A stretch of 64,000 nucleotides of DNA. Origin: Ischnura elegans. Lineage: Eukaryota; Arthropoda; Insecta; Odonata; Coenagrionidae. The stretch's first letter is position 1. Each line of letters starts with the position of its first letter. Below the pieces are notes generated by a model. That model was given only the letters and a program-made list of their open reading frames with translations. It was not told the origin of the DNA and searched no databases. The stretch is from contig NC_060252.1 in assembly GCF_921293095.1 (NCBI RefSeq), forward strand, positions 74,420,866 through 74,484,865, given 5' to 3'. Below, piece by piece: positions 1 through 64,000 of the stretch. A program made the position numbers and the translations under genes.

Positions 1-45
1 TTAGAATTCTCATTACATAAATTGTAGCTAAAGGCTTTAAGAATA

Positions 46-1153
46 CAGGCATCCCCCAATTTACGTAAGTCGAGCATTTGTGTCTGTGCTTCAGATTTCG
101 ATCGGTGCGATGAAATTCTCAGCGGAGAAATTCGCGGTAAATTCTCGGTGAAGTTTCATTCAATTCACTGCAATATTCGTGATCTCTTCCGCGTATTCTT
201 ACGTTATTACATACAAAATCAATAAACATTAATATAGTCTGAGAGTTGTATCTCGAGCATTGCCAATCAAAATGCGTAGGTAATATTATTCCCTGAGTTG
301 ACCGATCGCATGGACTCGGGAAAGTACGGTATCTCAACGCTACATTACTAAACTGAATATTTAAATTGATTCATTATGTTATATTGCGACCTAAGGGCCC
401 ATTGAATGCATTGCTAATTAAAAGTGGCGACGCTAAATTGCACGAAGCTAATTAAAAGTGAGCTTTTATCCAGCCAACTCAGTCATTAACGTGCAACAAA
501 GTTCCTGGGGAAAAGCTTTACATGTAGGGTTCTTGATAAAATCTTTGCAAAATACAACACCGCCAGACCAGATCAGAATAACCGCCAGAAACATGTAAAC
601 AAGTACGCAATTAATATCGTGCGTCAACTTTTTCTTCACTTTTCCGCGGCGTTCATTGCTAACACTCAAAATTTCAATGCTGTTGCGTGGGTACTAATCA
701 ATTCTTTTCCGCAGTAAAGATTTCTGCTCGAACTTCATTTTCTTTTAATTCCACAGTTGGAAACGGAGTTCGAGTGTGCATGCTGTATAAAAGCTTATGG
801 CATCGTAGCAAGGGGTGAGCGCAACCACTTCCACCGCTAGAATGCAAATTTTCACGTTTGCGTGATTGCTTACTTGGGATTTATAAGATATTTTTCTACG
901 GAAATTAATGAAAATTCCTTCGAGGAATGACAAAAATGGGTCTGTTATGGTTATGTTTAGCAAAAATGGTTATGTTTAGCACGTAAAAAACTTGATAACT
1001 ATTCGATATTTTTTCTACCATTGGTTATACGAGTGAATATCTACTTCTTCGCACTCGCATTCGAAAATTAACGTAATCACTTAAAATATGGTTATCACTT
1101 ACGTAAGTACGGATTTACGTAAGTCGAGGCATACGTAACTCGGGGGATGCCTG
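46..1153. mobile_element. pogo/Tigger-like non-autonomous DNA transposon
   Basis: Terminal inverted repeats begin CAGGCATCCCCC at both ends, with further TTACGTAA-containing matches inside. A TA dinucleotide flanks each end (44-45 and 1154-1155), the target duplication expected of the Tc1/mariner-pogo group. The 1.1 kb interior has no recognisable transposase. Part of it (about 428-690) is also found inside the unrelated Harbinger-type element at 16841-18726. Confidence 0.7.
428..690. repeat. Segment shared with 18301-18580 inside a different transposon
   Basis: About 260 bp matches 18301-18580 in the same orientation with small indels (for example AATTAAAAGTGAGCTTTTAT is in both). On the minus strand this copy carries a 67-codon ORF (466-669) with a hydrophobic stretch resembling a membrane segment and the end CTLMTELAG. 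The 18.3 kb copy keeps CTLMTELAE but its frame is broken. It could be a captured host exon or an older shared insertion; no function is assigned. Confidence 0.5.
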
Positions 1154-2791
1154 TAGTCATGTGAAGTTTCATGCACTCGTCAATATTTTAATAGCTATTG
1201 ATTATTCGGTATAAACTTTTTTTTTTCAACTTCTGATTTTATTCACTCCACAAAAATGCCATTTTTTACTGTCTTACTGCTCCTGTGTTCATCTTTATGA
1301 ATTCACCAATGGTATGATCTTTACAAAATTCATCCGTACCGTACCGTAAACCTGGTATCGTAAACCAGGTACCGTAAACCAGGACAATTTTGCACTTTGT
1401 TTACTTTTTCAACTGCTTTCTTGTAAGTTAAGGTATGATAATGCTTTAAAACGTCGAATCGAACGAATAATAGTATTCATCTTATCTGTTTTAATTCCCT
1501 GTTTCTGGAGAACAAATGCTAGGTGAGTGACTTACTGGACCCAATCAAGATGTTTAGATAGTCTTCGGCAATTGGATGACATGCACAAGATTCAAAAAAG
1601 AATTAGAAGAAATGCGTCGCATTTTTAACATATTTAAGTTTTTTATGCTCAAATTGATTGAAACAAGTTTTTTTAGTTGCAACAAAACTATACCAATATT
1701 CAGCACTATCTAAACAGCACAGTTTTCAAAGAAACAGGTGTGGCATCAGTACCGACAAGTAGATATGGCCTGGAAATGCCAACTGTACATTTACACCACA
1801 TAAGTTGCCTGGCTTCACTTTGAAGGCAACGGCGTCACAAAATAGCAATACATATCTGACATGTTCGCCCTTGACTCCCTCAGTGCTTGAAAGACAGGGG
1901 GAGCCTGCTCCTTCCCCTCCATCTATCCTAGATGCGCTTCTGCTGCCTACCCCTTCCTATCGCTCAGTGGTCGTCTCATTCTGTTCCCAAAACTTGTTGC
2001 ACATGATGCTAATGTTGTTCTAAACATTGTTGATTGTGTTGCAGGTTGTGAAGTTGCAATTTAATTTAATCATATACCGATAAAAATATCTTTCATTGTG
2101 TAGAAACATTTTTATTGACAAAATCAGAACCACGTACGTGCACTGTGACGTGACACTATTGCGAGGAAGTGCAAAATCCACCTCACTGCAACTGAAGCAT
2201 TTGCGAGTGAAAAACAAGTCAGTATGCGATGAGAAAGTGGCAAAGTTTGGGGGAAACTCATGTGAGGAATATTAAATTTCACTCCATGGTTTAACCAATG
2301 ATTGAAACCTATTTTCATTTCCAAACGCAAGCGTAATGGTTTAGATCTTGAGCGTGTAAAGATTTTATTGTTTTTAAAAAATTATTTGAAAGCTTATAAA
2401 AATGAATTTTAATCAGTAAAAATATTAAAATGTGTATGTAAATCTAAAAAGCATTCATTTGATTGCATGTATCTAGAAGAAACTTGAATAATACCTTCAT
2501 TTTATAGCAGGAATTTGAAAATGTATTTGGATCTGAAAATATCTGAAGATCCAGCTCTGAAAATCAAGGGTCTGATCCTGGTCTGAAAAAAATTCTGGAT
2601 CTCTCCATCCCTACTTATGAATCATAACATTAAAGCAAGTTTTCTGTAGATGCCTATTTAATCTTCGGTGTAATAATTTTTGGCTGAGATTCATATTGGC
2701 TTTCAACTTGTTCCTTTTTTTAAAATTGATCTGACTGATATCTCCTTTTTTAAATGTTGAGATGCATGGAATGATTCACTATTTTCAACAG
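1154..2791. other. Unassigned DNA upstream of copy A exon 6
   Basis: AT-rich sequence with only short ORFs. If copy A has the same structure as copies B and C, this lies in its intron 5. I see no counterpart of exon 5 (the DESCAVDN region) here, so exons 1-5 lie to the left of the window or are missing. Confidence 0.4.
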
Positions 2792-5700
2792 GCCTGCTTT
2801 CTCTCCATCGGAGACAATTGAGAAAAGAATGGGGGAAGGTACCTCATCATTGGATATTGAAGCACTTGTGAGGGATGTTCATCGCATATCACTACCAAGT
2901 AATTCATGGACCCTGGGTGTTTTGAGGAACAAACGTTTAGTATTTGCCAGCTGGAAAGTGGGCAAAGTGTTGGAGGCTGAGAAAAGATTAGTTGTGGATG
3001 AGAACTTGAGTGTTAAGGTGGGTATTATTCAAAAGGTTTATTTTCCTTTGATTTGTTCTGGTATCTTTCGTATATTGGCTGAGACTTTGAATCACGTTCA
3101 GTGGAAGATTAATATTAATGTAAATGCTCTTTGATGACTCTTCCAAATTAAATGTGACTACAGTGGACTTTGGATCTTAAAAAAATATTATAATTAATTT
3201 GCATGTTTATAGGCTAGTATGACCTTTTAAAAGTATCTTAAATCTAAAACATTTAATTTGTAGGAGTACAGGTCTATATAAGTGTTATTTTGAAGGCAAT
3301 ACTCATTGATTGTTTTATAGCTTGCTGATGTTATACTATAGTTGGTGTTCACTTTTAGGTTATTTTTGACAACATGATACTGGCCCTTGATGAGATCAGA
3401 AATGTCACCAAATTTGAAGATATCGGTCGCTATCTGTATATTATTGATAAGATGAGCATATGTAAAGGAATTGGAACTGGCAGGAGGTAAGATGAAATTG
3501 TGTACCGTTACTCGTAAAGCATGGTATTGTGTATTTCAAGAGAACTGCAATAATGACTACAATTGACCATGGTGAGTAAAGTAATAGAAGACATTGATAT
3601 TCAAGGGTTATTCTAGTACAGTACACTCCGGATTATCCGGGCTAATGATGGGGAGAGATGGCATGAATAATTAGAAAACATGGATAACTCAAACTTTCAC
3701 TTAAATGTCTTGCAATGCTCATAATTTACCTAAAACATACAATATATTATTAATTATGCAGTTATTCTGTTATAAGAGTGCTTACCTTAGAGAGCTTAGA
3801 GCTTTCTTCTCCAGTTGGCAATCCTTTTAGATCAGTGCGGTTGCGCACTGCGAGGCTTGGAAAACTGGAACACGGTGCTCCCATGAATGCAGCTAGTGCG
3901 CGATTGCTTCCATTTTACAAAGAGGATTCTAATGGAAATAATAAGCCCGGTTTATCCTAGCATTAATGCAGTAATTCCGATGATTTTGCATCCAATTTTA
4001 TTTTTTTATAAAGATCGCAGAAAAAATTGAGCGAGAGTAAAAATCGTGCACGGATAATCCGCAACCTCGATAAACTGCAGCCGGATAATCGGGAGTCTGC
4101 TGTACTTGAAAATTCAAGTTGTTTTGAGTAGTTAGTACTTGAGTCTGATCTTTTGAGTCCCATTGTGAATGTCAAGTTGAGTTTTTTAGTTACAGAGCTG
4201 TTGAGGCCAGTAGGTTCAGAATATTTCTTAAGGAGTGATATCATCAAGCTCATATAAGAATATGTATTTTTTTTAAAGTCTATAAATCGTATAATTGCCT
4301 TGGTCTGGGAGTTCCATTTTGACGTATGTAGCAGCCAACTAGAACAATAGACATGGGTGCCGAAGTAGTGGCGGTCAAACGCCTTCCGACCCAGTGGCAT
4401 ATTCAGAGTAATCGGAGTGGACGGCTGCATCACTCATTCCTTCGTATGTGACACTTTTATACCCTGCACTAATTTCTTTACTCAAACACTTAGAGAATAC
4501 ATAAAAATTGTTAAGATTTCTATGAAAAAGACATGAAACTCTTTAAAACTTTGAGTGCTGGTCGCTTATTTAAAAGCCCTACTGAAAAATGCAGCCATGT
4601 TTACTAAATTTGTACATTTTTTTTAAACATTAGCATCAAAACTATGTTTTCAAAGATGTGTACGTCAATAAAAATTAACTTTCTTCTTATTTATGGGTGA
4701 GTTGAATAAAATTAATTGCTATCTTTTAAATATATAATTTCACAATGAAAATCTACTGTTATTGAAAAGTAAAAAAGTTGCAACAATTGATGCACATCCT
4801 AAAATGTATTATAATTTTTAATTATGCTTAATTTGAACTAATTAAACCAAGGAAATCATGAAAAAGCATTGTTTTACAAAAATATCCTTTTGATTTAGGT
4901 GATTTAATTTTCCTTTGCTTGGTACACTTGAAAGCATGGGAATACAAAAAACCCACTTTACACATGCTGCACTGAAATGGGGTGTCTATCTTCATGGCTT
5001 TCCCTATCCCTTTTTTTTTCCTTTTTCAGCGCATACTTTGCACTATTTTGCACCTTTTTTCCTTCTGGAATATTTTCAAGGGTACTTTAGAATTTACTAC
5101 TTCATTCTGGAATTCATTCAAGAAAATATTTCTCTGATAATCGTGTTAATTGGAGGTCTGGATCGTGGTCACTATTGTCTCCACTACTTTCCTCTCAGTC
5201 ACGGTAAAGTTCTTCCAAAATATCTTGATCACGAATTGTACAATCTGCCATGCTGAACAAAATGATAAATACTCAATATATTCTCACAAGATGACACACC
5301 AGCACTCTGAGCGAGGAAGTACAAGTCCAGGATTGTACACAAAAATGTACACTGTGTCAACCAGGGTGGACCAGAATATGTACACGTGGGTCACCCGTGT
5401 CACACATATTTGTGCTGATGAAAGACTCAAATACGATTTCACGCACAGACAAGATTATTTGCACACAGAACAAAGAAAAAGCAAATCACACCGCTACCAC
5501 ACACTACCGTGTGTTAAAAATACTCTCCTAGGGGTCGTAATCCTAATCACGCCAGCCAAATGTTGCCTTTATTTTCAATGCTATAATGCAACCCCAAATT
5601 CGGCTTGGGGGCCGCTATTTTGAAATAGAGAATCGGACGGAGGGGGGCATAATATTGTGCTCAAATAGCATCTTCGTCATAATAGCACAGCCGCTATCTT

Positions 5701-7747
5701 TTACAGAATTGTATGAATTACATAACTAATTCATCAGAGCTAACTTTGCTGGATATATGCTGTTTAATTCTTCTTTCCATTTTTTTGTGAGATTGTCACA
5801 ATTTCCTCATCTGTTTCCGGGTGCGGCAGAGCAACCCATCCCAGCACACGGGAGTGAGTGATCATTCCAGAGACAGAAAAAAACAGCACGTGACTGGGAA
5901 ACTATTAAGGCACCTAATGGTGCATTTATTTGGTGTGTTGAGACCACAAGGGCAGTACATAGTTAAAACGAGACACACAGTAAAATACAGTCCTTCTCCC
6001 TTCAGCTCCCTCCTCCACTCTCCCTTTCAGGGTCTTGGGCCCCGCCTTATATTCGAATCCTGGCCCGAGCGGGAGCCAATGGGCACGCTCCGCCGGGCCA
6101 GGGGCAGGGGAGAAGTGAAAGGCACTGTTGTTCATGTGGGGAGGAAGGGGAAGTAGGGGAGGTGCTCAGAGGGGTTGGTTTTTTTCTCCCGAAAAACTTG
6201 CATCATCACTCGGGGCGGATAACAAACCATGCGCTGGATTCTCGCCGCCTATAAAGATGAAAGCTATTTGAACCCATTTTGGCTCTTTGAGGCCTTGCTA
6301 TTTAACTCTTTTATGGTCTCCATGTTGCCTATTTTCATAATGCATTTCAATCTTTTTCTCTCACAGATCTGCTTCCTGCCCTGGTTATTTCATACCTGGT
6401 CAAGTACGAGGTGTCGGGTCTTGCCTTTTACGTTGTGCCTATTGCCAAGGAGCATCAGAAGAATTGATGAGGATTAGGAGAATGAAGCTAGGTCGTGGAC
6501 ATGTGAGGGCAGAAGCTCAGGGCAAAGTCTGGAAAAACCTCAAGATGCTATCTGGTATGTAGTAATTTAATTCTAATGCATACTGAGTCATTACATGCCA
6601 GCTCAATCAAGCGGAAAATTTCATGTAAAAAAACCACCATTTTAAACTTCAAGGAAACTGTGGTTTTACAGGGTCATGCACAAGATCATTCAATTGGTCA
6701 TGAGTATGAACATTAATCAGAATTTAAAACAGAAATTTTGTTATATTTTCCATAATGCTCATGATTATGAGAATGAAATAAGAGCATATTCTAATGTAGC
6801 CGGAATGATTCCTGGAATGATCACATAGTGGGACTGTACAGCGTCCATCTTGTGAACTGCCAGCACATTGGAATTTTCAGATCATGTATTATGATTTTTT
6901 TTAAACACTTTTACCCCAATGCTGGCTAATATATGTAGTGTTGGCTTTGAGAGTACACAATTTGCAAATATCAACTCCCTAACGTCAGTCATTTGGTATA
7001 ACCAAATGGGATTTGTAATCAATCAAAACATAGTTTTTCTTAGCGAATGTATTAGTATTTTGTGTATTTCACTATCACTAAGCTATGAAATATAGGTAAT
7101 TAGAACTCATAAGTTTGGGATGAGAGGACCATTTCATGACAAAAAAATCTGTTTATTTGGTGTGCACAATTTGGCTAAAATAAGCAGTTCTATCATTTTG
7201 GCACAACTTTAATGCCGAAATATTGTGTAACTTCTCTAAGTCTAGGGACAAACCCCTGAATCGAGCCTATGAATGTCACAATTATTTATTTCCCCATGCA
7301 TGTATGTACAGTCAAATGATATTTGATCTCTTAAGGTGACTAATATGGGTACTTGCTTACCTTTAACAGCAATAAGTGTAATTTCCAATGAGGAGTGTTG
7401 GCAGAATTTACTTGAATTTTATTAAGCAAGTCTTATATTTCCTTTACTTGCTCTGCAAAACTTAGAAATTTTGGAAACAGAATAAATTCTGATTTAATGT
7501 TCATTTGAAAGACAGATTTCTTATTTTGTGATTGATGCTATTTAATTCATTAGTGCAGATGGTATACCAAGTTAGTGTGTGTATATATACTATAAATAGA
7601 AATCATTTATATATGTATTATGAATGAGCCGTCTAGCATAGAAGTGAGACTTGCTGATACTTTGAGAGCTGTATTTAATTCTAGTAATATTTTCTTGTAG
7701 ATCTCTACCCAGAAATGAAGAAGGGTGCGAAGACTCTTGCACTATGA
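2792..7747 (+). CDS. THAP-family tandem gene, copy A (last four exons)
   Basis: Exons by paralogy with copies B and C and by GT/AG borders: 2792-3017, 3359-3486, 6367-6554 and 7701-7747 (stop TGA 7745-7747). Each has exactly the same length as its copy B counterpart (226, 128, 188, 47), with phases conserved. They encode module 2 (LPSNSWTLGV, then FDNMILALDEI), the cysteine segment SCPGYF...CLLRCAYCQ, a basic RRMK stretch and the C-terminus LYPEMKKGAKTLAL. All exons are open. The THAP finger and module 1 would be encoded further left. Intron 7 holds a pogo MITE. Function unknown beyond family membership. Confidence 0.8.
3619..4102. mobile_element. pogo/Tigger-like MITE in copy A intron 7
   Basis: The left end reads CAGTACACTCCGGATTATCC and the right end, reverse-complemented, CAGCAGACTCCCGATTATCC. 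Both are flanked by TA (3617-3618, 4103-4104). The 484 bp interior lacks a transposase; the 156-codon minus-strand frame that starts inside it runs out past the element and is fortuitous. Confidence 0.7.
4103..6366. other. Remainder of copy A intron 7, with a GC-rich patch
   Basis: Mostly AT-rich with no recognisable coding. A GC-richer block at about 5820-6240, with purine runs and TATAAAG near 6250, differs from its surroundings and may be an old insertion. I could not find matching ends. Confidence 0.3.
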
Positions 7748-8240
7748 AGTTTAATGGATAACTTGTTGGCTAATAACATGTTAGTGAACGTGGGTATTTG
7801 TGATGATTAGTCATGTGTGGTGAAAAAGCTTGACTTGCACAAAAATCTGTCTGGCTGCTAGTGTTTGAGTGTTGTGAATGATTGGTGTTGTATATGGATG
7901 GAACATGAAATGTTCTTGTGCTAAAGAGACTGCTTACAGACTGCTGGAGACACATCTGAGATAGCTTAATTTGCTATGGAAGGACACTGATATTGTGAAA
8001 TTTATTTTCATAATGCTATGTATTTATTAATGGAAGTTTAAAATGGCAGAGAGCTCTACTAGCATTCCCTTTGTTTCTGCAGTATTCCATTCATCAATGG
8101 GTATGATTGACAGGAAGATGATTTTGTAATGGATGATTGGACTTCTAAGTCATACTTAGTATTATGTAAATGTTTATAGAAAATTTAAGACGTAAATATT
8201 TTTGAATGAAAAGATGAAAAACAGGCATACATATGTACAA

Positions 8241-8246
8241 AATACA
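8241..8246 (+). promoter_or_regulatory. Possible variant poly(A) signal of copy A
   Basis: AATACA lies about 500 bp after the stop, in the position where copy B has AATAAA (43664-43669). The surrounding 3' flanks align. Whether it is used cannot be told from sequence. Confidence 0.25.
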
Positions 8247-8603
8247 GAATAATTTTCTTTTATGCTTATATAAAATGCTTTGTTACACTATAAATTTGTT
8301 GTATGATTTGATAAAATTTCATTTCCGGGCAAGTTTATTTGTTGAATGATTAGTCTTAGTGGGAACATGAATGAGGCTTAAAAGACTACCTTAGTCTTTG
8401 TATAGTATCTGAAGTAAGTTGCAAATTTCAGTATATTCTCACATAGTATGAGTACATATTTCCACCTCAAATTGATCATATATTGTTAAACTATGCTTTG
8501 TGAAGGAAGTGCTATATTATGTGATAGATGTAATAATTGTAAGTTTATTTTGTTTCTGGCACACTTAGTAGGCATTTTGGAGTCCATGTCTTATTAACCC
8601 TTA

Positions 8604-8838
8604 ATGCTTGTTTACTCGGTACATTAACGCGTACAGGTTAATGTCCAAAGGTATGAACGCGTGAATGAACGCCAAAATGCACCATGTAACCACCCAACTT
8701 GTGCAAATGTATGCACGGAAAATAGAACCTGTTATAATTTGGTTCATGCATTTGTACATGTTCCATTCCAGTCCACAAAAATCATTCATGCAAACAGACA
8801 TTAACTGGTATGTGTTAATGTATCGTGTAACCAGGCCT
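8604..8838. mobile_element. Harbinger-like MITE (TTA target duplication)
   Basis: 235 bp inverted-repeat element whose ends resemble AGGCCTNTTTACACGG, flanked by TTA at 8601-8603 and 8839-8841. It is the same family as 19151-19385; both share subterminal GTACATTAAC-type repeats. The overlapping ORFs on both strands are by-products of its symmetry. The aligned 3' flank of copy B (near 44193) lacks it. Confidence 0.7.
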
Positions 8839-9147
8839 TTAGACTGTGGGATCGTTATGTACATTTTGTACGCTGACTGGAAAAACTTTTTTAAACGTTT
8901 AACCAATGCTCGACAACCGACTTCAGTTTCCCAACATTTTTATTGCTACCTGGGTGGAGCCCAAGTGCACTTTTCCACACTTAAGGGATCGCTATGGCAG
9001 CTTAACTCTCCCTGGCCATTCCAAAAATACAAAATGTTAAAAAAACGTTCCCACAGCACAAGGCTTAACTGAAGGCGATGTATTCAAATCTTGCCTGGGA
9101 TGGTAAACTTTTCAAAGACTGTCAAGTAAACCGTACTCTGCCAAAAC

Positions 9148-9281
9148 TGATTCTGTCAAAATTCATTTCCACTGACTTACAATAACATGTAGCAAATGTA
9201 GTCACTTCTCTTAAGGGAAGTGAATGTGTACATTTGCTACATGTTATTGTAACTCAGTGGAAATAAATTTTAACAGAATCA
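9148..9281. repeat. Hairpin of two 67 bp arms
   Basis: An almost gap-free inverted repeat centred at 9214/9215, arms beginning TGATTCTGTCAAAATT and ending AATTTTAACAGAATCA. There is no obvious loop. No target duplication was identified, so the element class is open. Confidence 0.65.
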
Positions 9282-12200
9282 CATTTTGTAATGTTTGAAG
9301 TGCAAAATTTAGGCTGAGAGGAAGAAAATCATTACAAAATAGTTGTTTATTCTATGACTTTTGTCATTTACGGTCTTCTGTCATTGTTTTTGAAGAGTTG
9401 GAGAAGAGGAGTTTGTGTCAGTGAGTGGCTGAGAAGAATGACACAGTGAATCTTCAAAACTGATGGCAGAGTTGTGGAGTAGTGATGGCATAAACAGCTC
9501 TTTTTGTGGAGCTGCCTCACCGCTCACAGCACACTCCAGAGAGCCGCTTGCACAGTGTGACTCAGCAAAGCATTTCTGGGTTGAGGGGAGGGGGAAAAGG
9601 GAAGTAGAAGAAAGGGAAAGAGGTGAAGGTGGTGTTGGGGGGACTTCTGAACAAAAGCTTAAAGTGCAACATTTCCTAGATCACAATTCCAAATCAATCA
9701 CATATTGCATAGTCACAATGCTTAGCAGGTGATATATAACTTGGGAACCATTTCTGCCGATACGTTATATCTTTATGGAAGACGGACAATGTATTCTGTC
9801 TCCTGTGCTTGGAGATGACGACAATTTTTAAAAAATTCTGCTGTAGCAAAATATTCTCTCTGCAACGACATGATCATGTTAACAATTCATAATTAATTTC
9901 CTTGTTTAATCTTAATTGTTTTTGTTAGAAAAAATTTTCATCTTTGTCACGTATTATTTTCATAAATTTGCTGTTTACGAAAACGTTGACATGAGCATCT
10001 TCAACCCTTTTTCTTTCTCGATGCATGGAAAATGCAGGAGAGAGATTTATGATAAGGGTCATATAGGATTCTTTAGAGTAAAACCCAAAAATGAATGTGG
10101 AGAATCTTTCAAGCGACGTGAAAAGGTGAGCAGTGGGCTACCCACGAAAAGTCGAAAAGTGCCATGTGCTCCCTTTGTCGCGCCAAATGTGCGATGAGCC
10201 TCATATGGAAAATGTATGTGGAAGGAGTTGTGTGCGCATTAAGTCAGACTTCCACCGCTTACGACTCCAGCATGTACAGTGAGCGCTGAGGAATTTGTGA
10301 GGACTGGGAGTCTGACTTCGCCTCGCGCAATTCCAGGGCACAATGTGTGCGAAGGGTGTTGTGTGCGCATGAAGTCAGACTAACACCGCTCACGACTCCA
10401 ACACGCACATTGTGCACGGAGGGAGTTGTGAGTGCTGGGTGTCTAACTTCGCCCTGCACAACTCCAGCTCACAGTGTGCATGGAGCAAGTCAGGTGCAGA
10501 GGGAGTCGCGGCTCACTAAATAAGTCTCTTGGCTCACAGCTCAATCTGGTGAGTTGCACAATTGAACTGACTCACTCACACTCGCTGCTGTAATCTTTTC
10601 ATTTGCCTATACTTTGAGTACTGATACTGGATGCCTGGAGAATGGTTCTTATTACAGAAGAAGTTAAATTAGGTGGTTGGGGTCAAGATTATTAGGATAG
10701 ACTCGTTATTATGAAGTTCTTGTTTTTACAAAGTAAATCTTTGTTCCCGATGAAAAGGCTAATCCAATATACATATTGTAAAAGAAACATTATTACAAAA
10801 TTTTCGATATTGCAATATTAGGAACCTTAGTCCCAGTCCTGGCGGTAATAAAATAAACTTTATTATGTTAAGTTCCACTGATAAGCAACGGCATTTAGAT
10901 GGATATACCCTAGGATATGTCATAATCATCGTGCTACATTCAAGTTGTCCTCTTGCACTGTGCCCAAGAGTGTCAATTAAGGTTATTTCTTCAGGAGGAG
11001 ATATTCAGTATCCACGCAACATTTTAATAAGCTTCATTCCTGTGTAATCATGGTGACCTTTTCATTATCGCTCGTAAATTGGCCATACTGTAAGTCTTCT
11101 TATGAACATTCGATGTATGGCCTTTTAGAGGTACGAATATTCGAAAAATTCAAGTGTGCCCAAAATTTCAAATTTTCCACCTTTTGAGTTGCCTAATGCG
11201 GTGTGGTATTGAGGAACTTGCACTTTGGCATGGCCTCTTTTAAAGGTGACCATGACTTTAGGCATCTGAACCTCTGAACAAAGAATCAATTCGTTGCGTC
11301 CATTTGCCCATTCTTCCTTTCCGTAGTAAGGGAAATTTATTTGTCTCCAGCCGCATCGCTAGCATTTCTATATATGTTTGTCATTGCAGTAACCATGAAA
11401 ATGCTTAATAGCATAATGCGCAGTGATGAAAAGCATTTGAAACTGATGATTGTGCTTGAGATTTGTTTAGTTCAGTTTTTGCTATCCACTAAGTGTTTGG
11501 TAGCTTATCTTTACAATATGGATTCCGAATAATTATAGACATTTCATCTTTCAGGCATAATTATTTTTATAGTAACAGCTGTATTAAGATAACATAAAAA
11601 TGTTCTCCATCAGTACTTGCTCGGATGATATGGAAACTTACGTGAAATGTCATGATCGTTATGAAGCATTCCTTGGATGACGAGAGAGTAATAATTTTCC
11701 CCATTTACTGAGGCGATAAGCAATAACAAGGGAAACTTGACAAAGTGAGGAACTGAGGATGAATGAATTCACCACAGCATTTGGGTTTCATTCAATAAAG
11801 GGTTCAGCCACCGCATGGAAACGATAGCTTTGGTCAAGAACACGGTCGAGAATCAACAATATGATTGTGTTATACAAATTGTTAAAAATGACCGCCCCTG
11901 ACTTCGATACATATCTCAGCAAGTCTCAGAGATTTCTAAGAATTATTGGTTGGTCATTCCGAATTATCTCAGCACTGTCTCTATTCTGACTAAAAGTGCA
12001 TTCACACTATCAGACACGTTAATACGCTAAAGCCTTCATGTGGCCCCAGAGGAAGTAATAAGAGTGGACTTTCTGGAGCTTTATTTTCAGAGAAAACGTG
12101 AGGATATTTACTCTGAGGACAATTATGTTTTGTTCTGCGTGTCTGCGTCGCAGGAACAAATGAAAGGCGAAAAGTGGCGTCTTCAAAAAATCGGATCGGG

Positions 12201-12453
12201 TACGAATACGGTACATGGCACAAATTGCTGTTCTTGTGGAGTGTAGGTATTCTCCGCAAAATTTCCTTTTGTTGTCTCTAATATCGGGACCAGTCTCCTT
12301 ACTCATTAGGTTAAACTCGTTTCTCGTGTGCTAGTTTGTTCATTGTAAAATCCAACTTCAGTGCATGTGTGCACAAACGTGTCTTCAATGAATGCTCGAG
12401 AGTGTTATGAATGAAGGATTATATTTGTTGACGATAAAAGCATTCTTCTTAGG
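9282..12453. other. Spacer between copy A and copy B
   Basis: No gene recognised. Contains a purine-rich stretch (9580-9650), a degenerate tandem repeat (10230-10490) and AT-rich DNA. The last part should contain the promoter and any 5' non-coding exon of copy B, but no core promoter element could be assigned. Confidence 0.4.
10230..10490. repeat. Degenerate two-copy tandem repeat, period about 131 bp
   Basis: GTGTGCGCAT followed by AAGTCAGACT and CACCGCT.ACGACTCCA occurs at 10230 and again at 10361, with further similar segments behind. Inside each unit AGTCAGAC and GTCTGACTT are inverted relative to each other, giving hairpin potential. Confidence 0.5.
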
Positions 12454-15400
12454 ATGAGTGTTGTCCATCAGCACCGCAGGTGTTATGTACCAGGATGCAG
12501 AAGTGGTTTAGACAAAGACCGTGCCGACAGAAAGAAGAAGGGTTTAAGGATTCCTAGTTTGCATGCTGCTCCAAAGGTAAAGCAACTGTCATATCAAATA
12601 TGTGCATGAAACTAAATATGGTCTTCTTGTGTAGGAACAGTCTTCACTAGCGAAGAGCCCTAGCATCCAAATACAGTGCAACGATCGTATGATCGTACTC
12701 TAGTATGTATCAGGCGTAAAGGTGGGTTTACTCTGAGTAACATGTTAAAATATAAAAAATTTGCATATAACATATTTTGCGAAAATTTTACAAATCCGTG
12801 TTACATTTAACATTGTGTTATAAAACAAAATTTTGGTTTCCCGCACGGAGCGGAAAACCAAAATTTGTGTGGCACATACTTTTGTTCTATAACACAGTGT
12901 AACATGTTACACGGATTTGTAACTTTTCGTACAAAATGTTTATATAATATGTTACTCAGTGTAAACGCAGCTTAACTGTTATTATAAAGTAAATGAATGA
13001 GAAAGTGTCATATGGAGAAAGTCCTGATTGCGACTCTTTGCATCGGCGGTTCCGGGGGGGAGGGGGGGGGGGGCACGTGCCCCCCCAGACCCTCAAAATT
13101 ATGCAAGATTTTTAATTCGGTCCCATTATCATTGCGTTCGTTTTGTATTACGAGATATCCTTGTGCCCCCCCCCCCCCCAGAACAAAATCCTGGATACGG
13201 CCTTGCTTGTGCCCCCCCAGAAAGAAATTCTGGATCCGCCCCCTGACTCTTTGAGTAGCAATCGATAGTGTGTTAATTTAATTATTTGGAGAATTGTTAC
13301 ACGTATTTGGTTTACGGATACATTTCTCCTCATAATGTCGAAATCTGTTGATAATTTATAGTAATTGATTATTAATTGACGAGGTATGCTGCTGTTGCCG
13401 AGCCTGGGGGAGCATTCATCAATGTATTGATGTGCCTTTCATTCGCATACTGTAAGATTTTATTTATACATCTGCATTCGACGAGCCACCCGTAGGACGA
13501 AAGCAACAGGGCATATATTTCTCCCCAATGCTACCAAAATTATGTGTTCAATTATGTTGCGAGGGTTATTTGTCACCGGGGCATGCCCCATTCGTTCTGC
13601 TACTTATGGCTATATTTGGGTCAATATTAAATTTTATCACAAACTTAGTAAATGCTGAAAAAGCTGCTTGAGTATCAAATACCTTACCCTGCCACTGAAA
13701 TTAAATATTTAACAACCTTCAGACAGTAATGATCATCCTAACTTTTGTAGTAGAATTGTAGAGCTGATTAAATTATTTTGCCAATGTTATTATTCTTACC
13801 TTACTGAGCTTTGCAGTATTAACTGTCATCAGTTCATTGTTGTTTAAGCCCATTTTATGAGGGTGCCATTGGGTAAATCTGACAGTGCCGGATTTACCCA
13901 AAGTTACACTTTAGGCATCTCTCCATTGAGCACCCCTTCTCACTTGAGCCTCCTCCCCTCCCCGTTTTCTATGATACGACATAGCCACTTGCATGAAGTA
14001 AGGTTCGGAAAAAAAGAATAAACAGATATATGGCTGACAGCATAAGTTTATGCTTGGATTTTTATGCAGGGAAGTAATAGACAATTCAATGTAAAAAAGA
14101 TAGCTCAGAGTAAAACTTTATGAAACAGTTTAACTCTTACGCATCTTAAACACTTTATGAATACCCTTTACAAAAATAATGTCTAGCTTTAATTCATGCT
14201 ACAAAAAAGAAGAGTAACTTCAAAAATAGAAATATTACGCACTGCTGTAACTGAATGAACTGCGGTATTACGAAACATAGTATGTATAAATGAACTAATT
14301 TTAAAACACATGAAGAGCAGTGGTACGAACTAAATTTTCAATATAGCTTATTAAAACAACTTGTCTGTTTCCACACTATTTTATTTTTACCGACCATGGT
14401 TTTGGCAGCTTGTGCCATTGTCAAGGTGCCAAAACCATGGTCGGTAAAAATAAAATAGTGTGGAAACAGACAATTGTTTTAATAAGCTAGATATATATGA
14501 AAGATTTCCACCGCATCACGCCGGACACTGTATCTTTTATTTAAATTTTCAAGTGAACAAAGCCTCTAAAATACATATTCGGCCAACTGCATATCATCCT
14601 GCAACATCTTCTAGAAAAATTAAAGTGCAGATCAAAAATATAAATGAAGACAACGAGACCTGACCCAAGTACAACGAGAACTTCTTCAAAAGTTTCCTTC
14701 TTGTCTTCTTTTCGGCAAATTCATTAATTATGGCATCGCAGTTCAAGTTCTGCTATAATGCTAATTTAGCACAATTAAAGCCATAGTACAGAGGGCACCT
14801 GGAGGCAGATGGTACCCACATATGATAAGCCTGCTGATGGCGGTGCACCTTGAGGCACCTCCACTACAGATCATTGCCTGTTGCATAACAGAAGGTGCCC
14901 CTTGGACTGCGACGCCCCTAGGCACGTGCCTATTTTGCCTTACGGTATATACAGCCCTGATCCCATGTATGTTCTGACAGTATACTCCTTATGAGGTCTT
15001 TCGAGGGAAAATTAGCCTACTTCTCTGACTCAGTCATCACACTTTCCAATAATTATGTTCACCTTATTAATACCTTTTTTTTAAGTTAGCTTGACCTGTT
15101 ATCACTCGAATATGTTTGCTCTCAGTTAATTCATTAGTTATGCATACTGAAAGGTGTTGAATTTATTCATAGCCCTTCTAAATGGAAGCTGTTCTTTCAT
15201 CATGTTGCTTCACTCTATCAAGTAGTTCCTTGACCGTGTCAGCAAGAGGCTCTTCGAAAGATGTCTCCGTGCCAGGTTTTAAGGGTGAGGAATCACACTG
15301 AGAAGCATGTAGTCAAGATGTAAATGAACCGCACACCCAGGTATTCTGCAGGTCATCCAGAACTTGCACATCCCTATCGGACAGAGCAACCTTACAATGA

Positions 15401-18400
15401 TGCAGAGAGAAATGACTTACACTCGCCACACATCAGGCCCTTATGACCACAATGTCAGCCTTGATTACAAATACCACAAGTATGCATAATGAGAGCAAAG
15501 CAGGAGCTCTGTAGAGACAACTTTTCAGCTTGAGAGCAGAACACAAACTGATACATATCACTTCTGATATCATGGCTAATATTCATTCATTGCAGAAAAA
15601 AAATTCAAAAAACAATCTTATTAGGATAATTGCGGTTACATCAACCTTACGACGAGAAGATGTAGTTTCAAGCTCACAAATAATTAAAAAAGCTCACCAG
15701 AAAATTCATACATTTAAAATAAATCTTTTTACTTCTTGCTATGATTTTCCGTCTTCATTTGATTTTCCAAAAATGCATTCTATGGTTCCTGTTTACTTCT
15801 TGTCACTACAGACGATGCCTCCTCTGGATCCTGTTGTCTCCTCTTCTGAGTCTAGAAAGAAATCTTCATCCTCACTATCACTTTTTGTTAGCATCTCACT
15901 TGCAAAATTGAGTCCTCATCTATAGACTTATTTGACATGACTTTAAAAAAAAATGCAGATAGATTCTGAAACCCAACCACAAGGATACTTGAATGCGAAT
16001 CAAGAAATACCTTCTTTCAGAGAACAATTTTGGAGCACCTAGTGAACATTACTTGCTTGATAGGCCGAAATTGAAGTGAGAGGCAAATTAGAAAGGAGAG
16101 AATGCAGTTCATTTGGACTTAGAAATGGGATCCTAATGATAACTTTTTCTCAGAAATTGAGTGGTAATTTAACAATGAAGAGATTAAATTAGGGAGAAAG
16201 GATTGCAAGCATTAAAATACTTGAAAAACCTTTATTTAGAGCTTTACTTATTAGAGCTTAAAATGTGGACTGAACAAATGCATGTGAGACATCACTGTGG
16301 TAGTGGAAGGTATGGTTTTTCCAAGTAGGTTATCAGAGACTACCGGTGAACCAAGCTAATGTTCCACTCAACAAGAGTAGCTTATAATAGGGCACCAATG
16401 TAAGATCATTATGTATTAGCTTATCAATATACATTTCTGAAGAATTCAGGCGTATCAGTGTTATGTAAGGAGAAAAAATGAAGAAATTGTAAAATGGAGG
16501 ATATATTGGGGAGGCAAGAATTCAGATTGTAGTAAACATAAATTATAATGACAATAAAATGACAATATTTCTCTTATTACATGTTTTTCATTGCATAAGA
16601 ATAAGCAAAGTATGTACTACGAGGCACCAGAAGCCTGTTAGGATAACATTAAAATTTCCTTTAAAAAAATTGCTTACGCAAAGAATTAATTTCAAGGTAT
16701 AAAAAATTGGAGTAGGCAACATCATATACACAGTAGGTCTACTTCATTGACTATTGAACCAGATCACTACAGATTCCTGTTGTGAGTAGGATCATAAATA
16801 AGTATGAGGGTCAGGCTCGATTGATGAGGAGTGGCACTAAGGGTGCGATTCATAGACGGCACTTTAGGCTAAAGTATACTTTAGCCGGGCTAAAGTCTGC
16901 TTTTTCCGTTTCATAAACGCCACTTTAGAGGAAAAATGGCCGAATCGTCACTTTACCGTAAAGTGCCCAACCGGAGCTCACTTTAGGGCTAAAGTGTCCT
17001 TTACGGATGAATAAATATGGCTGCACCGGCTGTTATTGAAGTTGAAATATGAAGATATTTGGGTTACGGAAATGAATATGAACTAATTTTTTGTTGAGAA
17101 CACAGCAGCAAACTGGCGCGTTTCAAGAAATAACCAGACAAGTAATATATGTCTTTTCCCTGAATATATATCGAGTCGGTATTGATGGAGATGACCCAAT
17201 TCTTATATTTTGAAGTTTAACTCTATCGGTCGTGTGATAATTACAACACAGTAAGTGGTTGAACAGGTTGGCATAATTTATGTTGATTTTATATACAAGT
17301 TAATTGTTAAGTTCTTAGGTTATTTATACGTTCATATTCTAGAATTTTCCTTAAAGATACTTGAATATGATAGCAAAATTCTGTTTACATTGGCGTCAAT
17401 AGCCTTCGTAAACAAAGACTTGATTTTCATATCGTTTGGCCAGCCAAATACTAGTTTCTACACCTTGCATTGCATTTTAAGCGTTTTCATTCAATATTTG
17501 CTTAATGTACTCTTTCCGTATGCCTCCATATCACGCTTAACATGTTTCTGTGATTGTGAAACTAGAGTCGAGTTTCTGTTTCGTTTTTCGACTATGCATT
17601 TGCATGTTTACAATGATGATATAAGATCTCGTCATGAAAGGCAGCAATAAAAAGTAAAACGTACTTTCCTTCGAAGGATGATATCATAGCCATATTATCA
17701 GCAGCAAAGCAATGTTTTCTCGAGGATGTAGGATTGTTATGAAATGTAATTTACACAGCATCACAGACTTCACTGACATTTTTACTGCAAAATTCGTGAA
17801 TGGATACTCGGGTTAGGTATTCACATATGTCGAGGCATCTTTTAAAGTAGACAAAGAGATATTTATTGATATAAGTCCATTCTCACATTCAACATGTTTC
17901 ATTGCGTGGCCATTCATTCATTGGTTTTGATGATATAGATATTCTTGACTGTACATTCTCGTCCATTTCTCTAGAATATATAACCCCTTAGGTCAACATT
18001 CCAAGAATTAAAATATTGGTAAGCACAAAAGAATTCAACAAACACCCATACCTCATTCAAAATATGCGTCCAACTGAGACAACCACTGATCGGTAAATCT
18101 TCAAATTAATTGGTAGTTTCAAGTTAACGCGAGAGAATTTCACTATTTCACCCACCTTCAATGAACGTACACCATCAAACTTCGACTAACATATAGTCCA
18201 AACAACCGTATGCAGTTAATCATAGAAAATGATCATAAAATGACGTGAAAATATCAGCATTTGAATATTTACTTCGCTGGGAACATCGAAGGGCATTACC
18301 AATGCACGAAGCCAATTAAAAGTGAGCTTTTATTCTGCCAACTCAGTCATTAACGTACAAAAAAGCTAGTGGGGAAAAGCTTTCAATCACGCAGTATTCA

Positions 18401-21400
18401 TTTACATTTGCACATAATATGAGAAAACGAGAAAATACAGCTTAATAAATCTTAGCAAAATACAACACGAAAACCCAGTCGCCAGAAACATGTTAACAAG
18501 TACGCATTTAATATCGTGTGTCATCTTTTTCTTCACTTTTTCGAAGCGTTCATTGCCAACACTGAAAAATTTCAATGCATGATCGAGACTTTAGGAGCTT
18601 AAGTTCCACTTTATAAAGTGAGATCCTTGGGACGACTCTGCATCGAACTTTAGCTAAAGTCTCACTTTACCGTAAAGAGAGACTTTGTAAAGTGAGCAAT
18701 TTCAGTGTCGTCTATGAATCGCACCCTAAGGTCTCGTTGAGTCTCAGCCAGGCCTAAACACCTGCGACCATGCTATCTTAGCGGTCATTTCCCTTCCCTT
18801 ATGTCGGCTATAGCTGACATTCGTTTGTTTGTGTTGAAAAATTCATGTCAGCTATTACCGATCTTAGGTCTTTGTTTGTGAAAATGCTTATCAGATACAA
18901 GTAGTATATGCAAAGGATGTATCATTCATGATAGAAAAGTTCCATCACATCTCACCTGAAACATCTACTTTAGTTTTGTAGATTTCCTGTTGCAATGAAT
19001 ATGTTATTAGAAGCAATGCGCATAATTATAATTTAAGTCTATCTAGCTATGTTTTTGTAGTGTATCTGCATTCCTCTGTAGTTTCTATGTTTGTTTGTAA
19101 CCTTGCCTTTTCATGCTATGCTATGGTCTAAATAATGTATTTAAGTATGAAGGCCTATTTACACGGTACATTAACACGTACGGGTTAATGTATAAATGTA
19201 TGAACGCGAGAATGAACGCCAAAATGCACCGTGTAACCACCCAACTTGTGCGAATGCATGCACAGAAAATAGAACCTGTTCTAATTTGGTTCATGCATTC
19301 GTACATGTTCCGTTCTGGTCCACAAAAATCATTCACGCAAACGTACATTAACTCGTACTTGTTAATGTATCGTGTAAATAGGCCTTAAGAGTTATTTTCA
19401 TTATCAGCGGGTGATGTTTGGAGGATAGTTGTAATTTTGTTTGGTACATTGAGGCATACATGGGGTTGCATGTAATTTGAGGCCTGAAGTTCAGTTATTT
19501 TTAAATTTAGTTTCTCATGTAGCTTTTCATTTGCAGGACCCCGAACGCCTGGCCCTCTGGAGTCAAATCATTTGTCGGACAGATCGTCCTTTAAGAAGCA
19601 AGGACTCTGTGTGTGACCTACATTTTAAGGAAGATGAAATTGTGAGGTATAATGAAATTCGTGGTCTTCCTGGTGGTGAGATTCTTAGAATTGAAAGATG
19701 CAGTACTGCCCTGAAGAAGGATGCTGTTCCCTCAATTTTTCCACCTCCGGATGCATATAAAACAAGGAAAACGAGGGGCTGTCCGACTGTAAAACCATCA
19801 GCATCCCCCAACCCTGATGAATGTATTAGCATCGATTCTGAGGATGATTTTGCTGCAAGTGTGGTTATTCCCGAGGTCTTTGATTTTCAAGTGCTCATGA
19901 AAGAAGCCCTTAATATTGTACTCCCATCGGACATGTGGACTGTTGGTGTCCTGAAAGGGAATCAAGTGATATTTGCCAATTGGAGTGATGGTGAAACCGT
20001 TGAAGCAAAGAAAAGGGTTTTGATAGATGATGAATTGCAAGTTAAGGTCAGTTGTGGGTCATGGAACTATTTTTTGTTTTATTTTTCTACAAATGATGGA
20101 GATTAATGCAGTATTCTTTCATACAGATATTTTTTGGGAATATTAATGCTACATTGAAGAACATGAAGGAAGTTCACAGCCTTGCAGAAGTTGGAGCTTT
20201 TCTGATTGTGATTGACCAGTTAAATATCTGTCAAAGTTCCAGGTGGGGCTTACTCATTTTTACTCAGGTTGATATTTAGAAGCGTATGGCACATAGCCAA
20301 TTAAAATAGACCAACCTAAGAAACGGTTTTGGAGATAATAATTCATATTTTGACTAGCTTTTAGAAATACACTAAATTTCATTGCAGCCATTTAGCAGTT
20401 CTGCACAATTTTGTTCTTCATGGATTGTATGCTATGTGCATTGCATTTAGCTAGTTTTTGTTCATAGTTCTTTCTTTTTAGATCCCCCAAGTGCTTGGGA
20501 TATTCCCTTCCAAGAGGCAATGCTGTGAAAGAAACTTCAGTGGAACAATGTCACAATTGCCAAAAAGCAGAGGAAGAATCATTTACGCTGGATAGGGAAG
20601 AGGAAAAGGTTGGCAACATTGGATTACAGAAAAGGATATTAAGAAAACCATCTGAGTCAGGCAAACTCTCTGACCAGTTGCACAAGAAGGTATTTTCATT
20701 AGAGATGTGCGAATAGTATCCGCGAATACTCGAATACCTCGAATAATAGAAAGTATTCGATATTCGAGATCTCGAATAGTTATGCCAAAGGTACCGTCTC
20801 GAATACCTCGAATACTATGAATTTCGCGTCATACACTATCGCTCGCACGTCGTTGGTAGTTGACTCGGAAAAATGAGAACTCTAGTCGTCTAGTGCATGC
20901 AGCGCCGTTTTAAGCAAGCTGACGAAATTCATCAAATTCACGGGTTCGAGCGGTGAAAAGAGTTCGACGTGGGGAACCGAAATTGATCGGATGAAAAAAA
21001 TCCGAAATTCCCAGGTGTCCCTTATCAGGAGAACCTCAGTTCCGTGGGATAGCAACATTGGCGCATTTCCCACGATCCACTATCCCCATCCATTCAGCGT
21101 TCGCCCCATCCCCTCAATCGATTTCCTCTTCCCCGAAAACAAAAAAAGGTCCCGGCTCGTGCAGGGATCGTATTACGAAGACCTCAGCTTTGAAAAAAAT
21201 ATCAAGTTACCGGAAAATAATAGAATCTTGTTTCACCCTTCCCTCTTTCTCCCCACTGACCATTTTCCCGCATCCATCTTTTGATAAAATGAGAGGAGGT
21301 GTTTGCCGTGTGTCCTTTGTGGCTAATAATGACAGGCACTTATTTTGAATCTTCCCCAGGAGATGAAACTACCATAGGGAGGAACTCAGTGCCGTGGGAT

Positions 21401-24400
21401 AGTGACATTGGCGCATTTCCCACGATCTGCTATTCCCCTCCATTCAGCATTCGCCTCACCCACTCTTGACGATTTCCTCTTCTCCGAAATCAAAATAAAG
21501 ATCCCAGCTCGCGCAGGGATTGTATTACAAAAACCTTAGCTTCAAAAAATATCAAGTTACGCGAGAAAAATAAAAACGTGTCTCGCACCCACCCCCTTTT
21601 CTCACCCACTGACCTTTTTCTACCTACCTGCTTCGAATTTCCCCCTTTCTCGAGGTCAACTGCTGCATGAGTCATCTACTAGCCCGAAAGGTGTCTAACA
21701 ATGACTTTCGGCAATTGTTATTACACCTTTATTGGATTGAAATATTAGTAATGTGCGCGTAATTTAAAAAAGAATAAGACCAAACACGACATATTTCTGA
21801 CTTTATTTAAGCATTTTGCGCAGGAAAATAAATACCGGGAAGAAGAAGAAATACGACGAAGGCGTAATGCTCAAATAGGGTGGTTTCCTATTATTTTTTA
21901 TTGCCTAAATCGAAATATTAATACTCCTGAAGTACGTATTTAACGCTTTTAGAGTTTTATAAGACGATATCTATTTTTCGCGATTAAATTAAAAGTGAAA
22001 ATTTTCAAGCGCGCGAAAACGCGACGGGTAAGTATGAATGCCGGGAAAAACTCCGCGTGACGTCGTTCTGGTTCCCGCTGCCGCGAGTGAGGTGACCTTG
22101 GGGCGAGGCTCTGAGCGCTATTACGACGCAGGATGCTAGCAGGTAGCCGAGTACCATGCTAGCTGGTAGCGCTTGGCTTAAATAAGGTTTATTAATACCT
22201 TATCAAACAGACTGTGTGATTATTAAGACATGTCTCCCTGAGCTCTGTGCCTCATGCATGCATTGGTAACCTCAGACGATGTAAAACTCTGATCCTCTCG
22301 TGTAAAAACTAAGTCCCTGTGATGTCACGTGGAGTGGCATCGCATAGGCGCCAATCTGGCCTTTTTCAAATGAGGTAAAATTGAACATTGCCATTAGTCT
22401 AAACCGGTATTTCTAGAACGAAATAATTTGTATATTATGAATACACTACTGGTGGGTAACGAATCACAATCAATGCCTTTCGTTTTCTTTAATGAAGGAA
22501 ACTACCCTATTGTTTACATAAAATTAAAATATTCCATTAATCAGCTAAATTCCTGTTTGAATCCTTTAAAGGCAATCACAATTACTCGCCAAAATCTTGG
22601 GTTTCCTGCTGCATAGGCGACCTAGTCAAACATTTTCACATTCATCGTTTAGTATTCGAGGTATTCGAAATTCGAGGTATTCGAATATTCGAGCAATGAT
22701 TTAATATTCGAATTCGATATTCGAATTCGAGAAATCTACTATTCGACCCATCCCTAATTTTCATCATATTTTAATTTAAGGCCTGGTGATGTCTGTGAGG
22801 AAATATTCTTACTGCCTTGAAGGTTAAACAGATAAAACAATCATTTAGATGGCTCTATTTGCTGACTTTTTAACAGTAGGTAAATCGCCTCTGTGGCAGA
22901 GCTATAATTTGCGAACCCGTGCACGTGACTGCGTACAAAGTCACTTGTTCCTGTAGTGATAATAATAATAATAATAATTTTTATTGTTCTGTTGGTCCAA
23001 GGAATAGAACATAGAACATGGTCAAGAGAATATTACAGGTAAAAAGAGATACCAAACACACAAAAAACGACACAGATCAATTATACATTATCACACATAT
23101 ATTCGTCTAGATTGTAATAGGCTTTGGATAAAAGCAGCCTTCTCAATTCGCGCTTGAAGGTTGCAATATTGGACTGAGTTTTTACATGCGGTGGTAATTT
23201 ATTAAAAATAAGGGAAGCTGAGTGATGAGTTCCCTTTCTAGATAAGGCACAGGGTTGCCTTCTCAGGTGAACATCATTTCTGCGCCGAGTGAAATAATCA
23301 TGAATGGTAGAGCTCGGACAGAATAAATCAGGATACATTTTGACAAATAGTGCACAATAAAAAATAAACAGACATGGTAGTGTCATTATCTTGAATTTAA
23401 GAAACAGTGGCTTTCCTGGAGATCTGATGGAAACAGCAGCCATTGCCTTCAAAGATCTCTTTTGCATGGAGAAGGCCCTTGTGGCAGCACTGGTGTTGCC
23501 CCAAAATATCACACCATAAGACAGGTAGGAGTGGATTTTAGCAAAGTAAACTAGCTTTAAGATCTCCACAGAGGTGGTGGGGGCAAGTTTACGAATCATG
23601 AAGATACCAGATGAAATTTTTTTGTTCAGATTATCAACGTGGAATTGCCAGTCAAGATTTTCATTTAGAGTTAAACCCAAGAATTTAGTACAGTTAGACT
23701 GCTTGATTGAATTATTACTGATAGTTCGGAGTAAAGGGCTTGAAGTCGGGGGAGAAATTTTGTTATGGAAGTGGAGAAAAGATGTTTTGAGGTCATTTAA
23801 TTGTAAGCTGTTATTATGGCACCATTGACCTATAGTTGAAACAGTTATTTGAGCAGCATTCGTTACTCCTAACAGCGTATCGCTAAGGTTCAGTGTAGAA
23901 GTGTCATCAGCATATAGGGTCACCTTACACATAGGTAGGTGATATTTGAGATCATTGATAAAGATGACAAATAAAAGAGGGCCCAGGATTGATCCTTGAG
24001 GGACCCCACAGTTCGATTTGAGAGGGTTGGATCGAAGTGTGTTAGCACCAGCAGCAAAAGTTGTATTTAATTGAACCATTTGCATTCTATGGATAAGTAA
24101 GATTGTATCCAGGCTAGAGCATTGCCATTTATTCCAATGTGATTGAGTTTAGAAAACAGGATATTATGATTTAGGGTATCAAAAGCTTTCGATAGGTCGA
24201 AGAAAATCCCAAGTATTTCTTTCTGATTGGAAAGACCCCAAGTGATATCATTAATGAGTTGGAAAGCTGCAGATATTGTAGATCTTCCCTTGATGAAGCC
24301 ATGTTGGGAAGAATTCAGCAAGTTAAAATGGGATAAATAATTCATTATGCGATTGTAGAAGAGTTTCTCAAAAATTTTTGAGAAAGCTGAGAGTAGTGCA

Positions 24401-27400
24401 ATAGGTCGATAGTTATTGGCTTCAGTGGTTGATCCCTTTTTATGGATTGGAATGATGACAGCAGTTTTCAGGTAGGTAGGAAAATGACCATTGCAGATAG
24501 ACAAATTAAAAATGTCGGACAGGGGAGCAGAAATAATCCTAGCAACTAATTTAATGATAGGTATAGGGACTCCATCATATCCTACTGACCAGGAATTAGA
24601 AAGAGAGTGGATGATGTTGGCAACCTCATTAGGGGTAGATGGGGAGAGAAAAATTGACGAGGGTGTTTTATCCCAACTAAGAGAATGTAGATCTGTGTTA
24701 TTAGCAGTTTGACAGAATTGGCTATTAAAACAATTTGCAATTGCAATAGGGTTCAAAACAGGTAGGTCATTAAATTTGATAAAAGTTGGTCTCTGTTCAA
24801 AGTTATTTTTAGTTTGTTGGTTAATAATCCTCCATGCAGCTTTGGAGGGGTTATTTGAAGAAGCAATGACATGGCTATGACGATTTTTCTTAAATTCCCT
24901 AATACTGCATTTGTATTTATGTAGAAGAGCTTTGTATTGATTGAGGAGGGATGGATCAGAAAACTTTGACAGTCTATGCAGTTCTTTAACCCTGGCATTC
25001 ATATTTAAGAGCTCAGGAGGGAATTTAATATTTTTGCTTTTATATTTAAACTTCCTGGTTCTTAAAGGAAATGAATGATTAAAAAGCAACAGAAAATCAT
25101 CAGTGCTTTGAAATTCATTGTCGCAGACCCGCGACAAGCATTTGACAATGTCAACCATGATCTGCTATTATGTAAACTTAATCACCTTGGCGTGAGAGGA
25201 ATTTCTAACCAGTGGGTCAAATCTTATCTTCAGGACAGGCTTCAGTCTGTAGTAGTGTCCCATCATGGTGACAAATGCAGATCGGAATTGAACAAGGTTT
25301 CTTGTGGTGTACCCCAGGGATCTATCCTTGGCCCAATTCTTTTTGTTGCTTATATCAATGACCTCTCCAGTAGGCTAGCTATAGTAGAAGGAGCTACACC
25401 AGTCCTTTATGCGGATGATACAAATATCATAGTGTCTGCCTGTAACCTTGACCGCGCCATTTCCAATGGTAAGCTTATTTCTAATCACTTATCTGAATGG
25501 TGCTCTCAGAACCAACTAACCCTGAACATCAGCAAGTCTCAGGTTGTTCATTTTGGTTACAAAAGGAATCCCTGCAATAACGTTTCAATTGATGTTAATG
25601 GCTCAGTCATACCCCAAGTTAGCAATGTAAAGTTTCTCGGAACTCACCTCGATTCGGGCTTGAGTTGGGAAACACATGTTAATCACTTGTTGAGTAAATT
25701 AAGTTCTACTTGCTACTTAATTAGGTTCATAAGAGATACTGTTTCACCTAATGTACTCATTACTTTGTACTATGGGGAATTCTATTCCAATGTACTATTC
25801 AGTATCCTTTTCTGGGGCACTTCCCATCATGCAACAAATATTTTTTAAATACAAAAAAGAGCTGTTCGTCTAATGGCTAAAGAGCCCTACAATGCCCCAT
25901 GCCGACCTATTTTTAGAAAACTAAATATTCTCCCTATTCCTTGTATCTATATTCTATCTGCTGTTATCTACATCCATAGAAACCTGTCATCTTTTTCTAA
26001 AAATCGAGACTTTCACCATCATTTCACAAGAAGCCATAATGACTTGCATGTAGATTATGCCCGGACCACAAAATGTTTACATGGATTGAGAAGGATGGGA
26101 ATTCTACTACACAATCATCTACCATTATCTTTTAAATCGCTGAATGACAAATCTTTTAAAAGACAAGTGAAAGATCTTCTGCTTAATAAGCTGCATTACA
26201 ATGTCAATGAGTTTTTAGCTGATCCCTTGTACTGTTCACTTTGATTTAATGTTAATTATTGTTTGTTTGGTGTTGGAATGCTGTCCGCTTTGTAAATAGT
26301 TTCTACTATTATAATTCTTGACGTGCCTTATATTGTGTACAAACCTTGTAACTCAATCACTGGGCAAATAAATATATTATTATTATTATTAAAATGTTTT
26401 TCATCCTGACAGTGGCTTAGTAAGCACGACCCTCGCCACATGTGCCACGGTGTGGACTTGTGACGTTGTAAATCTTGTTCGGTAAAACCCACCCCGAAGT
26501 TCGCTCTGAGAAATTGGCTTGGTGGTGTAACTGGCTAACACACCTGACTGGCAATCGGGAGATCCGGGTTTGAATCCCGGCTAAGTCAAATATTTATTCA
26601 TGGCAAACTTCATCTGTTGGTGTATTTAACTTTGCACCTGTGCGCGTGACTGCGTACAAAGTCACTTGTTCCTGTAGTGCTTTCATAATATTCTACTTTG
26701 AACGTGTTATGTGCTTACATATTTGCTTTAAAATTAGCAAAATAAGTCATTTTTTAACTGGTGTATTCAACCATTTAAATACTTTGACTTTGTGAATGTA
26801 AGGCATGTTATATAATTCAGTCTTTAAAACTTGTAGGTTACATAGCCTGTAGGTATTCTACTTTACTTGCACAAGGTATTAATTAAATTTCATTTATTCT
26901 TTGCTTAGAAAGACCTAATGTTCAGGAATTTCCATTGATGGAATCTGAACCTTATGAGAGTATTTTTATTTTGGATAATAATTTTATTTTTTTCGATAAA
27001 TTTGAGTACTTCTTTTTGCCCATTGAAGTTTGTGCTCGTCATTTTTTCCTCTGATCAAATGAAAACCTATACAAGATTTTCCTAAAACATTCACCATTTA
27101 CAGCTCATGTATCACATAGCAGAAAAAATTAGGCATTTATTAATGCTTAGAATCTCACAACTAATTTATGTTTCTGCAGGAAGGATAAAGTTGATTAGGC
27201 GTGTGATTTGTTGAATGCATATCTGGACCCTTGGTTTGGTGAACTATGTCTATAGAATAGTCTCATTTTTCTGCAGTACATCAAGCCTCCCATGTTCAAT
27301 GGAATTTATACTTCTACTTTTCTACCCTTCTCTGCTTGTAAATTATGTTTTACTCATTTTACCTTTGCCCCTACAACCCACCATGATGTTCTGCAGGTAT

Positions 27401-30400
27401 TTCCCCCTCTTTACTGATACTGCTCTTCACAATTCTTTTGTAAGGATTAGTATTATCGAGTTTCTTCAGGTCAATAACACTAAAATGTATGTGCAAACTT
27501 GTTTTGTGATTTGACAAAATGAGAGTAGTAGAAAATTATTTTTATTGCTCTTCTAAGTATGTAATGTTTATACAGTATATAGTAGTTGCACAGCTACAGG
27601 TCACACTCTGCTCTGGTGTTAAACGAGTTTTGCCCTGATGTTTGTGACTTATTGGTGGGTCTCACTTCTGGCTACACCCCATGTTTAGTAAACCCATGTT
27701 GAGCACCAAGTTTTAAGTCTCTAGCTCTTCATTTTATGGCACTTGCAATCTCGCAAACACTGTGACCCACTGGTGGGTCATGGTGTGGAGAGCGTGTTAA
27801 ATAAACCTAATTAGGTCTTCTAATTTAAAAATGGGATTAGCTGAACTTTCCAAAAACTACCTTGCCGGCAGAAGCCCTTTTGTAGTGAAATAAAGTACAT
27901 CAACACAAGTGCATAGCTGGTACTTTGTAGATATGATATAATCTCGCTGAAATTGATGCCCTTTTGTAGTGAAATAAAGTACATGAACATAAATGCATAG
28001 CTGGTGCTTCGTAGATATGATATAATCTCGCTGAAATTGATGAATTGTGGGCTAAACATTCCATGAATTGAGTCACATTTCTAATTAAAAATAAAAACTA
28101 TTTTATTCAAATGTTAGATAAGTGATAATAGGGTTTTATGTCATCCATTAGACCGCGGTAATTTTCTTGGCAGCTGTGCTCTGATTTTTTGAGTAGTGTA
28201 CTTAAAAATAGTATTCATTATTATTTTTCCAACATAAATTTTTCAAGAAGAGCATGGGAAATGTAAGGTAATGGAACAATAAAACAATGTATGCATATTA
28301 AAGGCTATACATATTGGCTATCTTTAAACTATCCCATTGTGTTTTAATTTTCCATTCTTTTGTAAACTGCAGCCTTTATCTGGACCTATTTTCACAACTC
28401 TTCTGGTCTTTCATTTTGAAAAAGTGGTTGAGTTATTTTCTTCTACTCAACTGAACTGGTTTACACATCGCTAGTTGTCAAATTAATGAAGACTGCAGTT
28501 GCTTAAAATTGAACTACCATACACATGTATGTATAACGTAGTTATCTACATGTATATGTACCTTAGAAGAGAAAGCAGAAGAGTTAAGGTGCATGCGAAA
28601 CAATTAGTTCTATGCATGATAAAATTTTTGTTAATGTGATTTACGATTGATTGGGGTACAAGTCATTTAATAGAATTTTTTTTCCAATCTGCCTCATTTT
28701 TTCAAAAATAACTAATAATTGATTTGCTGCATCAATATACCATTTGATTCATATGCTGATGAGTGTTATTAGTTAATCAACTGTGAGTGATGTTGTCTGC
28801 TCTTTTTGATGGAGTTGATAATTATGCTTCAATACCAAAGAGTTGAATTCATGTGGCATAAGGTTCCTCATTTTTTTGATTTCTTGAGATATGGATAATG
28901 GGGCTTTTGAAAATTGTGTTAGTTTAAGTGTTGAAGGTCATTTGAAGTGTTGCTTGTCACAAGGCCATTTAATTTGCCTATGATCCTTGCTAATGGTTTG
29001 TTTCTTACTCATTTTGAGTAGAAGAGCAAGGTATTTCCAGAAAAAGGAGTGTATCCTGAAGGGAAGCATTGTCCAGAGGGAGCAAATATAAGTGTATGTG
29101 ACGAGTCATGTGCTGTGGACAATATTGAAATGGAATTGGGGGAGGAGGTTGAGATTGAAGAGTGGGCTCCACCTCCTGAGTGGCGCTCCCTGGCCACGCC
29201 CTTGCGCCTCCTCAGTCCCCCTCCTGAGGACTTTGTCAGGTGTGTATGTGTACTTACAATGGGAGACCACGCACAGTGAGTCCTCGTTCTACGTCACCCC
29301 GTTTAACGTCATTTCGCGATAACGTCACGAAAATTTTGAGATCGTCATTAGTTTATTGCACCTTCGCTTTGCGATAACGTCAAGTCTTTTAAACTTCGCC
29401 CGAGAAAAAACGCGAAGCGGCGGGCGTTGCTGGTTGTTCGTTTTGTGGGCGGTAATACAGTCAGTCTAAACGAAGTGTAAAACGGTGTGATTATTATTAA
29501 TTGCGATTACGGTTTTAGCAAATTTTCTGCAAAATGAATTCTTAGGTAGGTGCGTAAGGTTTTACTTGACATAATGGTTTTCAGGAAACTTAAAAGTGAT
29601 CTCAAGGAATTTTTCCATGTAGAACTCGGAGTTTTTGTCGCCACTTTTTTTGCTGTGTTCACAATAATTTTGGTTCCTGTAAGTGCGACGATGTTTCAGC
29701 AATGATGATTCCCAGGCGACGCTTGCCCGGGCGACCAACCATAGCGAAGCCGAAAAGCAAATAAGGGAAGATACAAAAATGGAGAAGGATTTACGTCACT
29801 GCTGCTATTGTCGTCGATGAAGACAGGAACTCGTATTTATGCCGTCGTTTGGCATTCCCATCGTAAAAAATGCCCCAGATATGATACACTAAAAATTTTT
29901 TCGCATAGGAATTGTGAGGTCCAGGAGCCGATATTCACTTTTTACATCGTTTCTTATGGGATATTATGTTTCGATTAACGTCATTTCGTTTATCATCACA
30001 TTTTTCAGGAACGGTAAGTGACGTTAAACGAGGACTCACTGAACCTTGCTCCGCCTTTTTCAATGCCGTATTTTTTATGGGATTCGGAATGGTGAACACA
30101 TCTCTGAACTGGTAGTGGTTCCATTGACTGAGCCTTAGTTTGGCTGTGATTAATTAATTTTCATGCGGTATTTTTAACAGGCCATATATAATTTCAAAAT
30201 ATCACCACGCACCATAGACGGGTCAGTTGGGGTATTGGTAGCGTGGGTGCCTCTCACCTACTGTCGGCGTCAAAATGATGTGCCGCTGTACTTTGAAAAT
30301 TTATGTCTGCACTTCAGTGCATGCTATAATTATATATAATATGTCATTTTACAGGAAATTTTATTCTCAATTCTTATTTATTTTTCGTTCTATGAAGAAT

Positions 30401-33400
30401 CAAAAAAATGTAGACAAGCGAGTTCAATAAATGACTCTGCGCACCATAAAATCAGTCGTTTTGTCAACTTCATGAACTGTGTAACTCAACCTAAGGAAAA
30501 CTACTACGTCTACAACATTCATCTTCCACAAAAAGTTTCAAACATTAATGTAGATTAATAAAGTTGCCTTTGCGTATTTTTAAAACGCATATTTTGTTGC
30601 AAAATAACGAAAATGTTTAAAGATTATCTAGTGCTACAGTTTACCCCGAAAGAAAAAATAAAATTGATAGAAAAACTTCTTAATTTACTTGAAAATTTTC
30701 TATGATCCATAATCTATAACAATATTTTTATTTGTGAATGTCAATAACTTCTATTAATGTCATGTTGCCAAACGGGGCCGCGCCAGGCTAGTGCTGGTTA
30801 CCAGGAAGTAAAGTTTAGCGCGCAAGACGTGGCAACGCAGCTTTCGTTCGCTCCGGTGTATTTTTTTAATGCCTATACATAATCTATAATACATAAAAAT
30901 CATGAATTTTCGGATCATAGAAAATTTTCAAATAAATTAAGGAGTGTTTCTATCAATTTTATTTTTTCTTTCGGGGTATACTGTAGGACTAGATAACGTT
31001 TAAACATTTTCGTTATTTTGCAACAAAATAAGTGTTTTAAAAATACGCAAAGGCAACTTTATTAATCTACATTAATGTTTGAAACTTTTTGTGGAAGATG
31101 AATGTTGTAGACGTAGTAGTTTTCCTTAGGTTGAGTTACACAGTTCATGAAGTTGACAAAACGACTGATTTTATGGTGCGCGGAGTCATTTATTGAACTC
31201 GCTTGTCTACATTTTTTTGATTTTTCATAGAACGAAAAATAATAAGAATTGATAATAAAATTTCCTGTAAAATGACATATTATATATAATTATAGCATGC
31301 ACTGAAGTCCAGATATAAATTTGCAAAGTACAGCGGCACATCATTTTGACGCTGACAGTAGGGGGCCAAGGTTTGGGGCTTCATCACGGCTTTATATTTT
31401 CAAGTCTTCATTTTGATCATATGCCGTCAAGTTTTTCATTTATTTTAATGGCAGCAAGCATAGGCGTGAGAGAAATTTTTTATCGTCATAATGGCGTTTA
31501 GGTATTTACTCTGTGTCATTTCGAATGCAAAGATATGAAGACAGAATCAAAATGTCTAGCACTCTTGGCCCAAGTAAGATTCAAAAACACGTAGTATGGA
31601 ATGCCAGGTGACGTCAACATATACAAATGAGCTCGTAGCAGCTTCTTGGCTCGCATTGAATAAATTTAAATCTTAAATACAATATGTGGTAACTAACCTA
31701 TTCCTTGTTATCATTAATACATCTCAGAAGGTGAGATGGAAAATCCAGTCAGTGTGAAACCCAAGATATCTTCTCTAATTTTGTTGAATTTTGTCTTCAG
31801 TGCAAATATTTCTTGCAGAGACTGCCTCTTAATTTGAGTCTTAATAGTAATAATAATAATAATATGTACAATACAATACGATTGTGCATTGCAGGTGACT
31901 CCTGCATAAGTGATCACCATGGCTAGTCCCGGTATACTATAAACTTCCTCGGTTCTTTCGCTGTTCCTCCGTGGAAACTGACCTTGGAATGGATTATACA
32001 AAGAATCCTCTAATGAATTGCACAAATGATATTGGGCCTTCTCTTTTGTAAAGAGAAAGTAAAAAAAATGACTAAAAATATTGGGCTAACAATGGGCTGC
32101 CCGTAGAGAGTAGAGTTTAAAGGGGCATAAGCCATCAATTACGAGAAAACCATCATTGTAGCGGCCTTTGGAGGATAACTCGTGTCATCAGCCGTCACAT
32201 ATCATCGAAGTCTTGTTCAAGAAGTGAAGGATAAGGTAGTTGGAGGTTTTAAGGGATGACTTAGCTCCATTAGATCGGATCTGATACAAAAAGTGCCTGG
32301 TGTTTGGATCAAAAGGGGAGCGAAACATTACGAGAAGATAAATCACCCAGCTTGCGATTTGAAGGTGCCAGCGCTGCATTCACAGAAGAAAGCGGTTGAA
32401 GAAGCGTTCCCCGGTAGATTCTGTCGACTCTTGGAAAGCTTTCCTGAGACTCTTCTCATTGATGAGCAGAAATTCGAAGATTTGGATAATCATTAGCATG
32501 AACCATCATGAAAAAACGTTAAGTCGGGCAAAAAAATCTTGTGCGGGAAAAATTTTTACGACCACAAATGCGGAAAAACGCAAAAAGTGGAAACACCAAA
32601 TACGGATAAGTTTTACATTGTCCTAATAGGGAATGAATCGGGACTCCAAAAAATAAATGCTAAATGTTGGAAGAAGGTTAAATGCGAAGACGTTAAATCC
32701 GGATCTGACTGTATTTGTTTGTAGAGTATTATTAACCCCTTAACTGGGGAGCGCGACTATAGTCGCGCGTGCCATCGTGTTGCAATGTTATGCGGAGAAG
32801 GTGTGAATATTCATTCTTTATGCATCATTGCATGTTTTTTGCTTTGTCAGAGGTTCTATACCAATATATTTTATTGCCATTTTTGTGCAATAGCTTTACT
32901 ATAAATTTTTTTTCGAAAACGGCATCTCCGAAAATCGGTGGATTTGCTCCCCACCAGGTGAAAGATAAGGAAATTTCTGCCCCCAACCAAGGGGTTAATT
33001 TTGATAGGGACAGTTAATCTCCTTTTTGAATTAAGAAGATTCAATGAATGTGTTGTTTTCAATAGGCCTGCTTTCTCTCCATCTGAGACGTTTGAGAAGA
33101 GAATGGGAGAAGGTACCTCAACATTGGATATCGAGACACTTGTGAGAGATATTCATCGCATATCACTACCAAGTGATTCATGGACCTTGGGCGTTGTGAA
33201 AAGGAAGCGTCTAATATTTGCCAGCTGGAAAGTAGACGGGGTGTTAGAGGCTGAGAAAAGATTAGTTGTGGATGAGGACCTTAATTGCAAGGTGGGTTTC
33301 ACTCAAAATTTGTTTTTCTTTGAATAGCTCTGGATTTTTTTTGTATTTACCTAGACTGTTTAATTATGCTTAGTGGATTTGATATCGTGTAAATTAAGGA

Positions 33401-36400
33401 TGAGTCTTAAACTTTTTCGGTTCTCGGTAGCGGTACAATTCTACCCCCTCGGTTCTTGATACTCAGTTCCTAGGATAAAATCTTATTATCTGAATTAATG
33501 GCAAATTTAAACGAACAACCGCACTAAGTGAATAAAAGTAATTTCACTAAACGTGTAAATAAGCAGGAAAGCTCTGTAAAAAAAACTTAAGATTGCCTTA
33601 TAATTTTATTTGCCCAGTAAAAAAGTCTAAATAACACATTGTTAAAGAATGCATCATTGACTAATACGTCACATTACATAGGCTCTTTCTCCTGGTTTTG
33701 AATAGAAAAATTCAACATTTTTACCCTCTCTGGGTGTAATCTATTCTTTTTTTGACAATTTGCATGCCTCACTGTCACAGTTCTTATAATCTCGACACTT
33801 AACTGCTCAACAAGCCAGTACAGCGACATCATGGATAAACTAAGCAGCCGTGGCTTAGCCAGCATGGTAGACATCGAGAACTGGGAACCGGAACTGACCC
33901 ATCTCTAGTGTAAATGATTATTGATGATTCCTCAATAGTTAACTTCCATGGGCTTGGGATCTTAGAAAATTATTTTGCATATCTTGCATGATTATAGGCC
34001 AGTGTGACCTTTTGAAAGTATTTTAAATCTTCATGAATAAAATATTAATGAATTTTATGACATTGATGTGAAATATGTAAAAAGCAGGAGCCTATGTCCA
34101 ATTGTTATTTTGAAAAAAATTTTAAAGCAGTTATCATTTATTTTTTTTATCTTGCTGCTGTCTTGCTTTATTGTGTCTTCTTTGTTTTTAGGTTATTTTT
34201 GGCAACATGATACTGGCTATAGATGAGATCAGAAGTGTCACTAAATTTGAAGATATTGGTCGCTATATGTATATTATTGATAAGATGAGCATATGTAAAG
34301 GAATTGGATCTGGCAGGAGGTAAGATGAAATATGAAATTGATATTATCTGTTTTTAAGAAAAGCTTACAATAAAAATCTGTTTTTGTTCAATGAAGTGAG
34401 ATTTTTTGAGCTGTCAAATGCTGTGAGAGAATTCCATCTGTTTGCTTTTATATGCTAAAATAAGTGCTATACCTAGGTGGTTAGGAAAAGAAAGAGAGAT
34501 AAGGAGGAAACAGAGGGTTTGGATGGAGCATGTTCTAAGTTTCGAGGAAATCCTGGAAACAGTGTTAGAAAGTAGGGTGTTATGCAATAAAAGAAGAGGA
34601 AGGAAGAGAATGAAGTGGAATGGAGAAAATGAAAAGGAATAGCCATTTGTATGCATTTAATTAAGAGGATAGTTTAGTGTGGAACTCGAGACAGGTCCAG
34701 GTGCTGAACACAATTCTTCATTAATACTTTCTTATGTGGAAGAATAGTAAAATTAGTGGACCCCTCTTATCACGCTTCTAAGAAAGTGAAAGCTGTTCCC
34801 CATAAAAATAGGTCTTTTCGTTGTGTTCAAAATCGCTCTTATCCTATTATGTATTTGAATACTGATATGAGTCCAACTTTTAAATTACTTGGTCTCACTG
34901 CAAGCTATTAAGCTGGTATAAAGCTTTATAGCTTTATCATCTTTTTTTAAGACTTTGAAATCTATTTACCTATATCCAATTATTTTTGGGCATGAATGCT
35001 TGAGCAGAAATCTCTCCTTTCCACCTATAATTTTTGGGGGGGTCCAAGGGGTGAGCCCCCCAAAATATAAAATATAAAAATAAAATTATTTCCCTTCATA
35101 AAAGAAAACAAAAAAATGAAAAATCATGAATTTACAAAGTATACTTCTTTAACAAATGAAGTTTTTTCGATTATGAAAATTGTTAAAATTAGTTTAAAAC
35201 CCTCTACTTAGTACCTTTTTTTTAATTTTCCCCCTGGTTTTGGACCCCCCTTGAACGAAAGTCCTCGCTACGCCACTGCTTGCAATGGCTTGAATCAAGC
35301 TTTTAATATCCCACTTAACATTTGAAAAGAAGATGAAACCATCACAAGCTACCGACAAAATTTATAAAAAAGTTCTGTTAGAATTGGAATATATTTTGCT
35401 AACGCCGTAAAAAAAGTGAAAGGTCTCTGCACTACATAATGGCCTATATGTATTACATCAACTCAATGTTGTTCATTGAAGCTTTGATTTCCTTTTTGTA
35501 GCTGAAATTATACAGCCCCAATGGCATTTCAAATACATGTGCTCTTCAAAGACTGCTAGGATTCACATTATAAACTATTGGGGTACATGAACTGGGGTAC
35601 TCTTCATGGTGACACACAGGAATATTATTTATAATGAAATTAGAGAAGTATTTCAGTTTATGAATGAGTAATCTCATTAAATATTATATTGCTGGATATA
35701 TGATATTTAATAATTCTTCTATATTCTAAATTTCTTGGGTGAAAGTTTTTTGAACCCAACTCTTTGAGGTACTGTTATTGAACTTGTTTGATATATGAGT
35801 TACCTGTTTTGATATTGTATATTTCCTCTCACAGAGCTGCTTCCTGCCCTGGTTATTTCATACTGGGTCAAGTACGAGGTATGGGGTCTTGCCTTTTACG
35901 CTGTGCCTATTGCCAAGGAGCATTTGAAGAATCTATGAGGATTAGAAGAATGAAGCAAGGGCATGAACATGTGCGGGCCAAAGCCCAGGGAAAGGTCTGG
36001 AAAAACCTCAAGATGCTATCAGGTATGTAGTTGTTGTAATTGTAATGCATACAAGGTAATTTCATGCCACAATTGGAGTCGAAACTTGACCTCTCAGAAG
36101 CAAGAAGAAAGAAGTTAACTATTAAAATAATGTGTTAAATAAATTTTTTTAAGGAATTTAGAGTCCATAATAGTAAGTGATCAACCATCAGTTTTCCTGG
36201 ATTCCCTTCTGAGGAATGTGAAGTTGAAAATTTTATGTTTGAGAATTACCATCATCTTCATACCCATTGTTCAGCCATTTTCATTTATTCGATTTCCTCT
36301 TAATCCTTCCTCTTGTATTTATATTCAAGGAGAAAAACTTGGGTACCAATTTTCATAAAAATCTGATAAGTCACAGGTCAACTCCTGTCCCAGTTGTTAT

Positions 36401-39400
36401 TGAATGACCCAGAAGTATTTAGATTTTTTAATATCTAGGAGTAGGAATGCAGAGTTATCTTATAAATATTCATACATTATGCCTGGGTTTTACTGTAGCA
36501 AATGATATCAAAGTGAAAGACTCATGTGAATCTCAAATGCGAAGGGAAGAGTTAAATTATTCAAACGATCCAAAACATTTTGTAGGATTTATTTCCTTTT
36601 AAATGCTCATTGAAACTTGGAATATTTGGAAATCAAATAAATGGAAGCACAATTTGCAGATAAAATGCAAATTGCTTATTGTATCATTAATGCTATTTTA
36701 TTTATTTATTGAGATAGTGTGCATAGATCAGCATGAACAGTGAAACCCCTATACAACGAACCCCCATACAGTGAAATTTTAAGAAAACCCTCCTTTTTTA
36801 GTCTTTGGCCTGGTCCTGGACTTATCCAATGGACAATGCACACAAAAAACCTCACAAAACAAACCTCTCTACTTAGGAAAACTCCCTAAAACGAAGACTG
36901 TGCTTGAGCCCAAAACATTGAAGTGCTCTTCAAGAAGGAATTGTTGAGAAAAAACAAAGTTTCTTTGCACTTAGAGGTAATTTTTTCATTGATATTTACG
37001 TAATGATAATAATAATATTTATAATAATACATAGTTTCATTGGACATTAAGCAAATTTGAATTTGCAATCGTCTACGTCATACACATAGGAATTAACAAA
37101 TACACAAAATACATACGGCAAAATCAATAGGATTATGCATCTATAAAGGACAACACAGTTTCACATTCGAAAAACTCATTTATGGAGTAAAAGGCTTTTT
37201 TTAATAGCCAGTCATGTATAACTTTTTTAAACTTTGACATACTCACAACTTTAGTTTCTGGGGGCGGCCTGTAAAAAAAAACGAATTTTTAATATGTCAA
37301 ATGGATTGCTATTTTTGCTTAACCTGCAATGACCTGTCTTGGGTGTCACAGTTCCTTGTGTAATGATTATGAAAATTAGACCTTTTTTCCAAGGAGCACA
37401 GATTATCTTTGACGTTGCAAAGGCATTTATATATGTACAAGCTGTAGAGAGTCATAATCCCAATCTTGGAGAAGACAGGCTTGCAGTGATCCCTTGGGTG
37501 AGAAAATGTGATTATCCTTATTGCCTTTTATGTATTTTAAAGAAACTATTGGTGGATGGTGAATGGCCCCAAAGTTGATGAAATCTTCACGGGAAATCAG
37601 CCGGGTAATGATGGTCATTTTGATGGCCTTCTTCAGGGCGAATGAAGACGATGGCAGAGAAGGCCATCGAAACGTTGGCAGCAATGACCATCATTACCTG
37701 GCTGATTTCCCGTGAAGATTTCATCAACAGCATTCGCCGGGAAAGCACCAAATCCTTCTTCATTTGGCCCCAAAGTTCATTACCATAATTAATATGGCTA
37801 TGAAACAAAGCATAGTATATGTGAGTAAGGTACTCTTTTGGTGTCAAGTATACAAGTTTACATAGCATGTAAACAGCCATGGACAATTTTCCAAGAGTGC
37901 CTACAGCATGTGGCTCCCAAGTCAATTTTTGGTCGAGTTCTAATTCCAGTAACCTAATGGTGGTCTGGGGATTATCAGAAGTGCTCAAAGAGAAGACGAG
38001 TGACTGAGTTTTATCATTGTTTAGAACCAGACCGTTTGCAGAAAACCAGTTAGAGGCTTCAGTAAAAAACAAGTTGGAAGTAGTGCTTGTATTAGTCAGG
38101 TGATTAGTCTTGTGAATAAAAGTAGTATCGTCTGCATGGAGTATGAACTTGCATGAGACGTTACAGGGTAAGTCATTGATTATAAAAAGGAATAGAAGAG
38201 GCCCAAGGACTGAGCCTTGAGGAACTCCATAATTTAATTTCTGGGGTGAAGAAAGGTTATTATTAATGAAAACACACTGGGATCGATTGGTGAGATAGGA
38301 TTCGAAGAGTTGTAGCTCAAGATTATTGAAACCATAATAATGAAGTTTTTGAAGAAGAATCGGATGAGAAACAGTCAAATGCTTTAGATAGGTCGCTGGC
38401 AGTTAAAGCAATGGAGGATTTATATGAAAAAGCATTTAGAATTCCATCTATGGCAATCAACTTAACAGCTGAAGTGGTGGAAAACCCTTTGCAAAATCCA
38501 AATTGTGGTGGAGAAAATAAGTTGTTAACTTGTACATGTTCATATACCTGAATCTTAATGGCCTTTTCAAAATTTTTCCCAAAAACTGGTATTATAGAGA
38601 TTGGCCTATAATTGGAAGCTAAGGGTTTATCACCTTTTTTATAAATAGGTATTGTTTTAGAAATTTTCAAAGCATTAGGAAAGATGCCTGACTGAAAACA
38701 TGAGTTCAGGAATAATGTCAGGGGTTCATCAATAATATTTACCAGATGTTTGATTAAATTTACTGATAGTCCATAAACATCAGTGCACTTTGAATATTTT
38801 AAATTATTGATGATTTGATGAATTTCATAATTTGTAACCCACTTCCATTTGAAGGGGGATGTGATTGTTTGAAATTTATGGAGAAGAGGCAAGGCCAAGT
38901 TTGGAGCCAGATCATGATTTGACACGAGGTCGGCTATTGAGTTGATGTAATACTTATTCATATCATCAGATGTAAAAGTTAAGTCAGAGGAACCTCCTGA
39001 ACGACCAATTTCCCTATTTATGACCTGCCAGGCTGGTTATTATGGTTGGAAGCATTTCTTAAGAGGTCGGAGTTAAAACTACGTTTTGACTGAAGTATTT
39101 GGTTATCATTAAACAATTTATGCTGTCGCCATGTACTTCTATCCTCTGCATTGCCAGTACGAATGTACTTTTGACGCAGCTGAATTACTTGCGTCTTTAT
39201 TTCTGAGAGCTCAGGAGTGAACCAGTTCAAGGACCATTTGAAATAATTAGTTTTTTTTTGCGAGTTTCTTGGGGAAGCACTGTTGGAAAAATAGCAAAAA
39301 TGTTTCAAAGAAGGAGGCAAAGTCATCATTACCGTTGGCAAAGGTGAGCAGTGAATGCCAAGAAACATTTGCAAGGAGTGAAATTAATTCACAAATCCCT

Positions 39401-42400
39401 TCAGGGGTAATTGTACGACTGAACGTGTGGGTTATTCTACCAGGAGTATTAAATTTGCAGTTTTTGATTGAAAATTGAAATTTCAGTGATAGATGATCAG
39501 ATAAACCATGGTCGGTTACTAAGACAGGGTACTGATCTGTGTTGAGGCCAGTAATGATGTTGTCCAAACAGGAGTTAAGTCTGGTTGGTTCAGTATTTGC
39601 ACAATGTAAATTAAAAGACCCTATAAAAGAAGCGAAAGCAACAGAAGTACTAGATGAACGGTTAATATCCACATTAAAGTCACCACATAAAACAATTTCT
39701 AGACCAAGCCTAGAAAACCAGGAGAGACTCTGCTCCAGTTGATTACAGAATATATTAAAGTCACCTGATGGAGATCGATACACACATAGAACAATTACAT
39801 TAAACTATTCTATGGTCACAGCACACATTTCACTATGAATTTCTACAGAGAACTGACTAATATCTAGTTTCTTAAACAGTAAGTTTTTTTTCACATAGAT
39901 GACAGTCCCACCATTTTTTGCAGCAGGTCTACAATATGACGATGCTAAAGTATAGTTTTCACTGTTGAACAGAGGAATTTCCTCACTACACAACCAATGC
40001 TCTGTGAGGCATAATATATCGTAGTTGTTCCCATTAACAGTTGCTTCCACCATAAAATGTTTGTTCCAAGGACATTGAACGTTTGCACACAGAAGGGAAG
40101 GGGATTTGGCGGTTACTTTGGGAGACGGATCACTGATGTTGTCTCTTAGTCATAGCAAAGGAGTAGCCTTGGTTACAGGTGCATGTACAGTGACCAAGCC
40201 ATCGGGATACACACTACTAACCTGACATGGTTTCAATCCAATACAGTTGACAATTAAAGCACACAAATGGTTTTTGCCCTTGCCATTAAGATGTAGGCCA
40301 TGTTTAGTGTAGAAAACACGGTCAAAACCAGTGGCGCAGCGAGGAGGGTTTTGGGGGATAAAACCCCCCCCAGAGCTCCGAGAAATTTTTAAGTTTAATC
40401 CATTTTGCTTAATTAGATTGATATTATGAATAGAATAGTGTAAGGATTAGTAAAATATCCCTAAGAAAGCTGTAAACTCACCATTTTGAACCTTTTATGT
40501 TTTAATTCCGCAATTTATGTACTAATCTCGCACCTACCTCTTATCCTGGTGGGTAGTCCATACCCCCACACACCCCAGTATTAGTTACACCTAAATCTCC
40601 CCCAGCCTTAATTCCTGGCTGCGCCCCTAGTCAAAACCATTAACATCTACTATGGTAACATGTTCAGCAGGAAGTAGAACCGTAGAGGAGGGTACCGCAT
40701 CTTAACTGTTCTGCTCGAGCTTCAAAGGGTTCACAACCCAGACCTGGAGGGCAGAAGGTACGGAGGAAACTTGATATTTCAGCTCGGTGAAGGCCGTAGT
40801 CAACTCTGATGGTTACTTCCATAAGAAATGTGCAAGGGAAGCCAAAACTCTACCTGGCTTTGTCTATTGCTTCGCTCCGCACGGCTCTGTCTATTGCTCC
40901 ACTGCTCATTTTCCATGGCTATTGCTGTGCTCTGCACGGTTCTGTCTATTGTTTTGCTCTCCGTCACTCCGTTATTGTTTTGCTCTCTGTTGCTCCGTCT
41001 ATTGCTCCATTTCGAACAGGAGAAGTTGGCAAGTCATCACTCCTCTCTGAACTACAGAGGTAGTTCACAAGTCGAAATGGTGCGACAGAAAATCCTCGGA
41101 GTAGCTCTTGAAATTAAATTTCTATTCTCATTGAGAGTCCCTCATGCAGAACCAGCTTTTCCTTTCTTCAGTCCTTACACTATTATGTGCATAACTGTAA
41201 ATTAAAGTCAATATTGAAGTTTATGTACCATTGCAAGTTGAATAAAAGGTGGTGTCTGTGCTTAAAATTGTGGTTGTTCCTCGGCCCCGTTCCACTTACA
41301 ATTTCACTTGATAGTCTTATCAGAATACCTTTCTGTATTGGTTTACATTTACTGTGGTGCAGGTGGTGGGACTGAGCTCCATGTTTTCATCTAAAATGGT
41401 TTCAAATTACCTTTCCCTATTGGATTTTATATTGGGAGAGGCAGGTGGATGATTATCGTAGGACACAGAAGGGCTCAATGTGTGTGCTAGGTTAGATCTT
41501 TCTTGCCGCATCCAACTCAAAACGTCTCCATTCCAAATAGTTAGTATGAAATATTACCAGTGCAACTAGAGTTTTCGGAACAACGATATTTGCTCGTCTA
41601 CTTGGTTTAGGCAGAGGTCCTTGTAGTGCCATGAAAGAGGCAAAAATGATTGGTATCAGTTCTTATGTGTTTTTATTATCTTAATTGCTGGCGTAAGTCA
41701 TTTAATTCATGCGATTGTACTTTGTGAATAATTATTCTAGTTTAATAGGATTAGCCTGCAAGCGGCGCAAATTTTGATACAAGAGACGTTGTGCAGAGGA
41801 CTGAAAAAGGTCAAACCTGGCTTAAAATTTTCTTCAAGTATGAAGAGGTAATTACTGGATAAAGGGCAACAATGCATGGATTCAAATTTTACCTGGAATA
41901 CTCTAGGATGGTACTGTGTTTTGGAACAGAAGAACGGGTGTGCCTGCAGAATACTGTTCGTCTTCAGCTTTTATGAAGGCATCATCATCTGGGATGGTCA
42001 TTTCAACCTCAGTGAATTTCCATCTGCCATGTTTTTACATGTGGTAACTGACTTACCCCACCTAACTTCCACCGTCGTTTATCAAGATCTATTTTTTACG
42101 AAACTTCAGTATATTTACTAAAATTTCACAGGTATTCCAACAATACATAATATTTCCTGAGTCCAAAGTGTAATTTGTGCTCTTTCAATCAAAATTGCTG
42201 CATAAAACTGCCAATCGATATGGACTTAATTATTGCACTCCACAAATAATATTGACAAGACACAGGAAAATTATGGAGCACTTTAAGAGTACGTAATCCA
42301 CAGGCATCAATTTTGGCATTCCTGTAATTTCAGGCCATAACTTAACCCCTTGAGCTGTAATGACGAGTCAAGCTCATCATGAACTTGCGATGCCAAACTG

Positions 42401-43184
42401 AGCAATGACGAGTGTATCTCGTCATCGGATTTTCATAAGTTTAGCACTATTTTGAGGAACAATATAATTATTTTGATAGCTTAACAATGTTATAACATTC
42501 ATAGTATTCATAAATAATTCATATTTAATGAAACATGATGCATTGGAAGGATTAAAATGATTTTATTCGAGTAGCGGTAGCTGTGTTCTCTATGTTTAGT
42601 AATCACATTTTATTTCACGGTTCCACGAATTTCCACGGTTCACGGTTGATTACAAATTACAGAATTATCATTTCATTACCTACCATTTGAAAAACAACCA
42701 CAGAAAAAATAAATAGAGAATAGGAGTGCGATATTCGGAAAATATATCGAAGTGGAAGGGTTTAATAAATAATGGGGCATGGAGCAGAATGGACGAGAAA
42801 AACAATAATTTCAGTTAGGAATACTCAGATTGGAAATCACGTTGTGACAGCCACAGTGTTTGATGGAAAGTAATAAAAATTGTTTATCATCGCTATGGGA
42901 AAGTTTTTAAGGTGAATTAAGCAAGTTTGATGCCCCCTGCAAAGACGCAACCCGCATGTCACATAAATTCACTGAAACCCACTACAGTAAAGTCATGGTT
43001 TTCCTGTTTACAACAAATTTGTTTTATAGAGGTTTTACTGTATAACTTTTTATTTGTGATGAATGAGCCACAAATCATAGAATTTGGTACTGCTGAGACT
43101 GAAGCTGTATTTAACTTAAGTAATGTTTTCTTTGCAGATCTCTACCCGGAAATGAAGAGGGTTGTGAAGTCTCATGCACTGTGA
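12454..43184 (+). CDS. THAP zinc-finger protein with duplicated module, copy B (complete, 9 exons)
   Basis: Exons: 12454-12576, 19537-20046, 20127-20242, 20482-20689, 29022-29239, 33066-33291, 34192-34319, 35835-36022, 43138-43184. All have GT/AG borders; the sum is 1764 nt, 587 residues plus stop, with no frame break. The ATG is chosen because it lies just before the zinc finger and is matched in copy C; an upstream non-coding exon is possible, since TTCTTAG precedes it. Residues 1-111 are a THAP finger: C10-x4-C15, C67-x2-H70, W49 and AVPSIFPP at 104-111. Module 1 covers about 164-250 and C254/C273/C276. A linker follows (320-391, acidic and proline-rich). Module 2 covers about 424-510 with C514/C529/C533/C536, then a basic stretch. 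THAP fingers bind DNA; the modules are unknown to me. Confidence 0.87.
12720..12972. mobile_element. Harbinger-like foldback MITE in copy B intron 1
   Basis: 253 bp with ends AGGTGGGTTTACTCTGAG and, reverse-complemented, AGCTGCGTTTACACTGAG. TAA flanks both ends (12717-12719, 12973-12975). The arms pair over much of the element around a GC-rich turn near 12845. The aligned intron of copy C (near 52345) lacks it. Confidence 0.75.
13040..13245. mobile_element. hAT-type MITE with poly-G/C ends in copy B intron 1
   Basis: The direct repeat GACTCTTTG flanks a 206 bp insert (13032-13040 and 13245-13253). The ends are GGCGGTTCCGGGGG and CTGGATCCGCCCCC. Copy C has a single GACTCTTT at the aligned place (near 52388), an intact empty site. 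The inner fragment CTGGATACGGCC resembles the right end, suggesting an internal copy of it. Confidence 0.7.
14345..14488. mobile_element. Palindromic PLE 3'-end fragment
   Basis: Inverted repeat with about 60 bp arms around GCTTGTGCCATTGTCAAGG. On either strand the arm reads AAAACCATGGTCGGTAAAAA then ATAAAATAG. The same layout (AAAC, a self-complementary six-mer, CGGYAA, then an AATAAA-like stretch) ends the GIY-YIG-bearing PLE at 58.1-59.6 kb, hence the call. Only terminal sequence is present, with no coding. Confidence 0.5.
14489..16840. other. Copy B intron 1, mostly unassigned
   Basis: AT-rich, with a decayed cysteine-rich reading frame on the minus strand (separate entry). The 131-codon plus-strand ORF at 15530-15925 is serine-rich at its end and resembles nothing I know. 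Confidence 0.35.
15170..15495 (-). pseudogene. Decayed cysteine/histidine-rich coding remnant, possibly a LINE ORF1
   Basis: On the minus strand the frame reads CGICNQG, then after a stop HCGHKGLMCGECKSFL. A one-base shift then gives HHCKVALSDRDVQVLDDLQ, and KELLDRVKQHDERT follows further on. The cysteine spacing suggests a PHD or zinc-ribbon-like finger followed by a coiled coil, a layout known from some LINE ORF1 proteins. Broken by stops and a frameshift; identity uncertain. Confidence 0.25.
16841..18726. mobile_element. PIF/Harbinger-type element, non-autonomous, 1.9 kb
   Basis: Ends are GGGTGCGATTCATAGACG and its exact inverse, flanked by TAA (16838-16840, 18727-18729), the TWA target duplication of PIF/Harbinger. 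Many CACTTTA/TAAAGTG subterminal repeats lie in the first and last 150 bp. The 131-codon ORF at 17255-17650 is hydrophobic and is not a recognisable DDE transposase or Myb-like protein. Located in copy B intron 1. Confidence 0.75.
18301..18580. repeat. Second copy of the segment at 428-690
   Basis: Same orientation as the copy in the pogo-like element, with a roughly 55 bp insertion in the middle. It lies inside the Harbinger element near its right end. The reading frame that is open at 466-669 is broken here. Confidence 0.5.
19151..19385. mobile_element. Harbinger-like MITE, second copy of the 8604-8838 family
   Basis: 235 bp with ends AGGCCTATTTACACGG and CGTGTAAATAGGCCT, nearly perfect inverted repeats. 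The ORFs read on both strands are a consequence. The flanking trinucleotides are TGA and TAA, so the target duplication has decayed or the site was atypical. About 150 bp upstream of copy B exon 2. Confidence 0.7.
20700..22756. mobile_element. hAT-type element, 2.06 kb, in copy B intron 4
   Basis: An exact 8 bp target duplication ATTTTCAT (20692-20699, 22757-22764) flanks ends TAGAGATGTGCGAATAGTA and, reverse-complemented, TAGGGATGGGTCGAATAGTA. Dense ATTCGA subterminal repeats line both ends. No hAT transposase is recognisable. A MITE (21878-22507) is nested inside. The insertion begins 11 bp after the end of exon 4, so splice-donor function depends on the ten intron bases left. Confidence 0.85.
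21878..22507. mobile_element. TA-flanked MITE nested in the hAT element, copy 1
   Basis: Ends GGGTGGTTTCCTATTA and GGAAACTACCC, flanked by TA (21876-21877, 22508-22509). About 85-90% similar to 50856-51516 by eye across its length. No coding. A Tc1/mariner-like origin is inferred from the TA only. Confidence 0.7.
22921..22958 (+). repeat. 38 bp direct repeat, left copy
   Basis: GCACGTGACTGCGTACAAAG and the following 18 bp recur at 26642-26679 with one difference. This copy abuts the (AAT)n end of the minus-strand LINE. Either it is a SINE tail present twice, or it marks the border of a 3.7 kb composite block. Confidence 0.7.
22959..25115 (-). mobile_element. 5'-truncated LINE 1 (APE/RT type, jockey/CR1-like)
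   Basis: Minus-strand reverse transcriptase in two overlapping frames (24067-25158, of which the first 40 bp or so belong to the neighbour, and 23081-24085), joined by a frameshift near 24075. Visible motifs are FFDLSKAFDTLNHNIL, GVPQGSILGPLLF and YADDT, followed by a thumb region with FLGLTLNENLDW. The 3' end is an (ATT)n tail at 22959-22980. Endonuclease and ORF1 are missing. Inactive. Confidence 0.85.
25115..26391 (+). mobile_element. 5'-truncated LINE 2, head-to-head with LINE 1
   Basis: The plus-strand reverse transcriptase starts abruptly just before the palm motif (ADPRQAFDNVNHDLL). It continues with GVPQGSILGPILF and YADDT, has one in-frame TAA at 25846-25848, and resumes in the same frame to a stop near 26244. 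The 3' end is an (ATT)n tail at 26372-26391. Protein sequence differs clearly from LINE 1, so this is a different family, not an inverted half of one copy. Confidence 0.85.
26516..26588 (+). tRNA. tRNA-like cloverleaf, anticodon GGC (Ala?), likely SINE head or pseudo-tRNA
   Basis: Acceptor stem GGCTTGG/CTAAGTC pairs with two G-U pairs. The D arm is GTGT...ACAC, the anticodon stem CCTGA/TCGGG with loop CTGGCAA, and the T stem CCGGG/CCCGG with loop TTTGAAT, which also contains the pol III B box. The fold is intact. However, GGC is an unusual anticodon for a eukaryotic tRNA-Ala, and the 38 bp repeat follows 53 bp downstream, so a tRNA-derived SINE is at least as likely as a working gene. Confidence 0.5.
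26642..26679 (+). repeat. 38 bp direct repeat, right copy
   Basis: Partner of 22921-22958. It follows the tRNA-like sequence at a distance fitting a SINE body or tail. Confidence 0.7.
26680..29021. other. Remainder of copy B intron 4
   Basis: AT-rich, no recognisable coding except a two-unit minisatellite (27875-28042). The last part, just before exon 5, aligns loosely with copy C upstream of 55428. Confidence 0.4.
27875..28042. repeat. Two-unit tandem repeat, period 84 bp
   Basis: Units begin CCCTTTTGTAGTGAAATAAA at 27875 and 27959 and are about 95% alike. The period is a multiple of three, which explains the repeated residues in a minus-strand frame here; there is no other sign of coding. 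Confidence 0.8.
29274..30041. mobile_element. Tigger-like non-autonomous element in copy B intron 5
   Basis: Ends CAGTGAGTCCTCGTTCTACG and, reverse-complemented, CAGTGAGTCCTCGTTTAACG, with repeated AACGTCA motifs inside. The flanking bases are CA and AA, so a TA target duplication is not preserved. It begins 34 bp after the end of exon 5. No transposase recognised in 768 bp. Confidence 0.65.
30259..31361. repeat. Large foldback: about 450 bp inverted arms, 200 bp loop
   Basis: 30259-30708 and 30912-31361 are inverse complements with scattered differences; position sums stay at 61619-61620 along the arms, so there is almost no net indel. The loop (30709-30911) contains a GC-rich stretch near 30775-30840. 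Neither arm encodes anything recognisable. It resembles a long-TIR foldback transposon; the ends and target duplication are not certain. Confidence 0.75.
31362..32731. other. Copy B intron 5, unassigned
   Basis: Contains a few short frames, the longest open one 32293-32496. None matches a family I know, and codon periodicity is not convincing. Confidence 0.35.
32736..32994. mobile_element. piggyBac-type MITE (TTAA-flanked)
   Basis: TTAA at 32732-32735 and 32995-32998 bounds ends CCCCTTAACTGGGGAGC and, reverse-complemented, CCCCTTGGTTGGGGGC. An 18 bp perfect palindrome GCGCGACTATAGTCGCGC lies just inside the left end. No coding. It ends about 70 bp before copy B exon 6. Confidence 0.65.
33395..33907. 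mobile_element. hAT-type MITE in copy B intron 6
   Basis: Exact 8 bp target duplication GTGTAAAT (33387-33394, 33908-33915). Ends are TAAGGATGAGTC and, reverse-complemented, TAGAGATGGGTCAG. The same family sits in copy C intron 6 (60271-62575). Copy A intron 6 keeps an uninterrupted site, with ATGTAAATG near 3118. Confidence 0.8.
37577..37765. mobile_element. Short PLE terminal insertion inside the LINE reverse transcriptase
   Basis: The 12 bp direct repeat GGCCCCAAAGTT (37565-37576, 37766-37777) flanks a 189 bp insert. The insert is a hairpin: GAAATCTTCACGGGAAATCA pairs with its inverse near 37700-37722. The centre holds GATGGC...GGCCATC then GAAACGTTGG, typical of PLE 3' ends. The LINE frame (NYGNELWG) is cut by it. 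Confidence 0.7.
40329..40629. mobile_element. hAT-type MITE inside the LINE
   Basis: Exact 8 bp duplication GTCAAAAC (40321-40328, 40630-40637). Ends CAGTGGCGCAGCGAGGA and, reverse-complemented, TAGGGGCGCAGCCAGGA. If removed, the LINE frame reads through the site in one frame, which confirms insertion into the LINE. Confidence 0.85.
40859..41012 (+). repeat. Degenerate repeat of TCTATTGCT-type words
   Basis: GTCTATTGCT, GCTATTGCTG, GTCTATTGTTTTGCTCT and CGTCTATTGCTCC recur with CTCTGCACG-like spacers. Period irregular. It may be the 5' untranslated part of the neighbouring minus-strand LINE. Confidence 0.4.
41013..42341. other. Copy B intron 8, unassigned
   Basis: No recognisable gene. Short frames only on both strands. 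Confidence 0.35.
42346..42761. mobile_element. Possible piggyBac-type MITE
   Basis: TTAA followed by CCCCTTGAGCTG at 42342 and GGAAGGG before TTTAA at 42762-42765 resemble the ends of the 32736-32994 element. The terminal match is short. Confidence 0.35.
42985..43040. mobile_element. Very short pogo-like MITE (56 bp)
   Basis: CAGTAAAGTC...GGTTTTACTG flanked by TA at both ends. Its right end, reverse-complemented, reads CAGTAAAACCTCTATAAAAC, a typical pogo terminus. Sits 97 bp before the last exon of copy B. Confidence 0.45.
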
Positions 43185-43663
43185 AGTTAAGTGTATGGCT
43201 TGTTTGTCAATAGAATGTTGGAGAACATGGGTATTTGAGAGTGATGACGTGTCAAGTGTGATGAGAATTGTTTAAATGTCAAGGAAATTCTGTTAGTGTT
43301 CAAGTGTTGTGAGTGAGTGATATTGTGTATGAATTGAATATGGAATGTTCATACTCAAAACTAAAGAACTGCCATGATGGATGCATCAGGAAGCATAGTG
43401 TGATACAGTGGTCTTTATTTTTATAATTCAAGTTGCTATTTATGTATTTAAGGTTGAAATGGGACAGAGCACTTCAAATATTTCCGTTCACACCGAAGTA
43501 TTCCATTCTTCCATGGGTATGGTTGATGGGGAGAATGGAAATTATTGGACTTCTAAGTCATACTAAGTATAATCTCCAGAAAATGTAGGACAGTAAAATC
43601 TAAGATTCAAAAATTAAATATTTTTGAAAGAAAAGATGAACATTTTTCTTTAAGTGTGTTCAA

Positions 43664-43669
43664 AATAAA
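43664..43669 (+). promoter_or_regulatory. Candidate poly(A) signal of copy B
   Basis: AATAAA 480 bp after the stop codon, in sequence that aligns with the copy A 3' flank. Usage is inferred. Confidence 0.35.
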
Positions 43670-43869
43670 GAATTTCTCTAATCCTTGAAAAAGTGCTTTG
43701 TTACATTATTGATTTGTTGTATGATTTGATAGAATTTCATTTATCTATGCGAATTTACTTCTTGGAAGAATAGTCTTTGTGGGAGGATGAATGAGGCTTG
43801 AATTACTACTATCATCTCCGTGTTGTAATGTTAGGTGCAAATTTCAGTTTATTCTCACATGAGAATATC

Positions 43870-44049
43870 TTGAAGGACTAGTGGAAGGGAAAAAGGGCAA
43901 GGGACGGCCCCGAATGAGTTATATAGGACAGGTTATAAAGGATGTAAAAGAGAAGAAATATGTATGTAGCTATGAAAAGATTAGCGGATAGGAGAGAGAA
44001 TTGGAGAGCTGCATCAAACCAATCTTAGGATTGTTGACTAATGATGATG
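43870..44049 (+). mobile_element. 5'-truncated LINE 3' end in the copy B 3' flank
   Basis: 11 bp direct repeat ATGAGAATATC (43859-43869, 44050-44060). The insert encodes a LINE-like C-terminus (GKGRPRMSYIGQVIKDV with substitutions, RRENWRAASNQS) and ends in (TGA)n. The aligned 3' flank of copy A (near 8445) lacks it. Confidence 0.7.
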
Positions 44050-44719
44050 ATGAGAATATCCTCCTCAAATTGATCATATCTTGTTACATTATGATTTCTG
44101 AAGGAGTTATTATGGGTTAGAGAGGGAAATTGTACGTTAAATTTTTTATATGTGGCATACTTGGGAGACATTGTGGAGTCCATGTCTGAAACCTGAGGGG
44201 GAAATTTTGGAAAAACAGTAAGTAGAGGGTTATAAATTAATTTTAACACTTTTAATAATCGAAAAAACTTCATTTCTTTAAGAAATCTTTTGAAAAGTCA
44301 TGATTTTGCAATATTTATTTTTCTTTTATGAAGGAAAGTAAATGAGTTTTTATATTATGGGGGGGTCCAAACCCCCTATCCCCTCCCCACTCTCTACGAC
44401 ACTGATTGACGTCATAAAATTGATGTATAACCATAGAAAATAATTTATAAAAATGCATTAGTCATTGTTTTAAGCAGATCCAAATTTGCCTCCTGACAGC
44501 CACGCCTCCTTGACAGCTGCTCGCCTACTCATTACTGATTTCATTTGTTATTTTGCACATTTAAATAGTAATAAGGATTAGGGCCAAAGTTTTGAAGAGC
44601 GAGGTGTTCATCATCTTCAGGGCAGTCTGATGCAGGGTGATAATGATCATCTGCAAATTTGGCTCTGATATATGTATTGGGTGTATTGGTCCAGCTGGCA
44701 GTGTGTAGAATACTACCTC

Positions 44720-44942
44720 CAGTGGCGAATACATATGGGGGGGGCACAGGGAGCACGCCCCCCTCCCTTGCGGGGCTGCCTGCATTGCCGAACATTTCAG
44801 ACACACAATTGTAAATTTTTTATATCATAAGATGGCATTGTCTTATATATGTGTATAATCAGTTAAAATGAAACTTTCTTAAACATTACATGTGACATGA
44901 TTATGTGCCCCCCCCCTCGAGTTTTTTCTGTATCTGCTACTG
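44720..44942. mobile_element. hAT-type MITE with poly-G/C blocks
   Basis: Exact 8 bp duplication ACTACCTC (44712-44719, 44943-44950). Ends CAGTGGCGAATACATA and TGTATCTGCTACTG. 223 bp, no coding. Confidence 0.8.
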
Positions 44943-45269
44943 ACTACCTCTTCAGCGGAAGGATTATGCAGTAAAATGCACAATCGCCCCAACAAGTGCC
45001 AAGGACCAGTGTTACCTTTCCAGTGTAGATGAAGGAGAAGATGAAACAGGCTACTAGTGAGCACGTGTGATGCATGGTGCAAATCTAGGTAGAACTAAAC
45101 TAAAATGATGGATGACATCATCAGAAGTAGTCCAAATGGACTGTATAACAATTAAATTATCCAATTTTCATTTTTTCAATTGAATTTTCTGGTGTTTATT
45201 TCTTTTTTATCATTTTCAATTTTTTTTTAAAATATGTGTTGATTTGGGGCAGAGTATTCCATGCCAAGG

Positions 45270-45510
45270 TTCCCGCAGGTTTCAAGATTGTGGGCATGTA
45301 TAGAATCCTGTGTAGGGAAGTGTATGTTGGGGAAACATGCAGGCCTGTAAAAACCAGGATGAAGGAAAATGAACGCCACCTGAAGCTATCAATTACCATG
45401 CCATTAAATGGGAAGAAACAAAATTGCTCTGCCACACCTGAGGCTACTCAGATAGGATTGTGAAAGAAGCAATTGAGATCCAGCTGACATAAAGAAAGGG
45501 TTTTAACCGC
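45270..45510 (+). pseudogene. PLE GIY-YIG endonuclease remnant
   Basis: The plus-strand frame gives GMYRILCREVYVGETCRPVK then TRMKENERHLKL. After a shift, CHT-GYSDRIVKEAIEIQL follows. This is the order of a PLE-type GIY-YIG domain (YRI.C, YVGET.R, R.KEHERH, IVKEAIEI). The CxxC finger is degraded and stops interrupt it. A family distinct from the one at 58-59 kb. Confidence 0.65.
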
Positions 45511-45593
45511 AAGGGTTCCACCACAGGAAATCATGGAATTCAATCATTAGATGCATTGACCCATCACATTGTCTTGACCCCGGGGCAATCATA

Positions 45594-47297
45594 TTGGCAA
45601 CAGGAATCAAAGTAGCTGACATCTGGTGGCCAATTTCAGAAATGAGACGTGGAGGATCGGCCGGTTTGTTTACTAATGCTACAGCCTAGCGGTGTGCGAA
45701 ACGGATGTGTTTTCAGCAATTTTGTGAAGCGAATACTGATGTATATGGTAAATCTCAGTTGTTAATAATGGATGAAGTAATTTTCTCCACATCTGACGTT
45801 TTGGAGTTCAATAAAGACATCAAGAGGTCCCTCGTTGAGGGCTATGAGGTGGAATGCTGTAACCTGTCATGGTTGAAGCACTGTTGGAGTATTTGGTTCT
45901 TGCAATGGGCTTTAGCATACAAACAAGCGTTATTAATGGCATGTCACACGAGATACAAGCTTTTCAGAAGAAAATTGGCGCTTCTTTTTCCGTTTTCGTG
46001 TGTATTGTTTGACGATTTTATCAACCATCTATTACAAGAGATATATCATTATTAAAATCATCAAACAATATGATAGGCATCTACTCACATAAGCCATCCG
46101 TCCTCAATAATCTATTCTTCTTAAGGGAATTCGACGTCGGTGTGGCCGTGAGTGGAATTCCCCTTGCATTGGCGTTTTGACTGCTATGTGGAGTCACTCG
46201 ACTCTCACCGGCTAGCGAAGATCGATGGGGAAGTGGCGAGACGGGTCGCGCGAGGGTCTCCGTGCCTCGGCCCCGGAATTTTGGCCATTTGGGCTAAGCG
46301 ACTCGAGAAATCCTTTAACCCAACGAAGCACGCAGGCCTTAGAAACGTCGGGGTTTCGCACCGCATCGTATTCGGAAGAGCAGGGCCAAGTTATTGAATG
46401 AGAAAGAGACAGATGTTTTAAGGGCCGACCCGGTTTTGACGGGCCCCCGGGCGGAAGATGTCCCGGCGATCGTGGGGGGGATCGCCTGGGAAAAGTTTGT
46501 GCGACTTTGGGAGAAATTACTTGTCTCAAGCAGACTTAGTCCCGGCAATTGGTGGGTAGTCGGCCGGGAATATTCATATAATTCTCAGTTGTCGCGATTC
46601 GAATCATTTCCCCAACCTTAACTTTCCTGGCTTATTGGATATCTGAAAATTCAATGATAGTTATTGCAAGTTTGTTCAACCTTCTTTCCGTCTGCATCTC
46701 ATCCTCTGACACCTCCATACTTACGCGAACAATTTTTAAGTAGGCATTAAATGATACAATGAAGGTGTCATGCCTTCATATGTTTCTCTATGACCCATTC
46801 TTGTTTTTTTCTTAAATAAAACTAGCATGCTAGCTCACTCTTGCCCATTCTCATGACGTGCTCCCACTTCTTTCCCAAATTAGGGGTGTTGCGGAATCTA
46901 TGTAGAGAGATAGCTTTTGTCTCACATTGGTCGGTGCAATCATAAACACCGCACATTTTGTTGCTCATGAACTTCTCCTTCTAAGTTTTTCATCATAATG
47001 CCATTGATATTCGGCTAAACGGTATAGTACTGGCCGGCTAACGTTTCACACGAACAAGCGTACTAATGCATCCGATCCTCCATATTCGGCCATGACACCT
47101 AATTTAGTGCTGTCACCTGGATTCCCTTCCAGATGCAATTGTCAATAAGAACAATGACGCTTTCAATAAGAACATAAAACTCGGGTATTCGCAGGTTATC
47201 GTTCCACACAAACAAACGTACTAAAGTGGGCGATCCTCCCTATTCGGCCATGACACCTAACTTAGTGCTGCCACCTGGATTTCCTTCCAGTTGCCAA
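45594..47297. mobile_element. TA-flanked TIR element of unknown class, 1.7 kb
   Basis: Ends TTGGCAAC..GGAA and its inverse, each bordered by TA (45592-45593, 47298-47299). Longer subterminal similarity between left (GGAGGATCGGCC...TTTGTTT) and right ends. The right subterminal block is duplicated (47047-47132 and 47205-47290). A GC-rich block (about 46120-46620) in the middle differs strongly from the AT-rich ends. The 116-codon ORF 45705-46055 is not a recognisable transposase. Confidence 0.5.
47047..47290. repeat. Direct duplication of a subterminal block, period 158 bp
   Basis: Two 86 bp copies (47047-47132 and 47205-47290) share ATTCGGCCATGACACCTAA and end CCTTCCAG. Part of the TIR element above. 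Confidence 0.75.
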
Positions 47298-48177
47298 TAT
47301 AAGTTCTGTTGTTTGATCTCTGCTTCACACTACCCTGAAGACAATGAGCAATGCATTCTTCAAAATTTGGCCACAATGGAGTTTTTAACCTGAGTGGAAG
47401 CCCAAGAAATATTCAGTGCTCAATCGCCTGGCCATTTTCCCCTGCTATTGCCTGCCTCTATTCAGAATGCCAAACTGTGCTTGAGGTATTGAATCATGGC
47501 CCTATTGTTCAGAAGAGGAGCCATAGAATTGTATACAATAATTAATTCATCATAAATATGTAGGTTTGTTTCATTTTCAGTGCATGTTCAGAAGCATGGC
47601 GTTTTATTTTATGCATGTAAGTATATTTGCCAGGGTGAACCATGTCCAGTATGTGACTGATGTCACGTCAGGTTTCTAGCTATGAAATTTTATTTTTCAT
47701 CTTCACAGATTAGTTGACATCTTCAAAAGAAGTGATCATGTCTCTTGTGCATTGTTATTGTCGGTTTGATGAAGCACTTGCTGTTTACATTATCAATTAA
47801 GTCGGCCATGTGATTACGTGTGCTATCCTCTTGTCAACCTAACCAACAAAGGGTCTGTAACCTAAGCTAATGTTCCAGCATGGAGGTGCAAGGATTGTTA
47901 TTTGTGGAGTGAGATTATTTTGGCCTGCCACTAGTATGTATACATATACTGGTGTCCAATAAATGAGCAGCTGTTTTGTTCCGTTCGGAGGGAGTGGATA
48001 TTGGGCCACAATGAAGAGGAGCAATGGGATAGGCCAGAAGAAGAACAAGCGTCCTCAAGGCCTACGAAGTATAAACAAATAGCTCAGCCTAAAAAATTGT
48101 CAGTCAGTCTGGTACTTACACCACACTCAGTTATGTAAACTGTGCTATAGGTATTTCATAATGTATTCAGGTATACA

Positions 48178-50800
48178 CAAGGGCATACCCAGGATCAAAA
48201 CTAGGGGGGGGGGGGGGCAAGTCATGGTTGTTCAAGTTACAGGTAAGACCAGTGGCGGCTCGTGAGTCAAATGCTAGGGGGGGCGCACTCCACCGGGGGG
48301 TCATAAGTTTTTAATATTTCGTGTATTTTATTAAGTTTTACGGCAATCTAGGAATTAAATTTTGTGATGCCATATGTTCCGTTTTTTTCAACAAAAATAC
48401 CTAGTTTTCCTAATAAAGCTTGATTAATAAATACCAAATGCCATAGACTCTCGGTCATACGGATCGGCTTATTCCGGACTCTCGATTATACTGATCAATG
48501 ATCTTGAAGAATAAAAATATATTTGCTGCGATATTTTGCAAATACAAACGAAAATACGTAACTTTAGGTTTTATCGCATACATTCTTCGTGCGGATATGC
48601 CCTCAATACACTTCTGTTGTTCGTTTTGCAATCATAATACGTTATTTGTCAAATCTATACAACATTTGCAATGATTTAGGTAGCAATGACACTTGTAACA
48701 CCTGAGGAGGGAGGGGAGTGTCACTGACTTCCACTAGGCAACAAACACTACTAGAATGCGCGCGCTTTCCTATTGCAGATGTAAACTTTGATGGCGGTGT
48801 TCGCGATGATTCTTGAATACAGTATGATTTAAAATCAATAATTAAACATTTCTCACACATTTTTAACAAAATCTGAAATACTCACATGCCTTTAGTTATA
48901 TTGCAGAAGTCCATCGTTCTTTCCTTTTGTCCAGCAAAGTGATCAATTGCACGTTCGTTGAAATCAGCGCCGGACAACAATTTCTTTCCGATTGAACACA
49001 TGGCAAGGGCACTAGTCTATAAATAAACAAGGGACGACACAAAATAGGCCGACGAAAAATACCACCAAAAAGAACAAGGTGCCTGGACACAGAATTGGGA
49101 AATTTTTTCCCTATATTTCCCTAAAAAAAAACGAGCACTGTTGATCAATTCAAAATTGTCTTCTTGAATGTACACACAGCACTAAGAAACTTCTTAATCG
49201 GCAATTACGCACAGTTAAATCCTCGAAAATGATGTCTGAACTCATTTCACTCCGTTCTTTCCGAGAGTCATGCCGTTACTATAAGGACGACTCAAGGGAG
49301 ATAGAAGTCGTGGTCCACTAATGCTGATTCAGCTGAGGGACGAATTTAAGGTCAGCAAAGGCATTCAAGCAAACAAAGGACGTCACGAACCATCTCCTTG
49401 AGTCTAAGATTCATAAGTGGTAAACACACGAGACGCCAACGGGTCGCATTTGGAATAACCATGACTTCGAAATCATTGCCATGATATAATAATATATAAA
49501 TTCTAGATCGTAAAAGAAGACGACTCTGAGCCACAGATGGGAGCTGTAAGGATCTCCGCACTGATATGAACTCTTCGAAGCCACTTAAATCAGACCCAAG
49601 TGGACATTTTCCGTCAGACAGCTACCGCTCTGCCGCTGATGAATTAGGTGAACATGAACTAATACAACAAGGACGGCTAGAAAAATGATGAACCTACACA
49701 CAAAAGGTGCATTGTACGCGGCACTTCTTGACATTCATTGGATGACTCTATTTAAAGTCACGTTTTACGGTTTAAATCATGTTTAATCATTCACCCTATC
49801 ACGCACGCACCTATTTCTTAAATTATAAATCAGTGGGGAATGTTAACTGATTTTTCCTAATACTGCAGGTCTTATGATAAATTTATCTGAAAAATAGGTA
49901 CCGCATTTCTAATCATCGGGAAGATATTAATACATTGTTAAGGCCTAAATATTAATTATTAGTTTCCCAACGGTTCTTGAAATTCGTAATCATAACAGAA
50001 CTGTGGCAAATAATCGAGAATAGTTTTCCTTCGTCAATACGGCCTTTAACTGGTTGGATTTTATGTGTTCCGGAATTCAAACACCAAAAAACGCAAGCAT
50101 AATGGCTTTACTTTATTTAATGGCTTTAATTTATTTACTGTAGCAATACCTACCAGCAATTAAAAATTAAAATCTTATAACTACACCCAGTACAGTGACC
50201 ATTCTGATTCCGTAGGTCCCTTTTCTGTGGCAGCACCAAGAAGACGCCAGATTATACGCCCGCCGGCCTGCGCAGCGATGTCAACTCACTCGTCGCTCTG
50301 CGCAATCTCGGACGACGTCCCAAGGCTTCCGTAAGGCAGCATGTTAGACGCGTCATAGCACCAGCAGCCCCCACCACTACCACTCTCCATATAACTGCAT
50401 GGGGATGGATTGGGACGTTCTGGCCAGCGCCCCACGGCTACAAATACGAACTTTTCGCGCTATTTCTTTTCGTTTTTTTCCAACACTTTCGATATATGGG
50501 ACTGAAAAACACTTTCATTAATCAATGTATAATTACAAATTAATGGATAATTATTTTTTTTACTTTTTCAAATATTTGGGAGGGGCGGCGTCCGAGAGTC
50601 CTTATGGGCAAACCGCCACTGGGTAAGACTAAAGCATGGAAAAGGTGAATGAAATCAGCATTTCAAGGAAACAGTAACAGCACTTTATTAGTTTTTAAAA
50701 TTATTAGGCTTGAAAAAATGTTATTTTCCTTAAAGACATTGCGATTTTTGCTTTCAGGGGGACAGCTGTCCCCTCCTGCCCCTCGCTGGGTACGCCCATG
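48178..50800. mobile_element. Outer TIR element interrupted by a hAT
   Basis: Left end CAAGGGCATACCCAGG and right end CTGGGTACGCCCATG are inverse to each other, with a poly-G run just inside the left end. Apart from the nested hAT only about 250 bp belongs to it. The target duplication is not clear. Confidence 0.5.
48250..50621. mobile_element. hAT-type element, 2.37 kb, nested
   Basis: Exact 8 bp duplication GGTAAGAC (48242-48249, 50622-50629). Ends CAGTGGCGGCTCGTGAG and, reverse-complemented, CAGTGGCGGTTTGCCCATA. Several short minus-strand frames occur, none recognisable as a hAT transposase, so it is non-autonomous or badly decayed. Confidence 0.8.
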
Positions 50801-50855
50801 AGTACATATAAATAATGGTTAAGCAAAGTTGGAAGTGGAGATTATGTTGAGAATA

Positions 50856-51516
50856 GGGTGGTTTCCTATTATTTTTTTATTGCCTAAATCGAAAGATTAT
50901 TACTCCTGGAGTACGCATTTCACGCTTTTAGATTTTTAAATGACGATATCTATTTTTCGCGATTAAATGAAAAGTGAAAATTTTCAAGCGCGCGAAAACG
51001 CGACGCGTAAGTAGGAATGATGGGAAAAAGTCCGTGCGACGCATTTCTGGTTCCCCCTCCCGCCTTGTGAGGTGACCTTGATCGAGGCTCTGAGCGCTGA
51101 TAGGACGCAGGATGCTAGCGGGTAGCTGAGTACCTTGCTGACTGGTAGCGCTTGGCTTAAAAAAGGTTTATTAATACCTTATCAAACGAAGAAAACTTTC
51201 CGACCTAAGCCAATTTTAATAGGTGATTATTAAGACATGTTTCCCTGAGCTCTGTGCCTCATGCATGCATTGGTAACCTCAGACGATGTATAATTCCTAT
51301 CCTCTCGTGTAGAAACTAGGTCCCTGTGACGTCACGTGGAGTGGAATCGCATGGGCGCCAATCTGGCCTTTTTCAAATGAGGATAAAATTTGACCCTTGC
51401 CATTCGTCTAAACCGGTATTTCTAAAACCGAATAATTTGTGTATTATGAATACACTAATGGTGGGTAACGAATCGCAATCAATGCCTTTCGTTTTCTTTG
51501 ATGAAGGAAACTACCC
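50856..51516. mobile_element. TA-flanked MITE, copy 2 of the 21878-22507 family
   Basis: Same ends and order as copy 1, TA-flanked, 661 bp. It carries a short segment (CTTTCCGACCTAAGCC region near 51195) absent from copy 1. About 570 bp upstream of the copy C start. Confidence 0.7.
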
Positions 51517-52089
51517 TATTAGAAAAGAATGTGGTGATTTAAGATATTGAAGGTTTTCTTTTAATCTTAATGAATGAGTCTTTTCGCTTCCCTTCTCGTT
51601 CAATTTCCTGTCGTCGAGATCTCAATGCATGAGAAAGGTGATACACCCCGTAGTAGTGGGAGCGAACGTAGCACTACTTTGCGGACTAATTGAGCACTAG
51701 CGCGTGGCTGTCCCCGTCGCTAAGCTTCTGCTCATTTGTTTTTTCTTGTGTGGATCGTCCCTTTTGGAGAATCCATGGTACGAATAATACAATTTGATAA
51801 AATTCATCAGCTGTTAGTTTGAATTCTTAATTGTTCATAGCACGAGTTGCAAAGGACTAATTGACCTCGCTGATTTGGGCAGTAATATTTAGATTATAGA
51901 TTTTCCGCCTTCGTTTAATGTCGAAACCGGTGGAACACGTATCCCGTGTGTGTATATATGTTCAGTGCTATATGAAGCCTCCCTGCTTAAGTATATCCAG
52001 TAATTGTTTACAAGTGTGTTCTAGACATGTTAAAGAGCGTTCGTAATTGAAGGGTTTTACTTGTTATCAATAAAAACAAGTTATTTAGG
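51517..52089. other. 5' flank of copy C
   Basis: Should hold the promoter. TTATTTAG lies directly before the start ATG, as TTCTTAG does in copy B, so the first coding exon may be preceded by a non-coding exon. No TATA box or initiator could be assigned with confidence. Confidence 0.3.
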
Positions 52090-55000
52090 ATGAGAGAATA
52101 CAAGAACCGCAGATGTTTTGTACCAGGATGCAGAAGTGGTTTAGCAACAGACCGTGCCGAAAAAAAGAAGAATGGTGTGAAGAATCCTAGCTTGCTAAGT
52201 GCTCCAAAGGTAAAGCAATAGTCACGTCAAGCATATGCATGAAAATAAATATTTGGTTTTCCCGTGTATAGTAACGGTCTTCACATGCGAAGAGCCGTCG
52301 CGCATCCAAATATTGTGCATGAAGAGTCTGTATGGGGTGTATCTGTTACTATAAAGTAAATGAATGAGAAAGTATCATCTGGTGAAAGTCCTGATGATGA
52401 CTCTTTCAGTTACTCACGACTGTTTGTTTTTATAAATCTTTAGAAAATTGCTATACGTATTTCATTCATGGATTATGCCTAATTATGTCGATATCAATTT
52501 GTACTAATTGAGTTGCCCGACGTATTCCCATGAGGTTTATTGAATGTTTTAGAGCCTGGTGGAGCATTATACAATATTTTGATGTACCTATTTTGATTCG
52601 CATGCTATGAGGCAAATATCTGTGTATGCATCGAACACGATATCCCGCGAGCCACCTCGAGGGTGTAAGTTGTAGGGCGGGTGTATCCCACCAATATGCC
52701 CATAGCAATGCAACCAAAATGATATGTGCAATTTTAATTCAGGGGTTAGTTGTCTCTTACGCATGCATTGGAGCCCATTTTAAATTTCATCACAAACTTA
52801 GGATACACTGAAAAAACTATTAGCATATCAAATTATGTATTTCACCCTGAAACTTAAATGAAATATTCATCAACCTTCGGGTAATGGTGATCATCCTATC
52901 TTTTGAGGAGAATTTTAACGCTTATTTAATTATCTTGCCTTATTATGCCTTAGTGAGCTTTGTAGCATGCACTAGCTCATCGTTGGTGAAGTTCAGTGAA
53001 GCTTATCTTATGAGGATCCCATATGGGGACCATATATCCCATGTATATGGGGACAGCATACTCCAAATGAGATATTATTATAATAAATTATTCCATTTCT
53101 CTGACTTCCCAATAATTTGTTGTAAATACCTTCTTAGCAAAACATTTGACCTATCACTTTAATGTCACCTAAATTTATCACTTTAATGTGCTTGCTCCCA
53201 GCAAACCCATCAGTTTTTTTTTTAACTTCAAGGTGTGGGATTAATTCCAAGCCTTTCAACAATTAAATGTATCTGTAATGTATGTAACCATCCTGGTATG
53301 CTGTGAAGAGATATAGTGACAGGCAGTGAGCCACCATAATGAGTTATGTACCTTCCTTCACTATAGATTTCCTCATGAATAAATGATCCTTTGCAGATTT
53401 TAAGTAAATGCTTTATGGAATACACGGCACACACAACAATTTATGTGTTGAACTTGAAAATGATGTGTGACTGTCAATGATGGCAAGATTCCTCTACATC
53501 TTGCTCAAAAAATCTTGTTTTGTTTTGTGGTTTTCCTGTTGCAATGAACATATTATAAGAGGCAATGCACATAATTGCAATGAAAGTCTAATTACCTTTA
53601 TTTTTCTCGTACCTGCATTCCTCAGTTTGTCCGTAACCATGTCTTTTTCGCACTACCCTTATGTCTAAAGGTTTATCCGAGTAATTTTTACTATCGATAG
53701 GTGATATTCAGAGAATAATTGTAATTTTTTGTACATTGAGGCATGCACTATTGAATTTAGTTTCTCATGTAACTTTTCATTAACAGGATCCCAAGCTTCT
53801 GGCCATCTGGGAAAAGGTCATAGGTAGAACAGATCGTCCTTTAACCAGCAAGGATGTTGTCTGTGAACTGCATTTTAAGGATGAAGAGATATCGAGATAC
53901 CGTGAGATTCGTGGTCTTCCTGGTGGTGCAGTTTATAGAATTGAAAGGTACGGCAATGTACTTAAGAAGGATGCTGTTCCATCAATTTTTCCACCACCGG
54001 GTTCCTGTAAATCAAGGAAAAAGAGGGGTCGACCACCTAGGAAAACATCAGCGTACCCTGACCGGAGAGAGTGTAGTATCAGTAATGAAGAGGATTCTGT
54101 TGAGGAGTGTCTGCCTGAAAAACCATCAACTTCCCCCAACCCTGTTGAATGTGTTAAAAGTGAATCAGAGGATTGCATTGAGGATCGTCTGACTGAAAAA
54201 CCATCAGAATCCCCTAACCCTGAGGAGTGTGCAATCAGTGATGTAGAGGATTGTGCAGCAAGCATGGTTATGGCTGAAGTATTTGATTTTCAAGTGCTCA
54301 GGAAAGCAGCCCATAATATTGTACTTCCTTCTGTCATGTGGACTGCTGGTGTAGTGAATGGGAATCAAGTGGTATTTGCCAATTGGAGTGATGGTGAAAC
54401 CTTTGAAGCACAGAAAAGGGTTTTGATAGATGATGAATTGCAAGTCAAGGTCAGTTGTTGATCATAGAACTACAATTTTTTTTATTTTTCTATAAATGAT
54501 GGGCACTAATGCAATATTTTTTCCTGCAGATATTTTTTGGGAACATTAATGCTTCATTAAACAACATGAAAGAAGTTCACAGTCTTTCAGAAGTTGGAGC
54601 TTATCTGATTGTGATTGACAAGTTAAATATTTGTCCAAGTTCCAGGTGAGTTTTACTCTCTTGAACCTGTGTTGTTTTCCATGTGCATTGTTTTTAGGTA
54701 GTTTTTGTCAATTGTACTTTCTTTTTAGATCCCCCAAGTGCATGGGATATACCATTCCTAAAGACATCGCTAAGAAAGAAACTTCAGCTGATCAATGTCG
54801 CAATTGCCAAAAAGTAGAGAAAGATTTACTTTCGCTGAATAATGGAGAGGAAGAAGTTGGCAGAGTTGAATTACAGAACACGATATTAGGAAAACAGCAT
54901 GAGACACATCAACTTGCTGACCATTTGCACATGAAGGTAAAAGGGCAAGTTGTTTGTTGAATGCTTTAATGCAAGACAGTATATATTCTTTGTGAACGTA

Positions 55001-58000
55001 AGGTTAAACAGATTTACTAATCTTTACTTGATACGTACAACATGATTACTTGGAGGCTACTCCATACTGTATTAGTGGAGTTCTTGGTTGGTTGGAGTGC
55101 CTACTTCTGGTGTGCTAATTGATGAAGTAAAATATTTGTGATTGTGTCATATAAGCATAAAAGTGTCAACATAGTACATTCAGTAACAGATTAAGTCAAT
55201 CACTTTATGAGTTTTAGCTTTTTGAATTGTAGGCATGTGAGGAAATTCAGCTTATCTTCATTGCACCTCCTCATTTTTATAATTTTTTGAGGTATAGTCT
55301 ATGTCTTGTGAAAATTGTCTATGTGTAGAGGTGGTGTTGAAGGCCTGTTGTAGTGTTGCTTGTTCAACTGCCAACTAATGGGCCAATGATGGTTAGTAAT
55401 GGTTGGTTTCTAATTAATTTTATGAAGAAGAGAAATGTATCCGTGGATAAAGTTGTTTCTCCGGAAGGGAAGCCTTCTCCAGAGGCCACACCCAAGAGGA
55501 GCGTACATGATGAGTCATGTGCTGTGGACAATTGTGATATGGAATTGGTGAAGGAGGTTGGCGTCGAAGAGTTGACTCCACATCCCAAATGTTGCTCGCT
55601 GACCACACCCCTGCGCCTCCTCAGTCCCACTCTTGAGGACTTATTAAGGTGTGAATAAACATTTAGTTGATGTTAACTTGAAGGTGAATTCTATTTTGGT
55701 TTTTTTACTATACCTTAAATAATTATCCAGATTTGAATAACAATATCTCAAAGACGTCTCAGTCACTATGAAAGCAAAGTGCATCAAATACTGCTCATTC
55801 TTTTGTATTCAACTACAGCTAACTAACTACCGTATTTCTCCGAATATAGTCCCCCTCTGAATATAGTCCCCCCCTCCCTAATTTTGAGGCTTCATTTTCT
55901 GGAAAAGTTAAAAAAATGCGTTCGAATATAGTCCCCCCCTTTACTTTTACCACAGGCATTTTTGGAAAAAAAGGGGGGGGACTATATTTAGACATATACG
56001 GTATTTTGTTTTTAGCTGCAATTTCATTGCGTTATCAGAAACAGAATTTAATCTGAATTTTCTGATTGCCATGTTGATTCTTGGTACATATTTGGTATGG
56101 CCTAGTAGCAACAAAATTGATATTACAGTTTCCTCTCCCCATGCTACGGCTTAAGGCTTTAGTAAAAGTGTTTCATGTTGTTACACTAATCAGTATTTTA
56201 GTTATTGTTGGAAATGGAGGCATCATTTAATATTTATTTTGGATTTTAAGCATGCTGAGCTGCTAGGAGCTATCAAAAGAATAGAGGGAAGAGGGCTTAG
56301 TCTTGCCTAGTCTGAGGCTTGTCGTCCACTGCAAGCATTTGAAAACCACTTAAAACTCTGTGCTTGAGTTAGAAGGGCTTGGAAGTAGTGGCTTGAGAGG
56401 TCGTTTTTAAGTGTGTTCATTCTTAAATTTTTGTATCTGCCTTGGGGAAAAATTGATAAAATCTGGTACATATGCACCCCTGCGGATGGTAAGGGAAAGA
56501 CACAACCATCGAAGAGTGTCAACTTCATTGGAGAGGCCACCAAATGCTTGAGGTTATTCATTTTCACCCCCAGGAGGAATTTGATGTTTTCCCGATGATA
56601 GGTATTTTCCGAGTTAAAGACCATTGTGAAGTCACTAGATTCCTTGAACATGTATTAGATATTATTTCTGCTCAGAACAATGAATAATTTCTAAGGTTTC
56701 CATAGAGAATTTGAGGTGAAATGGTGATACCTCTGCATTTACCTGCTTTTTAAGCGTAAGCACACTTTTTATCTTTTACCTCTGTAAGTTGCCATGAGCA
56801 AGTGGTTATTCTGCTTTACATCAATGCTTGCAGTGGGAGACTCCTCGAGAGCCATTGGATGAACCCTTGACTGGGCACCCCCTCTCCTCCTCTTTTTTTT
56901 ACCTGGCTCCTAGCTTTTCAGGGAATTCTAAACACAAAATAAATGGTAAATGATGTCCAATTATTAACAAATTTTGTGAAGAAATCATTGTTGAAAGGAT
57001 AGTGAAGAATTCTAGAGCAAGAAGATGGTCTACGTACATGTTGGTTTTGTTGGGTACACATTGGAAAAAAATGAGTTTTTACTTTTGCATTAATTGCTGA
57101 ATTATTTATAAGTTAAGATATAAGAATTCATTTTCAATTAAATTCTCAATTCAATCTTCAATTCATTTTGACTTACAGTATTTTATGATAGAAATTTTGA
57201 AAAAAATGTTTCCAAAAGTTCTTTTCATGATGAACACACTGGTTTTTTCAATTATTCTGATATCTTTTGAAATAGCTTGGAAATTAATCTTTATGCACAC
57301 TGCGTTTTTCATCAAAATTTGCCCTGCCACCTTTTTATAAATGGCTGCCAAAAAAAACGTATGGCTTCTAAATTTTTTTTCAAATGGTGTTTCGCGATTG
57401 TCTACTTGTAGGTAACCAATCATAAAAAAATCAGGATAATTAAAAATGTAGAGCAACAAATTTTATTTATATTGGGTAATTTGAAATGGAATGACACTAA
57501 TTCCTCTTAAAACACAGCTTTTATTTATTTTGGTCATTATTCTCTGTCAACAAGTACGTATATCCTTATGAATTTTTAGGTTTTATGTTTGTAGTCATTT
57601 TTCTTTCACCAAGTGGTTATTTCCTTATATATAGATGCCATATTGGTGTATTTAGTTACTTTTCGTCATTCAATAAACAGTTATTCTTCAATATCATTGT
57701 TGATTTTGTTCAGTATCGTGTAATAATTCATTTATCGCATTAAGTCAATGTATTGTTAGTTCACATTAATACCGACAGAGGTAGTGGCTTCATGTTTCTT
57801 TTAAAGCTCCACAGATAGCTCTTATGTTGTAGCGGGAGGTTTTACCCAGAAAAATGGCAAATTTTTCCACCAAATTACCCAAATTTTACCACTTAAATTT
57901 TTAGATAGTTATCCTGTTTACACACACGTTTGCCATCTTTTACCATAATTTTGTGTGTGTAAAATAATGGTAAAAATGGGGTAATCTATCTTTCGTGCTG

Positions 58001-61000
58001 ACTGGGAAGACAGCAATGAATTCACACATTATACAATATGTTGTACGAATTCAACTGTTGAGGCCTTCACTTTGTAGAATTCCATATTTAATGTTTGGAA
58101 AGGAAATTGCTTAGCTTTTCTACAAAACACACACTTTATTGCCGACTAGTTTCGGTTACACTGTACCATTATCAAGACTAGTGATACACATCAGAATTTG
58201 CCGGTATATATACTCTGTGGTCGGGTGATTGGAGGGGAAGGGGAGGGGGGAGAGGTAAGTGACGGGGAAGGTGAAGGAGGGAAGAGATAGGGAGAAAAAC
58301 CAGAGGTAGTTACAAAGTAGAGCGTGGGTTGGCGTCACAAGGATTTTTTGGGGTGTAATAGTGGAATGTCTAGAAGGGGGGAGTGGAAAGGGAAAAGGTG
58401 GTCATTAGCAATGGGTTCTTTCCTCTTTACAATTTTTAAAATTTCCAACTGTTCTCTGATGTCCAGCTGTGTTCCTTTTTTGACTCGGTGAAGCAATTCC
58501 GGGGTAAAATCCGCTTGGTGGCCTTCCTCCCGAAGATGGGTAGCGAATTGGGACATCCCAGTGTTGTTGTAGTAATCGCGCCGGTGTTCCTCCGCTCGTA
58601 CGGTCAGACTTCTTCCTGTTTGTCCTATGTATTTGGAGTCACAATCACCACACCTTAATTGGTAGACCCCGCTCTTGAGGGCTGAATCAGTGGGGTCCTT
58701 GACTGAAGGTAGCATGCTCTTCAGGTTAGAATTATTGTAAAAGGCCGGTTTTATGTTGATTACTTTGAGTAATTTTTCCAATTTAATAGAAGGTTGGCCT
58801 AAATATTTTATGCGTCGCCATGACAGTCATGGCGACGCATAAAATATTTAGGCCAACCTTCTATTAAATTGGAAAAATTACTCAAAGTAATCAACATAAA
58901 ACCGGCCTTTTACAATAATTCTAACCTGAAGAGCATGCTACCTTCAGTCAAGGACCCCACTGATTCAGCCCTCAAGAGCGGGGTCTACCAATTAAGGTGT
59001 GGTGATTGTGACTCCAAATACATAGGACAAACAGGAAGAAGTCTGACCGTACGAGCGGAGGAACACCGGCGCGATTACTACAACAACACTGGGATGTCCC
59101 AATTCGCTACCCATCTTCGGGAGGAAGGCCACCAAGCGGATTTTACCCCGGAATTGCTTCACCGAGTCAAAAAAGGAACACAGCTGGACATCAGAGAACA
59201 GTTGGAAATTTTAAAAATTGTAAAGAGGAAAGAACCCATTGCTAATGACCACCTTTTCCCTTTCCACTCCCCCCTTCTAGACATTCCACTATTACACCCC
59301 CAAAAATCCTTGTGACGCCAACCCACGCTCTACTTTGTAACTACCTCTGGTTTTTCTCCCTATCTCTTCCCTCCTTCACCTTCCCCGTCACTTACCTCTC
59401 CCCCCTCCCCTTCCCCTCCAATCACCCGACCACAGAGTATATATACCGGCAAATTCTGATGTGTATCACTAGTCTTGATAATGGTACAGTGTAACCGAAA
59501 CTAGTCGGCAATAAAGTGTGTGTTTTGTAGAAAAGCTAAGCAATTTCCTTTCCAAACATTTAATATGTTGTACGTAATATATCATATTTGACTCTTTACT
59601 CTGCGGGGTCAAAAATTGGGCATTATTTCATTCTTAACACATAAGCATTACATTTTTTTTTCAAGTACAGAATTTATGGTTCTTTTTATTTTTTCCTAGG
59701 AGCGACTATTTTTTTCTTAGATGTGGGCTCTAAACTTGAGTCACATCAATTTTTAAACGTATAGTCAATCTTCTTTTTGAATTGTTAAGATTCAATGAAT
59801 GACTCCTTGTTTTCAACAGGGTCACTTTGTCTCCATCTGAGACAATTGAGAAGAAAATGGGGGAAGGTACCTCATCATTGAACATTGAGACACTTGTGAA
59901 AGATGTTCGTCGCATATCACTACCAAGTGATTCATGGACGCTGGGTGTTTTGAAAGGCAAGCGTTTAATATTTGTCAAGTGGAAAGCAGACGATGTGTTG
60001 GTTGCTGATAAGAGATTAGTTGTGGATGAGGAGTTGAGTATCAAGGTGGGTTTAACTCAAAATTTGTTTTCATTCAAGTTGCCTTGGTATTAATTTTTGA
60101 TAATTTGTAAAATGGTGTAGCTCTGAGGTCTGACTATTATCTTGATTTTGTGTTTTCTTCTTTCTTTTTTATTTACATAGAGGTTTGAATTGGTTGGTTT
60201 CTCTAGCCATTGTAAGTTTCTCTTGAGGCTATGCCTACTCTAGTGCATTATCGTTTGATTATGTAGTAACTAAGGATGAGTCAGTTCTTACATTTTTTTG
60301 GTTCTCGGTACCAGTCTGGTTATCCCCCATCGGTTCATGCTTCTCGATACATGGTCCCAAGGATGAACTCTTATTATCTGAATTAATGGCTAATTTAAAT
60401 GAACAACCACAAGAAGTGAATGAAAATGATTTCACTAAACATGTAAACAAGCAAGAAACTCCTGAGAAAAAAAACTGAAGCTCGTCTCCATAATTTCATT
60501 TGCCTAGTAAAAAAGTTCAAACAACACTTTGTTGAAGAATGCATGATCAACCAATATGTTACATTACATCAGGTTTTGTTTTGAAAAATTCAATATTTTT
60601 ACCATATCTGGGCCTAATCTGTTCTTTTTTTGATAGAAATATGCCCTGCAGTGCTGAACAGACATTCCCTGAGACGAAGTTTTTTTTGAAGGGCCACGGG
60701 AAATATGCTTAGTTTCCATGCTCCATAATAGGTAGCATAGCATCAGGATCAATGGTGAAACTCCTTCAACTTCTGACGACATCATCCGTTAATTTGTTGT
60801 AACTTGAGAGTTGGTTCAAAATATATTCTATATTCTGCAATGTAGCTTAAATTCTCAATTTAATTGTCAATGTATTCGTATGCCTGTCACAGTTCTTATG
60901 GCATCAACACTAAACTGCTCAATACCCTGGTACAGCGGCACCCCTGCTAAACTGAGAGGCCATCTTAGCTGTGTTTCGGGAAGTCCGAAAAACCGACGAA

Positions 61001-62904
61001 CCGTTTAATGCGCATGTTATTGAGCAACTCTTAAAAAAATTGGATGCCATTAGTTTCAATCGAAGTAACTATAAGGACCACCAATTTTTAGAGCTTTCAT
61101 GCGTTGAAATATCTATTCAAAATTTTCATGAGGTAATTGTCATCTGATGATCTTGATGACCGAAAAAAAACATGCAGCGATTGCTGAAGCGAAGAGGAAC
61201 ACTTTCCAATGTTAATGAAAAAATATTTTGACCCTTTCGTGTTTGCATAGCTCAGAGTTGTCAAAGCGACTCATTAGGCAGTTGAAATTTAGTATGGGTC
61301 AACCGCCGCGGCCTGTGGTGAAACTCAGTCACCACCATGGCGGCCAACCACTGCAAAGTAGGGTGGTCCTTATTTTTGAAGTTTTTGAATTTCTTTTGGG
61401 ACGCCCCCCAGTTTTGTTCCATTGGCGATAAACAGTGATTAATATAGTATTCAAGATTATATTGACGAAGTTTAAAGTTCATCTACAGAATTTTATGGTT
61501 TTAAGATGGGTGAGAACGATCAACACATTTTGAGAGTATGCAACCCGCGTGGCACCCAAAGTGTTGGCTGGGGTGGTGCGCCCTTACTCTCAGTGCAATA
61601 TCCTGGGAACCAATGGGCAGAAATGAAAGATATTTGAGGTGATACAATATAAATGTCTAACTAGTCGTTTTAGAAGACAGAAAAGTGATAGAATAATCCA
61701 AGAGTGACATTATCTTAAGTTATGCCCGAAAAACACCCAAAAAACACAAAATTTCTAAACTTTGAGTGCGATGCGGCACGTTTTCGCGGCATACGATTGC
61801 AAAAATAATTTACACGATATATTTTCTCACCAAACGGAACAAAACTGGGTGGTGTCCCAAAAGCAAATCGAAAACTTCAAAAATAAAGACCACCCTACTG
61901 CACAGGTTTCGGCTCCACCAGTTAGGTCACTCTGGTGCACGCGGATGCACTGAATACTAGTTTTATTTAGCCACGCACCACAGTTGCTCAGGTGCGTGGC
62001 GGCCTTTATTGCCATCTGATGACATCGTTACATTGCAACGATTGCAACAACAAAAAGTAGATTGAATATTTAAAAGAGTTGTGAAGAATTGCCTATAATA
62101 CTCTCTTAAGGCCGTTTTACACGGGGCACGCAATTGCGCAGTTGGAGCTGTATTAATTTCTTAAATGGCACGGAATTGCGAATGCATGAACGAAATTAGA
62201 ACAGGGGCTATTTTGCCATCTCGCATCCACGCATTCTTGCATGTGTTCTAGCAATTCACTGCTTTACACGACGCAATTTTGACTGCGCCTTCGCTCGTAC
62301 GTCAGATTGCACAATTCCGTGTACCATGTAAAACAGCCTTTACAATTCGGTATTTTAAGCTATGAATGAAAACTAAAAGAATCTGGCACAAGACACTATC
62401 CGTGGCCTTGAATCTGCTGCAGGCCATTTCGGCTTTAGGCACCAAATTCAAATCCTTGCAACTGTCAGGAGCTAGTTCCATAGTGCGGCCTTTATGTGAT
62501 CGGTTCTTGCTACCGGTTCCATGGGCTTAGAACGGATAATACCAAAAACCAGGTACAGGAACTGTCCCATCTCTGGTAGTAACTCACTTGAAGCATTTTT
62601 ATCGTATTTATCTGAATATATTTACCTGAGTATAATGAATTTTATGACATAAATATGAAATATGTAAATAGCATGAGCTTATATCCAAATGTTATTTGAA
62701 AAAAAAATTTGAAGCAGTTATCATTTATTTTTAAAATCTTGCTGCTTTCATTTTACATTGGGTCTTCTTTTTATAGGTTATTTTTGGCAACATGATACTG
62801 GACCTAGGTGAGAGCAGATATGTCACCAAATTTGAAGATATTCGTCGTTTTCTCTATATTATTGATAAGATGAGCAAATGTAATGGAATTGAAACTGGTA
62901 GGAG
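52090..62904 (+). CDS. THAP zinc-finger protein with duplicated module, copy C (first seven exons)
   Basis: Exons: 52090-52209, 53787-54449, 54530-54645, 54729-54936, 55428-55648, 59820-60045, 62777-62904; the remaining two are beyond the window. All are open, in phase and GT/AG-bounded. THAP finger: CFVPGC, then VCELHF and AVPSIFPP. Exon 2 is 153 nt longer than in copy B: after the finger it has an AT-hook-like KKRGRPPRK (RGCP in copy B) and repeated units around EKPSTSPNPVEC and EKPSESPNPEEC where copy B has one. Module 1 and CxGY...CRNCQ are kept. In module 2, exon 7 has changes at otherwise constant places (GESRYVTKFEDIRRF), which may show relaxed constraint. Confidence 0.85.
55830..56001. 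mobile_element. Tc/pogo-like MITE in copy C intron 5
   Basis: Ends CCGTATTTCTCCGAATATAG and, reverse-complemented, CCGTATATGTCTAAATATAG, TA on both sides. GAATATAGTCCCCC occurs three times directly and once inverted. Confidence 0.65.
56002..58034. other. Copy C intron 5, unassigned
   Basis: The longest frame is a minus-strand ORF of 114 codons (56307-56651) that I do not recognise. The rest is AT-rich. Confidence 0.35.
58335..58781 (-). CDS. PLE GIY-YIG endonuclease fragment, left arm
   Basis: 148 codons from a methionine near the arm centre. Motifs: GVYQLRCGDCDSKYIGQTGR (GIY/YIG strands with the PLE CxxC), RAEEHRRDY, SQFATHLREEGH and REQLEILK. PLE proteins join an RT to this domain; here only the endonuclease part remains, so the true protein start is lost. 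Ends LLHPKKSL. Confidence 0.8.
   Translation of the reverse strand: MEKLLKVINIKPAFYNNSNLKSMLPSVKDPTDSALKSGVYQLRCGDCDSKYIGQTGRSLTVRAEEHRRDYYNNTGMSQFATHLREEGHQADFTPELLHRVKKGTQLDIREQLEILKIVKRKEPIANDHLFPFHSPLLDIPLLHPKKSL
58869..59315 (+). CDS. PLE GIY-YIG endonuclease fragment, right arm
   Basis: Mirror copy of the left-arm frame, identical apart from one residue (LLHPQKSL instead of LLHPKKSL). Same truncation. The open frame and near identity indicate a recent insertion or recent homogenisation of the arms. Confidence 0.8.
   Translation: MEKLLKVINIKPAFYNNSNLKSMLPSVKDPTDSALKSGVYQLRCGDCDSKYIGQTGRSLTVRAEEHRRDYYNNTGMSQFATHLREEGHQADFTPELLHRVKKGTQLDIREQLEILKIVKRKEPIANDHLFPFHSPLLDIPLLHPQKSL
59468..59506 (+). 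ncRNA. Hammerhead-ribozyme-like motif at a PLE 3' end
   Basis: Order: ACTAGT, CTTGATAA, a loop-forming TGGTACAGTGTAACC, GAAA, CTAGTC. Hammerhead cores read CUGAUGA...GAAA and end in a GUC-type cleavage site; PLE termini are known to carry minimal hammerheads. Here the first core box is degenerate, so activity is doubtful. The same motif is mirrored on the minus strand at 58144-58182. Confidence 0.4.
61359..61897. mobile_element. hAT-type MITE nested in the intron 6 element
   Basis: About 75 bp inverted ends starting TAGGGTGGTC, flanked by CTGCAAAG (61351-61358) and CTGCACAG (61898-61905), an 8 bp duplication with one change. The overlapping ORFs reflect the symmetry. Confidence 0.75.
62109..62339. 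mobile_element. Harbinger-like MITE nested in the intron 6 element
   Basis: Ends AGGCCGTTTTACACGG and, reverse-complemented, AGGCTGTTTTACATGG, with TTA on both sides (62106-62108, 62340-62342). Subterminal GCAATT/AATTGC repeats. Confidence 0.75.
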
Positions 62905-63440
62905 GTAAGATTAAATTAGAAATTGAGCTTCTCATAAAGTTTTTTTCTGGATGATGATAAAGTTTTTTTCTAAATGAGATTTGTCTTGGTGTCAAATGCT
63001 GTTAGAGAATTCCTTAAGCGTTTGTTACTTTTAGAGGTTAAATAAGTGCTGGACCTGGTAGGTGAAGAGTCACTTGCCTATGATGGACTTTGAATATGAA
63101 GAGACATATGATGTATATGTGGGTATCAAGGATAAGACTGGTTTGTGGAGTAGAAAATCTTATTACCATAAGAGATTTGAGTCATAGGTACTCACCTTCA
63201 ATTTGAAGAAGGAAGCTGGATGGCTGTCGAAACTCTAGTCCCACTAAACTTGTATTTGTAGCTGGAGAGCCCAAAATCTTGCACACATCACGAGAATTTC
63301 AAGGTTTTAAATTGATTACATCTTGGTAAAACTGAGATTTAGGAACCAGGACAAAAACTGAAAGCTGCTCTGGGGCAGATATCCACAATGACCATAATTC
63401 ATTGATCATCATCAGTTATCATTTCAAGAAGCAGTAGAGA
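62905..63440. other. Start of copy C intron 7, unassigned
   Basis: The first 150 bp aligns with copy B intron 7 (34320-34480); the rest has no recognised feature. A stretch GTCGAAACTCTAGTC near 63226-63240 recalls PLE termini but stands alone. Confidence 0.35.
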
Positions 63441-63664
63441 ATGAAATAAGCGAGAATGAGAAATCGGTTAAAGATTGGGAAACCATTTAAAAAGGATACA
63501 GGAGGCTGCGAAAGAAGTTATTGGAAGAAGATAAGCTGTCAAGAATAAAAGAATGAAATAAGCGAGAATGAGAAATCGGTTAAAGATTGGGAAACCATTT
63601 AAAAAGGATACAGGAGGATGCGAAAGAAGTTATTGGAAGAAGAAAAGCTGTCAAGAATAATCCA
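63441..63664. repeat. Two-unit tandem duplication, period 112 bp
   Basis: 63441-63552 is repeated at 63553-63664 with only a few substitutions (for example GGCTGCG/GGATGCG). Recent by its near identity. Not a multiple of three and not evidently coding. Confidence 0.85.
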
Positions 63665-63799
63665 TGTATCATAGATTCTTAGAATTCTCAGTACTAGCCT
63701 TAGAACTAATTGATAAAGAAGAAAGTACTAACTGCAAGGAAGTAAGAAACAAAATAAGTCGCAAAGTGAGGTAAGCTAGAGAATTGTGAATGATTATCA

Positions 63800-64000
63800 A
63801 AGAATTACATTATGAATAAAAACTTTTGGGCTTTGTCGCCGCGTCAATTCTTGGGTGGCCCCAACGTTTCCTGACCGATGCTGGTTGCTTTTTCAAGGGA
63901 TTCTGAAGAGTTGGATATTCTGAGCTGAAGAATTCTTTTACATAGGTATCTGCGTCAGGTGGTGGGGGGAAGGGAGCGGGAGGTTGGAGGAGGCGGTTAC
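63800..64000 (-). mobile_element. PLE 3' end entering from the right edge
   Basis: On the minus strand GAAAAAGCAACCAGCATCGG, then a few bases and GAAACGTTGG (63862-63871), the same terminal word as the fragment at 37577-37765. A poly-T/A-rich end lies at about 63810-63825. Any coding part would lie to the right of the window. Confidence 0.45.

Follow-up and report, generated by a model that had tools for sequence, protein, structure and literature searches.

Tandem THAP genes of Ischnura elegans, probably derived from the N-terminal half of a P-element-like transposase

A family of tandem genes in the damselfly Ischnura elegans probably goes back to a P-element-like transposase of which the N-terminal half was retained. 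Most likely, a jumping gene lost its cutting enzyme, had one undescribed domain doubled and became a resident family of DNA-binding genes. The domain, referred to here as the module, follows the THAP finger in the host genes and also in P-element-like transposons of which this genome carries multiple copies, and the order THAP finger, module, C4 finger is common to both. Domestication of P-like transposases is already known. A domesticated, locally expanding family of P-element-like origin had been proposed in a preliminary description of this DNA, and the proposal is supported by open frames, purifying selection, transposon relatives and the lack of a catalytic part nearby. The window is the whole stretch of DNA that was analysed (64,000 nucleotides, NC_060252.1, positions 74,420,866 to 74,484,865).

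Gene array, splice sites and selection

Copy B was rebuilt exactly as first claimed, with nine exons (window 12454-43184, 1764 nt), a fully open frame of 587 residues plus stop, and GT-AG at all eight introns (Table 1). The array is larger than the window: the three neighbouring paralogs originally listed are correct and the list is incomplete, for copy D continues the tandem array as its fourth member (C7, about 74,493,300-74,511,800), and a fifth, copy E, was found 29 Mb off (C7, about 103,180,400-103,203,900, minus strand). Inside the window copy A is represented by exons 6-9 only, its exons 2-5 lying upstream, and copy C by exons 1-7 (52090-62904), its exons 8-9 lying downstream. The splice sites match as GT-AG across the five copies with one exception, the acceptor of exon 6 in copy D, which reads CG instead of AG at the homologous position; an in-frame AG was read by eye six bases further downstream. 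Exon 1 of copies A and E was looked for near both genes and none was found, so that the nine-exon architecture described as shared is complete in B, C, and D only. Linker exon 5 is present in all five copies, and a counterpart of the last exon of copy B was found in A, C, D, and E. A KKKR stretch, which we take to resemble a nuclear localisation signal, is seen at the exon 4/5 join in copies A and E and is absent from B, C, and D.

Table 1. Exons of copies A, B, and C inside the window (window coordinates).
Feature	Position	Strand	Content
Copy A exon 6	2792..3017	+	module 2, first half
Copy A exon 7	3359..3486	+	module 2, second half
Copy A exon 8	6367..6554	+	finger 2
Copy A exon 9	7701..7747	+	end, stop
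Copy B exon 1	12454..12576	+	start codon, first half of THAP finger (CYVPGC); donor GTAAAG; same exon in C and D
Copy B exon 2	19537..20046	+	remaining THAP finger with CDLHF and AVPSIF, linker, module 1 first half (starting at about 19876)
Copy B exon 3	20127..20242	+	module 1, second half; preceding intron in phase 0, placed as in transposons
Copy B exon 4	20482..20689	+	finger 1 (CxGY...CxxC), tail
Copy B exon 5	29022..29239	+	acidic/proline-rich linker joining the two units
Copy B exon 6	33066..33291	+	module 2, first half from about 33121
Copy B exon 7	34192..34319	+	module 2, second half
Copy B exon 8	35835..36022	+	finger 2 (CPGY...CxxC), basic tail
Copy B exon 9	43138..43184	+	last codons, stop
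Copy C exon 1	52090..52209	+	THAP start
Copy C exon 2	53787..54449	+	THAP remainder, linker, first half of module 1
Copy C exon 3	54530..54645	+	module 1, second half
Copy C exon 4	54729..54936	+	finger 1
Copy C exon 5	55428..55648	+	linker
Copy C exon 6	59820..60045	+	module 2, first half
Copy C exon 7	62777..62904	+	module 2, second half

The signature of the THAP family consists of the C2CH zinc ligands and the AVPxIF box. It was found in copies B, C, and D (CxVPGC, CxxHF, A[VI]PSIF), and the part encoded by exon 2 scored above the PF05485 cut-off of Pfam in copies B (E 1.7e-7) and C; of the THAP finger of copies A and E, only this exon 2 part was found. The [DE]HxY motif of HCF-1-binding THAP proteins was detected in none of the five copies (A and E without exon 1).

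All five copies are under purifying selection. Their frames are open over 551-638 codons, pairwise dN/dS lies between 0.37 and 0.53 in each of the ten pairs, and nonsynonymous changes are fewer than synonymous ones (Fisher p 4e-4 to 7e-17); in the short segments linker 1 and finger 1, dN/dS exceeds 1 for some pairs.

The module and its C4 finger

The module comprises about 95 residues and is followed by a C4 zinc-type pattern. Its two occurrences within the protein had been described as homologous to each other, and this was borne out by profile comparison (hhalign 99.9%, E 2e-31, five rows against five rows from copies A-E); 22 columns, four cysteines among them, are invariant across the ten modules. 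As anticipated in the preliminary description, the profile check against Pfam, NCBIfam and PDB sequences gave no credible match. DUF3587 of Pfam was rejected (E 0.016 in only two of the ten rows, with 13.8 of 25 bits for the row shown), as were the best candidates from NCBIfam (E 0.69) and PDB (E 0.67). Relatives of the module were also searched for in viral contigs (94 pattern matches) and in prokaryote contigs (75 pattern matches), and none was confirmed in either set. The module-C4 domain thus appears to be without a name so far. The module is not peculiar to this gene family, a refinement of the preliminary description: transposons carry it too, and a transposon version, used as query, matched at 31 dispersed places.

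Transposon relatives and the origin of the genes

One transposon, of the family designated C11, was read further downstream. In this single element a TNP-like RNase H is encoded there (PF21787, E 1.2e-25), and the P-type HTH (PF12017, 21.9 of 23 bits) and the C-terminal RNase H part (PF21789, 22.7 of 24 bits) fell just under their cut-offs. Its relatives are dispersed and 96-99% alike, with the left end the same within one base and differing flanks; the 12 kb that were read showed no terminal inverted repeats, no target-site duplication and no right end. One copy of this family lies upstream of gene E.

Host and transposon modules were matched by hhalign at 98.2% (score 82.7) with four transposon rows, for which the best of 100 column shuffles scored 19.7 and the reversed control 12.1, and at 98.7% (score 94.6) with nine transposon rows, the best of 200 shuffles scoring 23.7. 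In the best blastp pair between the two groups, 134 residues align at 32% identity (E 1e-15 against only four sequences). Two introns of the module occupy the same positions in the same phases (0 and 2) in the host genes and in two transposon families, C11 and C14; an intron in phase 0 within the THAP finger is likewise common to host genes and C11. The coding homology to a P-like transposon therefore extends past the THAP finger, as judged from profile comparison and intron positions. The host-transposon homology rests on these two kinds of evidence because single-sequence genome searches gave no match: host modules as queries against the whole genome retrieved no transposon, and what they matched beyond the array and copy E was at chance level (E 1.9 and 2.2 in one search, nothing in another), and the transposon query met host modules at E 5-10 only. 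The THAP fingers of B, C, and D scored best against C11 among five transposon sequences, with 43-48% identity.

In the module tree all ten modules of the host genes group together in a single clade (100/99) with subclades for module 1 (94/86) and module 2 (95/96). The tree is unrooted and its long branches were flagged, so that the direction from transposon to gene is not proved by it. Such a tree, in which the modules of genes and transposons stand apart in clades of their own, would also fit the reverse exchange, a capture of the THAP-module-finger segment from a host gene by transposons. This course of events is highly improbable: the module is present in several transposon-like families that diverge from each other, perhaps, weakly, in intronless P-like transposases as well, whereas the host genes exist in few copies and seem derived, with the module doubled and the catalytic part not found. 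For the linker of three intronless P-like transposases, a first test against the module gave 0.3%, another stretch giving 3.5%; with four transposon rows added to the module profile the linker ranked first, yet at only 4%, and with nine rows it reached 36% (hhalign, E 4e-4), windows not overlapping that linker remaining at 0.3% or less. Module homology reaching these transposases is suggestive only.

Four queries from the C11 transposon (HTH, two pieces of RNase H, C-terminal part) gave no match by tblastn (E 0.01) in 139 kb around the array and 50 kb around copy E. The three intronless transposases matched the array region by their THAP part only, and the C11 locus, queried with its first 3.1 kb, found no blastn match in the 139-kb array region at E 1e-5; loci L039 and L051 have short repeat stretches in common with introns of that region. 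The lack of such a match in the array region argues against the view that the copies are no genes and instead decaying or non-autonomous transposons amplified through local duplication, as do the five open frames with dN/dS below 1 and the linker and last exons common to all copies. This reading is improbable, although the copies are multiple and surrounded by repeats, a transposon copy lies close by at the second locus, and no exon 1 was found near A and E. The computed evidence supports the preferred reading, derivation from a transposase: the THAP finger, the adjoining module and the C4 finger are retained together with the transposon introns, and the module-finger unit was doubled first, before the tandem expansion of the array.

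Probable role and known systems

The protein would enter the nucleus, where the THAP finger may bind specific DNA and the two module-C4 units may serve pairing with itself or with partners, or provide a second DNA contact. With no catalytic part, it is proposed to act solely as a binder. Of the two candidate roles, that of a resident regulator of transcription or chromatin is slightly favoured over that of a repressor dedicated to the parent transposon. A repressor family would consist of truncated transposases that sit on P-like transposon ends and block the transposase in the manner of the 66-kDa and KP proteins. The best scores of the THAP fingers against a resident transposon family and the copy of that family upstream of gene E point in this direction. 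A precedent is offered by the tandem P homologues of Drosophila guanche (Miller et al. 1992, cited in PMC8616336), which are reportedly truncated and immobile; they are P-derived and tandem like the damselfly array, and we know of no module-C4 unit or internal duplication in them. The 66-kDa P-element protein, in which the THAP finger is preserved, is a repressor that binds P DNA (according to the excerpted text of PMC7776569). The 66-kDa and KP repressors are truncated transposases, as the host genes would be, but come from P elements themselves, whereas the host genes are a diverged multi-copy family with a doubled module and linker and last exons of their own. Since the THAP fingers are just 43-48% identical to those of the best-scoring transposon family, target sites in common with the transposon are doubtful, and a family of dedicated repressors is an unlikely, if serious, alternative to the resident regulator.

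P-element transposase and THAP9 carry an N-terminal THAP finger like the host genes, and the module-bearing C11 transposon has their RNase H type; in contrast to them, neither an HTH nor an RNase H nor a C-terminal part was found near the host genes. Their order is given as THAP finger, dimerization zipper, HTH, RNase H with a GTP-binding insertion, and C-terminal domain, and the excerpts of these sources mention no module-C4 unit between THAP finger and zipper, a stretch of about 100 residues that is termed disordered in zebrafish THAP9 (PMC10983969, PMC7776569). Transposon-recruited THAP transcription-factor genes that expanded within one lineage resemble the damselfly family in transposon origin and expansion; no odonate is named in the main text of PMC10027918, and no such module is described in its excerpts.

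Rather speculatively, a large lineage of P-like transposons with introns might possess, in the module and C4 finger, a domain not named before that serves beside THAP as a second unit for recognising DNA or partners; damselflies would have doubled it in resident genes that read, and perhaps police, the P-like transposons of their own genome. The family adds an insect case in which a P-like transposase would have become a gene family with its transposon relatives alongside in the same genome. It also draws attention to a domain between the THAP finger and the catalytic part that is unnamed in Pfam, NCBIfam and PDB and missing from the P-element and THAP9 architectures as described in the excerpts cited. 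The coexistence of the genes and the related transposons makes the choice between repressor and regulator directly testable through comparison of their binding sites.

Gene models and selection

Copy B of the tandem THAP genes on C7, described preliminarily as fully open, was rebuilt from nine joined exons (1764 nt, 587 residues) with a single terminal stop and GT-AG borders at all eight introns. Exon peptides of copy B were used as tblastn queries. All nine exons of copies C and D and exons 2–9 of copy A were recovered from 139 kb, and exons 2–9 of copy E, a relative on the opposite strand, from a 50-kb region 29 Mb away. The nine-exon build ascribed to three neighbouring paralogs therefore holds for B and C, and for D as well, whereas in A only exons 2–9 were found. 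The remaining products comprise 571 (A) and 551 (E) residues, both minus exon 1, 638 (C) and 567 (D) residues, and the reading frames are open in all five copies. Splice sites and phases agree among the copies with the exception of the exon 6 acceptor of D, which is CG at the homologous base; by our reading, an AG six bases downstream keeps the frame. Upstream of A there are two further first exons of THAP type with a phase-0 donor, and upstream of E there is one, not counting that of a transposon copy. Automatic annotation without a name probably exists for these host genes.

Pairwise protein identity among copies A–E is 56–84% (10 pairs). Whole-protein dN/dS (Nei–Gojobori) was 0.37–0.53 in every pair at dS values of 0.16–0.75, and Fisher tests of changed versus unchanged sites gave p values from 4e-4 (A–E) to 7e-17 (A–D). 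By part, dN/dS was 0.27–0.91 for THAP, 0.24–0.49 for module 1, 0.31–0.66 for module 2, and 0.11–0.36 for finger 2 (the C4 pattern after module 2) plus tail; values above 1 were obtained in linker 1 (3 of 10 pairs) and finger 1 (2 of 10 pairs), each with few sites.

Other repeats of the window, which spans C7:74,420,866-74,484,865, are collated in the table below. An open frame in each arm of the perfect palindrome resembles, by eye, a GIY-YIG endonuclease of Penelope-like elements; a Pfam scan of one arm returned no GIY-YIG at 1e-3. This palindrome may be genuine fold-back DNA or may have arisen during assembly.

Repeats in the window (window coordinates)
Feature	Position	Strand	Remarks
Non-LTR reverse transcriptase remains (RVT_1, Exo_endo_phos_2)	23084-25164	-	copy B introns
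Non-LTR reverse transcriptase remains (RVT_1, Exo_endo_phos_2)	25075-25845	+	copy B introns
Fold-back element	30257-31362		arms 95-97% complementary
Non-LTR reverse transcriptase remains (RVT_1, Exo_endo_phos_2)	37590-39804	-	copy B introns
Perfect palindrome	58083-59567		742-nt arms, 100% complementary, 1 nt between

The module and its transposon relatives

The alignment of the ten host modules contains 22 invariant columns, including four cysteines. The pattern C-x7 (module 1) or C-x11 (module 2) -C-x(G/V)Y-...-CxxC is present in all ten, in agreement with the CxGY-type motif and CxxC pair first noticed after each module, and is read from the sequence as a putative C4 zinc site. The proposal that the modules match no named domain gained support from searches of Pfam (each of the ten modules), NCBIfam and PDB sequences, in which the best E values were only 0.016, 0.69 and 0.67 (1.3 for PDB with one module as query).

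THAP-bearing elements are abundant in the genome. Among 150 scored of 2278 candidates, four have frames of 924–931 codons, and all three long-frame elements scanned with Pfam are P-like transposases. A THAP element of divergent sequence, located upstream of E, gave access to a dispersed transposon family. Its copies on C11, C17 and C19 are 96–99% alike over most of the compared 3-kb loci (1.5 kb only for C17 copies L042 and L043) and have a common left end, starting within one base; flanks are unlike among loci L039, L040, L041 and L042, and alike in L042 and L043. Exons of the C11 copy encode, in order, THAP, the THAP rest with the first module half, the second module half, and the finger (CAGY...CLHC); downstream come an HTH-like part, RNase H N (PF21787, E 1.2e-25) and a part resembling RNase H C. 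The right end of this copy either lay beyond the sequence read or escaped recognition; near-identical units of ~277 bp form a run after the last coding exon (L058 with L040, joined ~6400–8700). A 90–95% copy of this family, interrupted by other sequence, lies upstream of copy E (C7:103209691-103215912, minus strand), with which it has THAP and module in common. A second family, on C14, also carries THAP (Pfam) and module, and THAP-like sequence with the module was read by eye at four more loci.

The case for homology of host and transposon modules rests on profiles and introns, because single-sequence genome searches were weak both ways: host-module queries reached no transposon in the whole genome, and a transposon query reached host modules at E 5–10 only. 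An hhalign comparison of the two profiles gave 98.2% and a score of 82.7, against 19.7 for the best of 100 column shuffles and 12.1 on reversal; with nine transposon rows it gave 98.7% and 94.6, against 23.7 for the best of 200 shuffles. The top blastp pair in a four-sequence comparison showed 32% identity over 134 residues (E 1e-15). A phase-0 intron after a lysine, at the same module position, and a phase-2 intron just before the finger are common to both host modules and the C11 and C14 families; a phase-0 intron inside the THAP finger is common to host genes and the C11 family. A faint match of the intronless P-like transposases at the corresponding place (36%) was not counted as proved.

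A C14 module query gave 42 matches from 35 candidates, among which 31 places have the first half of the module; eight of these lie on the small C14 contig (18.8 Mb), seven of them 83–95% identical to the query, itself from C14. With the C11 finger exon as query, 30 matches were obtained up to an E of 10; chance may account for the weakest. By our own count, 17 of the 31 module places are followed within 4.4 kb, measured between starts, by a finger match in the same orientation, from which the order THAP-module-finger seems to be common in the genome, the transposase having been read through in the C11 copy only.

Doubling of the unit and probable function

Peptides of the C11 HTH, RNase H and C-terminal parts gave no match in the 139-kb array or the 50-kb E region (E 0.01), nor did the first 3.1 kb of C11 locus DNA in the array region, which three intronless transposases match through the THAP part alone. 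L039 has 260 bp in common with a B intron, and L051 has two segments, of about 265 and 310 bp, in common with the locus of D; these were taken for separate repeats. All ten host modules fall into one clade (100/99) of a midpoint-rooted tree, flagged by the program for long branches, and this clade splits into module 1 (94/86) and module 2 (95/96); the module-finger unit thus doubled before the array expanded.

Domesticated P-like transposases are already known (excerpts of PMC8616336 and PMC10027918), as are tandem P homologues (a reference title in PMC8616336). The P/THAP9 architecture in the excerpts of PMC10983969 and PMC7776569 includes no module-C4 unit after THAP. No description of the module domain or host gene family was found in searches of the open-licence literature.

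Composition, shared ancestry and selection are supported for the suggested domesticated, locally expanding family; its DNA-binding character is predicted, the host proteins being envisaged as nuclear DNA binders that would lack catalysis. Repression of related transposons is a real option by analogy with the truncated 66-kDa P protein, which according to the excerpt of PMC7776569 binds P DNA and represses transposition. The THAP fingers of the host genes are, however, only 43–48% identical to those of the transposons, and a wider regulatory role of the host proteins is for this reason at least as likely.
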